Below are positions 1 to 64,000 of a DNA stretch of 64,000 nucleotides, one piece after another. The DNA is from Cerioporus squamosus (taxonomy: Eukaryota; Basidiomycota; Agaricomycetes; Polyporales; Polyporaceae): the NCBI GenBank assembly GCA_022592435.1, contig JABYQS010000049.1, positions 161,213 to 225,212 of the forward strand, written 5' to 3'. Each line of letters opens with the position of its first letter. The first letter of the stretch is position 1. The notes under the pieces are model-generated. The model was not told the DNA's origin. It worked only from the letters and a program-made list of their open reading frames with translations, and did not search any database. Both the position numbers and the translations under genes were made by a program.

Positions 1-380
1 GCGTCCGCATGCATCCATGAGAATGTACGGGCTCACCTTGGGCAGACTCGAGTCCTTCTCCTCCAACTGTTTCCGGAGTGCTCTCATCTCCTTGATACAC
101 GTCGCAAGACGGCCGCCATCCTTGATCTCCTCCTCGATGGTGTTAAGCCATAGCCTGTCCTTCTCAAACGAGGGGTCTGCGCGGGAGGTTGTGGTCGACC
201 GCAGATGGTCCTGGTCGAGAGTGACGGAAAGGGAGGAGTTGGTGGGGAGGATGAGCTTGGTGTCGCGCTTCCCCCAGTACCTGGACGGTGTCAATCGCTG
301 CGCAGATCTACAGATCAAGACACGGACTTAATGCATGCGATGTTGACCGGGGCAGATGCGGTTGCTTGGTAGACAGTCAT
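1..380 (-). CDS. ERG19: Mevalonate diphosphate decarboxylase, N-terminal part (runs off the window)
   Basis: The enzyme decarboxylates mevalonate diphosphate to isopentenyl diphosphate with ATP in the cytosolic sterol pathway. Exon 1 (380-328) encodes MTVYQATASAPVNIACIK. A 47-base intron follows, and exon 2 (280-37) starts YWGKRDTKLILPTNSSLSVT. Together these form the diagnostic N-terminus of the GHMP-kinase-fold decarboxylase, including the Lys-Tyr-Trp-Gly-Lys-Arg-Asp segment. A GTGAGC donor at 36 ends exon 2, and the rest of the gene lies outside the window. It is divergent from CCR4, with 570 bases between the start codons. Identification rests on recognising this strongly conserved segment. 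The start ATG is the only one in frame before the conserved block. Confidence 0.88.
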
Positions 381-950
381 GGCGGCGTACAGAGGAGGTT
401 TGGGGAGAAGGAGAAGAGGATTAGGCGGCTTAAGTAGCGAGGAGGACTCATTGCACGATGTCTTGAAATCGTGAAATCGTACGGCTTGTATGGACGAGTT
501 GCCTTATATGGGCAACGGAGATCTCCTCAATTTACGCTCGAGGCGGAGGACGCGCAGAGATGGAACAGCAGCAGATGGCTCGCATCTGTCGCCGTGAGCC
601 GCGCATTTTGTGGGACGTTCTGGCTCTCCCTCGAGCACTCAAATTTGTCTTGTCCGTCGGCAATTTTTGCGCAGCGAAGAACCTACGTTGGAGGAAGAGA
701 GCAAACCCCGAGGGGACGCCGGGGAGCGGAATGGACAGCTTAGTCAGCGTCGGGCGCCCAGATTGCTGTGCTCGTCATCGTCGGCGGAAGAGACAAACAC
801 TCCACGCTCGCTGTTCTTCACGACGACCACGACCATCCCGACGCCGACGACCTCCGCCTTCTCGCTGTTTCAATAGTCGTTCTCTCCTCCTTTTTTCTTC
901 TTCCTCCCCTCCCTCCCCCTTCCAGACTGGCGACCCTCACCGCCAATGCC
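381..950. promoter_or_regulatory. Divergent intergenic region ERG19 / CCR4
   Basis: These 570 bases separate two oppositely directed start codons. The CCR4-proximal 60 bases are rich in C and T, a common fungal promoter feature. Short ORFs occur in several frames, but none has support from splicing or motifs. I see no convincing TATA box. Confidence 0.5.
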
Positions 951-3571
951 ATGTTCTATCCTCAACAATCCCCGGGCATTGCCCACAAGCTCCCCACCCA
1001 CAACCATCCAGGCCAGGTCCACGACCAGTCGCCATGGGGTAGACATCCCGTCTTTGGCCCTGCGAACAACGGCCAGCCCCCGACCTCCCCCGCCTACCCC
1101 CTCTTCACGCATGCGAACGGCACTATGACCGCCATGCAGCACCATCCCCACCAGCATATGCCTGGTCCCCTCACACACCATCACCACCAGAACTCCCTTT
1201 CTCACCCGCACTACCAGTCGCCACCCAACGGAAACGCGCTGCAGGGCCCGCATGGAGCTTTGGGACAGGGTGGCTCACCCGGGGCGATAGCGATGCAGAT
1301 GATGACTCCCCATTGGCAGCAGCAGTTGCTCAAGTACGAGGTACGTCTTCACGTCTATGGCTTGCTATGATTGGGCTCCGATAAGACACGGTGTTCGTCG
1401 TCGTGTACTCCTCGACGCGCATCCTTGCATGGTCGACCCCTTTCGTAATCCATACGCACAGCATGCTTCGTTTTCGTCTTCTTCATGCTGCTCGCTCATT
1501 CATTCAACTTTGCTGACATGACGGTACCCTCTACCGTAGATGGTCCGTGCCGCGAAATCGCCACACCATCGCGCACGCGCCAGCGCCATGGCCGCGCGTA
1601 CTGTCCACAAGTCTGCGATTCCTATCACGAACCCCAACGCAGTTAAGCCTCCAGAAACGAACGGGGTCGCCAAGGACGGGGAGGCAGGGATCACTACGTC
1701 TCCTTCTGCGAAGTCCCAGACCGCGTCCGAATCGTCCCCAACCATCGCGAGCGCCCTCGCCAATCATCCTTCTTCCACCGTTGCACCCGTCGAGAGCTCT
1801 CGACCGACGGCGCCGAAACCTCCAGGCAACACTTGGCAGTCGTTGGACATGGGTGGCGTGGGTATCAAGAACATCCCTCCCACATCCGGCCTTTTCGGCT
1901 TCGAGTTCCTCACTACCCTCTATCTCAATCACAACCGGCTCGAAGCCGTCCCCCCTCAAATTTCGAAACTCTGCCACCTTGAACTCCTTGACTTGTCTTG
2001 TAACATGCTGACAAGTCTTCCTCCGGAGCTTGGGATGCTCACGTCCCTCAAGGAGCTGTACGTGTTCGATAACCGACTGCAGACAATACCTCCCGAGCTC
2101 GGTACTCTACACCAACTCCAGACGCTTGGCATCGAGGGGAATCCATTGGAGCTGTCGTTGAAGCAGATCGTGCAGAAGGATGGTACGCCCGCCCTCATCT
2201 CATACCTCCGCGACTCCTGCCCCATCCCTACACCACCTCCCGAACGAGTCTGGAAGCACTTCGTTGCGCAACCAGAACGAGAAGCACCGGCGAACGACGC
2301 GTCCACCGAGTCGTTCTCGCTCTTGTGTTACAACATTCTTTGCGAGCGTTGCGCAACGGAGAGGTTGTACGGGTACACGCCTTCCTGGGCACTGCAGTGG
2401 GACTACCGCAAGGAGCTCATACTCAGTGAAATCCTCTCGCACAATGCGGATTTCATCTGTCTCCAAGAGGTCGACAACGCGCAGTACGAGGAGTACTTCT
2501 TGAAGCACTTGGGACAGCATGATTACGAGGGTGTACACTGGTCGAAGGGTCGATACAAGAACATGACTGAGCAGGAACGGCGCATGATAGATGGGTGTGC
2601 TACGTTCTACAAGGCGTCCAAGTGAGTACATTGTTCCTCGAATCTCGGAACATACTAATTCACATGTCGTTCGTCAGGTACCAGCTCGTCGAGAAGCACC
2701 TCATTGAGTTCAGCCAGGTGGCGATGCAGCGGCAAGACTTCAAAAAGACCGACGACATGTTCAACCGCGTCCTGGGCAAGGACCACATGGCCGTCGTGAC
2801 GCTGCTGGAGAACAAGGAGACGGGCACGCGCATCATCATCGCAAATGCGCATATACACTGGGACCCACAGTACCGCGATGTCAAGCTTGTCCAGGCTGCG
2901 CTGCTGGTCGAGGAGGTGGAGAAGATCGCGCAGAGCTTCGCGAAGTATCCCCCTCGGCTCCCGCCGACTCCCTCATCCGCTGGCTCCGCGACCGCACCCT
3001 CCGCGGGCGAGAACAACGCCTCGTCGCGGCCTCCGCCAGTCTACACAGACGGTTACAAGATCCCTGTCATCGTCTGTGGAGACTTCAACTCGATCCCGCA
3101 GAGCGGCGTGTACGAGTTCCTCTCGACGGGCGCCATCCCGCCCAACCACGAGGACTTCATGCATCACACGTATGGGCGGTACACGACGGAGGGCTTGCGG
3201 CACCGCCTGCAGCTCAAGAGTGCGTACGCGGCTGCCGGGGAGTTGCCAATGACGAACTACACGCCGAGCTTCAAGGGCGCGATCGACTACATCTGGTACT
3301 CCACTCCGAACCTGTCGGTCAACTCGGTGCTCGGCGAGGTGGACCAAGGATATCTGGACAAGGTGGTCGGGTTCCCGAACGCCCACTTCCCCTCAGAGTA
3401 CGTCGTTACTTCCTTTGCCTGTCGCGACTTGTCGCTGATGGTATTGCGTCTGTGTTGTATCACATTAGTCACTTGTGTATCGGAGCGGACTTCCGCGTGC
3501 GCCCGCCTCGAGAACCGCAGCCCGCTCGCCCACCACCGGTGTTCCCCGAGTCCTCGCGAGTGCATTCATAG
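951..3571 (+). CDS. CCR4: CCR4 deadenylase, catalytic subunit of the CCR4-NOT complex
   Basis: This 3'-5' poly(A) exonuclease shortens mRNA tails. Four exons (951-1340, 1540-2621, 2678-3397, 3469-3571) give 764 residues. The N-terminus is His/Gln/Pro-rich and disordered. A leucine-rich repeat block at about residues 215-310 binds the NOT scaffold in this family. The endonuclease/exonuclease/phosphatase domain follows, with LLCYNILC, the catalytic Glu in CLQEVD, VCGDFNS and the terminal DHLCIGADF histidine, which only appears after splicing the last intron. All catalytic motifs are intact. The ATG at 951 opens a frame that runs straight into exon 2, which itself begins MVRAAKSPHH as in other fungal Ccr4 proteins. 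A 499-residue ORF that reads through the last intron is not the real product. Confidence 0.93.
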
Positions 3572-4204
3572 GGTGTCTAGTGACATTGCACCCACGCTCC
3601 TCTCCCTCCCCATTACCCCGCCACGCCTTCATTTGTGCATATTCCTTCTTGTAAATACTATTCTTCTCAGTTCGCTCATCATCGGCGTAGGCCGAACGGG
3701 CGGACGTTCCTTAACCCCTTCCTTCATTGTAGGTGGAACCACAGCGCGGCGTTTGTTTGTCCTGTTGTTGTTCTTCGCCCGGTTTCTGCTGCGGACGTAC
3801 GTTTATTTGTCTCGGCTCGGCTGTGATTGTGTTATTTCTTTATATTTTGCGCCGTCTGTTCTCCTCGCACTGTCATCCTACCCTCTCATCTCATCCCCGT
3901 CGTGTGTGATCCCTACCCGTGTCCCCCTCTGTCGCGCCTGTCCGTCCGTCTGCTTGCTTTCCCGTGTTGGTACATACATACTCTGTCGCGTTCGACCACT
4001 CTGCAAAACTGTAGCATGTGCGTGTACGGCTGTCTTGTTCAATATAAAGTTCCTTTCAAACCTCATCCTCGTCCTCGACGCCCGAAAGGGCTGAGTACTC
4101 CCCGTTGCAGCTCCGGCTGCAACACTGCCTGCACACGTGTTGGGTTCGTGACGACGTCGACGGATAGCTTGCACCTCTCGGATTGACATCTGGCAAGCGA
4201 CCTG
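3572..4204. other. Convergent 3' region between CCR4 and the aldo-keto reductase
   Basis: These 633 bases contain the 3' UTRs of two convergent genes. The CCR4 side is T- and C-rich. Open frames here have no family features. I see no further gene. Confidence 0.6.
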
Positions 4205-5354
4205 TCAAGCACGGATGATCTTCAGCACATTGTCCACCAAGCCTTGCACGTCGCTGAAGTCGAGTTTCTCCACGGCGAGAGCTTCGTCCATGTGCTGCTC
4301 ATTCGTCGTCCCGCACAGCGGCGTGACCCCGTTCATCTGCGCGATCTTGAAGAGGACCTGCGCAGGCGTGCACCCTTTCGCGGTGCTTATATCGCGCAGG
4401 GCAGGGTGGCGCAGCAGGCTCGGCGAGCCGGAGAGCGTCCAGAATGACCTGTGAGTGCATGGTCAGAATGTCACGATTGAAACGCGTTCGGAACGAAAGG
4501 AAGGGCTGTAGACGTACTGGTACTGGATCCCGTGCCGAACGCAGTACGCCCAGACGTCGTTGTTCCACTGGTTGCCCTCGAACCAGCGGTTCTGCACGAC
4601 GTCCGGCCGCCGCCCGCCCTCGCGCTCGAGTGCCTCGAGGACGCCGACGTCGTACGTGTTGCTCACGCCGATCTTGCGCAGGACGCCCGAGTCCTGCAGG
4701 GCGACGAGCGTGCGCCACGCGGTGACGGTCTGCGCGACAGTGTGCAGGGGCGAGTGCAGGAGGAGGCTGTCGAGGTAGGTCGTGCGGAGGTTCTGGAGCG
4801 AGGTTTGGACGGAAACGCGGATCTGGGAGGGGATGTCTGCGCTGGGGTCGTATGGGAGGGGCTGGGAGGGGTCTTGCCCGCCGATGGGTGTGTACCTAAA
4901 CCGAGACATAGTGGGGTGAGTTCATGGAAGGTACGCGAACGCTGGTATAGAGGCGGACTTCGTCTGTATGAACAAGTCCTCTCTCTTGAAACCGTACTCA
5001 TCGTAGAGTGTTTGCAGGGCGGCGCCGACCAGGTCTTCCCTGGAAGGCCAATCAGGACCGGTATCACGATCACTGGAAGAGGTACACTGAACTCACCTGT
5101 AGTGCTTCGGCTGGCACGCTTTGCAGCAGGATATTGGGTTATAATTAACCTTTTATGTGTAGGTCTTGGCTATCTGCTTACCCGTGTCGATCGCCCTGAA
5201 GCCGTGGAGGACTGCGCTCACGACTAGCGCTGTGGTGCGCTCTTTCTTCCTGCATGGGGATGACGGTCAGTATTCTACAAACTAGCCTTCTTCCATAGGG
5301 CGCGGTTCAGTGCTCTCACCACGCGGTTCCGTATATGATCTTCGTCGCTGCCAT
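4205..5354 (-). CDS. Aldo-keto reductase family protein
   Basis: This is an NAD(P)H-dependent carbonyl reductase of the aldo-keto reductase superfamily; its substrate cannot be predicted. Five exons are inferred. Exon 1 reads MAATKIIYGTAW, then KKERTTALVVSAVLHGFRAI, DTACQPKHYREDLVG, and FIQTKYTPIGGQDPS after the third intron. Exon 4 carries LDSLLLHSP and KIGVSNTYDVGVLEAL. The last exon ends with the NADP-site-like PLCGTTNEQHMDEAL segment. The catalytic tetrad is visible: Asp in AIDTA, Tyr in HYRED, Lys in IQTK and His in LLLHSP. Total length is near 290 residues, slightly shorter than classical members. The active-site Tyr lies across an exon border region, which supports the splice model. 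Confidence 0.85.
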
Positions 5355-5938
5355 GGTAGTTGCAGTTGAAGCCTCTTGAGCATCAGGCTCTGGGTTGGCC
5401 AGACGCCAGCATGTGCCGTGACGTCATAAGCAAGCACATACAAGCTGTGTCCTCCTCCGACTAAGAACTTGTTCAAAACCAGGCGGAGGCTCGACAACTC
5501 GAACAAGCTCCAACTGCTCCAGAATACAACTACCATGGTGGCCTGGAAGGGGCTGAACACGACGAAGCACGCAGGTTCCTTGCCAATACAGACTGCTATT
5601 TCTGGGATATCGCGGACTCCAAGCGAGATACCGAAAAGCGCGACCAGGCTTTGCCACAATCCTCTATTGTCTTGGTCTAGGACAAGAGAACAAAGGACGT
5701 GGAAGGACGGAGTGCAATTCCCTGGCGCGAGGAGGAATTGGCCGGTCGTCAACGTGCCAGTTCGGCGAGCGGGTTCAAGTTGAACTGTAGACGGTACAGG
5801 GAACGGGAATAGGTATCGCCCGTGGTCCTTGAAGCCTTGCGGTACGGCCCACATCAGCGCAAGGACGACTCCCGCAGATGTATGCGCGATACATATACTG
5901 AACCAAGCGTTTATCAAGCAACCAGGAGACGCGTTCAA
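5282..5938 (-). CDS. Possible multi-span membrane protein (weak model)
   Basis: A 218-codon open frame has three or four hydrophobic stretches, at about residues 8-34, 87-108, 126-160 and 160-175. I recognise no family. It overlaps the 5' end of the aldo-keto reductase gene on the same strand in another frame, so its true 3' end must be spliced differently or the frame is not used. Further hydrophobic pieces upstream (to about 6030) could be earlier exons. It could also be chance ORF space between two minus-strand genes. Confidence 0.22.
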   Translation of the reverse strand: MNASPGCLINAWFSICIAHTSAGVVLALMWAVPQGFKDHGRYLFPFPVPSTVQLEPARRTGTLTTGQFLLAPGNCTPSFHVLCSLVLDQDNRGLWQSLVALFGISLGVRDIPEIAVCIGKEPACFVVFSPFQATMVVVFWSSWSLFELSSLRLVLNKFLVGGGHSLYVLAYDVTAHAGVWPTQSLMLKRLQLQLPWQRRRSYTEPRGESTEPRPMEEG

Positions 5939-6093
5939 GATACCTCGTTCGCACGCAGGCTATCGTACATGCAAAGAAGAGGCTGATCATCGAGTGAGTA
6001 GAGCATAGACCAAACCTGATGTCCCAGCAGCTCTTCCCTAGAATGTCCCTGCCCGGGCACCCGGAGCCCCCGAATGGTATGCTTGCATGTAGA

Positions 6094-6948
6094 CTACAGT
6101 CGCGAAGTGTAAGTTCCGGAGGCGAAGGCGAGATACGACTTCAGAGACGACGAACATGTTCCTCCAGGTAGCGTAGTCTGGTTGAACAGACCACCGACAG
6201 GTTGAGCTGGGGTTGAGGAATTGTCTGTGCGATGAATTGAAAAAAATGCTACGGAGGAACGGAGACGCGATAGACTCACCGGGGACATATGCTACGCCTT
6301 CCTCGAGCCTTTCCTGTTTCGCCTTCCGAGAGCTCCGCTGTTGATGTGGGAGTAAGTCTGTGACATTCACCGTTCACGGCCAGTGCACTCACCAGCGCGG
6401 ACGTACGATACCGCCTCGATGCATGCTTGACATCCCGCGACTCTGTGGCAGACCAGCTGTCTCTGTCGAGCATGTCCTCCATATACTCGAGCACTCTGGA
6501 GAATATATGTAGCTGTGAGCCCGTCGCAGGGGAGACGGGATAGGGTCAAACACACTCTCTGCCATCCTCGACGAGCTTCGCGTATTCCTGTCGTCTCTTC
6601 CACTCCGGATAGTTGTTGCCGATCTCTTCCACGTATTCCCCTCCTTCGTCGTGATACTCTTGGGCACGACTGAGCTGATATTCGCGCTGAAGTGTTTCAA
6701 AGCGCCGATGAGGGGACTGGGGGCTTTCGGCAGGCGACCGGTACCCTTGGAAGCATCAAACTTGCGGCTCTTGTCGCCGTTCCGTTTGGATGCCTGCTGT
6801 AGTATCCGCGAGTCAGTGAACGTAACCACACGATGCCGGGAGTCGCGCCTACCGATGACTGAAACATGGGCGTTGGGGAGTCGGGGGAAAATACCTTGAA
6901 CAATGGCTTGAGAACTAGGTTGAAAATCCGGAGAGGGGGGCCAGCCAT
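6094..6948 (-). CDS. Partner-family gene P1, head-to-head with kinase K1 (one-base frameshift)
   Basis: Unknown function; a member of the partner family defined in this window. Exon 1 encodes MAGPPLRIFNLVLKPLFKVF. Exon 2 has the family block GRLPKAPSPLIGALKHF, then EYQLSRAQEYHDEGGEYVEE. Exon 3 reads LEYMEDMLDRDSW with DVKHASRRYRTSAL, exon 4 begins RSSRKAKQE, and exon 5 ends with a Ser/Thr-rich tail and TAG. Between KHF and EYQL the frame must change: one base is missing near 6684-6688 compared with its relatives, whose spacing would otherwise match exactly. All other splice sites and frames are intact, so this is either a sequencing error or a very recent inactivation. No catalytic motif is seen. 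Confidence 0.6.
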
Positions 6949-7380
6949 GGCAACGTGTAGCTCTCGAGGTGCTTTAGAGGGCCCGTGGGGTTACTGCCTC
7001 GGCGCATGATGGGAATGTAGACCTGAGAACGATGTCGAGAGTACAAAGGTTGCCTGAGAAGTACGCAGAACCGCCCAGGATGCCTCGAGCGCGACGAGTG
7101 CTCTCAGGGCAGCGGCATGGCAGCGGGGGCAAAGCGGCTGAGCGACTGACGGCAAGTGACGGCAAGTGGCAAAGAGCAGGCGTCTATATGAGTGCACCCA
7201 CAAATAACCAAATATGGCTCAAAGCAACCAGGAACCCGGGCACGCGCACGTCGTGACGTGACGTGGGAGACTCGCGTGGCAAATGTGCAACCACGTGAGG
7301 GTGTTCAGCGCGTTCGATCGCGTCCGAGTCCGTCACGTACCTTCCTCCTCCTCCAGGCTCCTCCCCCTCCCGCATTCGGC
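6949..7380. promoter_or_regulatory. Bidirectional promoter of P1 / K1
   Basis: These 432 bases separate the two start codons. On the K1 side TGACGTGACGTGGGA lies at 7254-7268 and CACGTG at 7292-7297, 84 bases before the K1 ATG. The same pair of boxes occurs at other kinase genes of the array. A C/T-rich tract directly precedes the ATG. Confidence 0.65.
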
Positions 7381-8873
7381 ATGAACCAGCCACGGACTGA
7401 CCCTGCTAAGCGTGGCCTGCTCTCCGAGAGAGAGACATACTGGCGCGACCGACATGACTGGCTCAAAGAACGCGGATTCGAACTGCGTCCCCGATTCCGC
7501 CCCGGCTGGACTCCTTCGTGGAAAGGAACAAACAGAACGATCATCTCATGCGAAGATGGCATGCGACTCATGGTATGTAGCTTCTTGACGTTATCTCTCT
7601 CAACTGACTTGACTTTGTGCAGCACACGCAAGTCATTGACGCAGTCAGGACGAAGGACGGCGAGATGGTCGCTATCAAGCAGGTAGACAAGTCGGACCAT
7701 CCACAGGAAGTGGAGATAGGACGCTACTTTACCAAACCACCCTTGTCCGACGAGTTCCGTAACCACTGCATCCCTTACTTTGAGGTGCTGCAGGATCCAC
7801 AGATCGCCAACATCGAATTGGTGGTCATGCCTCTCCTGCGAGAGTACAACGACCCGCCATTTGTTACCGTCGGTGAGGCCGTCGAATTCTTCCATCAAGC
7901 GTTTGAGGTATGTAATCATTGCTCGAACAGGTTTCGTTAGTTGATGGTTGAGGGTGCCACCTAGGGCCTCCAATTCATGCACGAACACCACGTCGCACAT
8001 CGGTATGTTGTCGCAGCCGCTGTTCGCAGCCCGTGTTGACACTAACGTGAACTAGAGATATCATGACCCTCAACATCATGATGGACTCGAAGCCCATACT
8101 TCCCGACATGTTCCACCCCACCGCGACTCAGAAGACTCGCGACTTCAAGGGCTACGTGCAACCGTATACACGCACAGCGCGTCCAGTCAGGTACTACCTG
8201 ACGGATTTCGGCTTGTCACGACGATATAGCCCGGACGATCCGAACCCACTCGAGGTGCCCATCTTTGGAGGCGACAAGTCGGTACCAGAGTTTCAGAAGG
8301 ATCCGTATGCGCCCGCAAACCCGTTCCGCACGGACGTGTACTACATGGGCAACTTGATCAGGGAGGACTTCTTGCAGGTTAGACACCGAGACTGCGCTCA
8401 TGAATGAAAGAGCTGATTCGTCAAATGTACAGGTGTACAAGAACCTCACATTCATGTTGCCTCTAGTTGCGCGGATGGTCCAAGACGAGCCAGAGAAGCG
8501 TCCGACCATGGACGTGGTTGTCTCAGAGTTCAAGACACTTGCGTCTAAACTGGGCAGCTTCCAGCTCCGTTCGCGCTTGGTCGAGCGTCGCGACGGCGCA
8601 CTCACGAACTTCTTCAAGACTGTCCACCACACGTCCTTCCGCACCATACCGCACGTCCTCACTCGGCGTCCTGCGCGACCGACCCCAAAGTCGTCGACCT
8701 CGCTAGCTGCTGTTGCTGCGAAAGTCTCTCAGCCCGCACGGGATGCCCGGGCCGCAGAGCCAACACCCAGCACTGTTACTGCCTCTCCTCCAGCGGTCGC
8801 CGTTTCAACGCCCCCCGTTGTCGAAGCGCCATCGCATCGCCCAGATGAGGCGGCCCCACACCCTCCACCATAG
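7381..8873 (+). CDS. Protein-kinase-like protein K1, with long C-terminal tail
   Basis: Five exons (7381-7572, 7623-7907, 7965-8002, 8056-8377, 8433-8873) give 425 residues. An N-terminal module (about 17-60) has the signature YWRDRHDWL, LRPRF, PSW and CED shared by all nine paralogs. The kinase fold follows: VAIK Lys83, HRD at 171-173 with the conserved Asn178, and DFG at 222-224. A GGDKSVPEF activation-segment block comes next, then YMGNLIREDF and an RPTM helix. No clear glycine-rich loop is visible. The catalytic Lys, Asp, Asn and DFG are all present, so activity is plausible. Family knowledge: such kinases are multiplied in agaricomycetes and lack assigned substrates. Unlike its paralogs, which stop about a dozen residues after the HVLTRRP-type motif, K1 adds about 60 Pro/Ala/Ser/Thr-rich residues. 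Confidence 0.85.
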
Positions 8874-10944
8874 TGGCTTCTCTTCTTGTGGGAGCGCGAG
8901 CGCGGGTCGCGTCTCACGTTGGACTTAGTGGGTCAGCCGCTCCCCCCATGTTGGCTTTCATATACCCTGCTCGCTTTGCTCTGCGCTATCGCTGAGTACG
9001 GCTCTTCGCTGTTGCCCGACGTCTTCTCTGCTGTCATCGTATTGTAGGAACGCATGATGTCCGATCTCACAATTGCCAGCGGCCTGAACAATGCAGTGCG
9101 CGACACAGCGGCACACGCTGCTTGCCGCTGATACTTGTGTTCTAGCGAGGGTGGCAAGATGTGAATGGTCTGGAGATACAGCTATAACCCCGTAAGTACA
9201 TGGACGACTAGTAGGGACCCAAACAATAACGATGATACTGATCACTATCTGGTTCGAAGGGAGATCGTAGGAGGAGATAAGGTCCGGGATACAACGGTTG
9301 CGAGTAAGTTGCGAGGGTCATAAGTAATAAGAAAGAGACTGGTCCGAGCAAAGTGGACTTCGTAGGGATCAACAGATGCATTCGTGCCTTCGCGATTATG
9401 GTGGTGCTGGTCGCTATTATGGAGACGAAATGGGAGAAGAGTGGCAAGGGGGTTGAAGTACGTCCTCGTTGCAACTGGAGGAGGAAGGTAAGTGAGAGGT
9501 ACTCATCGCGTTTCCTGCCCAAGTCGCGTTCATGGTTCCGCCACCTCATCTCTCACCATCCTAAATCAATTTGGGGAAGGGGTGTCGTCGGGCGAACGTT
9601 TATACGAGGTAGACACAGGGAGTCCGATCGTTCTTGACGGGTCACTGGCCTTGACTGTAACGAGGTGAGCAGGAGAGGGATTAGTTCACACATACCCGGA
9701 AAGCCTCACCGGCAGCTCCTGTCCCCCAGAGTTCCGGCCCCTCTTCTCGTCTGCACAGTCCTTGTCCACGACCAGACCGAAGTCGCCAACGCACTTTCAG
9801 ACCCGTCGCGCCGCCGCCGGCGGACATGGGCCGGGTTGTCGCAACGTCGCCTAGTGACTTGCCAGCCTCGGAACCTAAACCTGACCGACATATCATACCG
9901 TTTGGGCAGTCACACAAGGACATGGAGTCGAATTGAGTAGTGAAACCCTGTGGCCGGAGGGGAGGAACTCGAGACGCAGAGAGCTTTCGGAGGGCTGTCC
10001 ATTTTCCGGGCGCCAAGATGCCGGCAACTGCCGGAGACCACAGTCAACCTCAACTCAGACCTACTTACTCAGACTGGCCGCCAGAATGGTAGGCTGGCTT
10101 GAAGTTCTTCGTCCCTTCTGATACGATTCTAGAGGGCTCGGATACCAAGACCCTGCCAACCGTGGAAGCTTGGGACAATTTCAATCTATCTCGCGACGCT
10201 GTGCAAGGATAAGTAGCCTGGCCGAGTCGCGGCGGCGGTGAGGCATCCCACGAGCCGCCCACAAAACGCCATGAGTATTGTCCGCAGAGAAGCCTTGCGG
10301 TATCTGCATGACACAAAGGACAATCAATGGCGTCCTGTATGTGGTCATTAGCACGCCCCGGGTGTCGGTACGGCGTGCCTGGAGGTCAAGGTAACGCGCC
10401 GTCTAGAGGAGATTACAGCTTCCGAGGCCGTCGCACAGGAGCCAAGGTACCCAAGAATGTATTGTTGTACGGCACGAACACAAATGCTGAACACAGCCCG
10501 TTTCTTGCGAGTTGCACGCGGGCTCTCACGAACGTCCACAACAGCGGTACAGGGCCGTGGTTAAGCGATATTCGTAACTTCGTACTGTCCTTTGTTCCGT
10601 TCAATGTTCCTATCCGTTAGTCTGACTTCTTTGATTCAGAAGATTTGGGCGCACTCACAGCGCGTCGACGAACTGGTCCGCTACACAATACGCTCCAGTT
10701 CCAGGATAACAACGCGGCGGCACATATCTACATACTGTTCCTCGTGCTGACTCCACGAAGGCAACACATCGCCTCCGAACGCCGTACCATGAGGTCATTG
10801 GTCAACCCCGTGCCAAGGTCGATAGAACGGCGGTTATCTGGAACCACATTCGTCACGACAAATTCAATAACAAGGAAATATGACAAACAGGTGAGCGAGA
10901 GGGCGGGGGTGTGCGTGGAGGAGATTTGTAAACATGCCTCCGTG
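8874..10944. other. Two kilobases without a recognisable gene
   Basis: This lies between the converging 3' ends of K1 and K2. Several frames of 60-113 codons exist on both strands, but none shows a domain, a signal peptide or consistent splice sites. The last 100 bases (10849-10944) resemble 14389-14481, the matching 3' flank of K3. The rest could be decayed cassette DNA, but I cannot show it. Confidence 0.5.
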
Positions 10945-12325
10945 TCAGGGTGCGGTCGTGCGTGGAGGTGAAGTAGGAGGTGTGGGCAGTGCAGGAAGAC
11001 CACGACGGAGATATCTGGCGGTACGGATGACATGGCGGCAAGCTCGGTACATCCTGCCGACGAAGAATTCGTTCCGGTACACGAATCGTGACCGTAGCGT
11101 CCGCTCGGAGAGTGACAAGCGCAGCTCTTCGAAACGCCTGAAGGCCTCATCTATCGTGAGTCTCTCTTCGGGAACCTTGCGTGTCATATCATCGAGGAGG
11201 GGTTTCAGGAAGTCTAGACTGCGGCTCTTCTGCAGAAGGACAGTCAGCACTGGTGGCAATCGATGAGTCGAGGCACGCACATCCACGAACCACTCCCGGA
11301 TCATGTTCCCGAGGCAGTATACGTCAATCGCGAACGGATTGGACACTTTCCGAGAGGGATCAGTATACTCGGGGACAGACTTGTCGCCTCCGTACGATAC
11401 TGGCGCAACCAGTGCGTCTCCTGGAGCAAATCGGCGTGAGAGGCCAAAGTCGATAATATAGTATCTGGTTGGAAATTCAGTGCGAGTGCGCTGCTTAACC
11501 TTGCGCTTGAAGTCATAGCTTCGGCGTTGAGGGCGTACAGGATGCGGAGCCTCCGAGAGCAGCGGTGTAGGCTCCATCAGGATGTTCACCAAGTGAATAT
11601 CGCTGTAATCTCCCATGTCATGCATATTCAAAGCAAGAGTGTGTCGGTGCATGGCTCACCAGTGTGCGACAAGGTTCTGGTGTATGAAATGTAGGCCCTG
11701 CGGATACGCGGTATTAGCATACTAACGGAGGGCAGGAGGGATGTTCGACGTGCCTCGAACAACTGACGGAAACACTCCACAGCCTCTCCAACCGTGGCAT
11801 ACGGATAGTAATGAATGCGAACAAGATAGGGCATGACAAGCAGCGTTGCGTTCTCGTCAAGCGGCGATCGGAGGACGTCATATAGGGGAATAGAATGGTT
11901 GTGAGGATCCGACGCGAGGGGTTCAGTAGAAAAAAGCCGTATAATGCTCTCTTCCAAGGGGGTGTGAGACTTCTCAACCTTTTTGATAGTGACGACTCGA
12001 CCGTCAGACATTCGAGTTGCATCCATGATGGTCCCGCGCTGTAGTGGAAGCCAGTGAGCAGGTCCGATAGTAGAGTGCTAGTGTTGCTTACCAACATAGA
12101 GTTTCCGTCTTCGCATTGGTAGTAAGGCTTGTCTGACTTTAGCCACGATGGCTGCCAGTCCTCTCGGTACCTAGGGCGTAGCATGTAACCGGCATCCGCG
12201 AGCCATCGTTGATGTTCTCTCCAGAAGAATTCCTGCTCGAACAGACCGCCCTTCATGTTCTTCCAGTAGAGGGGGTGGTCCTTGTGGGGATCCGCTTTCC
12301 GCGGGGGACCCAAACTTTCGCCCAT
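10945..12325 (-). CDS. Protein-kinase-like protein K2, HCD variant
   Basis: It has the same exon plan as K1: exon 1 of 234 bases, exon 2 of 285 bases and exon 3 of 38 bases. The N-terminal module is FFWREHQRWL, LRPRY, PSW and CED. The ATP-site Lys is in VTIKKV and DFG in IIDFGLSRR. The catalytic loop, read across the spliced border at 11617/11660, is AHCDIHLVNILM: Cys replaces the Arg of HRD, but Asp and Asn remain. The activation block is YGGDKSVPEY. The C-terminal part (about 80 residues) is Arg-rich with GRMYRACRHVIRTARYL, different from the HRD paralogs. The intron after exon 2 begins GCACG rather than GT. I chose the ATG at 12325 because the K3 protein aligns from the same point; a further 31 codons lie open upstream. 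Confidence 0.8.
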
Positions 12326-12842
12326 GGCGACAAAGGCGGGAGGGGGAGGGGTGGGCCCTGGGGGGAGAGGGAGCGGGAATGCTCGTCGTGGCACTGTCTG
12401 CCAGTGATCCCCGATCATCCAGTTTCCTGATTTGGATTGTGGGCGCGCGTGTGAATCGAATTATTTGGGCGTCTCCAGTGAGCAAGCCAAGGCTCTCAAC
12501 GGACTCTGCTGTCTCCTCCCACATGGTCTGCAGACGGCGCTCCTTTGACTTCTGAGGCGTTCCCACTCCTTGTTCTTGCAATGCGCACAGCTCGCAAGAA
12601 GCAAGTCGTTGTCATGTCCGTTGTTCAGGCTGTTTATTGTACTCCGTTCAGACCCACTGCAAGTCGACGTCGCGTGCGTGCCGCTGGACGGCTGACTCCT
12701 CACTAGGCCTCTCAGGATTCTGCGACGATCTCGGCTGGTGAACAGCAGCGTATATATACGCGATGTCTGTGGGCTTCGCTACTCCTCATTCTCGTCAAGT
12801 CTAGCACACTCACCACAACTATTCACGAACGCTCCTCTGACC
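12326..12842. promoter_or_regulatory. Shared 5' region of K2 and gene C
   Basis: These 517 bases separate the two divergent start codons. A TATATATA-like run at 12751-12759 precedes gene C. No GACGTGGGA or CACGTG box is present. Bases 12436-12472 (a GTGGGC.CGCGTGTGAA block) resemble 16015-16050 upstream of K3, so the two HCD kinases share a promoter block of their own. Confidence 0.5.
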
Positions 12843-14181
12843 ATGGTCGATCCTCAGACCGCCGTTGCTGGCACCAACACTCTTCTCTCAGTCTTGATCT
12901 TTGTCGGATCGCAGCTCTCCCCCTCTGGAATGGTACGCAGGGCAGTCAAAAAAGAGCTTGAAGTCGCAATTCTCCTGAAGGAGAGCGGGGCAATTATCGA
13001 CCCAGAGGACTGGGACAAGATCAACCAGCTGCAAGACCAGTGAGTCCTCTTATTTGTGATAGTTAAAACTGACGTGTGCTCACTTATCTCAAAAGAATTG
13101 CAGAAAAGAAGCTCAACATGCCGAAATGGGGAGAGGTCCTCAAGAGACCGATCAGACTTCTCCTCGACGCACGTCAATACCACACTGCTACTTCTGCCTG
13201 CTTATTTGAGGTTCGGGTACGTTGGTCTCCCGCATTCTACGTGCTCTCCGCTCACTGTGATTACATAGCTTGCCTCTGCGCGCGCCATGGTCGATGCTGC
13301 TCGTGCCGCCGCTATTCAAAATCATGCCAGCAGATCGTCGGCAGGAGACGACGTGACTGTGTCGCAGGACATTGCCCCTCATCACCTCGGGGAGGATGTC
13401 AATTCAAGCAGTTCATCGTTCCAGGATGCGACGTCTGACGACCTACCCCCTGGTGAGTCCAACATAGTTCCTCAGATCGTGCCTACCCTGTGCTCATGTT
13501 GCCGACAGCCTACCACTCTGTCATGCAGATAGAAGATGCATTCACGACTCGCTTCGAAAACGTCCTAGTTCACGCCGGTGCGTGCGCGCGCGTCACCTTG
13601 CATTTCGGAGGTAAGTTCGACATCTATCCATTACCCGGCGTTCGCGGTTGCGCTGACATGGTCACGGTCCCAACTTGTTCTAGTTGGAGACGTCCCAGTA
13701 ACCATCAATCCTCGCGAACATCTTGCCGATATGGCCGTATGGTATGCTGGACCGCTTCTTTGTGAGTGTGGCCCGCGCCTTCAGCCTTGCAGCTCTCGCT
13801 GACGTCGCTACGCTATGGACAGTGTCCGGATATGCGAAGCTGGTTCCTTATGGTGAGTTTGTCTATAACCCCTATGTGGCTATCTACTAACCGCGTGCCT
13901 CGTCCATTCTAGACGACAGTGACTTGGATCGGCTACCGGAGATAGAGATTGGCCACTACAAACAAGGATACAACCTCGAGTTCTTCGGGATGTCCTGGTC
14001 TACGCCCCAAGACCACCCGGTGAGGGTGAGCAGCTTCCCGGACGACGATGGTGTGTCGCTCGCGAGCCACGAGGCGACCTATGGCGGGGACCGGGAGACA
14101 ATCGTGATGTTCGATGAGGACGAGAGGTTAGAGAAGCTCGAGATACTTCGCCGTCGGGCTGGGCTCTCGAGTCGGTGGTAG
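12843..14181 (+). CDS. Gene C, unknown protein head-to-head with K2
   Basis: No family recognised. A plausible spliced frame starts MVDPQTAVAGTNTLL and contains one hydrophobic stretch (about residues 12-30). It continues through DPEDWDKINQLQDQ, IAEKKLNMPKWGEVLKRPIR, a Ser-rich linker (SSSSSFQDATSDDLPP) and a FENVLVHAGACARVTLHFGG segment. It ends in an acidic C-terminus (IVMFDEDERLEKLEI). Six or seven small exons are needed, with phases that fit. Its position and spacing relative to K2 equal those of the partner genes at the other kinases, but I see no partner-family motif in it. A membrane-anchored or membrane-associated protein is possible. Confidence 0.6.
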
Positions 14182-14481
14182 ATTGTGCTGGCGCGAATTG
14201 TACGTTCATAGAACCTGTATTGGCTGCACTGCAATGCCCCTCGTATGCTCTCCGAGTCAGCTGGAGCATGTCCATGAGCACAGTCGAAGTGGTCGAACTC
14301 GCGAGGCGACATATCATCTCAGTATCTCGTGTCATGAGATCACAATGCAACTTGTGTCAAGGCCTTCAGTGAGCGACGGGTATCTGGAGTTATATTTGTC
14401 ACGATACCGAAGGCGTATGACGGACATGTAAGCGAGAGGGCGAGCAGGTCGGTGAAGGTACACTTGATACAACCCCTTGGA

Positions 14482-15871
14482 TCATGAGTCGAACTTGCGC
14501 GGAGGTAAAGGAGGAGGTATGGGCAGTGCGGGAAGACCATGATGGAGGTATTTCGCGGTCCGAATAACGTGGCGGCAGGCCCGGTACATCCTGCCCATGA
14601 GGAACTCGTCGCGATACACGAATCGTGACCGTAGCGTCCGTTGGGACAGGGACAAGCGCAGCTCTTCGAAGCGCTTGAAGGCCTCATCTATCGTCGGCCG
14701 CTCCTCAGGGACGTTGCGTGTCATGTCTTCGACGAGAGGTCTCATGAATTCGAGACTGCGGCTCTTCTGAAGTAGACAGTCAATGCCCGCAGCATTTGAA
14801 GAGTGGAGAGGCAAAGACGCACATTCACGAACCACTCTCGCATCATGCTTCCGAGGCAGTACACGTCGATTGCGAACGGGTCGAACACCCTGTGCGAGGG
14901 GTCCTTGTATTCGGGAACAGACTTGTCACCGCCATATGACACTAGTGCAACCAGTTCGTCTCCCGGGGAGAATCTGCGCGAAAGGCCGAAGTCGATGATT
15001 TGGTATCGGGTCGGACTTTCAGTACGAGTACGCTGCTTGACCTTGCGCTTGAAGTCGTAGCTTCGTTCAGAGCGTATAGGATGCGGAATCTCCGAGAGCA
15101 GCGGTGTAGGATCCATGAGCACGTTGACCAGATGTACGTCGCTGTAGGTGCAGTGTTATGCGAGATGTGGGAAGCAAAGATCTCGTGGTGCGTCTCTTAC
15201 CAGTGTGCGACAAGGTTATTGTGCATGAATTTTAGGCCCTGCAGAGGCGCTGCATAAGCATACTACGCAATAGCGGAGACAGCAATGGATGACTTGCCTC
15301 GAACAACTGACGGAAACATTCTACAGCCTCCCCAACCGTGGCGAAACGATACTTATGGATGCGAACGAGGTATGGCATGACTAGCAGCGTCGCGTCCTTG
15401 TCGTGTGGCGATTGGAGGACATCGTAGAGAGGGATGGCATGATTGTGAGGATCGGATGCGAGGGGCGCAGTGGAGAAAAGGCGTATGATGCTCTCTTCAC
15501 AGGGAGTGTAAGACTTCTCAATCTTCTTGATAGTAACAATCCGACCATCAGATATTCGGGTCGCATCCATGATAGACCCACGCTAGAGCGGAAGGCCAGT
15601 GAGCAGGCCCGAGAGACAATCGTCCAACGTTACTCACCAGTATAGACTTCCCGTCTTCGCATTGGTAATTGGCTTTGCCTGACTTCAACCATGATGGTTG
15701 CCAGTCTTCTCGGTATCGGGGCCGTAACATGTATCCTGCGTCTGCAAGCCACCTTTGATGTTCCCTCCAGAAGAAATCCTCCTCGAAGAGGCCGCCTTTG
15801 ACATTCTTCCAGTAGAGAGGGTGATCCTTATGTGGATCCTCTCTCTGTGAGGGACCAATCAATCCTTCCAT
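14482..15871 (-). CDS. Protein-kinase-like protein K3, HCD variant
   Basis: This is the closest relative of K2, with the same five exons. Catalytic residues are Lys in VTIKKI, HCD in AHCDVHLVNVLM (spliced across 15145/15201) and DFG in IIDFGLSRR. The intron after exon 2 begins GCAAGT, a strong GC-AG donor. It ends in the same Arg-rich GRMYRACRHVIRTAKYL tail. The ATG at 15871 aligns with K2; 25 further open codons lie upstream. It has no divergent partner gene: the upstream DNA runs into relic sequence and then the 3' end of K4. The 300 bases to gene C are a convergent spacer. Confidence 0.8.
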
Positions 15872-16461
15872 CACAGCATAGAGACGCGGTGGCGAGATCA
15901 AGAGAGAGATAGCCTGAGGGGAAGACGGAAGTGCCGTCCGAGTCACCGCCGGGGCTGCTGCTGCCTGAGCGAATTGGGGGATGCTTGATTGGATATATCA
16001 CCTGTCCTGTTTCTGTTTGTGGGCCCGCGTGTGAAGATGATTGTTTGGGTCATTTGAAGTGAACGCACCATCATCACGCAAGCCACTGTAACTCCGACCA
16101 CACTCTACGAGTCTCACCACCCATACGTCCATCCACAGCGCGAGTCATGGCACGTAGCGCCTCAGTGATACTTACTCGGTTCGCATTGACGATTACCGCC
16201 AGCGTAGTGCTGCACAGTTTGCCTCGCCGCTCTCACTGTCTCGTCATTGTGTCTTCAAGTGCTCTCTACGATCTCGGATGCCTCTGCGACATAGTATAAG
16301 ACGGCGTTGATATGCAAGCATACGATAGCAGATACGGAGGTAGATAGCGTGAGACAACAAAGCAAAGCAACAGCTAGAGACAATACCCCAAAAGCCGTGC
16401 AGCAGAACGACCAATCCGGGTAGAACGATGTGAACGAAAGAAGGGGGTGGTGCCAGGTGAG
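15872..16461. repeat. K3 upstream region with an orphan kinase-type 3' flank
   Basis: Bases about 16165-16270 resemble, in plus orientation, the 3' flanks of K5 (about 21605-21700) and K6 (about 27005-27110): the TTCGCATT, CCGTCAGCATAGTG and CTCGCCGCTCTCA blocks recur in order. No plus-strand kinase precedes it here, so it looks like a remnant of a lost or moved copy. Bases 16015-16050 match the K2 upstream block. No gene is seen. Confidence 0.5.
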
Positions 16462-17779
16462 TTACGGCGAGGGGGTGGGTATGGGTTTGCGGAAAGAGAG
16501 AAGATTCGGGAGAGCACGGGTAGATATGTGGTGGACGTCCTTGATAACGTTCATGACGACCGAATCTCGTCTCTCGACCAGTCGTTCTCGGAGCTTCCAG
16601 CACGAGAGCTTGGCTCTGATAGCCGCAAACTCGGAGACGACCTCGTCCATTGTCGGCCGCTTGCTGGGCTCCTCCTGGACCATACGCGCGATCAATGGTT
16701 CCATGAACTTGAAGTTCGTGTATACCTGATGACATTTGAGACCATACAGCGCGAAAGAGGGTTGACACCGCGGGAGTACGCACTTCGCAAAAAAATCTAC
16801 GTATGAGATTTCCCATGTAGTAGACGTCCGTGTGGAAGGGGTTGCGGGGCGTCTCATAGTCGTCTTGAAATTCGGGAACTGTCTTGTCGCCACCTATGAT
16901 AGGTAACTCCAGCGGATTGGTTTCCTCGGGGATATACCGCCTGGACAACCCGAAGTCCACGAAATAGTACTTTACCGGTCGTGCGGTGCGCGTGTACGGT
17001 CGTACTTGCGTCCTGCCGTCGAGCATGCGCCATGGGCGTTGAGGATGGAACATCTCCGGCAGAATCGGCTTGGAATCCATCATAACATTCAGCCTCGATA
17101 TGTCACTAAAAGAAAGATGAGTGGATAGTCGGGTCGGAAGGCGGGCAAACGAACCGATGAGCGACGTGGTGCTCATGCATGAACTGAACGCCCTGAACGA
17201 GGGGTGAGTATACTCGACGATAACCAGAGACAAGAACCGCTCCCTTACCTCAAACGCCTGGCGGAAGAATTCCACCGCTTCGCCGACAGTGGCGAATTTT
17301 GGGTCATCGTACGTCCGCAGGAGGGGCATCACCATCAGACGTCTGTCCGCATCGTACGGATCGTCGATGACCTCGAGGATGGGAACGCAGTGATTTCGAG
17401 GGTCGGTCGAGAGCGGAGGGGAGGAGAGAAAGAGAGCAATGTCGCTCTCAAAGGGGTGTATGGACTTGGAGTCATGTTTGATGACTACTAGTTGTCCATC
17501 ATTGGTTCTGACAGCGTCCAAGACCTTGGATGTCTGCAAGGACCGTGGTCACGGTGTCAGTGAGCGAAGTAGTATCGAGCAGAGAGGGAAGATCCTGACC
17601 ATCACTCGGATCCCATCTTCCGACTGAAAGCGAGACTTCCCAGTTCGTTTCCACGAAGGCTCCCACTTGGGGTCGTAACGAGGCCGAAGGGTATAACCAG
17701 TACGTTTGAGCCACTCGTACCGTTCCCGCCAATATGTCTCGCCTTCCGTGAGCGCGCCTGGTTCCTCCGTGTTATCCAT
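16462..17779 (-). CDS. Protein-kinase-like protein K4, no visible partner gene
   Basis: Five exons on the K1 plan. The N-terminal module is YWRERYEWL, LRPRY, PSW; here the CED becomes SED (QSEDGIRVM), losing the Cys that most paralogs keep. Catalytic motifs are intact: VVIK Lys, HRDISRLN (spliced across 17107/17155) and VDFGLSRR. The activation block is GGDKTVPEF. It ends after a PNLLSFRKPIPTPSP tail, the usual length of about 370 residues. The promoter has the array boxes in the right order. A plus-strand ATG at 18294 lies at the distance expected for a partner, but its frame shows no partner motifs. Confidence 0.82.
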
Positions 17780-17906
17780 TTACCTTAGACTCCAAGAAGA
17801 CGGAAATAGGGGAGGCGAATGCTTTGCGTAGGGGTCACGACATGAAGAGGCAGAGTGTCGCGCTCGTTCAAAACGCGCGGGTTTCGTGAGCGCGAAGCGC
17901 CTGTAC

Positions 17907-17938
17907 CACGTGTGAGGAGTCACTCCCAAGTCACGTCA
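17907..17938 (-). promoter_or_regulatory. Kinase promoter boxes of K4
   Basis: On the minus strand TGACGTGACTTGGGA (17938-17924) is followed by CACGTG (17912-17907), which is 128 bases before the K4 ATG. The distal box differs by one base from the K1 and K8 boxes. Confidence 0.55.
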
Positions 17939-18915
17939 CGCGCGAATTGCCGCTCCGATTCCCTTGAACCATTTCCGGTTACGCCGCCGACCAGGTTCCT
18001 GTCCGTGTCGAATGGGTGCGAGCAGCTGCCAGTGTGCTTGCTACCAGCGCAGATGGCGGGACTCCGTCTCCATGGCACCTTCTCATGCGCTCTCTTCCCT
18101 GTCGTCGCGCAAATTTAGTAATTAAGCAATCAGTTGTAGTTGAACAGGCTGGTCCGCAACTTGGGTATAGTGGACTGGCCACCATTTGTATGACCTTCCC
18201 AGCCTTCGTCAGGCTCGGCCGCAACGAACTTGTGTTGTCATCGGACCGGACGGTTCAGTTATCATATTCTTAGTGTGATCGTCGCCGATCCGGATGTCAG
18301 GAAGGCACCTGACTCAACAGAGCACCCAGCAAACGAATTCCATCCATGTTCACAACCCGCTTGATGTCTCCCGGTTCCCCGTTACAGTGCCTTGTGAGCT
18401 GACCATGGTGCTAACCATAGCAACTCGCCACAGCAGCGTTCCGTCGGTAGCTATCGCGTCACTGGCGTCCTCGAGGGCTTATATCCATACACGGGGCCGC
18501 GGATGCAGACTGCTCGTTCTTCTGTGAAGGTATCAGCCACCAAGATCAGGGTGCGAGAACAGGCGAACATGCCCGTTTAGCATTGCGGTCCGGTGTGTGC
18601 ACGAGGAGCCGTTCCGAGCAAGCAACAGGAAGAGTAGAAATGTCATTCGAGACTCGTGCAATCGCCGCATGCAGCGAAACGACACTACTACCAGTCCAAG
18701 CGTCCACGTACTAGGTTCAAAGCACTCGAAGAGGGCTTTCCGATGATCTGGGCACAGAGACAGAATCTGACATGGCCAACAGTAGATGGGTGAACGAGCG
18801 AGCTATCGTCAAAATCTCAGTCAGACGTGGTCGACATCGAAGCAACGATGTCCGAGAAGACAGAGCAGTCTGGTTGTATGCATGAGTTGGCTCATTGCGG
18901 GTGGAAGAGGCCCAT
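17939..18915. other. Gene-poor stretch with a diverged repeat
   Basis: No supported gene. Bases about 18294-18400 carry an ATGTCaGGAAGGCACC start and a GATGTCTCCCGGTTCCC block. These resemble 35540-35630 and, less closely, 31370-31470. The 77-codon frame from 18294 has no recognisable features and may be a decayed first exon. Confidence 0.35.
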
Positions 18916-19682
18916 CTACGCACAGTCGGTAGAAGGGGGTGGCATCGGAGTCCTCGGTTCGAACAACGGCACACTGTCTCGTGGATCAACACCTGGGCTC
19001 GAAGGTCGTGACAGGTCGCGCTGTTCAACATCCTCTACGCGTGGTGGTGAGTCGCGACCAGGATGGGGATAGCAGGTCAGAGCAGACTTGGGCTTACCTG
19101 TCTCTGGCAATCTGGGCACCATATCGTTGACGTACTCCCGTTCTGCGGTCATGGACGACCGCTGTGAAACCGAAAGTCAGATAATTGGTCAGTGCAGACC
19201 TAGCGAGCTGCTCACATATGCGGAGGTACGATACTTGCGAGCTTCGTGCTTGATCGTACGGTTCTTCTCGCGGTCCCACTTGGGTTGATCGAATGCATCG
19301 TCGAGGTACGACGCTACGCTGGAGTTGTCATGATCGTAGAATATGCCAATGAGTAGAGTCTCGAGAGTACATATACAAGTCCACGTACGTGTTGCCATTG
19401 GAGACTAGCGCGCCAAACTGGGGCTTCTCCTTCCATCCTGGATATTCCTCCCCAAGGCCTTTTACCAGTCTCCGACCCTCGACGTAGTACTGTTGAGCGG
19501 CATAGAGTTGATAATTCGACATGAGATGCTTGAGAGGCCCGAGGAGCTTCGGGGGTGGTTTGGGTAGGCGGCCGACGGGGAGCTCAACCTCAGGCTGAGT
19601 GCTCGAATCCTGGAGGTTCTATCTCAGCATCCAATGGTTACCTCGACCCCCCAGATGTGCCGCGTACCAATGATGCTTGCAT
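18916..19682 (-). CDS. Partner-family gene P2, head-to-head with K5
   Basis: Unknown function. A short first exon (MQASL) joins in phase to NLQDSSTQPEVELPVGRLPK. The conserved N-terminal domain follows: PPPKLLGPLKHLMSNYQL, YYVEGRRLVKGLGEEYPGW. Exon 3 gives VASYLDDAFDQPKW and RTIKHEARKYRTSAY. Exon 4 gives RSSMTAEREYVNDMV. The last exon is Pro/Asp-rich and ends at TAG in 18916-18918. The Gly-Arg-Leu-Pro-Lys block, the YQL helix, the DQPKW block and the RSS exon match P1, P4 and P5 in order and intron position, which supports a real, intact five-exon gene. It is 522 bases from the K5 start. Confidence 0.65.
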
Positions 19683-20204
19683 TGAAATGCACAGGAACCT
19701 CACTGAGGACGGCGGACTCGGCGCAGCCTGTGTCCGCGCAGGCGTACTGCAAGAGAGGCACAAGAAGATGAAAGGAACGTGGGCTGGCAGCGCAGAGACT
19801 GCGTGTTCTCGTGGGTCTACGGCGGGGAGGAGTCCCGGGCACTTTAGAGGGTTGGTTCAGGGCCATCCTGTTCATGGACGTAAACACGGAGGGAGAACAA
19901 GAGCTGCCTGAGATGTCGACAGACCGCTCGTCGTGCAGTCTGGGTTGCCGAGCGAAGAACATCCCGGCGTGTTGGCGGCGCTGTGACTGGCCACCTCACG
20001 GACGCCTGGAGGTGGCTGAAGGCAAGCACTGAAGGACGTGACGTGACGTGTCGTGGGAGAGCGGCGGTGCCATTGTTTTGCCACGTGGTAGGCACTGTGG
20101 TTCTGAGCGCCCACAAGTCAGGCTGAACGGACCGCCCTCCATGTTGCACCGACGCCCCCCTCCGCCCGCCCCTGCTCACCTCTCCCCACGCGCCTCCCAA
20201 CTAT
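19683..20204. promoter_or_regulatory. Bidirectional promoter of P2 / K5
   Basis: A GTGACGTGACGTGTCGTGGGA string lies at about 20038-20058 and CACGTG at 20082-20087, 117 bases before the K5 ATG. A block at 20105-20135 (GAGCGCCCACAAGTCAGGCT and on) is repeated almost exactly at the K6 promoter. Confidence 0.65.
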
Positions 20205-21524
20205 ATGGTTTCGAAACCTCCACGCTCTAAACGCTCCGAGAGAGGACTTCTGACCGAAGGGGAGATATTCTGGCGAGAAAGATACGACTGGCTACGACAG
20301 TCGGGATACGAGCTGCGCCCACGCTACCGTCCGGACTGGACCCCGTCTTGGACGGGAACCAACAAGCTCATCATCTCATGCGAGGATGGGGTAGCGCTTT
20401 TGGTACGTCCCGCTCATACCGAGGAAACGCGTAGCTCTCACATTCCCCAAGCACACGCAGCTCATCGACGCCGTCCGGACGAGTGACGGACGCGTGGTAG
20501 TGATCAAACAAATTCTGAAGTCTGTGCATCCGTACGAAGTGAATATCGGACGCTACCTGGCATCTCCACCACTGTCCGACGACCCCCGGAATCACTGCTG
20601 TCCTATCCTCGACGTCCTCCAGGACCCGCGCGACCCCGATATCCAGCTCGTTGTTATGCCGTTTCTCAGGCAATATAATGATCCCAAGTTCGGCACCGTT
20701 GGAGAGGCAGTTGAATTCTTCCGACAAGCGCTTGAAGTACGTCACACCCTTCTGCATGTTGCGCACGGTCCTCACAAGATGCCACAGGGATTGCAGTTCA
20801 TGCACGAACATCACGTTGCGCATAGGTGCGTCATGCGGTACGACGGCCTTCAGCTCGTGCGCTGACACTTTTTTCTCAGAGATATCATGACGCTCAACGT
20901 TATGATGGATCCGAAGCCCTTGTTTCCAGACCTGTATCATCCAGCTGTGCACTTGAAGACGAGGGACTTCAAGGGCTACGTCCACCCGTACTCGCGCACA
21001 GCCCGACCTGTCAAGTATTACTGGACGGACTTCGGTCTATCAAGACGCTTCGACCCGCAGGACACCAATCCACTTGCGGTACCGATCTTCGGTGGCGACA
21101 GGACTGTGCCAGAGTACAGCAAGGATCCACACTCCCCCTGTAATCCTTTCCGCGTCGACGTCTACAACGCAGGAAATTTGATCAGAGAGGGTTTCCTCCA
21201 GGTGAGCCGTGGCATGCTACCCGTGTTGAGCATTCGAACCACTCATTCGCTGTCATCTAGGTATATAAGAACCTCGCATTCATGGAGCCTCTTGTGTCGC
21301 GCATGTGCAGCGAGGACCCTGAGAAGCGTCCCACGATGAGCGAGGTCATTTCCGAGTTCCAGAAGATCATGTCCAACCTTCGCGCCTGCCAGCTCCGTCA
21401 GCGGCTAGTCGAACGGAAAGACGGCGCGTTCATGAACCTCTTGAAGGGTGTCCATCATATATCCTCGCGCACCATACCCAACCTCCTCGCGTTTAACTCC
21501 CCCCTCCCTACGCCACAAGCATGA
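20205..21524 (+). CDS. Protein-kinase-like protein K5
   Basis: About 375 residues in five exons. The N-terminal module is FWRERYDWL, LRPRYRPDW, PSW and CED. Catalytic residues: VVIK Lys, HRDIMTLN (spliced across 20825/20880) and TDFGLSRR. The activation block is GGDRTVPEY, with Arg for the usual Lys. It ends PNLLAFNSPLPTPQA and TGA. It is the closest relative of K6, including the 3' flank. Where most paralogs have DVYYMGNLI, K5 and K6 read DVYNAGNLI. The acceptor before the second exon is probably CCAAG, giving HTQLIDAVR as in K1. Confidence 0.85.
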
Positions 21525-22109
21525 TGGGTCCGCTTTCGTCACCTTCTACGGGCTGGTACACGCTGCTGGGCGGCTGAACACATCTTCCTTCTAGTACGAT
21601 ATACATGGTCGATCACCCCCAGCGTAGTGTTGTTCGCAATATCTCGCCGCTCTCATTGCCTTGACATCGTGTCTTCATGCAATGCTTTCCACTATCTCTT
21701 CCATCTACTTGCTTCTATCCTTGCGCATTGCTTTCGTGTGATTTCCTGTATAGGATCGGATACAATACGCGCATTACTCAATTCAACCATATGGTTTGCG
21801 GAGTAGGGTACCGGAATCGGATACTACTGTACACTCATCGTCATCTTGATCTGGAACAGACGTGTCAAATTGTATATGAGAGAGACGCGTCGCGCTACAA
21901 GCTGGGTCATCGAAGTGAGTCATGTCTCATCTGAATACATCGCAAACAGTAACAATAAGCTAGCAGACCGAGGTCATCTCTTCGATGGCCCTCCTTGTCG
22001 CCGTCGAAGTCCCCTAGAGGTCGTGGACGGTTAGGTGCCGTTTAGTTAGATCGCAGAAGTGTCTGAGCGAAAAACACTGCTCACCAGATGTACTCGTACT
22101 CTCATTAGC
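21525..22109. other. K5 3' flank, no gene seen
   Basis: Bases to about 21760 match the K6 3' flank (26927-27165) with scattered changes, so duplication included the downstream DNA. The remaining 350 bases hold nothing I recognise. Confidence 0.5.
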
Positions 22110-22598
22110 TCACATCAACTCAGGCTCCGAGTCCTGCTGAGTAGGGGCCACATCGGCCAAAGCAGCGACGTCTGCTCACGCGCATCAGTACCTCTGCACG
22201 AACTGTTCTGCCCGGCGTACTTACTCGGGGCATCCCTAGGTTGCATCGATGCATCCTGCGTTTCGTGCTTTGAATCGCAGGCGACCACGTCAGACGATCC
22301 ATGAGTTTCGTCGCCAGCGGTATCACCGGAGCGTACGCTCGCAGCGCGCAGCTCGCGCGCCTTACGCTTATACGTCCGAAACGCCTGGATGCTTATGGAT
22401 TCCGGTGCTTCCCAGATGAGGTCCTCCGCCTGGGATGGGCTGGTGGACGTCATGAGCAGAGTGTCAATCGGCGGTGAGTACTGAGGCGACTCACGTTGTG
22501 TTATATTTCGCCAGCTGGTCTAGCATCTCTTGAGGAAGGCGATCCTTCGTGCCATCGAGGTCGTGAATGAGGCTCTTGAGTTTGGCCAAGTTCGACAT
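22110..22598 (-). CDS. Short partner-like gene P3, without a kinase
   Basis: Three exons give about 113 residues: MSNLAKLKSLIHDL, then TPSQAEDLIWEAPES and ISIQAFRTYKRKARE, then NVAALADVAPTQQ and stop. Splice phases fit at both introns. The segment around FRTYKRKAREL resembles the RRYKRRARNN block of P7 and the RTIKHEARKYR block of P2, so I read it as a shortened partner-family member that lacks the GRLPK/YQL domain. Instead of a divergent kinase it has the 512-base repeat copy upstream. It may equally be an unrelated small protein. Confidence 0.45.
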
Positions 22599-22798
22599 CG
22601 TGTTCCGTGAAGTCGGGGTGGACCGTGGATAGCGTTGAATTCGGGGAGAGTGTTGGTGATCGGTGAGCGAGGGCACGGTGATGGTTCCAAGAGTTTTTCA
22701 CAACCTATACTTATAGCGCGTCCTGACAGGAAAGCAGACAATGAGTAGCCTTCACCTCCGAGACTAGCGTTCGAGAACTCACGACGCGGAGGCCATAA

Positions 22799-23310
22799 TG
22801 GGCACAAGGAAGCGTCGAGATGTGTCGTCGAATGCTCTCAAGATCGAGATGCTATGCTCCGGAACGACGGGTCGTGTCAGCAGTGGAGGCGTCAAGATAT
22901 ACTCACTGGCAGTTGCGACATGTCCTGAGCGGCGCCTCCGCCGCGCGCAGCAGGTGAGGAAGGCCCCGAATCCCGTAGTCTTGGAGCAGCAGCTGAGCAA
23001 ACACATCTCCGTCCGAGCTTGCTCCTTCGTGACCTTGTTCTCGCTAGATCAGCCGACCCCCTGCATTGTTCTTGCCATAACCACCGGAATGACGCCGCTA
23101 ACCCCCACCCCGAAGCACCCTCGTGCATTGTTCTTTGCCGGACAGGTGTGGCACGATTACGGACGTCGTCGCTCGGTCGCGACCTACGACTTGCCGCGTG
23201 CGCGATCTGCAGACTGCAGACTGCAGACTGCAGCCGAGGCTGGTACTTGCCGCCGCTGCGGCGTCTGCTGGAGTGGTTTTCGCACGCGTACATACGTGTA
23301 CATATGACGG
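22799..23310 (+). repeat. 512-base direct repeat, copy 1
   Basis: It matches 27187-27698 in the same orientation. The first 355 bases differ at about eight positions; the last 150 are more diverged and include, only here, three tandem CTGCAGA units (about 23212-23236). Both strands have open frames (169 codons plus strand, 147 minus), but they are not conserved in length between the copies. No terminal inverted repeats or clear target duplication are seen. Confidence 0.75.
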
Positions 23311-24247
23311 AGTCGTTTGCCGACAGGCACTCCAAAGAAACAATACCATCTAGTCCACGCTCAGGTGATGTATTTAGTTCTAGCTCGCCGGCAGGGCACC
23401 GCCGTCAGTCTAGCTGACAAGGACGCTCCCGGGCCCGCCGCTCTAGGTAAGCTCTGCTGCCATCGGACCTAAATGCGACCATGCGACGACAGACCTTGTA
23501 AGGTTATTCGTTGCCAGTCAAGCAGAGTATATGGTGGGTATCGTTACGAACTTCGTGTACGCTGGGCATCAATCAATGTACAACAATTGACCTTCGTACG
23601 GGTGTCATCGGGATATCACCCAGATGGCAACGGTGGTATCGCAGCCTCTTGTGCGAGGAACATCGAGTCGCTGTATGCCATTGATTGTTCAGTCTACCGC
23701 TGGATGGCTTGAGACGCTAGACACTCCTCTATCGGATGCCCGCTGTCACGAGGCGATCCTGACGGCTGCAGGTCCAGAAGAGTGTCTTCTTAGCCGTTTC
23801 ATACTTCCTGAAAGACAATGATGCGAACCAATGCAACGCGGCATGGCGGCGTTCGTTCAGTGACTGTGGCATTAGGCGCACCCACGGCACGCCGCAACGA
23901 CTCCCAGACTCCGGATGCAGACCGCCGGTACAAACTTCGAGACGAAATGAGTGGACCGGCTCTCACGCGAACACAGGGAAGACAGACACCTAGTACGTTC
24001 GTCCCATGCACCCACAAGAGGCTGTTTTGACGGCGCGACCGCATGAAGACCTGCAGACTTCAAGTTAAAGGATTTAGTCACACGGGGTACAGGAACTTGT
24101 TCCGCACAGAACGAATACTGTACACTATGCCGACACTCCAGCGTTCAGGCGATAAATACAAAGCCGCGGGAGGCGAGGGAGATAGCCACATGAGAGGAGA
24201 GTGGGGCATGGTCACAGATGAAAAAGTAAACGTCTCGTCTTGCGGCT
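23311..24247. other. Stretch without a recognisable gene
   Basis: About 940 bases between repeat copy 1 and the 3' end of P4. Only short frames without features are present. Confidence 0.5.
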
Positions 24248-25103
24248 CTAGGTGGACATGCCTAAGTCGGTGGCCGTGTACCACTCGCTCACAGTTTCGG
24301 ACATGCCTGAGTCGGCGTCCATGTACAACTCGCTCAGAGTTTCGGACATCAATAGGAGCGAATGATCTGTGTATCGTCATCGTCAGCTACTAGTGGGCAA
24401 ACGATGTCATGACACTCAACCTACCATCGGGGATGAGAGGGGGAGCGCTGTTCTGGACCTTCGACTCGATGGCCTCTCCGGGAAGTTCATCTACCTCAGA
24501 CCCGGCTATTGACATGTCATCCGTTGGGATCTCTTGCTCTGTACACATGAGCGCAATTTCACATAGGAGAGCTCTGTGATACCAACCTGGGGCCAGCTGT
24601 GGAGGTTCGGGCACGAGGCTATATAAGGACTCTTGATCTGCCCGTTGCGACGATCTCTGCAAGGACGAATGAGGGGTCTGCGACATGCAATTGAGCAAAT
24701 TTCGCACTTTCGCAGAGACTTGGTGGTCTCGAGCGCGGTGCTTCACTGCGCGAGTCGCTGGCAATGTCCACTTGGGCTGATCGTACATTTCCTGGAGTTC
24801 CTGGCCCAAACTATGAAGCGTCACGTCGCTGTCAAAACCACGCGCGGAGAGTAAAGCAACGTGCGCGTACTGTGCATTGACATTGACTAGATCAGAGAAC
24901 TCCTTCTTGCGAGCCCACTGCTGATACTCCTTCCCGATGAGCTTCACATCCGTCTTCGCCTGTTCATGGTAACCTTGGGCGCGACCGAGATGGTACTCCG
25001 GTATCCATCTTTTGAACGGTGAAACAATCTTGGGGATCGGCTTAGGCAGACGACCTCCAGGAAGGCGGATCTCAGCTTCTGAGTCGATCGAAATGCTAGT
25101 CAT
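24248..25103 (-). CDS. Partner-family gene P4, head-to-head with K6
   Basis: Unknown function. Exon 1 starts MTSISIDSEAEIRLPGGRLP and continues with KIVSPFKRWIPEYHLGRAQ and DVKLIGKEYQQWARKKEF. Exon 2 gives SLGQELQEMYDQPKW and RAVKHRARDHQVSAK. Exon 3 gives RSSQRADQESLYSLV. After a further exon (DMSIAGSEVDELPGEA) the last exon reads LMSETLSELYMDADSGMSET and ends GMST before TAG at 24250-24248. That last exon holds two 15-residue repeats, MSETxSExYxxxDxG, encoded by two 45-base units. The intron before it sits at the same place (after GAT-G) as in P5. All frames are open, and a single long ORF also reads through the introns. Confidence 0.65.
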
Positions 25104-25615
25104 TCGAAGAGGTGCTGCAAGTAGGAGCGGGGATGGGTACGAGCTGGACGTCCGGCGACGAGCAATGAGCTTTGAGTAGTAGGCGCATGGCCGTTGGTCA
25201 TGAGTCGGAAGCTTTATAGGGTTGATTGGGGTGCTGTCCTGTACGGTCGTTAGACGTAATCATGTACGACCGTGTACCATATCCGAGGAACAAGAGCTGC
25301 ATGGGAAAGGAGGCACAGGGCCCTGGGCCGCCCATCGTGAGGCAAGCTGAAGGAAGTCGCCAGGGACGCGGTGCAAAGATGGAGACTGATTCGGCGCGCT
25401 GGGAACGCTGCAACCAGATCTCACGGAGGGCTGGATAGTGGCGGCTGAAGACATGCCTGTGGCGGCGCTGGCGCGGGTGCGAGAGGGCGGTGCAACTTGT
25501 CCCGCCACGTGGGAGCATGTTCAGTGGGTCTGAGCGCCCACAGGTCAGGCAGAACGGACCGCATTCGTGCTCTCACCCGGTTTGTCTCTCTGCCCATTCA
25601 CCTGCTCTGACCTAC
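25104..25615. promoter_or_regulatory. Bidirectional promoter of P4 / K6
   Basis: Here the two boxes are merged into one CCACGTGGGA (25505-25514), 104 bases before the K6 ATG. The 25531-25561 block repeats the K5 promoter block at 20105-20135. Confidence 0.55.
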
Positions 25616-26926
25616 ATGGACTCATCTCCGTACAATCCCTCAGAAAGAGGACGACTCATTGAAGGCGAAATCTTCTGGAGAGACCGGTACGACTGGCTAC
25701 GGCAATCTGGATATGAGTTGCGCGCGCGGTACCGTCCAGATTGGGTTCCATCTTGGAAGGGGACCAATAAGTTGACCCTATTGTGCGAAGACGGTATCTC
25801 GCTGCTGGTACGCTTCTTTGATTCTGTCAGAACTAACGGCTCACGAGTCACTAGGTCAGCAGAGTTATCGACGCCATACGGACGAAGGACGGGCGAGTAG
25901 TCGTCATCAAACAAGTGCAGAAATCCGTACATCCGCACGAAGTTGATATTGGCCGCTACTTGACTTCCCCTCCTCTGTCCGATGATCCTAGAAACCACTG
26001 TTGTCCCATCCTTGACGTGCTCCAGGACCCGCGCGACCCCGACATCCAACTCGTTGTATTGCCGTTTCTCAAGCGCTATAACGATCCAAAGTTCGGCACA
26101 GTAGGGGAGGCCGTCGAGTTCTTTCGGCAAGCACTGGAGGTATGTGCGGATGGCTCGCGACTTCGCTACCGAGACTGACAGCGTTGGGCGCAGGGACTGC
26201 AGTTCATGCACGAACACCACGTCGCTCATAGGTGCGTGATCCCATGTTCGACTCGTCACCTCGTTCTTAGTAGGCGCGTTCGCAGAGACTGCATGACGCT
26301 CAACGTGATGATGGATCCGAAACCCATGTTCCCCGAGTTGTATCATCCGGGCTTGCCCATGAAGACGAGAGACTTCAAGGGGTATGTCCACCCATACTCG
26401 CGCACGGCGCGACCCGTCAAGTACTACTGGACGGACTTTGGCCTATCTATACGCTTTGACCCGCAAGACACGAATCCGCTTGCGGCACCCGTTCTTGGCG
26501 GAGACAGGACCGTGCCAGAGTACAAGAAGAACCCCCGTGCTCCTTGCAATCCCCTTCGCGTCGACGTATACAACGCAGGAAACTTGATCAGGGAAGATTT
26601 CCTGCAGGTCATTGATCCCACACATCGAGCTGTCAATCTGCGACTCATCTGCCACATTCCAGATATACAAGAACTTCGCGTTCATGGAACCTCTGGTCGA
26701 GCGCATGTGCAGCGAGGACCCGGAGAAGCGTCCCACAATGAGCGAGGTCGTTTCCGAGTTCCAGAAGATCCTGTCGAATCTTCGCGGTTGCCAGCTCCGT
26801 CAGCGGCTAGTGGAGCGGAAAGACGGCGCGTTCATGAACCTCTTGAAGGGCGTCCATCACGTATCTTCGCGCACCATACCCAACCTCCTCGCGTTCAAGT
26901 CCCCTCTCCCTACGCCGAAAGCATGA
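25616..26926 (+). CDS. Protein-kinase-like protein K6
   Basis: About 373 residues in five exons. The start MDSSPYNPSERGRLIEGEIF aligns with K5; 42 further open codons upstream are promoter sequence shared with K5. Catalytic residues: VVIK Lys, HRDCMTLN (spliced across 26231/26285) and TDFGLSIRF. The Arg after DFGLS is replaced by Ile, and GGDRTVPEY follows. Near-identical to K5 over the last exon (QRLVERKDGAFMNLL), so duplication or gene conversion is recent. The 3' flank leads into repeat copy 2. Confidence 0.85.
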
Positions 26927-27186
26927 TATGTCCACTTTCGTCACTATCTAGGGCTGGTACACGTAGCGCTGCTGGGCGGCTGAACACACCTCCATCATCC
27001 AATATCTTGTTCGCATTTACAATCACCGTCAGCATAGTGCCGCTGTGCAGTATACCTCGCCGCTCTCAATATCTCGCCTATGTGTCTCCCTGCAATGTCC
27101 CGCACGCTCTCTACCGTCTACTTGCTTATATCTTTGTGCATTGCTTTCGTATGGTAGCTTGTGTAGGATCGATTACTAATGAATAT

Positions 27187-27698
27187 TGGGCACAAGGAAG
27201 CGTCGAGATGTGTCGTCGAATGCTCTCAAGATCGAGATGCTATGCTCCGGAACGACGGGTCGTGTCAGCAGTGGAGGCGTCAAGATATACTCACTGGCAG
27301 TTGCGACATGTCCTGAGCGGCGCCTCCGCCGCGCACAGCAGGTGAGGAAGGCCCCGAATCTCGTAGTCTTGGAGCAGCAGCTGAGCAAACACGTCTCCGT
27401 CCGAGCTTGCTCCTTCGTGACCTTGTTCTCGCTAGATGAGCCGACCCCCTGCATTGTTCTTGCCATAACCACCGGAATGACACCGCTAACCCCCACCCCG
27501 AAGCACCCTCGTGCGTTGTTCTCTGCCGGACAGGTGTAGCTTGGGTGTAGCCCGATAACCGACGTCGTCGCTCCGTTGCGACGTACGACTTGCCGCGCAG
27601 TGCACGGTCTACAGACTGCAGCCGAGGGTGGTACTTGCCGCCGCTGCAGCGTCTACTGAGGTGGTTTTCGCACGCGTACATACGTGTACATATGACGG
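27187..27698 (+). repeat. 512-base direct repeat, copy 2
   Basis: Partner of 22799-23310. It begins 260 bases after the K6 stop codon, just where the similarity between the K5 and K6 3' flanks fades. The open frames here are 117 (plus) and 133 (minus) codons. Confidence 0.75.
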
Positions 27699-27973
27699 TG
27701 GCCGCCGAGCGCCCAGAGGTGGTCGGGAGGACGCTAGGCTGGGCGAGAGAGGTTGGATGCGTTGGGCGGTGGGCGGAGGACAGGTTCTACGGCAGTCGTC
27801 AAGAAGCCAGCGCAGGGATAAGACGGGGTATGCAAACGGCATGATGTTCCCAAGGATCCTACACAGCAGAGATGCAGATAACAAGCGTTACACAAGCAGA
27901 CGTACGATAGCGAGGATAGACAGTGATTGTACTGAGAGCAGGATGGAGAGACGACAAAGGAGAGTGAGTCCGG
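27699..27973. other. Convergent spacer between repeat copy 2 and K7
   Basis: 275 bases; nothing recognised apart from the likely K7 3' UTR. Confidence 0.5.
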
Positions 27974-29281
27974 TCATGGCTTGGGACTAGGCAAAGGGGA
28001 GCGACGCATGAGGAAGTGCGGTACACTGCGGGTAGATGTGTGGTAGACGTCCTTCAGGAAGTTCGAGAACGGCGTGTCGCGGAATTCGAGTAACCGAGAC
28101 CGAAGCTGGCACTTGGACAGTTGGGAAGATATCTTCTTGAACTCCGATACCACTTCGTCCATGGTGGGACGCTTGGACGGGTCGTCGTCGACCATGCGCG
28201 TGACCAAGGGCTCCATGAACGTGAGGTTCTTAAACACCTGTGCCGCCGGGTCAGCGTAACAATCATAACACGTCGGATGATGGCGAACCTTCAAGAAATC
28301 CTCCCTAATGAGGTTACCCACGTAGTAGACGTCAGTCGGGAACGGGTTGCACGGGACACCAGGATCCTTTTCGAACTCGGGCACAGACTTGTCTCCTCCA
28401 AGAATAGGATACTCCATGGGATTGGGGTCGTCGGGGCTATATCTGCGCGACAAACCGAAGTCGGCCCAGTAGTACTTGACCGGGTGCGCAGTGCGCGAGC
28501 CTGGACGCACGAATTTCTTGAAGTCCCGCGTCCGCCATGGTGCAACGAAGTGCCACATATTGGGCAGGAGGGGCTTCGCATCCATGAGTATGTTAAGGGA
28601 CATCGCATCTCTACAAGGGCGGTCAACATTGCGTTGGCTGTGATACTGGATGGCTACGAACCGGTGCGCAACACGGTGCTCATGCATGAATTGAAGACCC
28701 TAGAATGTTCCGTCAGTCGTATAAATTGGTACGAGAGTCCAGGTCACTCACGCACCTCAAATGCTTGTCTGAAAAATTCGACAGCCTCCCCCACTGTCGC
28801 AAACTTCGGCTGGTTGTAGGACCTGAGGAACGGCATGACGATGATCTGGATGTCGGGGTTTCGAGGATCTTGCAGCACCTCCAATATGCGACAGCAATGG
28901 TTGCGGGGATTGTCGGACAGGGGAGGGGACGTCAAGAAGCGTCCGATCTCGACTTCGTATGGATGTACGGATTTGGAGACGCGCTTGAAGACTACCATCT
29001 CACCGTCCTTCACTCTGACGGCGTCGATTAATGACGGACGCTATTTGCAATGAGCATAGTAAATCAGTAGAGAGGTAGCGAGTACACACCTTCAGATATA
29101 AGCCGTCCTCACAGAAGAGTGGAATCTTGTTCGTTCCTTTCCACGAAGGGACCCACCCAGGACGGTAGCGCGGACGCAGTTGGTACCCAGACTGCAGAAG
29201 CCAGTCGTGATGATCGCGCCAGTACTTCTCCCCATCCAAAAGCTCCTTATCCTCAGAGTCCGCAGCTGGCGTAATGCCCAT
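27974..29281 (-). CDS. Protein-kinase-like protein K7
   Basis: About 370 residues in five exons. The start MGITPAADSEDKELLDGEKY leads into YWRDHHDWL, LRPRYRPGW, PSW and CED. The ATP-site Lys is in VVFKRV, with Phe for the usual Ile. HRDAMSLNILMD is read across the intron at 28614/28668; DFG is in YWADFGLSRR. The activation block is GGDKSVPEF. It ends HFLMRRSPLPSPKP. I chose this ATG over one 39 codons upstream because the family N-terminus begins here and the upstream part overlaps the promoter boxes. Confidence 0.85.
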
Positions 29282-29744
29282 CTTGAAAGGAAGACGACGT
29301 GGTACCCTGAGGAGGAGGGAGGAGGGAGGATGAAGACGTTGCCGCGTCTGGCGGACCTCGGACCCACGCGAAACCGTGGGCGCCTTGAGTCGAACCACCC
29401 ACGTGGCAGAACAATATCATCGCCAACCTCCCACGTCTTGCCAGTTCTGCACCATCGGTCGTCTTCAACCAAACTCGGCCAATTGTGTATTCGTGAGAGT
29501 CGCCGCCTGGTCGCCGCTAGTGAACATCATTGCGCTCACTGCGCCCACAATCCCTGCCGGTGGTTGCTTCCCCCCTCTGCCGAAACACGGAATCCTTCTC
29601 AGGCATCCCTTGTTTTCTCGGATACTTCTCACAAACGCGCACTTGTGGTCAGCCTGTCAGGATGGCCCGTCATATAACCCTCTCAGTACGCTCCGACGGG
29701 GGTAACATACCACCGTCCGTTCATTCCCTGCTCATCCACTTCCC
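29282..29744. promoter_or_regulatory. Bidirectional promoter of K7 / P5
   Basis: On the minus strand AAGACGTGGGA (29439-29429) and CACGTG (29405-29400) precede the K7 ATG, the nearer box by 119 bases. The order and spacing match the K1 and K8 promoters. Confidence 0.6.
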
Positions 29745-30723
29745 ATGTCTCTCTCTACCGGGTCCGCCCCAATACCAGCGCCGCCGAGGACCACGGTATG
29801 TGGCAGTTATTACTTCCAGCTCCAAGTACTAACGGCACCTACAGGAAGAGAAAGAGGCTGCCGGTGTGAAGGGGTCTTCTTTAGCAGGGCCCTCGGGGTG
29901 TAAACTGCCCATACCACCAAAGCGCCGCCCCCATCCCTTAGAGCTTCTTAGTCCGGACTACCAGCTCGCGCGTGCCATACAATACTTCGAAATGGGGGAA
30001 CGACTGGTTGACCAAATCGGAGAGAGCCCTGAATGGCGTGCCTCGCCTGAGTATGCTGCGCTCGTGAATGATATTGGAAGGTAAGTCGTCCATTGTTTGT
30101 CGACGGTGTCGGTTCGTTGACAGGCATGCGAAGGGTTTGTGACACCATCAACAAGCTGCTCGGTCAACCGACATGGTCGCTATCGCAGTGCGTCGATGTC
30201 AAGCGTATGTCAAGGAGCACCTGCGCGCTGGCGACGGTGAGCTGTCCTTCTCTCCTGTAGTTGAAGCAGCACTGATGAGACGCCGGACGACTATCAGCAA
30301 ACATCCAACACTGTTAGACAGGAGGCACGCAAAAAGACGATCCCACCCCCAAGTGAGCCATCAGCCCCGACGCATTCCTGCTCTCCGCTTATATTTTTCG
30401 GCTTGCTAGAACGAGTAGATGAACGACCGCCGCTAACCCCCACGGAGTCAGAGGCTCCTATGGTGGGAGATGGTATCGAACCGCGCGTCCCGGTGCCAAA
30501 TGCACCACACCCAGTTCCAGACGTGTCGGGGTTGACGGATGGTAAGAGTCTATTGCACCGCGCCGATACCAATCGTCGCTAACCACGAGCTCTCACAGTG
30601 TCCTCCCTGTTGTCGTCACTTCCCGATACGGAGACAGACACGCAGTCTATGTCGACCCGCGACGACCTTGACGAGTACTCGTCCACCGATGGTTTGATAT
30701 ACCCGAGCCTCCCCGTTGTATGA
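29745..30723 (+). CDS. Partner-family gene P5, head-to-head with K7 (model uncertain)
   Basis: Unknown function. Exon 1 is MSLSTGSAPIPAPPRTT. Exon 2 has RPHPLELLSPDYQLARAIQY, MGERLVDQIGESPEWRASPE and YAALVNDIG. A later exon has CDTINKLLGQPTWSLSQ and VDVKRMSRSTCAL, matching the DQPKW/IKHxAR block. The last exons read RVDERPPLTPTESEAPMV and SSLLSSLPDTETDTQ with TGA at 30721-30723. The GAT-G intron before the last exon matches P4. The join between exons 2 and 3 (30081-30122) does not keep frame with the obvious GT and AG sites, and exon 4 also needs an alternative acceptor. Either the gene is decaying, the sequence has small errors, or splicing is unusual. Confidence 0.5.
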
Positions 30724-32365
30724 CTACCGCCTCTCCCCGTGTTTTTTTTTTTGCTTCTTGCTCTGTGGACGCTGTTGTCTCCTGTATACTGCTTTAATGC
30801 TGTGGACCTTGCTTTGCCGTAACGCTCTCCGTGCTCTCTGGAATTTGATATTGCTTGTGCTGGAAGGTAGCAATCTTCAGACAAGTCTCCTCGTCTGTGT
30901 GTACATGGGAGCGCTGGGCACTCATCTAATCGCTCTGGCAACCGGTGACGCCTACACCATCCCTCGGTGGCGTCCCCTGAGACCTCGTTGTGTTCTCGAA
31001 GAGATGGAACCGTCATCGAACGTACGAGCGGTGTTGCGGCAGCGCACACAGATCCGGGTACTCTAGTGCGCATCGTCGTGGTTTCTGGGGACATGACGAG
31101 TTGGAACTTCGAAGTTCCGTGACTGTCACGATGCGCACTTGGACCCGGTCAAGCCTGCGAAGACAGTCATCTGCTCCCCAACTACTGCCGGTATTCGAAC
31201 GTGACTTACGCCGCACGTATGGACTCCTGGCGGTCGTTGCTCACAACTATCGAGGATGGATTGTCTGGTTGCCAGGGAAGTCGCTACAGTGAACACATAT
31301 CGTACCGGACTAGGCAAGTTCAAGGTCGTCACTAGAGCGATCGTCGCCGGCCCGCATTCCAGAGTGTCGGAAGGCACCCGAATACTGAGAAAACAAAGTC
31401 CATCAATGCCGACGACGCGCCTGATAGTACCTCCAGTCGGGCGGTTTCCCGATAGTGCGCCGCTGTCATTCAAGCTCCCATACAGTATTAGCTCTGGTTC
31501 TGCTCATGCACACTCGGCCTTGTTGAAGACGTTGTTCTAGTCGCTTGCCGCGGCAGATCGTAGCTACCAGATAACCATTCAAGTATAGCACACCAGACGA
31601 ACGTGATTGAGCAGTGCAGTCGATCATTCAACTGCTCAGCATGATGCCGGACATTATCCAGAACGACACTCGATAGTGTCTTGCATGACAGGAGTCATGC
31701 GACCCTCCATGTTCCAGAGGCCTACAGCTCCGGATATGCATGCCGAGCGTCTTCGAGACTGTTTCAGACGACCAGGAAAGACGATTATGCGTACCGGAGC
31801 GACGTGCGGATACACGAGGCGGTATGGCTTGTTCGGTAGTAGCTGTTGTCACTGCTTTGCATGCATCGAGAGGAACAAGCACGACCGCGCGTCGCGTTCC
31901 AGGGCATTGTGAAGTCGTGGGGTTCAAGTGGCTGTCGATTGAGTGGTCGGTGAGCGATACCCGGACAAAGAGTACAAGAGCACAGTGACGTACAGCCTGA
32001 TCGCGCTCGCCATCGGCTGCGGAGCTTAGGCTGGAACTTGTCCGGACGAGGGAGCGGCCTTTCCTGATTGTTATGCTCTTAGGCTGCAAGTACGCCCATA
32101 TTGGCGAATGCTCTCAACGAGCGTCGCCAAGCGGACACATCTGATGCGCGGGGCATCCAGGGATGCTGCTGTCTCATGCCCATGAAAGCCAGAGATAAGG
32201 ACCAGCAGAGCAGTGACAGTCAGAACACCAGCGATGGGTACGGCGCGACCGAGCGCACTGAAGTGTTGGTTTGATGAGCAGCATAGGCGACAGGTATCGT
32301 ACAAATTCGTGAGAATATGGTCAAGCTGAGGCATACCACGTGCATGGCAAAGCGCAGAACGCTCT
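30724..32365. repeat. Convergent region with a ~640-base diverged repeat, copy 1
   Basis: Bases about 31290-31930 resemble 35490-36210 in the same orientation. Shared blocks include GAACACATATCGT, GTCGGAAGGCACCCGAA, CAAGCTCCCATACA, GCATGCCGAGCGTCTTCGAG and ATGCGTACCGG. Both copies lie just 3' of a type-II partner gene, so they belong to a duplicated cassette. Frames in the two copies do not agree, so I do not call a gene. Confidence 0.6.
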
Positions 32366-33372
32366 TTATGCCGCGACTGCGACAGAGCCCGATGGGGAGA
32401 GGAGTCCACGACGGGATACAGCGTCGCCGTCCGTATGTACTCCCGGCGGAACTGCAGGAGACTCCTCGGCGCCGTGGGTCGTGGCATCCAACGGCACCAT
32501 CTCGATTCCTACGGTGTTCTCCGGTGCATTGAAAGGGTCCAGCTGCTGAAGCTGGAGGGCGAGCTCTCCTGTACGACCAGTAAGACCAGTCAGTGTAGGT
32601 GCGAGGACTACAAACACGGGTACTTGCCTAGAGATGTGAACTGCCTAACGGACTCTAGCATCTCGCACCTTGGACCCACAGGAGGCGAGTTCCACGGTGA
32701 GTTAGGTACCGACGCGAGAGCCGAAGCTGGACCAGGGTGTAAAGCACGGTGATGCGGTCCAAGTACAAGACCTACTCACGCATTCCGCTGTCGTCTACCG
32801 ACCCAACGGGCATGTAACAGTCTTCACTCGCACTGATAGCCTCGGATGAAAGCTGGTCAAGATGATTACTTGAGGGTCAAGTCTCGAACGGATGCGGGTA
32901 TACTCACGACGATATTGACCATATTCTCTCGCGTCCCGTGTTTCCAGCGCCGGAGAGTCGACGCATCCAGGTTCCCGCTCTGGTACATCGTTTCCAGATC
33001 ACGCCGATACCTGTGAGCGCGATCAGTGACACTGACTGCATGCAAATGAATACCGAACACCGACCTCTCCAAGGTCTTCTTCAGTTCGGGCGCGGGGCCC
33101 TTCCGGAACTGTGGACTCTTCTGCATGGCATCGTCAAGGATGGCCTGTCCTTTGCGCATATATGAACGCCCTTTGTAGGCTTGATATTTAGCCAGGCGGT
33201 GCTTTAAAGGCCAGATCCAGTGACCAGCGGGCTCGTCAACAGCCAGAATGCGGTCGCAACCGAGCCTCTTCTGTAGAGTATGCAGTCATGGTGATGAGGG
33301 AAGAACACAACCGTCCTCGCAAGGCTCACTCACCGGCGTAGCTCCCGAGTTGGCCTCAGCTCTCCGTGCCAT
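32366..33372 (-). CDS. Partner-family gene P6 (type II), head-to-head with K8
   Basis: Unknown function. Exon 1 is MARRAEANSGATP. Exon 2 is KRLGCDRILAVDEPAGHWIW, then PLKHRLAKYQAYKGRSYMRK. Exon 3 is YRRDLETMYQSGNLDAS and RRWKHGTRENMVNIV. Exon 4 is SSEAISASEDCYMPVGS and VDDSGM. The final exon contains LTGRTGELALQLQQLDPF and ends SVAVAA with TAA at 32366-32368. It aligns exon by exon with P7. Compared with type I, the GRLPK block is replaced by a WPLKH/WPFKK block and the DQPKW block by MYQ. The basic KxxxR segment is kept. Confidence 0.62.
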
Positions 33373-33850
33373 GCGATCGCAGGGGTCTCCAGGATCCCCA
33401 AGAAAGAAAAGTCAGAAGCGTGAGGAAGTCTTCGGCGAGGTCCTGAGGCTTATGAGGCCGGGGCTGGCTATCTCCAGACGTAAAGATCATGTCAGCCGCA
33501 CAAGTACAAGAACAGGGCAAAAAATCTCAGGGAGCCCCGCCCCGTGTCCGTGGTTGGCCGGGGATGATGCACGAAGACGCCGTCACGAAGAAAGGAAGGA
33601 TGCAGCAGGCGAGGCAACTACATTCCCCAGAGACTCGGAGCATCCAGAGCCCGCCATCCGGATCGTTTAAGGCAGCGGCGCAGACGCGGAGGAGGATGGG
33701 CGACGCGATGTGACGTGACGTGGGAAAGTCCCAATTGTGCAAACCACGTGTGACAGCCCATAGACGCTTTGTGTTCCATGAACGCGCTCTCCCCGCGAGC
33801 TTCTGGATGTTCTTGCCCTTCACCACCTCCGTCGCCGTATTCGCTCCTCC
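33373..33850. promoter_or_regulatory. Bidirectional promoter of P6 / K8
   Basis: TGACGTGACGTGGGA at 33711-33725, identical to the K1 box, and CACGTG at 33745-33750, 100 bases before the K8 ATG. A GACGCGGAGGAGGATGGG block at 33683-33700 recurs at the K9 promoter. Confidence 0.65.
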
Positions 33851-35176
33851 ATGAACTATGCTGACTGTGAAGAACTGTTTCCTGGCGGGCTCTCTGGGCT
33901 GGAGGTCTACTGGAGAGACCGTTACAGCTGGTTGAGCAGTGCCGGATACCAGCTGCGGCCGAGGTACAAGCCCGACTGGAAACCTTCATGGCAAACATCC
34001 AAGAAGTCTCGTTTCGACTGCGAAGACGGGGTACACCCTCCGGTGTGTCTCCTTCTAGTGGTCCTGTCTCATACAGCTGACCCGCTGGCCCAGGTGGAGA
34101 GAGTCATGGATGCTGTCAGAACGAAAGACGGTACCATAGTCACGATCAAACGCATACTTAAGTCTGTACACCCCTTCGAAAGCGAGATAGGGCGCTTTCT
34201 CTCATCTCCTCCTTTGACCTCGGACCCTCGAAACCACTGCTGTCCCGTTCTCGACGTGCTCGACGATCCTGAGGATTCCGACGTACAACTCATTGTGATG
34301 CCGTTGCTCCGACGGTACTACGAACCCAAACTCGCGACGGTTGGCGAAGCCATGGAACTTTTCCGTCAAATGTTGGAGGTAGCTCCGTGCATTCTCGCAT
34401 CAAATTGTCGCTGACCGCGCATCTGCGTTCTAGTGCCTCCAATTCATCCATGAGCAACACATCGCACATCGGTCCGGCTCTGTTCTTTTACGCGTCAGCC
34501 CAATTCAGTGACAGTGACGTTTGCAGGGATATCACAAAGTTGAACGTGATGATGGATTCGACGCCCATCCTTCCGGACTCGTTCCACCCCCAGTCAATCC
34601 GTATGTCGCGGGATTTCAAACGCTGGGTATCCCCGCGTTCGCGCACTGCCCATCCCGTCAAGTACTACATCACCGACTTTGGGCTGTCAAGGCGCTACAG
34701 TGCGGAGGAGACGAACCCGCTTGAGGTCCCCATCTTCGGAGGCGACAAGTCGGTTCCCGAGTTCCAGAAGGACCGACACACTCCTCGGAATCCCTTCCAG
34801 ACTGACATCTACTACATGGGGAACTTCATCCGGCAGGACTTCCTGAAGGTGTGTTATCTGTCCCCTTCTCCCTGCGTCGGTGTGAAGATTGACGCGAGCG
34901 TCTACTTTCAAGGTTTATTCGAACCTGACGTTTATGGAGCCGCTCATCGCCCGTATGGTGCAGGACGATCCAAGTAAACGCCCCACCATAGATGAGGTCG
35001 TTGTATCTTTCAAGGAGATCCTGTCTAGGCTATCGAGCTGCAAATTCCGGGCAAGGCTCGTCGAGCGGCAGGATAGCCCAGCGTTGAACTTCTTGAAGGA
35101 CCTGCACCATGTATCCCTCCGCACATTGCCCTTCTGGCTGACCCGTCGTCCCGCGCTCCCTTCTCCAAAAGCGTAG
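33851..35176 (+). CDS. Protein-kinase-like protein K8
   Basis: About 375 residues in five exons. The N-terminal module is VYWRDRYSWL, LRPRYKPDW, PSW and CED. Catalytic residues: VTIKRI Lys, HRDITKLN (spliced across 34473/34526) and TDFGLSRR. The activation block is GGDKSVPEF. It ends FWLTRRPALPSPKA. The C-terminal helix reads EEVVVSF where other branches have VVSEF. Closest relative is K9, including about 200 bases of 3' flank. Bases 35177-35440 are that flank. Confidence 0.85.
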
Positions 35177-35489
35177 TTGAGCGGTGCTCTCTCGCTTCGT
35201 CGCTCCATGTCTGTTGCATTCTGGCCATCTATCACGGGATCTCACGTTGTCTCTGTCCACGCTCGTTACCGTCGATCTAGCTGTCATGTTGTTGCATCTG
35301 TTCTCGTCGCACTGTATGGAGTATATCGGAATAATGCGGATCAGTGGCGTCGTCTCACACATTGGGGATTGAATCGGACTTGTAGCAGGTCACGGCATTG
35401 CGGATCCGGTCAATCCTCGAAGGCGGTCGCCCGCTACTGACCACGGGTGGTACTAGGAGTCACAAGACTTCCGCTGCAAGATCTGGCCG

Positions 35490-36210
35490 TGAACACATAT
35501 CGTGCTGGGATGGGTTGAGGTCAATGCTAGTAGTATCAGCATGTCGGAAGGCACCCGAACAACAGAAAGACAAAGGCCCCCAAGAGCCAAGACCATGACA
35601 CTTCTGATATCTCCCGGTTCCCGTAGCGGTGCCGCTGTCAGTCAAGCTCCTGCAAGCTCCCATACAAGATTAGGTCTGGTTCTGCTCATGCCCATACGGG
35701 ACATTCGACCTTGTTGAAGCATCTGTTTCAGTGCTGGATACGGTATACCGTAGCTATCCCGACCGGACTCGCATTCAGCAGACGCTTCCATTCATCTATC
35801 GAAGGCTCGCCCAGCGCATTGCCGTACCTGGACTGAACAAGTGAGCATTGGCTTGCCATGCGACCCTTCTGAAGTCTGCGTGTCCGGCCACGCATGCCGA
35901 GCGTCTTCGAGCTACCGTTTCGATTAGCCATAGAAGACGATGATGCGTACCGGTGCGACCTCGAAGCAGTAGCACGCATCGAGCCGTCTGGCCTGTTCGG
36001 CCGCTGTTATCGAAGGCTCGTTGAGGGCGCATGGCGGCTGGCAGCCTTGCGCTCATGTGAGCAGTTCGGACTTCTCTGAAGAGGGCAGCCATGATGCATG
36101 ATGCTAGAGAGAGAACGAGGCTCGGTATTCGCGGAGAAGGGTTGTGCTTTCTTGCGCTCAGCAGTGGTTCTTTGAGGGGCGCATCGCGTCCAGGTGATGT
36201 GAGTCAAGAG
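35490..36210 (+). repeat. Diverged repeat, copy 2, 3' of P7
   Basis: Matches about 31290-31930. The distance between the copies (4.2 kb) equals the distance between P6 and P7 and between K8 and K9 (4.1 kb), so the repeat is part of a tandemly duplicated unit. A 61-codon frame (35894-36079, MPSVFELPFRLAIEDDD) is open here, but the equivalent frame in copy 1 diverges after MPSVFE. Confidence 0.6.
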
Positions 36211-36463
36211 ACCAGGCACTGCCGCTACGCGGGCGCGACGAGGTTGTGGATGCAGCCCATGCGTGTGTTATTCACCGGAGGCTGTCGTCTCATTTTGCCA
36301 GATTGACACGAGTCGCGCAAAGTGAGCAGAACCGTCGAGAGTTGCGAGGCACGTCGAACGCAATCAACAGTCCAAGTTGAGAAGAGCTAGCATACAAAAT
36401 AGACACACACATGTCCGATGGAGTTGACACAGGGCACATAGGAGCGATAGCGAGAAACGGTAG

Positions 36464-37461
36464 TCACGCCGCGACTGGAATAGCACCCGAAGGCCCCGGG
36501 CCGAGGAGCTCGTCGTCGGGCCCTTCGGGAAGAGATGCAGCAGACTCCTCGGGAACCTCCTTCACGATATTGAGCTGCGCGACCGCCCACTCGAGAGTGT
36601 TCTTGAGGGCAGCGGACGGTTCGGTCACCTGAAGGTCGGGGCCCAAAACTGTACGACAGTCAATGACTATGCAAGAACATCCGAAGCCGGTACTTACACA
36701 AGTGCTCTTGCTGTGAGAGAACCCTAGGCTCTACGCTATCATGCCTGGGAGGCGGCTGCAGCGACGTAGATGTGGTTGTCAAAGACGTAATAGACGAGGC
36801 TAGGTAATAACGGTAAGTACGGCAACGCGAAACCACCTAGGAGCGTACTCACGCATGCCGGTGTCGTCTTTGGCTCCAACTGCTATGCAGTACGTCCCTC
36901 TGGCTTCGAAGGCTTCCGTCGAGATCTGAATGGAATGTCATTGGTGGGTAGATACCAAGAGCCGGCAAAACTTACGACAATATGGTTCCTGTTATTCCGA
37001 GCGCGACGCTTATAACGGCGGGAGGCTGTTTTGCTAATACGATCAGGGTTTTGATACATGTCCTGTAGGTCCTGTACGACGCTGTCGATTAACAGGGATC
37101 AGAATCAGCGACGCTTTACCGTGACGAGGTCATGCACGAACTAAGAGTGCTCCTCGCGCAAAGCTTCAGCAGGTCCCTCTCGAAACGCGTCGCTGTTCGC
37201 TTCAGCACGTTTGAGGACGCTGTTTCCTTCCTGTTGATACGAACGGCCCTTGTGGACTTGATACGCAGTGATCCATTTCTTGAAGGGCCAAACCCAGTAG
37301 GGCGCAGGGGTTGCGGTCAAGACACGATCAGCATTGAGATGTTTCTGATAACGCAGAATGCGGTCAGGAGATGTTGCAACTTCCTGGGTTGAACGACTCA
37401 CCGAAATGTCTCGAACCGCGAAAATGTCAGCCGGGACATCAGCTTTGGCTGTCTGTGCCAT
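36464..37461 (-). CDS. Partner-family gene P7 (type II), head-to-head with K9
   Basis: Unknown function. Exon 1 is MAQTAKADVPADIFAVRDIS. Exon 2 is KHLNADRVLTATPAPYWVW, then PFKKWITAYQVHKGRSYQQE. A GTTCGT donor inside the apparent stop TAG lets exon 2 continue as HSY and VVQDLQDMYQNPDRISK, then RRYKRRARNNRNHIV. Exon 4 is ISTEAFEARGTYCIAVG and AKDDTGM. The last exon has LKNTLEWAVAQLNIVKEV and ends GAIPVAA with stop at 36464. Without that splice the reading frame would end after LREEHS. The exon-by-exon match with P6 supports the model. Confidence 0.62.
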
Positions 37462-37947
37462 GAGACAAAGTCGAAGTCGCCGGGACCTCGTAGCAAGATG
37501 AGAAGAGGAAAGTGCGAGGAAGCCGCAGCGGAGACCCAGGCACTTAAGTATCAGGTTCGAGGTGGCTATCGCACGGACGTAAAGATGTCGGCGAACATGC
37601 CAGCAAGGGTACAATAGCAGGGGGACACAATCTCAGGAAGCACCGCGTGCGCCAGGGATGATGGGCCGCTGTCATAAGGTCAGGAAGAATCGAGCAGGCG
37701 AGGCAACCACAGAGTTCCACAGAGCACCCACTTGGCCCAGCATCCGGATCAGGTACAAAGCAAGGTACGTAAGTAGACGCGGAGGAGGAGGGGCGGCGTG
37801 ACGTGGGAAACTCCGCTCATTGTTCAACACGTATGACAAGGGGCGCAGGCGCCCTCCATTCCCAGCCATGAACACTGGCATGCTCAGGCTCCTTCGCGCT
37901 GCAGCGTTCGACCACCATCTCCCCGCTCTGCCCAATCTTCTGTCTCC
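37462..37947. promoter_or_regulatory. Bidirectional promoter of P7 / K9
   Basis: TGACGTGGGA at 37799-37808 and a degenerate CACGTA at 37828-37833, 114 bases before the K9 ATG. The GACGCGGAGGAGGAGGGG block just upstream matches the K8 promoter. Confidence 0.55.
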
Positions 37948-39274
37948 ATGAAATATGACAGTCCTGCGCCGTTTCCTGGCGGGCTGCGAGGTATGGAGGT
38001 GTACTGGCGAGACCGGTACGACTTCCTCAGCGACGCCGGGTACCAGTTGCGGCCGAGGTACAAGCCTGACTGGGTACCTTCCTGGCAAGCGTCCAAGAAA
38101 TCCCGGTGGGATGTCGAGGATGGGGTCCCCGTGGAGGTGCGCTTTTAGACCCCCTGCACTACCACATGCTGACGCATCGGCACAGGTCGGGAGGATCATG
38201 GACGCGGCCAGAACTAAGGACGGCACCATAGTCGTGATTAAACGTATATTCAAGTCCGTGCATCCTTTGGAGAGCGAGATTGGGCGCTTCCTATCCTCCC
38301 CCGCTCTGGCCTCGGACCCTAGAAACCACTGCTGTCCCATCCTCGATGTGCTCAACGACCCTGAAGAACCGGACCTGCAGCTCATCGTTATGCCGCTTCT
38401 TCGGCAATATGACGACCCCAAACTCACGACTGTAGGCGAAGCGATGGAGTTGTTCCGTCAACTGTTCGAGGTAAACATATTCACGCATGTGTTGAATGTC
38501 CGGCTAACTCTGGATCCATTGCACCGGCAGTGCTTGCAGTTCATGCATGAACAACACGTTGCGCATCGGTTCATCGTGTGCGTCCCCGCGCTCAGATACC
38601 TCGTTGCTGACACTCCTGTCACTAAGGGATATCTCCAAGTTGAACGTGATGATGGATTCGCGGCCTATCCTGCCGGATTCGTTTCACCCGCAGTCAACTG
38701 AGATGACGCGCGACCTCAAGCGTTACATATCTCCGCGGTCACGTACGGCTCACCCCGTCAAATACTATCTCACAGACTTTGGCCTGTCCACCCGGTACAG
38801 TGCTGAGGAAACGAACCCGCTCGAAGTCCCGATCTTCGGTGGGGACAGGACAGTTCCTGAGTTCCAGCAGGATCGCACTATACCTCGCAATCCCTTCCAT
38901 ACCGATATATACTACATGGGGAATCTCGTCCGGCAGTACTTCCTACAGGTATGTGTACATTCACGTCATCGGCATCTAGCTCCAAGCTCACGGTTCGTGC
39001 TATTCCACAGGAGTATACGAATCTTACCTTTCTGGAGCCCCTTATTGCCACCATGGTTCAGGACGAACCAAGCAAGCGCCCCACGATGGACGAAGTCGTC
39101 GTGTCTTTCAAGGAGATCCTGTCCAAGCTGTCCAGCTGGAAGCTCCGAGAAAGGCTCGTCGAGCGAAAGGACAACGTCGCCGTGAACTTACTCAAGGACT
39201 TGCACCACGTATCCTTCTGTACAGTACCGTTCTTGCTGACCCGTCGTCCCGCACTTCCTACCCCCAAAGCGTAG
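37948..39274 (+). CDS. Protein-kinase-like protein K9
   Basis: About 375 residues in five exons. The N-terminal module is VYWRDRYDFL, LRPRYKPDW, PSW; the usual CED reads VED. Catalytic residues: VVIKRI Lys, HRDISKLN (spliced across 38567/38627, acceptor CTAAG) and TDFGLSTRY, where Thr replaces the Arg after DFGLS. The activation block is GGDRTVPEF. It ends FLLTRRPALPTPKA. It is the last kinase of the array. Bases 39275-39470 repeat the K8 3' flank. Confidence 0.85.
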
Positions 39275-39470
39275 CTGAGCCGTGCTCTCGCGCTTCCTCG
39301 CCTCCACTACCGTCGCGTTCTGGCAATCTATCACCGGATCTCACGTTGTCGTTGTCCACACTCGTTACCGTCAATATAGCTGTCCTGTTGTGTTGCATCT
39401 TGCTTTCGTATTCGCGCTGTATGGAGTACATCGGTATAATCTGGAGTTTCTTCTGACTTACTCCCATCGC

Positions 39471-40457
39471 CGGCTCGAAGGCATACAACACACGCCCCCA
39501 GGAGGACCCAGCGGTGTCCCACACCTGATCCAGAACGCACTGAGACCACAGACAGTCAGACACCTTTCGCCGATTCGAGTACTAATCGCCGCGCGAAGCA
39601 CGAGCTGATAGTGGAGTTACACGGTCTATTCAAGTCGTCACTTCCTGACATGGAGACAGACATCATGCATCAGTCCCGGGCCATGACGAGACGCAAGGAT
39701 GTCGACGATTGCTCGCCTACTCATCGTCTTCTCGCTTCCCTTGGCCCTGGTTGCTCTGGCTTGCCCCGTCCTCTTTTGTGAAGTGCCTTGTATTGAAGAC
39801 AGCCAGGGCGATACCTTCCTGAGGCTAGTCGACAGCGGGCGAGGCGTGACAGGAGGACATAATGGACGCGCAACCTCACGGCTGGTGTTGTTCGTACACG
39901 TAGCACGTACCTTGTGAGGAGCATCAGAACGCGGCATTGACGCCGCCCGTGCCCGACGATCGCGTTGCCCAGCTACTAGGCTCCCGGTAGCAATCTTGAA
40001 CATTTGTGCTTGAATGACTGTCCGCGTGACGTGTGCTACTACAGCGAGAGCGTCGCGATGCTATGTAGCAATTCAAGTAGCAACTGTTCAAAATGTCAGT
40101 TTCAGAAGACCAGGGAACGCGTCGTCTAGTTATTAGTTCAGTGAAAGTGGCAATGAGAGACGGTGCACCTGCACGAAGTGTTCTCGGAGGCTATTACCCA
40201 GCGTATAGATGTGACATGTCGACGTAGATCAGATTTGCAGTCTCCAAGATACTACAGTAAATGTTGAGCTCTGAAGCTGAAACTTTTGCAGCTACCTTGG
40301 CCAGCAGATGTGTATGCGACGCGGGACAATGAGGAACAGAGGGCGCATGTACCGAACAGTGAACAACTTCGACGTTTTGTGATATGTGGACTTGGCCACC
40401 GTGTATTACTGAGCACTTATAAGCGGGTATATACTTAAACAAGAACCCCTTTGTCAA
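39471..40457. other. Array edge without a supported gene
   Basis: About 990 bases. A 72-codon plus-strand frame at 39699-39917 begins MSTIARLLIVFSLPLALVAL, a signal-peptide-like start. The rest has no features, and I cannot tell it from a relic or chance. Nothing else is recognised. Confidence 0.4.
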
Positions 40458-40549
40458 GACACTATGGCCGAGTGGTTAAGGCGACAGATTCGAATGCCTC
40501 GATCATCTGTTTCCCTCTGGGAGCGCAGGTTCAAATCCTGCTGGTGTCG
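40458..40549 (+). tRNA. tRNA-Ser (anticodon CGA) with a 10-base intron
   Basis: The acceptor stem GACACTA pairs with TGGTGTC. The D arm is GGCCGAGTGGTTAAGGC. The anticodon stem ACAGA/TCTGT encloses TTCGAA, a 10-base intron (40495-40504) after position 37, and A38. The anticodon CGA reads the Ser codon UCG. A long variable arm (TCCC/GGGA) is typical of Ser, and the T arm GCAGG-TTCAAAT-CCTGC is intact. The discriminator base is G. Confidence 0.9.
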
Positions 40550-40568
40550 GTTCCGATTCCATGAATGG

Positions 40569-40573
40569 TTTTT
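40569..40573 (+). terminator. RNA polymerase III terminator
   Basis: A run of five T residues 20 bases after the tRNA-Ser 3' end. Confidence 0.6.
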
Positions 40574-41296
40574 ATGCCTCGCGGATGCAACATTTTCATC
40601 ACAAAAGCTGCACAGGAAATATGTCAGGGAGCCACTGGAACTTGGGAGAAGTGTGTCTGTTGTACAGCGCTCGCGAACAGTCCCTGATTCAGACTTTGTA
40701 ACCAGCTTGCTTGCGCTTAAGTACTCGCTCGATCTTTTCATCCGCAAGAGATTCGACTGCCATCTATGATCTGACTGGCCATGTAAAAGTGTCTGACAGT
40801 ATGTGTTGTTCCTCTCGAGAGTGGTCCGTACTGGTCCGTAGTTCTTTTGTCATAATGCGCAGCTCGAAGACGCCGTGTGGACCCACAAGAACACACAGCG
40901 GCCAAATAAGCGCGCCTTTCGACCTGCCAACAGTACGGCGACTCCGCGCGCGTTGTTCTCCGCCCACCGCGCTCATGATCAGAACACGGTGGGAGCGCAA
41001 TTGTCCCGCACAACTTCCCCAAACTATGTCAATCTTCTCTCGTTAAGGCACCTTGTTTGATGTTGATGTCTTTTGTTATAGTCGACCACAAGACAACGCC
41101 AGCCAGCTTCCGGTATCCAAGTCGCCTCTGAACAACAAAGTCTCCAGCCAGGCGCGCGGCCTTTGCTCTGGCCCGTTGCGTGCCAGCGATGCTTACGACG
41201 TCGTAGCACGAGGCGTATAAAGGAGTGTCGGCATGTCCGTCGGTCCTTCAGGATCCTCACGTTCATCTCTCACTCCCTGCTCAGCTTGTCGACAGC
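40574..41296. other. Intergenic DNA upstream of gene D
   Basis: No gene recognised. A TATAAA at about 41215-41221 lies roughly 80 bases before the gene D start codon. Confidence 0.5.
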
Positions 41297-42667
41297 ATGA
41301 GCAGCTACGGACTCGATTTATCTCCGGCGCAGGCGCCTCTTAATTGCTTTGGCCCTGGGATTATATCCAGGGACGGGCTTTCCTCTAGAATCCTTGCTCG
41401 ACTCAGGCCCCGACACCATAGAAAGACTACCTACAACGAACGGCTCCGTGACGGCGATGCGCATATGACCGAGGCTCAGGAGGTTTTCCATAGCTGCCAG
41501 CGTTCTCTATCCTACGAGAAGCGACGCAACATACAAGAGCACCTTGACGGGTAAGCCATCCTTCCCTCCGCGATCCTTCGGAAACTAACTATCGCGTTGA
41601 TCAGACTCCGCATTGAGCGGGACAGGCTGGGAAAGTTCTCAGATTTCGCTGGCTCGCAGAGAGCGGAGACGGACGCACTCTCCCGGGCTGAAACGTTCCG
41701 TACCAACGCTAGCCGAGTTCGTGCGATGGCTGCAGTGAGTTGCTGACCTAGCTGGAGCCTCCGTCTTGCGCCTTTGCTGACGTACTATATAGCAAGCACG
41801 CAAGAATTCGCTGTTCTCCCAGGCCAGCCACCATTCACGTGCACAAAGTGCCAGCGCCCGATCTCACCGAGGCAGCAACAGCGGGAGCAGACGGACTTCG
41901 AGCGAGAATCATCACAGCTCCGCTAGAGGGACGCCGGCGCGCGCACCTCTATCGCGCGTCTCCACCGGGAACGACGAGCCACTCCAGATGAGTGCGTGCT
42001 TGTTTGCAGTGATCTTGCTTTTTGATGATTCTGGACTGACTACCCATCGCAGTTCAAACCCGCGCTGGCCCCATAAGCTGGAGCCCGAATGCTTCATGCA
42101 ACGCGCTTCAGCTGGACCTAGGTTATCGAGCGTCACCGCGTCCACCTACCATGATGTCTACCGGAACTCCGCGGACGCCAAGTATGTTTTCTTCCGTCTG
42201 TTCAACCATGTAGGTACTGACTTCTGTCTCGTCCAGGTAGCATCCTGAGCCTGGAGATGCCTCTGGCTCAGTTTTCTCCGGTCAGGATGTCTCCCGTCTC
42301 GGGCTACGGTGGCTCGCCCACGGACTCTCTTGCCTACTCCCTCGGCTCTGACGGTTTCCCGCGGCCAAGTCGTCGGGCACCCGATCGTCGCAGCACCATC
42401 CAAACGACGACTAGCTTCTCTCGGTCGTCGGCCTCCCGCAAGTCCACCCAGCAATCCGGTACCGGCACACACTCCAGTCTAGCCCGGCAGAGCCTCGAGA
42501 GCTCCCGGCGCCGTTCGGGTTCTGGCAGCTATCACGAGCACTACCAGAGGCCCACGAGCCAGGATGGTCACGGCCAGCGTACGTACACGCGTACACCGAC
42601 TTCGTTGCGGACGTCCTCTGTCCCGCCGGCATACAATACTGCACTACCTGGGACACCGCGGTACTGA
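41297..42667 (+). CDS. Ser/Arg-rich protein of unknown function (gene D)
   Basis: Five exons join in phase. Exon 1 starts MSSYGLDLSPAQAPLNCFGP and ends with a helical segment (YEKRRNIQEHLDG). Exon 2 is LRIERDRLGKFSDFAGSQRA. Exon 3 is a Ser/Arg/His-rich stretch (RSHRGSNSGSRRTSS). The last exon is Ser/Arg/Thr-rich and ends YNTALPGTPRY. Length is near 330 residues, mostly predicted disorder with one charged helical region (about residues 55-120). I recognise no domain. Convergent with the chloride channel gene. Confidence 0.6.
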
Positions 42668-42971
42668 GCTCTAGTGAGTGCCGCGCATGTATGGTGTCTG
42701 TGGTATCCTGTACTCACCCATGCACGTACAGAGCATTCAATGTATCACCAACTCGCATCGACGAAGCTCCTGCTCGGAATGAGAGCGGTCCGAGCTGTAT
42801 ATATTTGACTAGTCCCCCAAACCTACAAAACCAACCTCACGAAGCTTCGTTTCCACGACCATCCCATGCTTGTCACGATCCTGTATTGATACTCAATGAC
42901 TGTGCACGATAGCGGCGATGTATTATACGACTGTATATGACTGTACGACAAAGCAGAAATCACACAATAAA

Positions 42972-45900
42972 TTACGATCTTCGGAGCACCCTCCTGAACC
43001 ATGACCGGACATCGTCCGCGAGATTACTCGTCAGCATCCGCGCCTCGTCAACCAACCCATCGAGGCGCTCTTCGCTCCATGGTGACTGTGGCTCTTGATG
43101 CTCAGCCATAGTGAATCGGAGAACGTCCTTCACTGTCACCAGACCGACTAATGCGCCGTGATTCTCTACGAGGATGACGCGGGGGCTGTGGGACCGAGTG
43201 AGTACGCGGACGAGAATAGTCTGCGACCACACTCACCCCATGCGTTTGAACAATTGCATGACGATCTCGAGCGGAAGTTGAGGCGAAACAGTGAGAGGTG
43301 TCTACCAGGGGTGATAAAGTGAGCGAGCAGATACCACAAGGCACGGCAAGCCTGCATACCTGGTTCACCCATGGCCACATCTTGAGCACGTCCGGAGTAG
43401 CGGTACTCTCCATGATCTCCATCGATATGTCTTCGTCTATACCGACAGCAGGTCCTGCAGTAACTCCGGAAAACTCGATCTCCTCATGGTCCTCAGAGTC
43501 CGACGCGAAGGAGACTGGCGTGTCCGGACGGACATCTTGTATATTCCTTGCTTTGTCTATGAGACGCACATACCGATGAGGGGTCTGACACGCAAGGCGG
43601 GAGATAGGAACGCACCTAGGACATAGCGCAGTTCTGCGCGTTCTATAAAGCCCATGAGAATCCGTCTGCCGTCCGTCGAGATGATGGGAAAGCCCTTGAC
43701 GTCCGTTCGCGCTAGTACGTCCTCTGGAGCCATGTAAGTGCTCTGAGAGCTGCTTCACAAACCCATTCAGGCGTCATGCTCACCGAGCTCCTGCACAGTC
43801 AAACCCGAGACCGGTAAAGTTTCCAAGTCGGTCCTCATGACCCGAGCCACTGCACCACTGTGAGTCTAGGCTGGCAGAATGCGCCAGAGGAGTAGATCAC
43901 CGACCTGGAACATTGTAGGCATGATCATCCTTCTCCAAGAATGGATACCCGTTGAAGCGGATCATCTCATCTGCGATACCAGTCGTGCCGAGGAAGTCTC
44001 CGACAGCTTTGGTGACAAGGAGGACGATCTGTTGACAGCGTCAGATGAACAGTGCGAATCGACATAGTGGCAAGACATACCATCGTGGGTAGGATGTAGG
44101 TCAGCGCGCCCGTGAGTTCGAACATGATGACGACGACTGTGACTGTAAGCCTCATGATACCACTACGGAATGTCCCTGTCAGAGCAGCTCATCTCTGGGA
44201 ACAGTGCGACATACCTCAGCGCTGCGGCTGCGCCAAGAAGGGCGTACGTTCCAGGCGTGATACAGGGGACGTCAGGCTGGCATACCGCGAAGATGCCAGA
44301 AGTGGGGTATGCTCTGAAGGTAGACAAGACTGAGTGTTTCTTTGAGAGGCAATGTAGAGAGACAAGCGCACCGATTGATGGCCTTCACCATGATGCCCAC
44401 CATGCGACCAAAGGTGGCACCGATGGCCATGGAGGGGACGAAGATACCCGCAGGCACCTTGCAGCCATAGGATACGACGACTAGGCCAATACGTAGGATA
44501 GTGGCAAGAAAGAGCGAGTTGACCATCGGCCACTGATAGGCAGTCCTGCAGTTCGTCAGGTGCTGGTGCGATACAAGAAAGTTAGTGGACATACTGGCAT
44601 AGGTGGTCATAGTCGCTCGCGCCATCGCATTCACGGAAGAGAATTTCCATGCTCTCCGTCATGTCTATACGCATGAAGTGGTTGAACCACCCAATCATGG
44701 CGGTGATGGTGGCGAGCGTGACCGCTTCCGCGATAGCATGGTCGCCGAGGTACCGTTTGCGGAAAGCGGCGACCTTCAGGTTGAACTTGACGACGAATGC
44801 GCCGTAGAGACCCTAGTCTGCAGGATGAGCACGATCATATGGGAAAGGCTACGCAAGACCTACCCCGAAGATACCGAGGACGACGAAGAACATAATCTCG
44901 AAGAAGTGCCAATCTCTGTCGTACGTCACTTGGAACAGTACCAGCTTGCCGCTGCGGTAAGGGTTCATCGCCTAGAGGAAGAGGTGAGATTGAAGTGGCT
45001 GGCGCCAACTGCACAGAACTCACGGACAAGGTGACTGTGGCGACCAACGCGCAGAAGAAACTTCGCCACATGGTCTTGATGCTGAACACGCTACTCATTT
45101 CCTGGAGAGCCGGCGTCAGTGCCTGTTCACCATGCAGACAAGTGGAAACAATGTCTCGCCTCAATGGAAAAGAGAACGCCGCCTATGGGAGAGCCGAAGG
45201 CAACTGCTACCCCTGCAGCACTGGACGCAGTCAGAATTTCTCGCATCTTGACTGTACGATAACGACGTCAGGGTAAGCGAAGGCGGCGAGAGGCATGAAC
45301 GCACCTTGACTCCGGGAGAAACCCTTGAACATGCTGGCAATGAGGTTGCCTATGCAGCACGCGACGTGGACTGATGGACCTTCTTTGCCAACAGAGAGCC
45401 CTGAAGCGATGACCAGAGGCTGCGTGATATTAGCTTCAGACTGAGAGTGTATAGGACGTGCTCGGCGTACGTACCAGGGTTACACTCTTGATGAAGAACG
45501 TCCAGAAGCCCAAGAAGCCCTTCATGATGAACCCTGCAATGATGCACTTGATCTCAGAAATACCAGACCCGGCAGCGTACTTGGCCAGAGACCGGACGAG
45601 GTGCGCAGCAACAAAAGAGAACGCCGCCTGTCATATTGGTGCCTGCCCATTAGCGCGAAGCCAAGTAGATAGTCCCGTCCAGCACGTACCGCGAACAGGA
45701 CGTAGATAGCCCAACGAGCAGGCATCACATCACTCCATTGGTGCCATGCTTCGCAGGTGTCCTCGTCGCCACCCTCAATCTCCCAACAACAGAACTGCTG
45801 GTTCAGCCACCAACCGTCCGAGCAGTATCCCATCTTGATGTCCGACAGCCATTCCGTTGCAATGGATATAAGTGCGGCGTTCACACCGATCCCGATGCCT

Positions 45901-46371
45901 ATGTGAACGAGAATTCAGCACCAAACGGCTAGTCGGAGATGCTGGAGTAGCTGTTTGGCGGCATGGAGGGAATAAGGGGGATGTTCGGACATTGCAGACG
46001 ACTCACCAACAAGACTAACGACGAACCAGCTCTGTCCCGCGTGCGCGATGTTCAACAGTCGCGACCATATCCAAGCAAGACTGACTTCTCCGCGAGGTCC
46101 GCGGTATGGGACATTCGATTTCCGTGCGGCCCGCAGCCGTCTATTCCGTTCGATGATCGAGTCCTGTATCCAATCTTGTGCGCGTCAAGCTTGCAGTAGC
46201 ACGGAGCTGCCTACAATGTCTCACCTATAGTGGTGAAGTCCTCGTAACGGCTGTACATTCGTCGGTAAGACATATGTCCGGGCAACGGCGCGACTGTACA
46301 TACTGCACCTGCTCAAACTCTTCATATCCGCCATGAAGCCTGGTGTCATGGTACTGGCGTTCGGGAGACAT
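42972..46371 (-). CDS. GEF1: ClC-family chloride channel / transporter
   Basis: A voltage-gated chloride channel or Cl-/H+ exchanger of intracellular membranes or plasma membrane. Many short exons. The N-terminus starts [19 protein letters not shown], with the fungal [15 protein letters not shown] segment. Transmembrane segments include [20 protein letters not shown]. The ion pathway motifs GSGISEIK and GKEGPSVH (with the gating Glu) and [14 protein letters not shown] are visible, as is [13 protein letters not shown] near the end of the membrane part. Two CBS domains follow ([38 protein letters not shown]). The C-terminus is [12 protein letters not shown]. The symbol assumes the single yeast homolog; filamentous fungi have several paralogs, so orthology to GEF1 itself is not certain. 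The start codon is inferred. Confidence 0.85.
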
Positions 46372-46897
46372 CAAGGCGCGTCGACAGCATGTACCGCACG
46401 GCCGCAGGTCAAGAAAAGGGGGAAGACGCGACGGACGTCGAGGTCGACGAACAAGTTACGCGGAAGTACCAAGCGCCAACGCGCGCGAGTCCTGGACCGC
46501 AGCTCCGGAGAAATCGGGACGACGTGCTCTCCGTAGGCTGTAGCCGTACAAAGTACTGCTGCTTAACGTATATTCATGGCATTACTAGCGTAGGTCGTGT
46601 ACGAGCCTGTGAGAGCATGCATATGGTCTGCGACGTCTCAATACTCGCCCTTTGATAGACGACTGTCGATCGCAAGAACATGCAAGGGACATGCGCCTAG
46701 GTTTCCAAGTCCGAACGATTTGCCAACCGACTGCAGTGCCTGCCAGGCATGCAAGTCTTATACACGGCGAAGAGTATGACGAGGGTCGGCCAACGCGGCC
46801 AGCCTCTATGTGACAAGCTTCCCCCTTTCTCCTACGCTTGCTCGTCCCTGTGCCGCGGTCAGCACACAACGGAAGCCTCTTGCAGGGACTCTTTAAC
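46372..46897. other. Spacer between the ClC gene and ARL3
   Basis: 526 bases containing the ClC promoter and the ARL3 3' UTR (both minus strand). No further gene seen. Confidence 0.5.
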
Positions 46898-47807
46898 TCA
46901 CCGGCGTCGGCTGTTCTGCACGCGTATAAATAGCCAATCTACGGCTGCGCGAACCCCAGTACTGTTGGTCGCTCGGTCAGACAACCACCCTACTGCAAAC
47001 GGTCGCCAGTGAGACGTACCCCTCGAGGGCCGAGATGCCCATAACATCCAAACTAGCGATGCGCTCGGCGCGGTGCTGCACGTCCATCTCCTCTCCATAA
47101 CTCCGCCTGGCGCTTTCAAGCTTGCGCCTGTGCCACTCCTCGTAGTCGTTGCGGATTTCCTCTACAGAGAGACTTTGAGGGCTATCTTGCTTGTTGGCGA
47201 GTAGTAGAAGAGGGACGCCTAGGATCTGTGGCGCAGACAGTACGGAGTCTTATGGTCCTTGCTCAGAATAAGCAGGAGGGACAGATAAACCAAGGGAAAC
47301 TTGGGCGCACTCACCAAACACCTCCCAACCTTCGCTCAGCCGTTCGCGGTCCTCCGCGTCGATGACAAACACCACTGCATGGCAGTCGTCGTAGTATCGG
47401 TGCCAGATGGAGCGTATACCGCGCTGCCCTCCGAGGTCCCAGAACTTGAGAATCGTCGAGGGCAACGTTATCTTCCCCACTGTCCGGATCGCGAGAACGG
47501 TCAGAACCACCTGGATATAGTTAATGGTCACTCACTGTTCTGGCCTACTGTGGGCGCGATTTTGTCTGGCGAGAGACCGGGGGTGTCGGTATACAACGTC
47601 TTGATCTTCTCAAGTAACGTCTGTACGGAGTTGCAACCTCCATATCCCGGAAACAGTTAAGCAACACACCGTCTTTCCTGCACCATCCAGTCCGATTATG
47701 ATGACTGAGAACTCTTCCTTCCTAAACAATGAGCGACAATATTCGAGCAATGAATCTGTTACTTACCTCGTCAGATACTCGTGCAATCCCCTGAGTAGAT
47801 GGTACAT
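46898..47807 (-). CDS. ARL3: Arf-related GTPase ARL3 / ARFRP1
   Basis: A small GTPase acting at the trans-Golgi upstream of Arl1 and golgin recruitment. The start MYHLLRGLHEYLTR matches the family and has no Gly2 for myristoylation; yeast Arl3 is instead N-acetylated. Nucleotide motifs: GLDGAGKTT, TVGQN, WDLGGQ and LLLANKQD. A SALEG block and, after a last intron, TGVRAAVDWLFIRVQNSRRR and TGA follow. Between NKQD and SALEG the sequence DYEEWHRRKLESARRSYGEE is longer than in animals. It is divergent from VMA16, with 180 bases between the start codons. Confidence 0.88.
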
Positions 47808-47987
47808 GGCAGCAGCATTCGAGTGATGGAAGTCAGCGAGCTTGTTGTGGCTGGAAAGCAGGACCTCCATGAACATGAAGCGCCCATGACGAGCTCAGGA
47901 GCGCCCAAACCCAAATAGAGCCAAATGCTGGCGAGCTCGTCGTCGCGTCCGACGTCAAGCCTCACATTCACCACGCGCCCCACCACG

Positions 47988-48956
47988 ATGGGCTTGTATG
48001 CTTGGTACTACTCTTATGGACTCACCACCTTCCTTGCTCTAGTCGTCGCGCTCTATCTGCTGTTCACTGGTTTGTCTCGTTGGGCTCAGGACACGACGGG
48101 CTGGAGTGACGTTGACTGGTGATGCTGCAGGTTCCGGAGAGGCCTTCAATGTTGGCCAGTTCCTCGAGGAGACGAGCCCATATGCATGGGCGTCGACGGG
48201 CATTGGGCTCTGCCTAGGGCTGAGTGTACTGGGTGCGGGATGGTGTGTATGTCCGTCATGTCTGAGGCGTGCAACCAACCGAACTCCTGTTGCAGGGGAA
48301 TCTTCATCACCGGAGCCTCAATCCTGGGTGGAGGTGTGAGGGCACCGCGAATCAGGACCAAGAACCTCATCAGGTATGTTGTCCCCTGCCTCGGACTGCC
48401 TCGTAGCTCACCCGGCGTAGTATCATCTTCTGTGAGGTCGTGGCCATCTATGGTGTGGTGAGTATATGCGTGCATCTTGTCGAGGTATTCCTCTCATGTG
48501 TCTCCTAGATCATTGGCATTGTCTACTCCTCCCGTGTTGCCTCAGTACCAGATCCGCTGCTATATACGCGCGAGAACTACTTCACAGGTATGTGGTAAAC
48601 TCCTGAACGACTTCGCCTCATTCCAACCTTGCTCGCAGGATACGCACTATTCTGGGGAGGTCTCACCGTTGGCGCATGCAACCTTCTCTGTGGTATCTCT
48701 GTAGGTATCGCGGGCTCTACGGCCGCCCTTGCAGATGCTGCCGACCCCGATCTGTTCGTGAAGATCCTCATCGTAGAGGTCTTCGGCAGCATCATGGGTC
48801 TCTTCGGCCTTATTGGTGCGTGTTCAACATTTCCATGCCGCGACGTGACCATAATACTGAAACCCTGCCTCAGTTGGGCTACTCATGATTGCTCAAGCTA
48901 CTGAATTCACCGCCGCCGCCGCACCTGCCGCAATTGCATCACCCTATGTATACTGA
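47988..48956 (+). CDS. VMA16: V-type ATPase c'' proteolipid subunit
   Basis: A membrane subunit of the vacuolar H+-ATPase rotor. The start [20 protein letters not shown] is the extra first helix of c''. Next come [56 protein letters not shown] and [18 protein letters not shown]. The proton-carrying Glu is in helix segments of the [15 protein letters not shown] type. It ends [13 protein letters not shown]. About six exons; all borders keep frame. About 200 residues. Confidence 0.92.
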
Positions 48957-49903
48957 GCCAAGTAGTCGCTATTCACGAGTGTCAATAATACCCAGTGGAC
49001 GCTTAGAGACATCCGGTCTAATCTGTGCTTTGTACGTCAAGGTGCTTCACGTCGCTAACGTTGAAGATACCCGCTCCCACCAGCTACGCAGCACACCTCG
49101 CCAACGTCAAAGCAGTGCGAAGTCAACCAGTGACCGGCATAACGCGCGTCGCCGCCGTTACAGTCTATGGGCGTCGGTACCCAACACTCTCGGTGCGCGT
49201 CCGGTGCGAGTTACTCGCATTCAGCAATGATGTGTACTCAGTTCTCCTACGCACGGAAGTCGCTTATGTGGGCCCCGTTGCTGTTGCACAGAGCCACGCT
49301 ACGTGTTCTGAGGTTGCTGTTGTGGTGGACCCATTGAGGCTCGAATGAATGGCCAGTCGGGTTGTAAGCCCGCTCACGCCCCCAATGAAAGTCGACCGTG
49401 CGGGTACGTCTTCGGACTACGCCTTCTGCTACTAGGGCTTATGTAGTAGTCATGAATTCCTTTCATAACAGTAGTTAGCGGCCATCCGTGGCAGCTTTCT
49501 CCTGTTTAGCGTATGATATGGCTCGCTTGGTGTAGCATGAAGCTACCTTCCGTCCTGGTATAAATGGTGCGTGGAGTCCTACCATGGCTCTAGAACATAT
49601 GTCGTTGTCCATGACATCACGCAGAGCGGTAAGATACGAATGATGTAGTTATACTAACTATATGTTCTCCGGTGGAAGATCGATACTTGGTAGATATGCT
49701 GCAACGACAGTAGGAGGAGTGAGTAGTAGCGATATAAATCTATAAAACAGCCTGCGATGTAGAGAAGTCCGAGGGGATGAAAGTAAAGCAATGGAAAAAT
49801 AAACAAGAGATGCAAGCCCGTCAGCCTTCACGCGCACCCAGAGCGTGGTCACAGACATGTACGTACGTATCGAGAACAGCCACTCAACGAGACCGCGGAA
49901 CGT
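48957..49903. other. Convergent spacer after VMA16
   Basis: 947 bases between the VMA16 3' end and the 3' end of the surface-protein gene. Frames of up to 113 codons have no features. Nothing recognised. Confidence 0.5.
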
Positions 49904-52587
49904 TCATTCCTTGTCTGCGTACGGGTCAGAGTAGCGGGACTGCCCACCCTCTGCGCCGTAGAGCGGTGCTTTGGGCTCGCTGGACTCCGCTTCATGGATG
50001 GTGCGATACGCCGATGGACGCGGGCCGTTGGAGTCCTTCTTCTTGCGACCGACCACGCAGGCAATGATAGCTCCAATTATGCCCAGACCGAGCGCGGACG
50101 CGAGAGCAATGATAATGATCTCGTAGAGGTGAGCCTGCCCAGAAACCTGTGAGCAACACGTCCGCATGGCAGAGATGCCCAGAGTGCATACCTTGCTCTT
50201 CCAGTCAGTACCGCTGTTGTCATCGCCCTCCTCAGCGAGATTGCCCGCGATCTTGGCAGGCTGAGTGCTGTACGGCTGGTAGCTGTCCGTGTACTTGTGG
50301 TCCTTGTCGTAGGTGGCCGAGGAGTAGTACGTAGGCGACGACTTGTACTCCCAGTTCGACGTTGATGGCTTGTAGTCGTGGTAAGACGACTTGTACTCCC
50401 AGCTCGACGCTGACGGCTTGTAGGAGTCGTAGTGGGTGGCGGACGACTTGTGCTCCCAGCTTGTCGTTGACGGCTTGTAGTCGTTGTGCGTCGATGTGGT
50501 CGAATACTTGTACTTGTCGTCGTAGGTGCTGGAGTACTTGTACTTGTCCTCGCTGCTGTACGAGTTGTACGGCGGCTGGTGGTACGGCGGAACCGAAGAG
50601 GTCTCGTACTTGGGAGGCGAGCTGTACGGCGGCTGGTGGTACGGGGGCACTGACGAAGTCTCGTACTTCGGCGAAGAGCTGTAGCTGTACGGTGGCTGGT
50701 GGTACTGGGGCACGGAGGAAGTCTCGTACTTCGGCGACGAGCTGTAGCTGTAGGGCGGCTGGTGGTACGGCGGGACGGAAGACGTCTCGTACTTCGGAGG
50801 CGCGCTGTGCGACGGCGTGTAGTACTTTGTGTCGTAGTTGTGAGTGGAGTACGTCGGCTGCGAGTACCAGGCGCTCGAGCTCGTGGTATGGTACGAGTAC
50901 TGCGGGGTGCTCTTGGTGTAGTACGTCGGCGAGCTGTACGATGGCGTCTCGAACTTCGGCGTGTAGTCGACCGGCGTCGAGGAACTGTGGTAGTATGTGT
51001 TCGACGGCTTCGTCTGGGTGGTGTACGTGGGCTTGTAATTGTAGCTCTGCGAGTAGCCGTTGCCCGCGCTCGAGTAGCCCGGCGTGTAACCCTTGTCGCT
51101 GCCGCCGTACGTCGTCGAGTACGTGGGCTTCCAGGTGGTGTACGGGTACGAGGGGGCGGTATAGCTCTTCTCCCAGCTGCCACCCGACGGGGAGGGGAGG
51201 GGGAGCAGCTTGTAGTACGGCTTGTTGTTGTCATGGTTCAGACCAGCACGGTAGTAGAACGACGAAACTGGGTAGAACAGTCAGTGCACATCCTTGAGCA
51301 ATGACCCGAAGTGATACTCACGGAACTGGAAGCCGAAGATGATATCGAACTCGGGGACCGCAGAAACCGCCTGACCCTTCGTAAAGATCGACCCAATGCA
51401 CTGGTCGCCCCACGGGTTGGGCGCAATGAGTGCCTCCTCGATGAGGACGTACTTGACGCCGTCGATGGCGAACTCGAAGGTGATCTTGGCATCACAAGGG
51501 ACCTGGTAGTAGCCGTACGTGGACTGGGGGTAGTACTTCGAGCCCTGGAGCCCAGCGTAGATCGCCTTGACGATCTCGTCGGGGAAGGTAGACCAGCGCT
51601 CGGTGAGGCGGATGTCGGCAACCGTCCTGCCAGACGGGGTCTTGGGAACCTCCGAGTTCCAGGTGTACTGCTTGCCCCCGACCCAGAAGCAGTTATCGAT
51701 GTAGAAGTAGCCGTTGTCTTGGAGGTAGATGTACGGCTGCTTGTCGATGCCGTCGAGGGGAGGGAGGCCGTACTGGCTAGCCTGGCTCGAGGAGATGCCA
51801 AGGAGGTCAGTCCAGGAGAGGGTCTTGCCGACGACGATGACACCCGCGAAGTCGATGTCCGTCGACTTGGCGTCCATCCAGTCGTAGCTGATCATCATGT
51901 CGTAGTACCACTTGGAGTAGTCCTTGGGCCACTTGTACGACCAGTAGCTGTAGTACGGGTTGTTCGGCTTATTGATGTCGATACCGATGTACGCGGTGTC
52001 GACGCCGGACACTCCGAGCTTGGGCATGTTGCTAGGCCATGAGGTCGCATGGACTGGAAGGACCGTCAGCTTCATTCGAAGAGAACCCGCGCCGCTGAAC
52101 GCCCAACTTACAGTACTCCAGGTCAATCTCCACGTCGAAGAGACCGATCTCCGTGCGTCCATCTTGTACTGAACGAGGATGTCAGCTCGTATGAAGCAAT
52201 GCGTCTGGTCGGATGCTTACCTTGAATGGACACCTCGTCGATCGTGATCGAGTGCGTAGAGCCACCGGACGGTGCCTTATCGCCGTAGGTAGCGAGGCCA
52301 GACCTATTGTCATGTATCGTCAGCGTCAGGGACTGAGGGAGGCATCAGTCTCGTATGGACACTCACCACTTGTTGTCGAGGCAGGCCGCATACGACTGTC
52401 CACCCACGGAGACAGCCCAGTAGAGGTTGGACTTCTTTGAGTCGAGATAGATTAGGTTGTCATAGTAATCTTGGAACGAACGCTGAGCGAGGGCAGACGG
52501 GCTCGTCGTCGGAAAAGAAAAGACCGGAGAACACAGAGAAGCAGCAACAACCAAGAGCGCACGAAGTGCGCCGAAAGAGGAAGGCAT
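49904..52587 (-). CDS. Aspartic-protease-fold surface protein with Tyr-rich repeats and a C-terminal membrane anchor
   Basis: A signal peptide (MPSSFGALRALLVVAASLCS) is followed by a pepsin-like two-lobe domain. The N-lobe has YWAVSVGGQSYAACLDNKWS where active enzymes have DTGS. The C-lobe has FEFAIDGVKYVLIEEALIAP, CIGSIF and FDIIFGFQFLSSFYY. No DTG/DSG pair is visible, so proteolysis is unlikely. A Ser/Thr/Tyr/Pro-rich region follows, with tandem units built on KYETSSVPPYHQPPY. Near the C-terminus comes one membrane helix (LYEIIIIALASALGLGIIGA) and a basic cytosolic tail with KKKDSNG. At least five exons. The layout suggests a cell-surface or wall-spanning protein. Confidence 0.78.
50560..50830 (-). 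repeat. Tandem Tyr-rich repeat within the surface-protein gene
   Basis: About four to five copies of a 48-63 base unit encoding KYETSSVPPYHQPPYS with small length changes. Further degenerate units (YKPSTSNWEYKSS) lie at about 50330-50480. Confidence 0.8.
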
Positions 52588-54413
52588 GCCTTGAATGCGA
52601 GAAGAAGAGGGGGTGCAGACAAGACTGGGGAGCAGCCCGCCCGCTCAAGCTCGATTATATATCCTCATGCTCGTCCGCCCGTTCGCCTCTTTGCGCGGTG
52701 GGCATCGTACTTCGTGCTGTGGGCGCTGCCTACGAGTTGAGCTGCCTTGGACGAACATCAAACGTGATCCTGGATGCAGTGTGAGCGCAGAGCGCTGTCG
52801 GTACTCTCGGTCGCCGCTCGTGCAGACCGCTTGCCATCACTGCCATTGGGCGGTGGTACTATCCCGCATGAGTATCGGAAGGATTGCTGGGCTGCGCACC
52901 CGAATTTGATTGTGGCCCGCTGCTTGGATGATGAGAAAACACAGGGATCGAGGGCGTAGCCGACGTACATGAAGAATAGCTCCTCGTGCAAGCACTTATT
53001 CCCGCCGTAGACCGAGTGCCATCGCCGAAGATGCCTATGGATAGCTAGAGATAACTTGCGCAACGAGTGTGGAGTATTGACCGCTGGCTTGTGCCGCTGC
53101 TCGGAGCCATTGCAATCCGTACGCTCAACGCTCATAATCTTCGCGAACCTCCAGGCAGCGCAACTGGCGGTGGCGAGTGCAGCGCAATCACTCGCACAAG
53201 CGGTGGCACGGCTACATTCTGCTTGAGCGCGACGCCGTTGCCGTCAGCACCAGCAGCAAACAGTCATTTGGAAACTCACACAATAACCTTTGAAGCCCCT
53301 CTTACCACGGCTCACAGCCCGCTCTGCTGGCAAGCGTCTAACCCGGTGCACGAAGCACCGGGTATGTCCTCGTGCATATATGCTCATTCTTTGACGCGGA
53401 CGCTGACCTCCGAGTTTTGATGGCGTAAGCGATCCCACGACTCGCAGCGGCAGTATACTGCTTCACGAGCTCGACAATCTATAGCACCTCATGAACCGGA
53501 GAGCAAATCAAAAATGCTGGTCTGAACCGATGAGCAGGGCGTACAATCACGAAAGGGGTTCGCAGGATATGGGAGCGCCCGTTAGTCGAGATGTTCACTG
53601 CCTGTGACCACACCTCCCGAGCCTCAGTAGCGTCCAGGTCGACAGACTTAGCAGCCTATAATGCAAGGACAAGCAAATCAAAACCTCGTTGACGAGAAAT
53701 CGAACATACCTTTCCGTGCAGCAGCCCCGCTCACAGAGAGCGGTGGATAGAATATACAGGAGGGACCTGAACGAGCAGGGCACCTGCAGCCTCGCGCGCA
53801 ACACCGCCCGACCGGCGACATTTTCGAGCGTTTCAGGGCGCCCTCAGCACGCCGCCGACCCCTGATGAAGATGATGCTCGAGCGACGATAGGCGCCTCGC
53901 CGATATACTCGCTCGGAGGGCGTGCGATGCGCCTTACTCCTGTGCGTGGATCTCAGGATTGTTCCGACACATGGATGATTTGACTCGAAAGGCTCAACTC
54001 ACCAGCTGCAGACTTCGACCAACACCACCCCTCTCGCACGTCCTCCCAGACCGATCTGCTACGTTCATCTGCCTACTTGCTCAGACGAGAAACATACTTC
54101 GATAAGCAGGGCGCGGATATGGTGCTTGTAAAGGGTCGGCATGGTCAGTACACACTGACTCCGGGTTCAACGCACCTTCGCAGACTCCGACGTAACCACC
54201 CGCGAAGCCCATTCTCAAGTGCCGCACTCAATGCTGCACGTAAGTCCTCGTTCTGGACAGCAAGTATATTACAATGGATGCGCTGATAATGTGATGACTA
54301 TGCGTAGGTGATCGATGCTATGTGTAATATGATGAGTGGACGAGAGATGAGACCACGGACGAGATACAATGGGCGCAACAACGTCAGAACGACGACACAG
54401 GGTCCGGGCCCCA
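52588..54413. other. 1.8 kb without a recognisable gene
   Basis: It begins with the promoter of the surface-protein gene (TATATA at about 52655). A perfect 9-base inverted repeat, ACCCGGTGC with a 5-base loop, lies at 53340-53362. Short frames on both strands have no features. Confidence 0.5.
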
Positions 54414-55507
54414 CTACCACTCGAACTCGCTAAACGGATTGTCAGTAATCGGCATGAGACGAGGATGAGAGGTACGTACCCAGTGCATTTGGCGAAGAGG
54501 TAGTCCTTGCCGTTGACATGGATCATGCCGTCCTTCAGGACACACTTCCACTTGTTCTTCACACGAGCAACCTGCACAGAGAAGGTCAGTATCATCGCAA
54601 CCCGACGTTAAGTCAACATGACATACCTTGTCATAGGTGCAGAACACGATGTCTGTATCTGCAGCGCCGCCTTCAATACCCTCTTGCTCATTGTCTGAAT
54701 CAGAATCATCGAGGTCACTGTTGATCGCCTCGTCGTCAGCCTTGGGCACGGCTGGGTTCTGCGCAGGCTGGGGTAATGAAGGGTGCGTCGCACGGGGAGC
54801 GTAGTTCTGACTAGGAGGCGGTGAAGGCGACTCAGAAGAGGACGATGAAGGGCCGTCGACTTGTGGTATCCTTGGGGGGGCTTGCGCCGGGGCCACAGGG
54901 TAGCGAGCAGTGGGTGGGGGAGGAGCCTGAGCAGCCGCACTCGCAGGTCGGCCATTCGCAGGTGGGTATGACATCTGCTGACCAGGCACAGGCTGTCTTC
55001 CCGGAATTTGCGGACCAGGCAAGGCGGGAATGCCGTAGGGAGACATGCTTGGGGGATTGCTCAGCATATAGCGATTGTCGACAGGCTCTGCCTTCACGTG
55101 AGGCTGCTGCATAGGATGCGTGGGGTACGCATGGGGCGGGTAGTGCCCTTGCGGCATCGTATGCATGGGATGAGGAGGATACGCGGGGTGACTTGGTGCA
55201 GGCGGATGCGAGGTGGGTGGCTCGAAGTCAGCAACATGAGACGCAATGACCTTGGCCTCCCATTTCTACGGCACGAACATCTGGGTAAACGTGAGGACCA
55301 CATGCACGGACGAGCTACTTACGCTCTGGAGTTCAGCAAGGACCTCCTCAGAGACACCGAAGTCATCGAACTCTGGCTTAATGTTCGCGATCACGTCGTC
55401 GATGACGGCGCGGTAGATGGTGGGCTCAACGAGGGATGTACCGTCATCAAAGAGAACTACACAGAACACCATTCGGGTGAGCAGCTCACCACAATCTTAT
55501 TCGACAT
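54414..55507 (-). CDS. TOA1: Transcription factor IIA large subunit
   Basis: A general RNA polymerase II factor that stabilises TBP on the TATA box. Exon 1 encodes MSNKIV and exon 2 PTIYRAVIDDVIANIKPEF with DDFGVSEEVLAELQ, the N-terminal four-helix-bundle part. A long Pro/His/Gln-rich linker follows, then an acidic stretch (DDEAINSDLDDSDSDNEQEG) and the beta-barrel part TDIVFCTYDK-VARVKNKWK, CVLKDGMIHVNGKDYLFAK. The last exon adds GEFEW and TAG. Both conserved ends and the acidic patch are present, as is typical of the family. Confidence 0.93.
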
Positions 55508-56021
55508 CGCGCAGCTACGCTCCCGGGACCGTTGATAACAGCGAGCACGAAGGCGGGGCCACGGGTGGTGAGAGGAGGGGACAAGAAGGGGGCATTTATA
55601 GAAGGTTGCGATTGAGGGAAGAGGTGAACTCCGGTTCGAACTCCGCACAGAGATACCTTTCCCGCGCACGGACCACCTCTCCGGAGTGACGTCAGCACCT
55701 TGACCAGCCTGCGGTGTGGCTCAGCTCCTCCAAGCCTGTTAACGTTGACAGACAGGCACCGAAACCATGCAGGCCGTCGCTGCTCCATCCAACGCTCTTG
55801 GCTCCAGCGGGGCCGTGGCGGTTTGTGGACCCATCGCACAAGAAAGGACTGGTTAAGAACCATCACCCCACTGACGTAGGGTACCTCCGCAACGCTTATA
55901 GGCTCGCACTCATCCCCGGGAATTCCTCATACATACCTCGACTGCAAACGACCAAGACGAGTACGTCTTCGCTCTGTTCGCGCACATAACCACCCTTTCT
56001 GACTACCGCCTTCCCACAGAC
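55508..56021. promoter_or_regulatory. Divergent region TOA1 / coiled-coil gene
   Basis: 514 bases between two start codons pointing apart; no TATA box or known box stands out. Confidence 0.45.
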
Positions 56022-56530
56022 ATGCCTCTCTTCCGCTCTCACTCTCCCCCGACCCCTCCTCCCGCGGAGACGAACCACAAGTCCGGTGGTTTCTTCTCGC
56101 GTCGCTCCGACTCCCCGGAGCATGCCAATGGCTACAACAACGCCAACGGCGCTTCGTCGATGCGGTCTGGCTCGACTCGCGCCTCCGGCGGGACTGGCTT
56201 CTTCGGCCGTCGTCGTAACTCCTCTGACGACTCTGTCGACTTGAAGCACGAACCTTCCATTGTGGCCGCTCGCCAGAAGGTCGCGGATGCTGAAGCTGCA
56301 GAGGCCGCTGCAGATCGCGCGTTGAACGATGCTCGCGCTGCTGTGCGCAGCGCTAAAGAGCAGGTTCGCATTCTCGAACAAGAGGCCTTGGAGGAGTAAG
56401 TGCCTTCTTCGCTACACTGGATCGAACGTGAGGTGCTGACGTCGATTGCAGGGCTCGCCGCGCGAAGGCGAAGCAGGCTGAGGCCAAGACTATCAGGAAG
56501 AGCACCGGCCGTCTTGGCCGCCACGGTTGA
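56022..56530 (+). CDS. Small coiled-coil protein, unknown function
   Basis: Two exons (56022-56395 and 56452-56530) give 150 residues. The first third is Ser/Pro/Arg-rich with two similar FFSRR/FFGRR motifs (GGFFSRRSD and GTGFFGRRRN). Residues about 80-128 form a strongly predicted Ala/Glu coiled coil (VADAEAAEAAADRALNDARA). The C-terminus is basic (KSTGRLGRHG). I recognise the type as common in basidiomycetes but know no function. Confidence 0.75.
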
Positions 56531-56952
56531 AGATGCTTCAACATTGACATGTTCACGACTGAGCCGACTTATATACCCTTAACTTTACCCCGAACACTGA
56601 CCACCGTATGCTTGCCCCCATCCCATGAATATACCCGGGATTGAACGACCTTGTATCCCAAACTTACGCTCGCTTGTATCATCAGTGTACTTACCACCTC
56701 TTACAATATACTCTGATATGTAGTCATCTTCTCGCGTTCCGTGTGACTCGAGACAGCAACGTTAACACTTGCCTCGGGTCGACTTGAAGCTTGTTGGCGT
56801 CATGTGGGTCCGGCCTGTACTGATGCATATAAGTATCGTGGAGAGACACCTTGAAGGAAGTTGGAGAGTGGGCTATGCCACAGCGACAAACACGGACAAA
56901 CAATGACCGCGGTGGTGAGCGCGTTGTTGGCGACGAGCAGCGACCATACCAC
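56531..56952. other. Spacer before the Vps3844-type gene
   Basis: 422 bases; nothing recognised beyond the neighbouring UTRs and promoter. Confidence 0.5.
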
Positions 56953-58047
56953 GATGAAGGGACTTCTCATCCCTCTGTTGCTCAGCGGCCTCTGCCAGGC
57001 CGTCCGAGTCTACCTCCACCCTGATGTTCACGTCCCTCCACGTATTTCTGCAAACAAGGCCGGCGCGGTTCTTTCCAAGCACTTAGCCCTTGAACGCTTC
57101 GAGGATGCTACGCCTTTCGTCGGAGAGCAGGAGTTGTTGTTCGGAGCAGGGTTGAGCACCGGGGTCTTGTTGACGATCAGCTCGGGAGATGTCAAAGGTG
57201 CGTTTTGTGTCAGAGTGGATGCGGCGCGGTTCTTGACACAGGTGCAGAGGTTGTCCCTGCGTCCATGAGGACACACTCCTTCTCTATCTCATCACATCCC
57301 TCCCACGACTCTCTTTCCTCCCTCATCCCCTCATACACCGACCGTGCTCACCACGTATACTCGTACGTGCACGAGCCGTCCTGTTCTGATCACGGCTTGC
57401 AAGAGGTCGCGAACCTGAAGGACTTCGTCAATGGCGACTACACGCCCGACCGCTTCGGCGCATTCGACTTCACCTCGCTCTCGAAAGAGGCGCACCACGC
57501 CCTCCGCGAGATGCTTAAGGGGCTTTCTGCGCGCTCGGACATCAAGCTCGCGATAGTCACTGTTCCGTCTGTCCATCACCACGGACACAAGCACCACGAC
57601 AAGCGTCAGCAGCCCCCGCAGTCTCCCCTTCCACCGCCTCTTCCTCGCCCGGCGGAGCCGATTGACTCTATCTCGACTTGCTACACAAGTGCCGACGCAT
57701 GCGGTAACGCGACGAGCGCATGCAGCGGACACGGAGAGTGCGTGTCAGCAAGCAAGGCAGGCAAGACGTGCTTCGTGTGCGCGTGCAGCGCGACGACGGA
57801 CCTCAAGGGCCGGAAGGAGCACTGGGCAGGGCGCGCGTGCGAGCGCAAGGATGTCAGCGGGTGAGTATCCTCTTGCTTGGCCTACCGCAACACGTACTCA
57901 TGCGTGACCGCTAGACCGTTCGTGCTTCTTGCCGGTACGACCGTGACTCTGTTGCTTCTTGTTGGCGGTTCCGTTGCGCTCCTCTCGGCGGTCGGCAGCG
58001 CGGAGCTGCCCCAGATCCTCACCGGAGGCTCGACTCACTCGCGATGA
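56953..58047 (+). CDS. Vps3844-type membrane protein (DUF3844)
   Basis: Family proteins are type I membrane proteins of the endomembrane system linked to vacuolar sorting. A signal peptide (MKGLLIPLLLSGLCQA) leads into a luminal domain, spliced as DVKGAEVVPASMRTH. Residues RFGAFDFTSLSKEAHHALRE follow, then a His-rich stretch (HHHGHKHHDK). The diagnostic Cys-rich module is CYTSADACGNATSACSGHG, ECVSASKAGKTCFVCACSAT and WAGRACERKDVSG. One membrane helix (VLLAGTTVTLLLLVGGSVAL) and a short tail close the protein. Three exons, all phases consistent. Confidence 0.85.
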
Positions 58048-58287
58048 ACGTGTCTTTATATACCGTATCCTGTGCTGTGATGTGATCCATAACGCGGACT
58101 GTTCTCCGAGCTCTGTATACCATTTGTGCTCAGGAACGAGAGACGCCGGCCAACGCCGAGGACGTCAGCTCCAAGGACCGCACAGCTTGGGACGAGCGCA
58201 GCGTCAGCTCAGCTGCGCACGAATAAGTACACTTCTCTTTCCCCCACCACCATCTCCTGTGTGCTGCCTTGTCTACGAAATTGCACG

Positions 58288-60046
58288 ATGTCTGTCCACG
58301 AAGAACCTCCAGCGACCGCTCCAGCGACGCAAGCGAGCGCCGCGACGCCTGACGACACCAATCTCCGCGCAGAACAGACTGCTACCGCGACCGGAGGGCA
58401 TTCTTCGGATAACACCGCCGGCTACAATGCAACAGATTCTGGAGTTCCTCAGCCCGCAGCTGCGCACGCTTCCTCCTCACCCAGCACCGTTACCACTGGT
58501 ACAAACCCTTTCGAGGACGCCGCGGCTGAACCGACCCCAGTGCTGCCGCCCAGACCCGCGGAGGAACACCCCATGGCGACTGCAAGCACGGCCGCGGAGA
58601 GTACTCCGGACACGGTCGCGAACGCGAATGTGCAGACTCCCGAGTCGGCCGCGAACACGAATGTGCAGACGAACGAAAGTGTCCAGGGACAGGTGCATCC
58701 GCAGGTGGAGGCGCTGCGCGCGATGTTCCCCGATTTCGACGTGTTGGTCTTGTACGTCCGTCCCTTCACTGCTTGGTGCTTCATAGCTGCAGTATCGCCC
58801 TTGACTGCGATGTAGCGCTGCGCGTGTACGGTGTTGGACTGAGAGCACTTGCGTTACAGGCAGTCGGTGTTGGAATCGGTGAACTACGATCAGGAGCGTG
58901 CGCTGGATATCTTGCTGGGGATGAACGATCCGGAGTACGTCTCGACGCATGGCGCTGCTCAGGTATGTCCGCGCGCCCTGTGATGATATCACCCCCTCAC
59001 CCGTGTCCATGGCTACGCAGCCCGAGCCGCCGTCCCAGCTCGACCTCGACGAGCAGCTCGCCCGGCAGCTGATGCTGGAGGACCAGCAGCACCAGCAGCG
59101 ACGCGCGACAGGGAACTCGTGGCCGCGCCGCAGCGAAGACGACGTCCCGTACCAGGCGCGGCAGCACCACCCCGAGCCCAACAGGCTCGCGCCCCAGGGC
59201 CAGGGCCCGGAAAGCGGCCGTGGTGGTCAGTCGGACTTCCAGGACATCCAGCGGACGATGGGCCAGATCGCGGAGAGCGGGAAGCGCACGTTCAGCTCCA
59301 TCGTCTCGCGCGTGAAGGCGAAGATCAACGAGTACGAGCAGTCTCGGTACGTCGTCGCCAGTCTGTCAGCCAGGGAGGATGTGGCTCATGCTGATGTTGG
59401 GGATCTGATTCTTGCAGAACTACTGGGCCCGGCCAGTCTTCTGGCTCGTCGACGACGCCGCAATGGGGTTCTGCCCCGCCTACACAGCTCGACCGGCATA
59501 CCGCGTCCCAGGCGTACCAGCAGCAGTACTTTGCCCCGGGCTCCACGACGCAGCCCCAACGCAGTCCAAACCCCGAGCCGCGCCAGCAGAACAACTCGCA
59601 GGTCACCGGGTACAACCTTGACGAACCCTCGGCACAGGGTGAGTGCCACTCTGACAACCCACGGCTAAGTATCTCTAGATGGACTGACGCATAACTGTAC
59701 GTAGCTCAACCCGGACCTCAGACCCAGTCCGTCGCTTCACCCATCCCAACGACCGCTGCGCGCTCGGTCAGCCCAGTTGCGTCGGGTCTGACACCCACGG
59801 CATCGCCGCGTCCTTCCTCGGATGTTCCCCGCCCGCCGCCTACCTCCAGTGGCAGCCCCGTAAATCCCGGTATGTGCATTCTTCCTTAGGGAGGCCTCAC
59901 GCTCATGTCCAGGTACAGCCAAGATCGGGTTGCTGCCGAAGAAGCCCGTGTCGCTGCTGAACACGAACTCGCCGCCGGCGACGCGGCCGAGCGATGACGA
60001 TGACGAGCTCGAGTACGTCGAGAACCCGTTCGAGGAGCGCAAGTAG
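58288..60046 (+). CDS. CUE5: CUE-domain ubiquitin-binding protein, Cue5-like
   Basis: Cue5 in yeast binds ubiquitin and Atg8 and brings aggregates to autophagy. After a disordered N-terminus (MSVHEEPPATAPATQASAAT) the CUE domain is split by an intron: ALRAMFPDFDVLV, then LQSVLESVNYDQERALDILL with the MFP and LL signatures. A DEQLARQLMLEDQQHQQR helix follows, then SDFQDIQRTMGQIAESGKR and SRVKAKINEYEQ. The remainder is Pro/Gln-rich and ends DDDDELEYVENPFEERK. About six exons. The symbol is by domain layout, not proven orthology. I see no certain Atg8-binding motif. Confidence 0.78.
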
Positions 60047-62564
60047 ACTGCTGTGGCATGACGTTACCGGAAGCTTGAGGAGATGCCTCTGGGAATTGTG
60101 AATGTATTATTGTATCGAAGGGACGGCGGTCTACCTTGCTTGACACTGTTGAAATGGGGCTATTGTATGCGTTGCTGAGATGTGCACGATCTGGTTCGCT
60201 AGAGAGAAGGTGTTCCGATGCTGTAAAGTTATGGATGTCAAATCAATGGATGATCACGAGTACACGATATACGCGAGGTGTCTTCGTGGTCGATGTCCAG
60301 GTGCCTGTGCATGTGTACGACTTCCATGGCTATTTATGAACGCGTCCATGGTGCAGGATGTGCTGGCCAGCCGTGATGTCCTCGGAGACACCCGTCATGC
60401 ATCCCTCGGTGCCGCAGAACAGCCGTGTCGCAAGAAGTTGCTACTGAGATGCGAACGCTGTTGCATACGCGTGCTCGTCATATGGAAGGCAGGGACGCAT
60501 CGCCTCGTCGTGGTTACCGAATGCAAGTGTTGTTGAGATACGTACTCATTGCGTTCTGGGAGTGATGTGTTCGACTTGTTTTCAGAAGCCATCTTGATAT
60601 GCATGGACCGAGCCTGAGCGGGCGAAGCAGTGGTTAGCGGCGGGATCTCGGAGGTAAGCGGTGTCCGAGTTATCTGCATTGCATGTCCTGAAATCATCCT
60701 GAACCTTTGCTATGTATACCGTCGTTGTGCGCATGAACCCGAGAAGTATGCTGGTATGCTGGGTTCAATAGCGCGGCTGCGACGGGCTCCAGCCAGCGCA
60801 GTCCTGCCTACGAATCCGCACGAAGGTAGAGCTGTTCCTTGGCCATCAGGGAACGAAGTGACTCACGGCGGGTCCGGGCGGGGCGATCGGTACGCACTCG
60901 CGAGATGTCGTGCTCGGAACGAGACCCAGAGGCCCCCACCGTATGCACGAACAGCGAGTCCTGGCACTGCTGAGTCTTTATCGCGGTCATACTGTGATCA
61001 CAAAGGCGATGTATGTAGTTGGGACACCCGGTATGTACCTTGAAACGGCTGAGGTGATCACTTGAGCACTGCAGCGGGGACTGAGGGCGTAGCGCGATGC
61101 GCGTAGAGCATCCTAGTACTGCGCAACTGGCGTGATGCGTGATGATGTCCCACGGCGATCCTTCGTCTGCGAGGCTGCTCGCAACCTGTTCGGCTGTTAC
61201 GATTTTTGCTGTACAGCTTTGTAAGTAACCAGTTAAGGGGCATGTATTTGCTGCTGCTCACCAGGTGACTTGAGCATGACATCGCGCTCTGACAGCTTCA
61301 GAGCAACATATCTGCGAGACAGCCAGACCGTGACGTACGACAGCGTCCTAGCATTGGCAATGTGCGATATGCTCCCGAGGTCCGTCTGCGTTGTGTCAGC
61401 GGCGCGCCGGACAAGGCCGGACAAGAGGAGATCAGACGCAAGGAAGACCTCGCCACCATGATGTCTGTCGTACCCCACACGGTGCGTGCAGCGGGCGCGG
61501 GATGTTACCGCCGGGAGGAGGATCTGACCGAGTGGTTCTGTCCTAAAGATAGGTAGGTCAGTATGGCGAACGTCAAGAAGCAGCACGGTACGAACGTCCA
61601 GGCGGTGCAAAGCGACGTTATCTACATATGGACGAGCTGTGCGGCGAGTCGTCGGTGATGCATCTGATGCCAGATGGTTGGATGGTGTCTTTGCCAGATG
61701 TGGTGGTCGCCATCTCTATGCTGCGTGCATCATGACAGTTTGTGTCAGCTTAAGTCGCACGACAATATTGCTCTCAAGCGGCGGAGGTACAGTGCAAGTT
61801 GGAGTGGTTTGTGGATGCCTTAGCCTCCGACATAGCTAGCTGAGAAGCACAATGGTGAGTAAATGCTCTCTGACTAGTGATACTTATTAGCATCGCTCAC
61901 CTTCAGCAGACGGCGTCGTGGCGGCAACTTGATGAAGGACGGAAGATGACGGAACGTAAATCAGGGTTGCTCTCGAGGACCGGGAACGCAGTGCTGTCGG
62001 CAATCGGGGAAGTGATCTCTCCGCCAACATTGCCGCACGTGAAGCCCTCCGCTACCGCCGAGCGACCATGCAGTCGACGCTCTTCTCCGCCCATATCTAC
62101 TGCGTTTGGCCCACGTTGACGCCTATACGTTAAGCACAAGGTGTTCTCGGGCACGCAGACATTCAGACAAGCATGAACCGCATGGCTACGGCGCTGCGAG
62201 GACCAACCCAGCGCCGTCTGCCATGCCGCCACTATCACGTTGGAGCCCCGCGAGACCAGAAGCTCGGAGGAATGAACTGCCATCACAACGGAAACAAGCG
62301 ACATGCCATCTCGGATGGCTTCGCGTCGTCGTCAGACCGGACGGCCGACCATGTGGCCTCCCGGTATCGAACAGATCCAGCGCGCTGCTCTCTTCCTCCG
62401 CACCCTCACCCTCTCCTCACCTGTCGCTCGTTCTGCTGTCTGGGCCACCGCCTCGACAGTATAAATACCCCACACTCCTTCATCCAACCTCACCAGGACA
62501 TCTCCTGTTCCCTGCAGCCCTTTGAAGCCTCACGGTTCTCAAGCCTCTTCTCTCGGCATTCATC
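60047..62564. other. 2.5 kb without a recognisable gene; promoter of the protease at its end
   Basis: Frames of 60-184 codons occur on both strands, but none has domain, signal-peptide or splice support. A TATAAATA box at 62460-62467 lies about 100 bases before the protease ATG and marks the core promoter. Confidence 0.5.
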
Positions 62565-63991
62565 ATGTTCTGCAAGGCTACGCTGCTCACCGTCGCCCTC
62601 GGCCTCATGGCTTCCGCGACCCCGATCACGACGAAGCAGGGCATCCGCATCCCCCTCGGGAAGCGCAGCACCCTCCAGAACGAGGATGGCACCTTCAACT
62701 ATGATAAGGCTGTCATCCAGACGGTGAACACGATCAAGTACGTCCATCTCTCCATCCTGGGTCCATAAGCGCTGACACCCCTCCAGCAAGCACCGCGCGA
62801 ACTTGATCAACCTTGAGAAGAACGTTGGCGCGCACGCCTTCAAGGAGGGCGCCTTCATCAAGGAGCTTGCCACCCTCCCCGCCCACCTTGCCAAGCGTCA
62901 GGCCGAGTCCCTCACCGACGAGGAGGACGACCTTGAGTGGGCGGGCACGATCTCCATCGGCACCCCCGGCCAGAAGTTCCTCATCGACTTCGACACCGGC
63001 TCCTCTGACCTCTGGGTCCCGTCGTCTTCTTGCACCAGCTCGACCTGCCGCTCCAAGAGCAGGTACACCGCCTCGTCGTCCTCGACGAGTGCGAAGAAGT
63101 CCGGCTCGTTCTCCATCGAGTACGGTGACGGCTCCACCGTCTCCGGCCCCGTTTACACCGACACTGGTAAGCCATGCGCTGCTCAACCCGATCCATGAAC
63201 ACTATCTGATCATCACCTTCGCAGTCACCGTTGCCGGTGTCTCGGTTACGAAACAGTCCTTCTCGCCCGTGACCACGCTCTCGAGCAGCTTCACGGCGAC
63301 CCCATTGACGGCATCCTGGGTCTCGCATACCCCGCCATCTCCAACCTCAACGCGAACCCTTCTTCAACACGGCTATCCAGCAGGGCGCAGTCGATGAGGG
63401 TGTCTTCGGCTTCAAGCTCGCCTCCACGGGCTCTGAGCTTTACCTCGGTGGCGCCGACGACGAGCTTACTCGGGCTCGCTCGAGTACCATGACGTCGACA
63501 CCTCGACTGGCTTCTGGCAGCTCACCGGCGCCAAGGCCCTCGTCGGCGGCAAGGCGGTCGTGTCCAACTTCGAGACCATCATCGACTCCGGCACCACCAT
63601 CATGTACGGCCCTCCTGCGGCCGTCAAGACCTTCTACAAGGCCATCTCCGGTTCGGCCGTGTACGACTCGAGCCAGGGCTACTACTCCTACCCCTGCAAC
63701 TCGCCCCCCACCGTGCGTTCTCGTGGGGCGGCAAGCAGTGGACCATCTCTGCCGACAAGTGAGTGTCTGATCCAGCCCAGTATGGGGACGAGTCAAGTGC
63801 TGGACCATGTGTCCTCCAGCTTCAACCTCGGTGAGACCGAGACCGGCTCTGGCAAGTGCGTCGGTGCGCTCGCCGGCCAGGACATCGGCCTTGGCAGCAA
63901 CGTCTGGCTCCTCGGCGACAGCTTCATGAAGAACGTCTACACCGCGTTCTCCTTCGACCAGGATGCCGTCGGCTTCGCCGCGCTCGCCTGA
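62565..63991 (+). CDS. Secreted aspartic protease (polyporopepsin-like), with apparent one-base deletions
   Basis: A secreted pepsin-family (A1) endopeptidase. It starts with a signal peptide ([18 protein letters not shown]) and a propeptide, with mature protein from about [19 protein letters not shown]. The first active-site block is [15 protein letters not shown]; the second is [14 protein letters not shown]. The C-terminus is [18 protein letters not shown] and GFAALA. Introns at 62738-62786, 63169-63224 and 63761-63819 keep phase. However, the conserved frame changes four times, near 63300, 63358, 63467 and 63714. Each is repaired by adding one base in C- or T-rich sequence. Both catalytic Asp regions and all flanking blocks are otherwise perfect, so sequencing errors are more likely than decay. 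Confidence 0.82.
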
Positions 63992-64000
63992 GCGGCCCGT

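What the first reader, a model, noticed from the sequence alone, without database searches (positions are those of the whole stretch)
6094..39274. Repeated head-to-head kinase/partner cassettes
Six kinases (K1, K5, K6, K7, K8, K9) each stand divergently next to a member of one unknown gene family, and K2 next to another unknown gene. Start-codon gaps are 432, 522, 512, 463, 478, 486 and 517 bases. Such repeated pairing with constant spacing across diverged copies, in both orientations, implies selection for co-expression and a functional pair, for example kinase with substrate, adaptor or inhibitor. Established: similar kinases are expanded in agaricomycetes. Inference: this is a paired, diversifying system, possibly for recognition or conflict; the role is not shown.
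Basis: partly seen in the sequence, partly recalled or inferred. Interest (0 to 1): 0.9.

Follow-up and report, generated by a model that had tools for sequence, protein, structure and literature searches.

The report
Co-diversifying fungal kinase–partner gene pairs
In this fungus one family of protein kinases has multiplied while many copies kept a fast-changing companion gene facing them head to head, and at two spots the two gene sets of the strain differ far more in these pairs than in the DNA beside them, which is how self/non-self recognition genes often look.

Summary
Of nine related kinases in the window, six stand head to head with one partner family (P) and K2 with an unrelated gene, at the stated gaps. 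Each of seven P members is recovered by a profile of the other six (E ≤ 1.5e-7). Three P queries to the 54-Mb assembly match (E ≤ 1) only beside these kinases. Distant kinases on four other contigs face a second partner family, Q: 8 of 8 genes divergent, none found elsewhere with one query. Partners are coding (8 of 8 comparisons), change faster than their kinases in 9 of 10 matched pairs, and track them (Mantel r 0.93 and 0.73). At two loci the haplotypes differ 6-44% and 11-25% per 500 bp in cassettes but mostly 0-2% in the one flank examined. Against obligate pairing: five of 12 kinases in the main cluster lack a recognised partner; P1 and P9 look frame-broken. Block duplication explains the repeated layout, not the lasting constraint or the islands. 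Best reading: a kinase–partner module, probably for recognition or conflict. Function, co-expression and binding are not shown; no other fungal genome could be searched.

The parts
7381..8873 (+). K1 kinase (5 exons; 3' end uncertain)
   Evidence: VAIK, D..LN, DFG and PE motifs present
10945..12325 (-). K2 kinase
14482..15871 (-). K3 kinase, no partner recognised
16462..17779 (-). K4 kinase, no partner recognised
20205..21524 (+). K5 kinase
25616..26926 (+). K6 kinase
27974..29281 (-). K7 kinase
33851..35176 (+). K8 kinase
37948..39274 (+). K9 kinase
6299..6948 (-). P1 partner; apparent frame break inside the domain; 3' end uncertain
12843..13760 (+). P2, divergent neighbour of K2; no detectable homology to P or Q; 3' end uncertain
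18817..19682 (-). P5 partner (6-exon model)
24762..25103 (-). P6 partner, conserved part; 3' end uncertain
29745..30215 (+). P7 partner, conserved part; 3' end uncertain
32908..33372 (-). P8 partner, conserved part; 3' end uncertain
36991..37461 (-). P9 partner; apparent stop/frame break at the end of the domain exon
7254..7268 (+). ACGTG-core element before K1
20039..20058 (+). ACGTG-core element before K5
25507..25513 (+). ACGTG-core element before K6
29398..29436 (-). two ACGTG-core elements before K7
33711..33725 (+). ACGTG-core element before K8
37799..37808 (+). ACGTG-core element before K9

Best explanation
A two-gene module: a divergent eukaryotic-type protein kinase plus a small, fast-evolving partner, probably mostly helical, encoded head to head with it. 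The pair has been copied and inherited as a unit, and kinase and partner have diverged together (shown by sequence in this one genome). At two loci the two haplotypes of this strain carry long-diverged versions beside nearly identical DNA (shown, on the one flank that could be examined), which points to diversifying or balancing selection, so the module most likely serves non-self recognition or conflict (inferred). Proposed working (inferred): the partner binds its own kinase and holds or gates it, at a membrane in the Q clade, where it has an N-terminal hydrophobic stretch. A foreign partner or kinase, brought in by hyphal fusion or altered by a parasite, breaks the match and changes kinase output.
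For: Partner genes found only beside these kinases: P 7 of 7 (three queries), Q 8 of 8 (one query). Kinase clade and partner family go together: clade I with P, clade III with Q. Distance correlation: Q r 0.93, p 0.001, n=8; P r 0.73, p 0.003, n=7; the rows are related and include alleles. Partners coding: third-position excess in 8 of 8 comparisons, p 0.036 to 8e-7, and pN below pS in 12 of 12. Kinases constrained: dN/dS 0.08-0.19 in 13 of 15 pairs, 0.09-0.14 in 7 of 9 re-run on unbroken blocks; catalytic residues present in K1-K9. dN higher in the partner in 9 of 10 matched pairs. Allelic islands: C394/C800, 24 of 25 cassette-side bins differ 6-44%, 14 of 15 flank bins 0-1%; KA bins 11-25% against 0-2.2% in 25 of 25 bins from 149.5 kb on. 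Allelic dS on clean blocks 0.74 for KA and 0.94 for K394a/K800a. All six P promoters share an ACGTG-core element 102-160 bp before the kinase.
Against: Five of 12 kinases in the C434 cluster have no recognised partner (K3, K4, KB, KC, and KA on C434), nor have the partial C334 copies. P1 and P9 look frame-broken; so do KA on C434 and KC on C299. P, Q and P2 show no profile homology to each other (hhalign 1.4, 0.3 and 0.2%), so one shared partner role is not shown. Contig C843, covering window 18.1-29.3 kb, has only 22 substitutions against the window, so no island is seen for K5-K7; KC alleles differ by about 0.4-2.2% per bin with dN/dS 0.69; KB alleles differ 3-5%. Q394b/Q800b are no faster than their kinases. 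Islands were seen with one flank only, in one strain, and partly in unpolished haplotigs. No expression or binding data.
Confidence: 0.45

Rival explanations
1. Passive block duplication: an ordinary lineage-specific kinase and its chance divergent neighbour were copied together; spacing and pairing reflect descent, not a joint function.
For: The P cassettes are paralogous blocks; K5/K6 and K8/K9 intergenic DNA still aligns; several kinases live without a recognised partner; P1 and P9 look damaged.
Against: Partners keep a coding signature although synonymous sites are often saturated; no partner copy was found away from a kinase; a second partner family is paired in the same way on other contigs; allelic islands.
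Confidence: 0.3
2. Kinase with a dedicated membrane adaptor or regulator in ordinary signalling; hypervariability is birth-and-death turnover plus uneven recombination in tandem arrays, not recognition.
For: Kinases constrained; Q partners have an N-terminal hydrophobic stretch; tandem arrays with large haplotype differences, e.g. about 10.8 kb on C299 against 450 bp on C434.
Against: K394c/K800c and K394b/K800b are sister pairs (support 100/99 and 99/97), so positional alleles, yet the c pair is saturated at synonymous sites within one strain beside a 0-1% flank; turnover alone does not readily predict this.
Confidence: 0.18
3. Selfish or toxin-antidote style pair (killer plus resistance) spreading by drive.
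For: Paired genes; the KA partner is present on one haplotype and absent on the other; fast evolution of one member.
Against: No toxicity or drive evidence; the kinase is the conserved member; both haplotypes carry three cassettes at the C394/C800 locus.
Confidence: 0.07

Closest known systems
Fungal two-gene allorecognition and cell-death clusters of ascomycetes (het-S/nwd2 cluster, gasdermin-protease clusters; plp-1/sec-9)
   Same: Passages of PMC10197012 say allorecognition systems often comprise two tightly linked genes, highly polymorphic, with marks of balancing selection, and describe two-gene clusters as functional units; PMC12881547 passages likewise
   Different: Those use NLR, SNARE, gasdermin, protease or HeLo proteins; here a kinase plus orphan families; no phenotype known; linkage of plp-1 and sec-9 is recalled, not read
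Agaricomycete HD mating-type (A) locus with repeated head-to-head gene pairs (recalled)
   Same: Repeated divergent pairs with deeply diverged alleles
   Different: No homeodomain here; Homeobox_KN matches in this assembly lie on contigs C113 and C114
RIPK3-MLKL and HeLo/HELL helical-bundle effectors
   Same: A kinase and a separate protein with an N-terminal hydrophobic helix (Q only; layout, not homology)
   Different: No Pfam HeLo match in five Q members and P2; P parts scanned have no hydrophobic stretch; membrane activity untested
Expanded fungal kinase families such as FunK1 (recalled)
   Same: Lineage-specific expansion of eukaryotic-type kinases
   Different: K1 and K3 match only general kinase models above cut-off, no fungal-kinase model

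Membership tests
Eukaryotic-type protein kinase | Pkinase profile above cut-off | tested here: met
   K1 44.4 bits, K3 50.6 bits, cut-off 31.7 (2 of 9 window kinases scanned)
Eukaryotic-type protein kinase | VxxK-type lysine, catalytic Asp/Asn, DFG | tested here: met
   present in K1-K9; KB, left of the window, lacks DFG
FunK1 fungal kinase family | match to a dedicated fungal-kinase Pfam model (accession PF17667 recalled) | tested here: not met
   for K1 and K3 only PF00069, PF07714 and a sub-threshold SOCS_box row are listed at E up to 1
Fungal two-gene allorecognition module | two tightly linked, co-inherited genes | tested here: met
Fungal two-gene allorecognition module | long-diverged alleles beside normal flanks | tested here: inconclusive
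   seen at C394/C800 and KA, one flank each; not seen for K5-K7 in C843 nor for KC; one strain only
Fungal two-gene allorecognition module | incompatibility or cell death when unlike alleles meet | not testable with these tools
   needs genetics
HeLo/HELL effector | HeLo-type Pfam match | tested here: not met
   five Q members and P2 scanned: five families listed, all weak, none HeLo
HD mating-type locus | homeodomain genes at the locus | tested here: not met
   Homeobox_KN matches on C113 and C114 only

The most novel reading that the evidence does not exclude
The head-to-head kinase/partner cassettes are somatic recognition (immune/allorecognition) loci of a mushroom-type fungus: each kinase is controlled by its own fast-evolving, often membrane-tethered partner, and mismatched kinase-partner combinations formed after hyphal fusion trigger rejection. 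This would be a recognition chemistry unlike the NLR, HET, HeLo and gasdermin systems of ascomycetes.
Probability: 0.2. Interest if true: 0.9.

Novelty: new variant of a known kind. Interest (0 to 1): 0.62.

Why it matters
The abstract start of a 2021 paper (PMC8229728, listing; passages) says somatic incompatibility in basidiomycetes remains poorly understood because current models rest on ascomycetes. If these cassettes are recognition loci they give concrete candidate genes and a sharp test: swap partners between the two diverged haplotypes. Even if they are not, they tie partner families without a Pfam family above cut-off (P5, P6, P2 and five Q members scanned) to an expanded kinase family, turning unknown fungal kinases into testable kinase-regulator pairs.

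Tried and rejected
One partner superfamily: P, Q and P2 share a rough layout (helix-rich N-terminal part, later tyrosine/arginine motif), but profile comparison gave 1.4, 0.3 and 0.2% probability, so I do not claim homology. Mating-type locus: rejected at contig level. HeLo-type effector: no Pfam hit. Haplotig C843 as evidence of broken alleles: rejected, because 41 indels of 1-4 bp against 22 substitutions (plus one 872-bp insertion) look like unpolished long-read errors; the same caution applies to the frame breaks of P1 and P9, for which no overlapping second contig was found among those held, and of KA (C434) and KC (C299). Structure of the P domain: pLDDT 67, one 26-residue helix plus two short ones; too weak for a fold search, none run. 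Kinase relatives in the PDB: 33 weak matches (E 1e-5 to 9e-4) to PAK, MAP3K, AMPK/Snf1 and others, no close family. Ab initio models of P1 pass its frame break with a predicted intron that removes the conserved motif; I did not use them.

Rows dropped: tree and distances use kinases with all four exon blocks (24 rows); the partial C334 copies, the C43 and C299 fragments and the C843 copies were left out. Blocks of KA (d) and KCh2 (b) run past a frame break, which lengthens those two branches; one search repeats nine pairs on unbroken blocks. Partner comparisons use the conserved exon only. One search compares 15 kinase pairs and 12 partner pairs, chosen as alleles or related paralogues, not all possible pairs. 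The ACGTG element was found by looking in the same regions where its density was then measured. Paper searches listed no report of such pairs by title or abstract start; only open-licence PMC papers are held and I read passages of three of them.
Full report
Setting. The window is the right end of contig C434 (bases 161213-225212) of a 54-Mb fungal assembly in 988 contigs that carries overlapping second-haplotype contigs. No file or relatives of this genome are held, and the large protein database was switched off, so comparison outside this genome was limited to Pfam, PDB sequences and papers.

Kinases. K1-K9 share a common exon plan and carry the kinase lysine, the catalytic Asp/Asn and DFG. 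K1 and K3 exceed the Pfam Pkinase cut-off (two of nine scanned). Three more members lie left of the window on C434 (KA, KB, KC). Others are on C800 and its allele C394 (three each), C334 (one complete, up to three partial), C109, C95 and as a fragment on C43; a second query from the distant clade found no further contigs. KB has lost DFG in both haplotypes, yet its alleles show dN/dS 0.13.

Partners in the cluster. Six P genes face K1, K5, K6, K7, K8 and K9; a seventh (PA) faces KA on haplotig C299. Leave-one-out profiles recover 7 of 7 as the best ORF once training members and their C843 copies are set aside (5,082 ORFs). Queries with P6, P9 and PA to the whole assembly found at E <= 1 only members of this cluster and their haplotig copies. 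K2 faces P2, which matches only itself. K3, K4, KB, KC and the C434 copy of KA have no partner recognised. On C434 the DNA between the left flank and KA is 450 bases where C299 has about 10.8 kb including PA, so one haplotype has the KA partner and the other lacks it. The partnerless KA copy on C434 also has an apparent frame break in its last exon.

Partners elsewhere. Opposite the distant kinases the gene finder and tblastx showed a second shared family, Q. Its genome search (one query, E <= 10) returned 12 exon matches, which are 8 genes: three on C394, three on C800, one each on C95 and C109. All 8 lie divergently beside a kinase. C394 and C800 are alleles, so these 8 are not independent; C95 and C109 share about 94% similar, inverted DNA elsewhere and may be rearranged alleles. 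Q proteins have an N-terminal hydrophobic stretch (best 19-residue hydropathy 1.6-2.5). The P parts scanned do not (0.23 or less; first exons of most P genes were not included), and P2 is in between (1.5). K334a faces another gene with a hydrophobic stretch that matches only itself. Homology between P, Q and P2 is not detectable.

Coding status and rates. Eight of eight partner comparisons show excess change at third codon positions. Kinase dN/dS is 0.08-0.19 in 13 of 15 pairs; the others are one saturated pair and KC alleles at 0.74. On unbroken blocks, 7 of 9 pairs give 0.09-0.14, one is saturated and KC stays high at 0.69. Partner exons give 0.07-0.44 in the 11 of 12 pairs where it can be computed, with dS often near saturation. 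In matched pairs dN is higher in the partner in 9 of 10, for example P8/P9 0.55 against K8/K9 0.13 and P5/P6 0.57 against K5/K6 0.08; Q394b/Q800b (0.035) is about equal to its kinases. Kinase and partner distance matrices correlate. In the kinase tree K1, K4-K9 and KA group together (support 86/91) and pair with P except K4; K2, K3 and KC form another clade; the C394, C800, C109 and C95 kinases form the Q-paired clade (99/97) with K334a outside it.

Allelic islands. C394 against C800: of 25 bins of 500 bp up to C394 12.5 kb, 24 differ by 6-44% and one by 0.8%; of 15 full flank bins from there to 20 kb, 14 differ by 0-1% and one by 7.3%. C299 against C434: KA bins differ 11-25%, the bin between KA and KB 18%, KB bins about 3-5%, and all 25 bins from 149.5 kb on 0-2.2%, KC included. 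Allelic synonymous divergence on clean blocks is 0.94 for K394a/K800a, 0.74 for KA, 0.26 for K394b/K800b and saturated for K394c/K800c. Only the right flank could be examined at either locus, apart from 375 bp at 98% on the left of C299. In contrast C843, which covers window 18.1-29.3 kb with K5-K7, has only 22 substitutions, so it may be the same haplotype or a non-divergent allele, and the K8/K9 stretch has no near-identical second copy in the assembly. The island claim therefore rests on two loci outside the window, one of them on the window's own contig.

Promoters. The seven intergenic regions have similar length (mean 487, sd 33). Six share an ACGTG-core element, often TGACGTGGGA or a doubled form, on the kinase's strand 102-160 bp before the kinase start. 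The 8-mer ACGTGGGA is in 5 of 7 regions, reached in 0 of 200 shuffles. ACGTGGG/CCCACGT occurs at 2.05 per kb there against 0.115 per kb in 217 kb of held DNA, a comparison made after the motif was seen. It was not found at K2/P2, nor within 600 bp of the Q-paired kinases; K4 has TGACGT at -159 and KC at -562. It sits nearer the kinase, so it may serve the kinase alone, and shared ancestry could explain it.

Interpretation. Block duplication explains the repeated layout. It does not by itself explain lasting coding constraint on the partners, a second partner family paired the same way, the absence of stray partner copies in these searches, and cassettes far more diverged between haplotypes than the DNA beside them. 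Together these resemble two-gene recognition loci as described for ascomycetes (passages of PMC10197012 and PMC12881547). The mechanism (partner gating the kinase, mismatch changing its output) is inference, and the recognition role is held at moderate to low confidence.

Noticed in passing
C434 148049-149340 and C299 13189-14477 (L009, L014): KB looks like a pseudokinase (DFG lost in both haplotypes), yet its alleles show dN/dS 0.13.
   Followed up: partly
C299 376-11194 (L013, L014): About 10.8 kb present in one haplotype where the other has 450 bp, just 5' of KA; it holds PA and a kinase fragment (8604-9040).
   Followed up: partly
window 22795-23310 and 27183-27698: Direct repeat of about 516 bp, 90-91% identical (seen through C843), downstream of K5 and K6, less diverged than K5 and K6 themselves (dS about 1); younger insertion or gene conversion.
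   Followed up: no
window 18535: Haplotig C843 has 872 extra bases here, between K4 and P5.
   Followed up: no
C843 (L011, L012): 41 indels of 1-4 bp against 22 substitutions relative to the window: looks unpolished, so gene breaks on haplotigs are unreliable.
   Followed up: yes
C95 and C109 (L022, L023, L026, L027): Kinase/Q pairs on both, with about 94% similar but inverted DNA elsewhere on the contigs: possibly rearranged alleles.
   Followed up: partly
C434 about 147205 (L009) and C299 about 24290-24310 (L015): Apparent frame breaks in the last exon of the partnerless KA copy and in an exon of the KC copy on C299; real damage or assembly error.
   Followed up: partly
window 1540-4094 and 4299-5227: By eye (not searched): a CCR4-like LRR/nuclease gene and an aldo/keto-reductase-like gene left of the cluster.
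   Followed up: no
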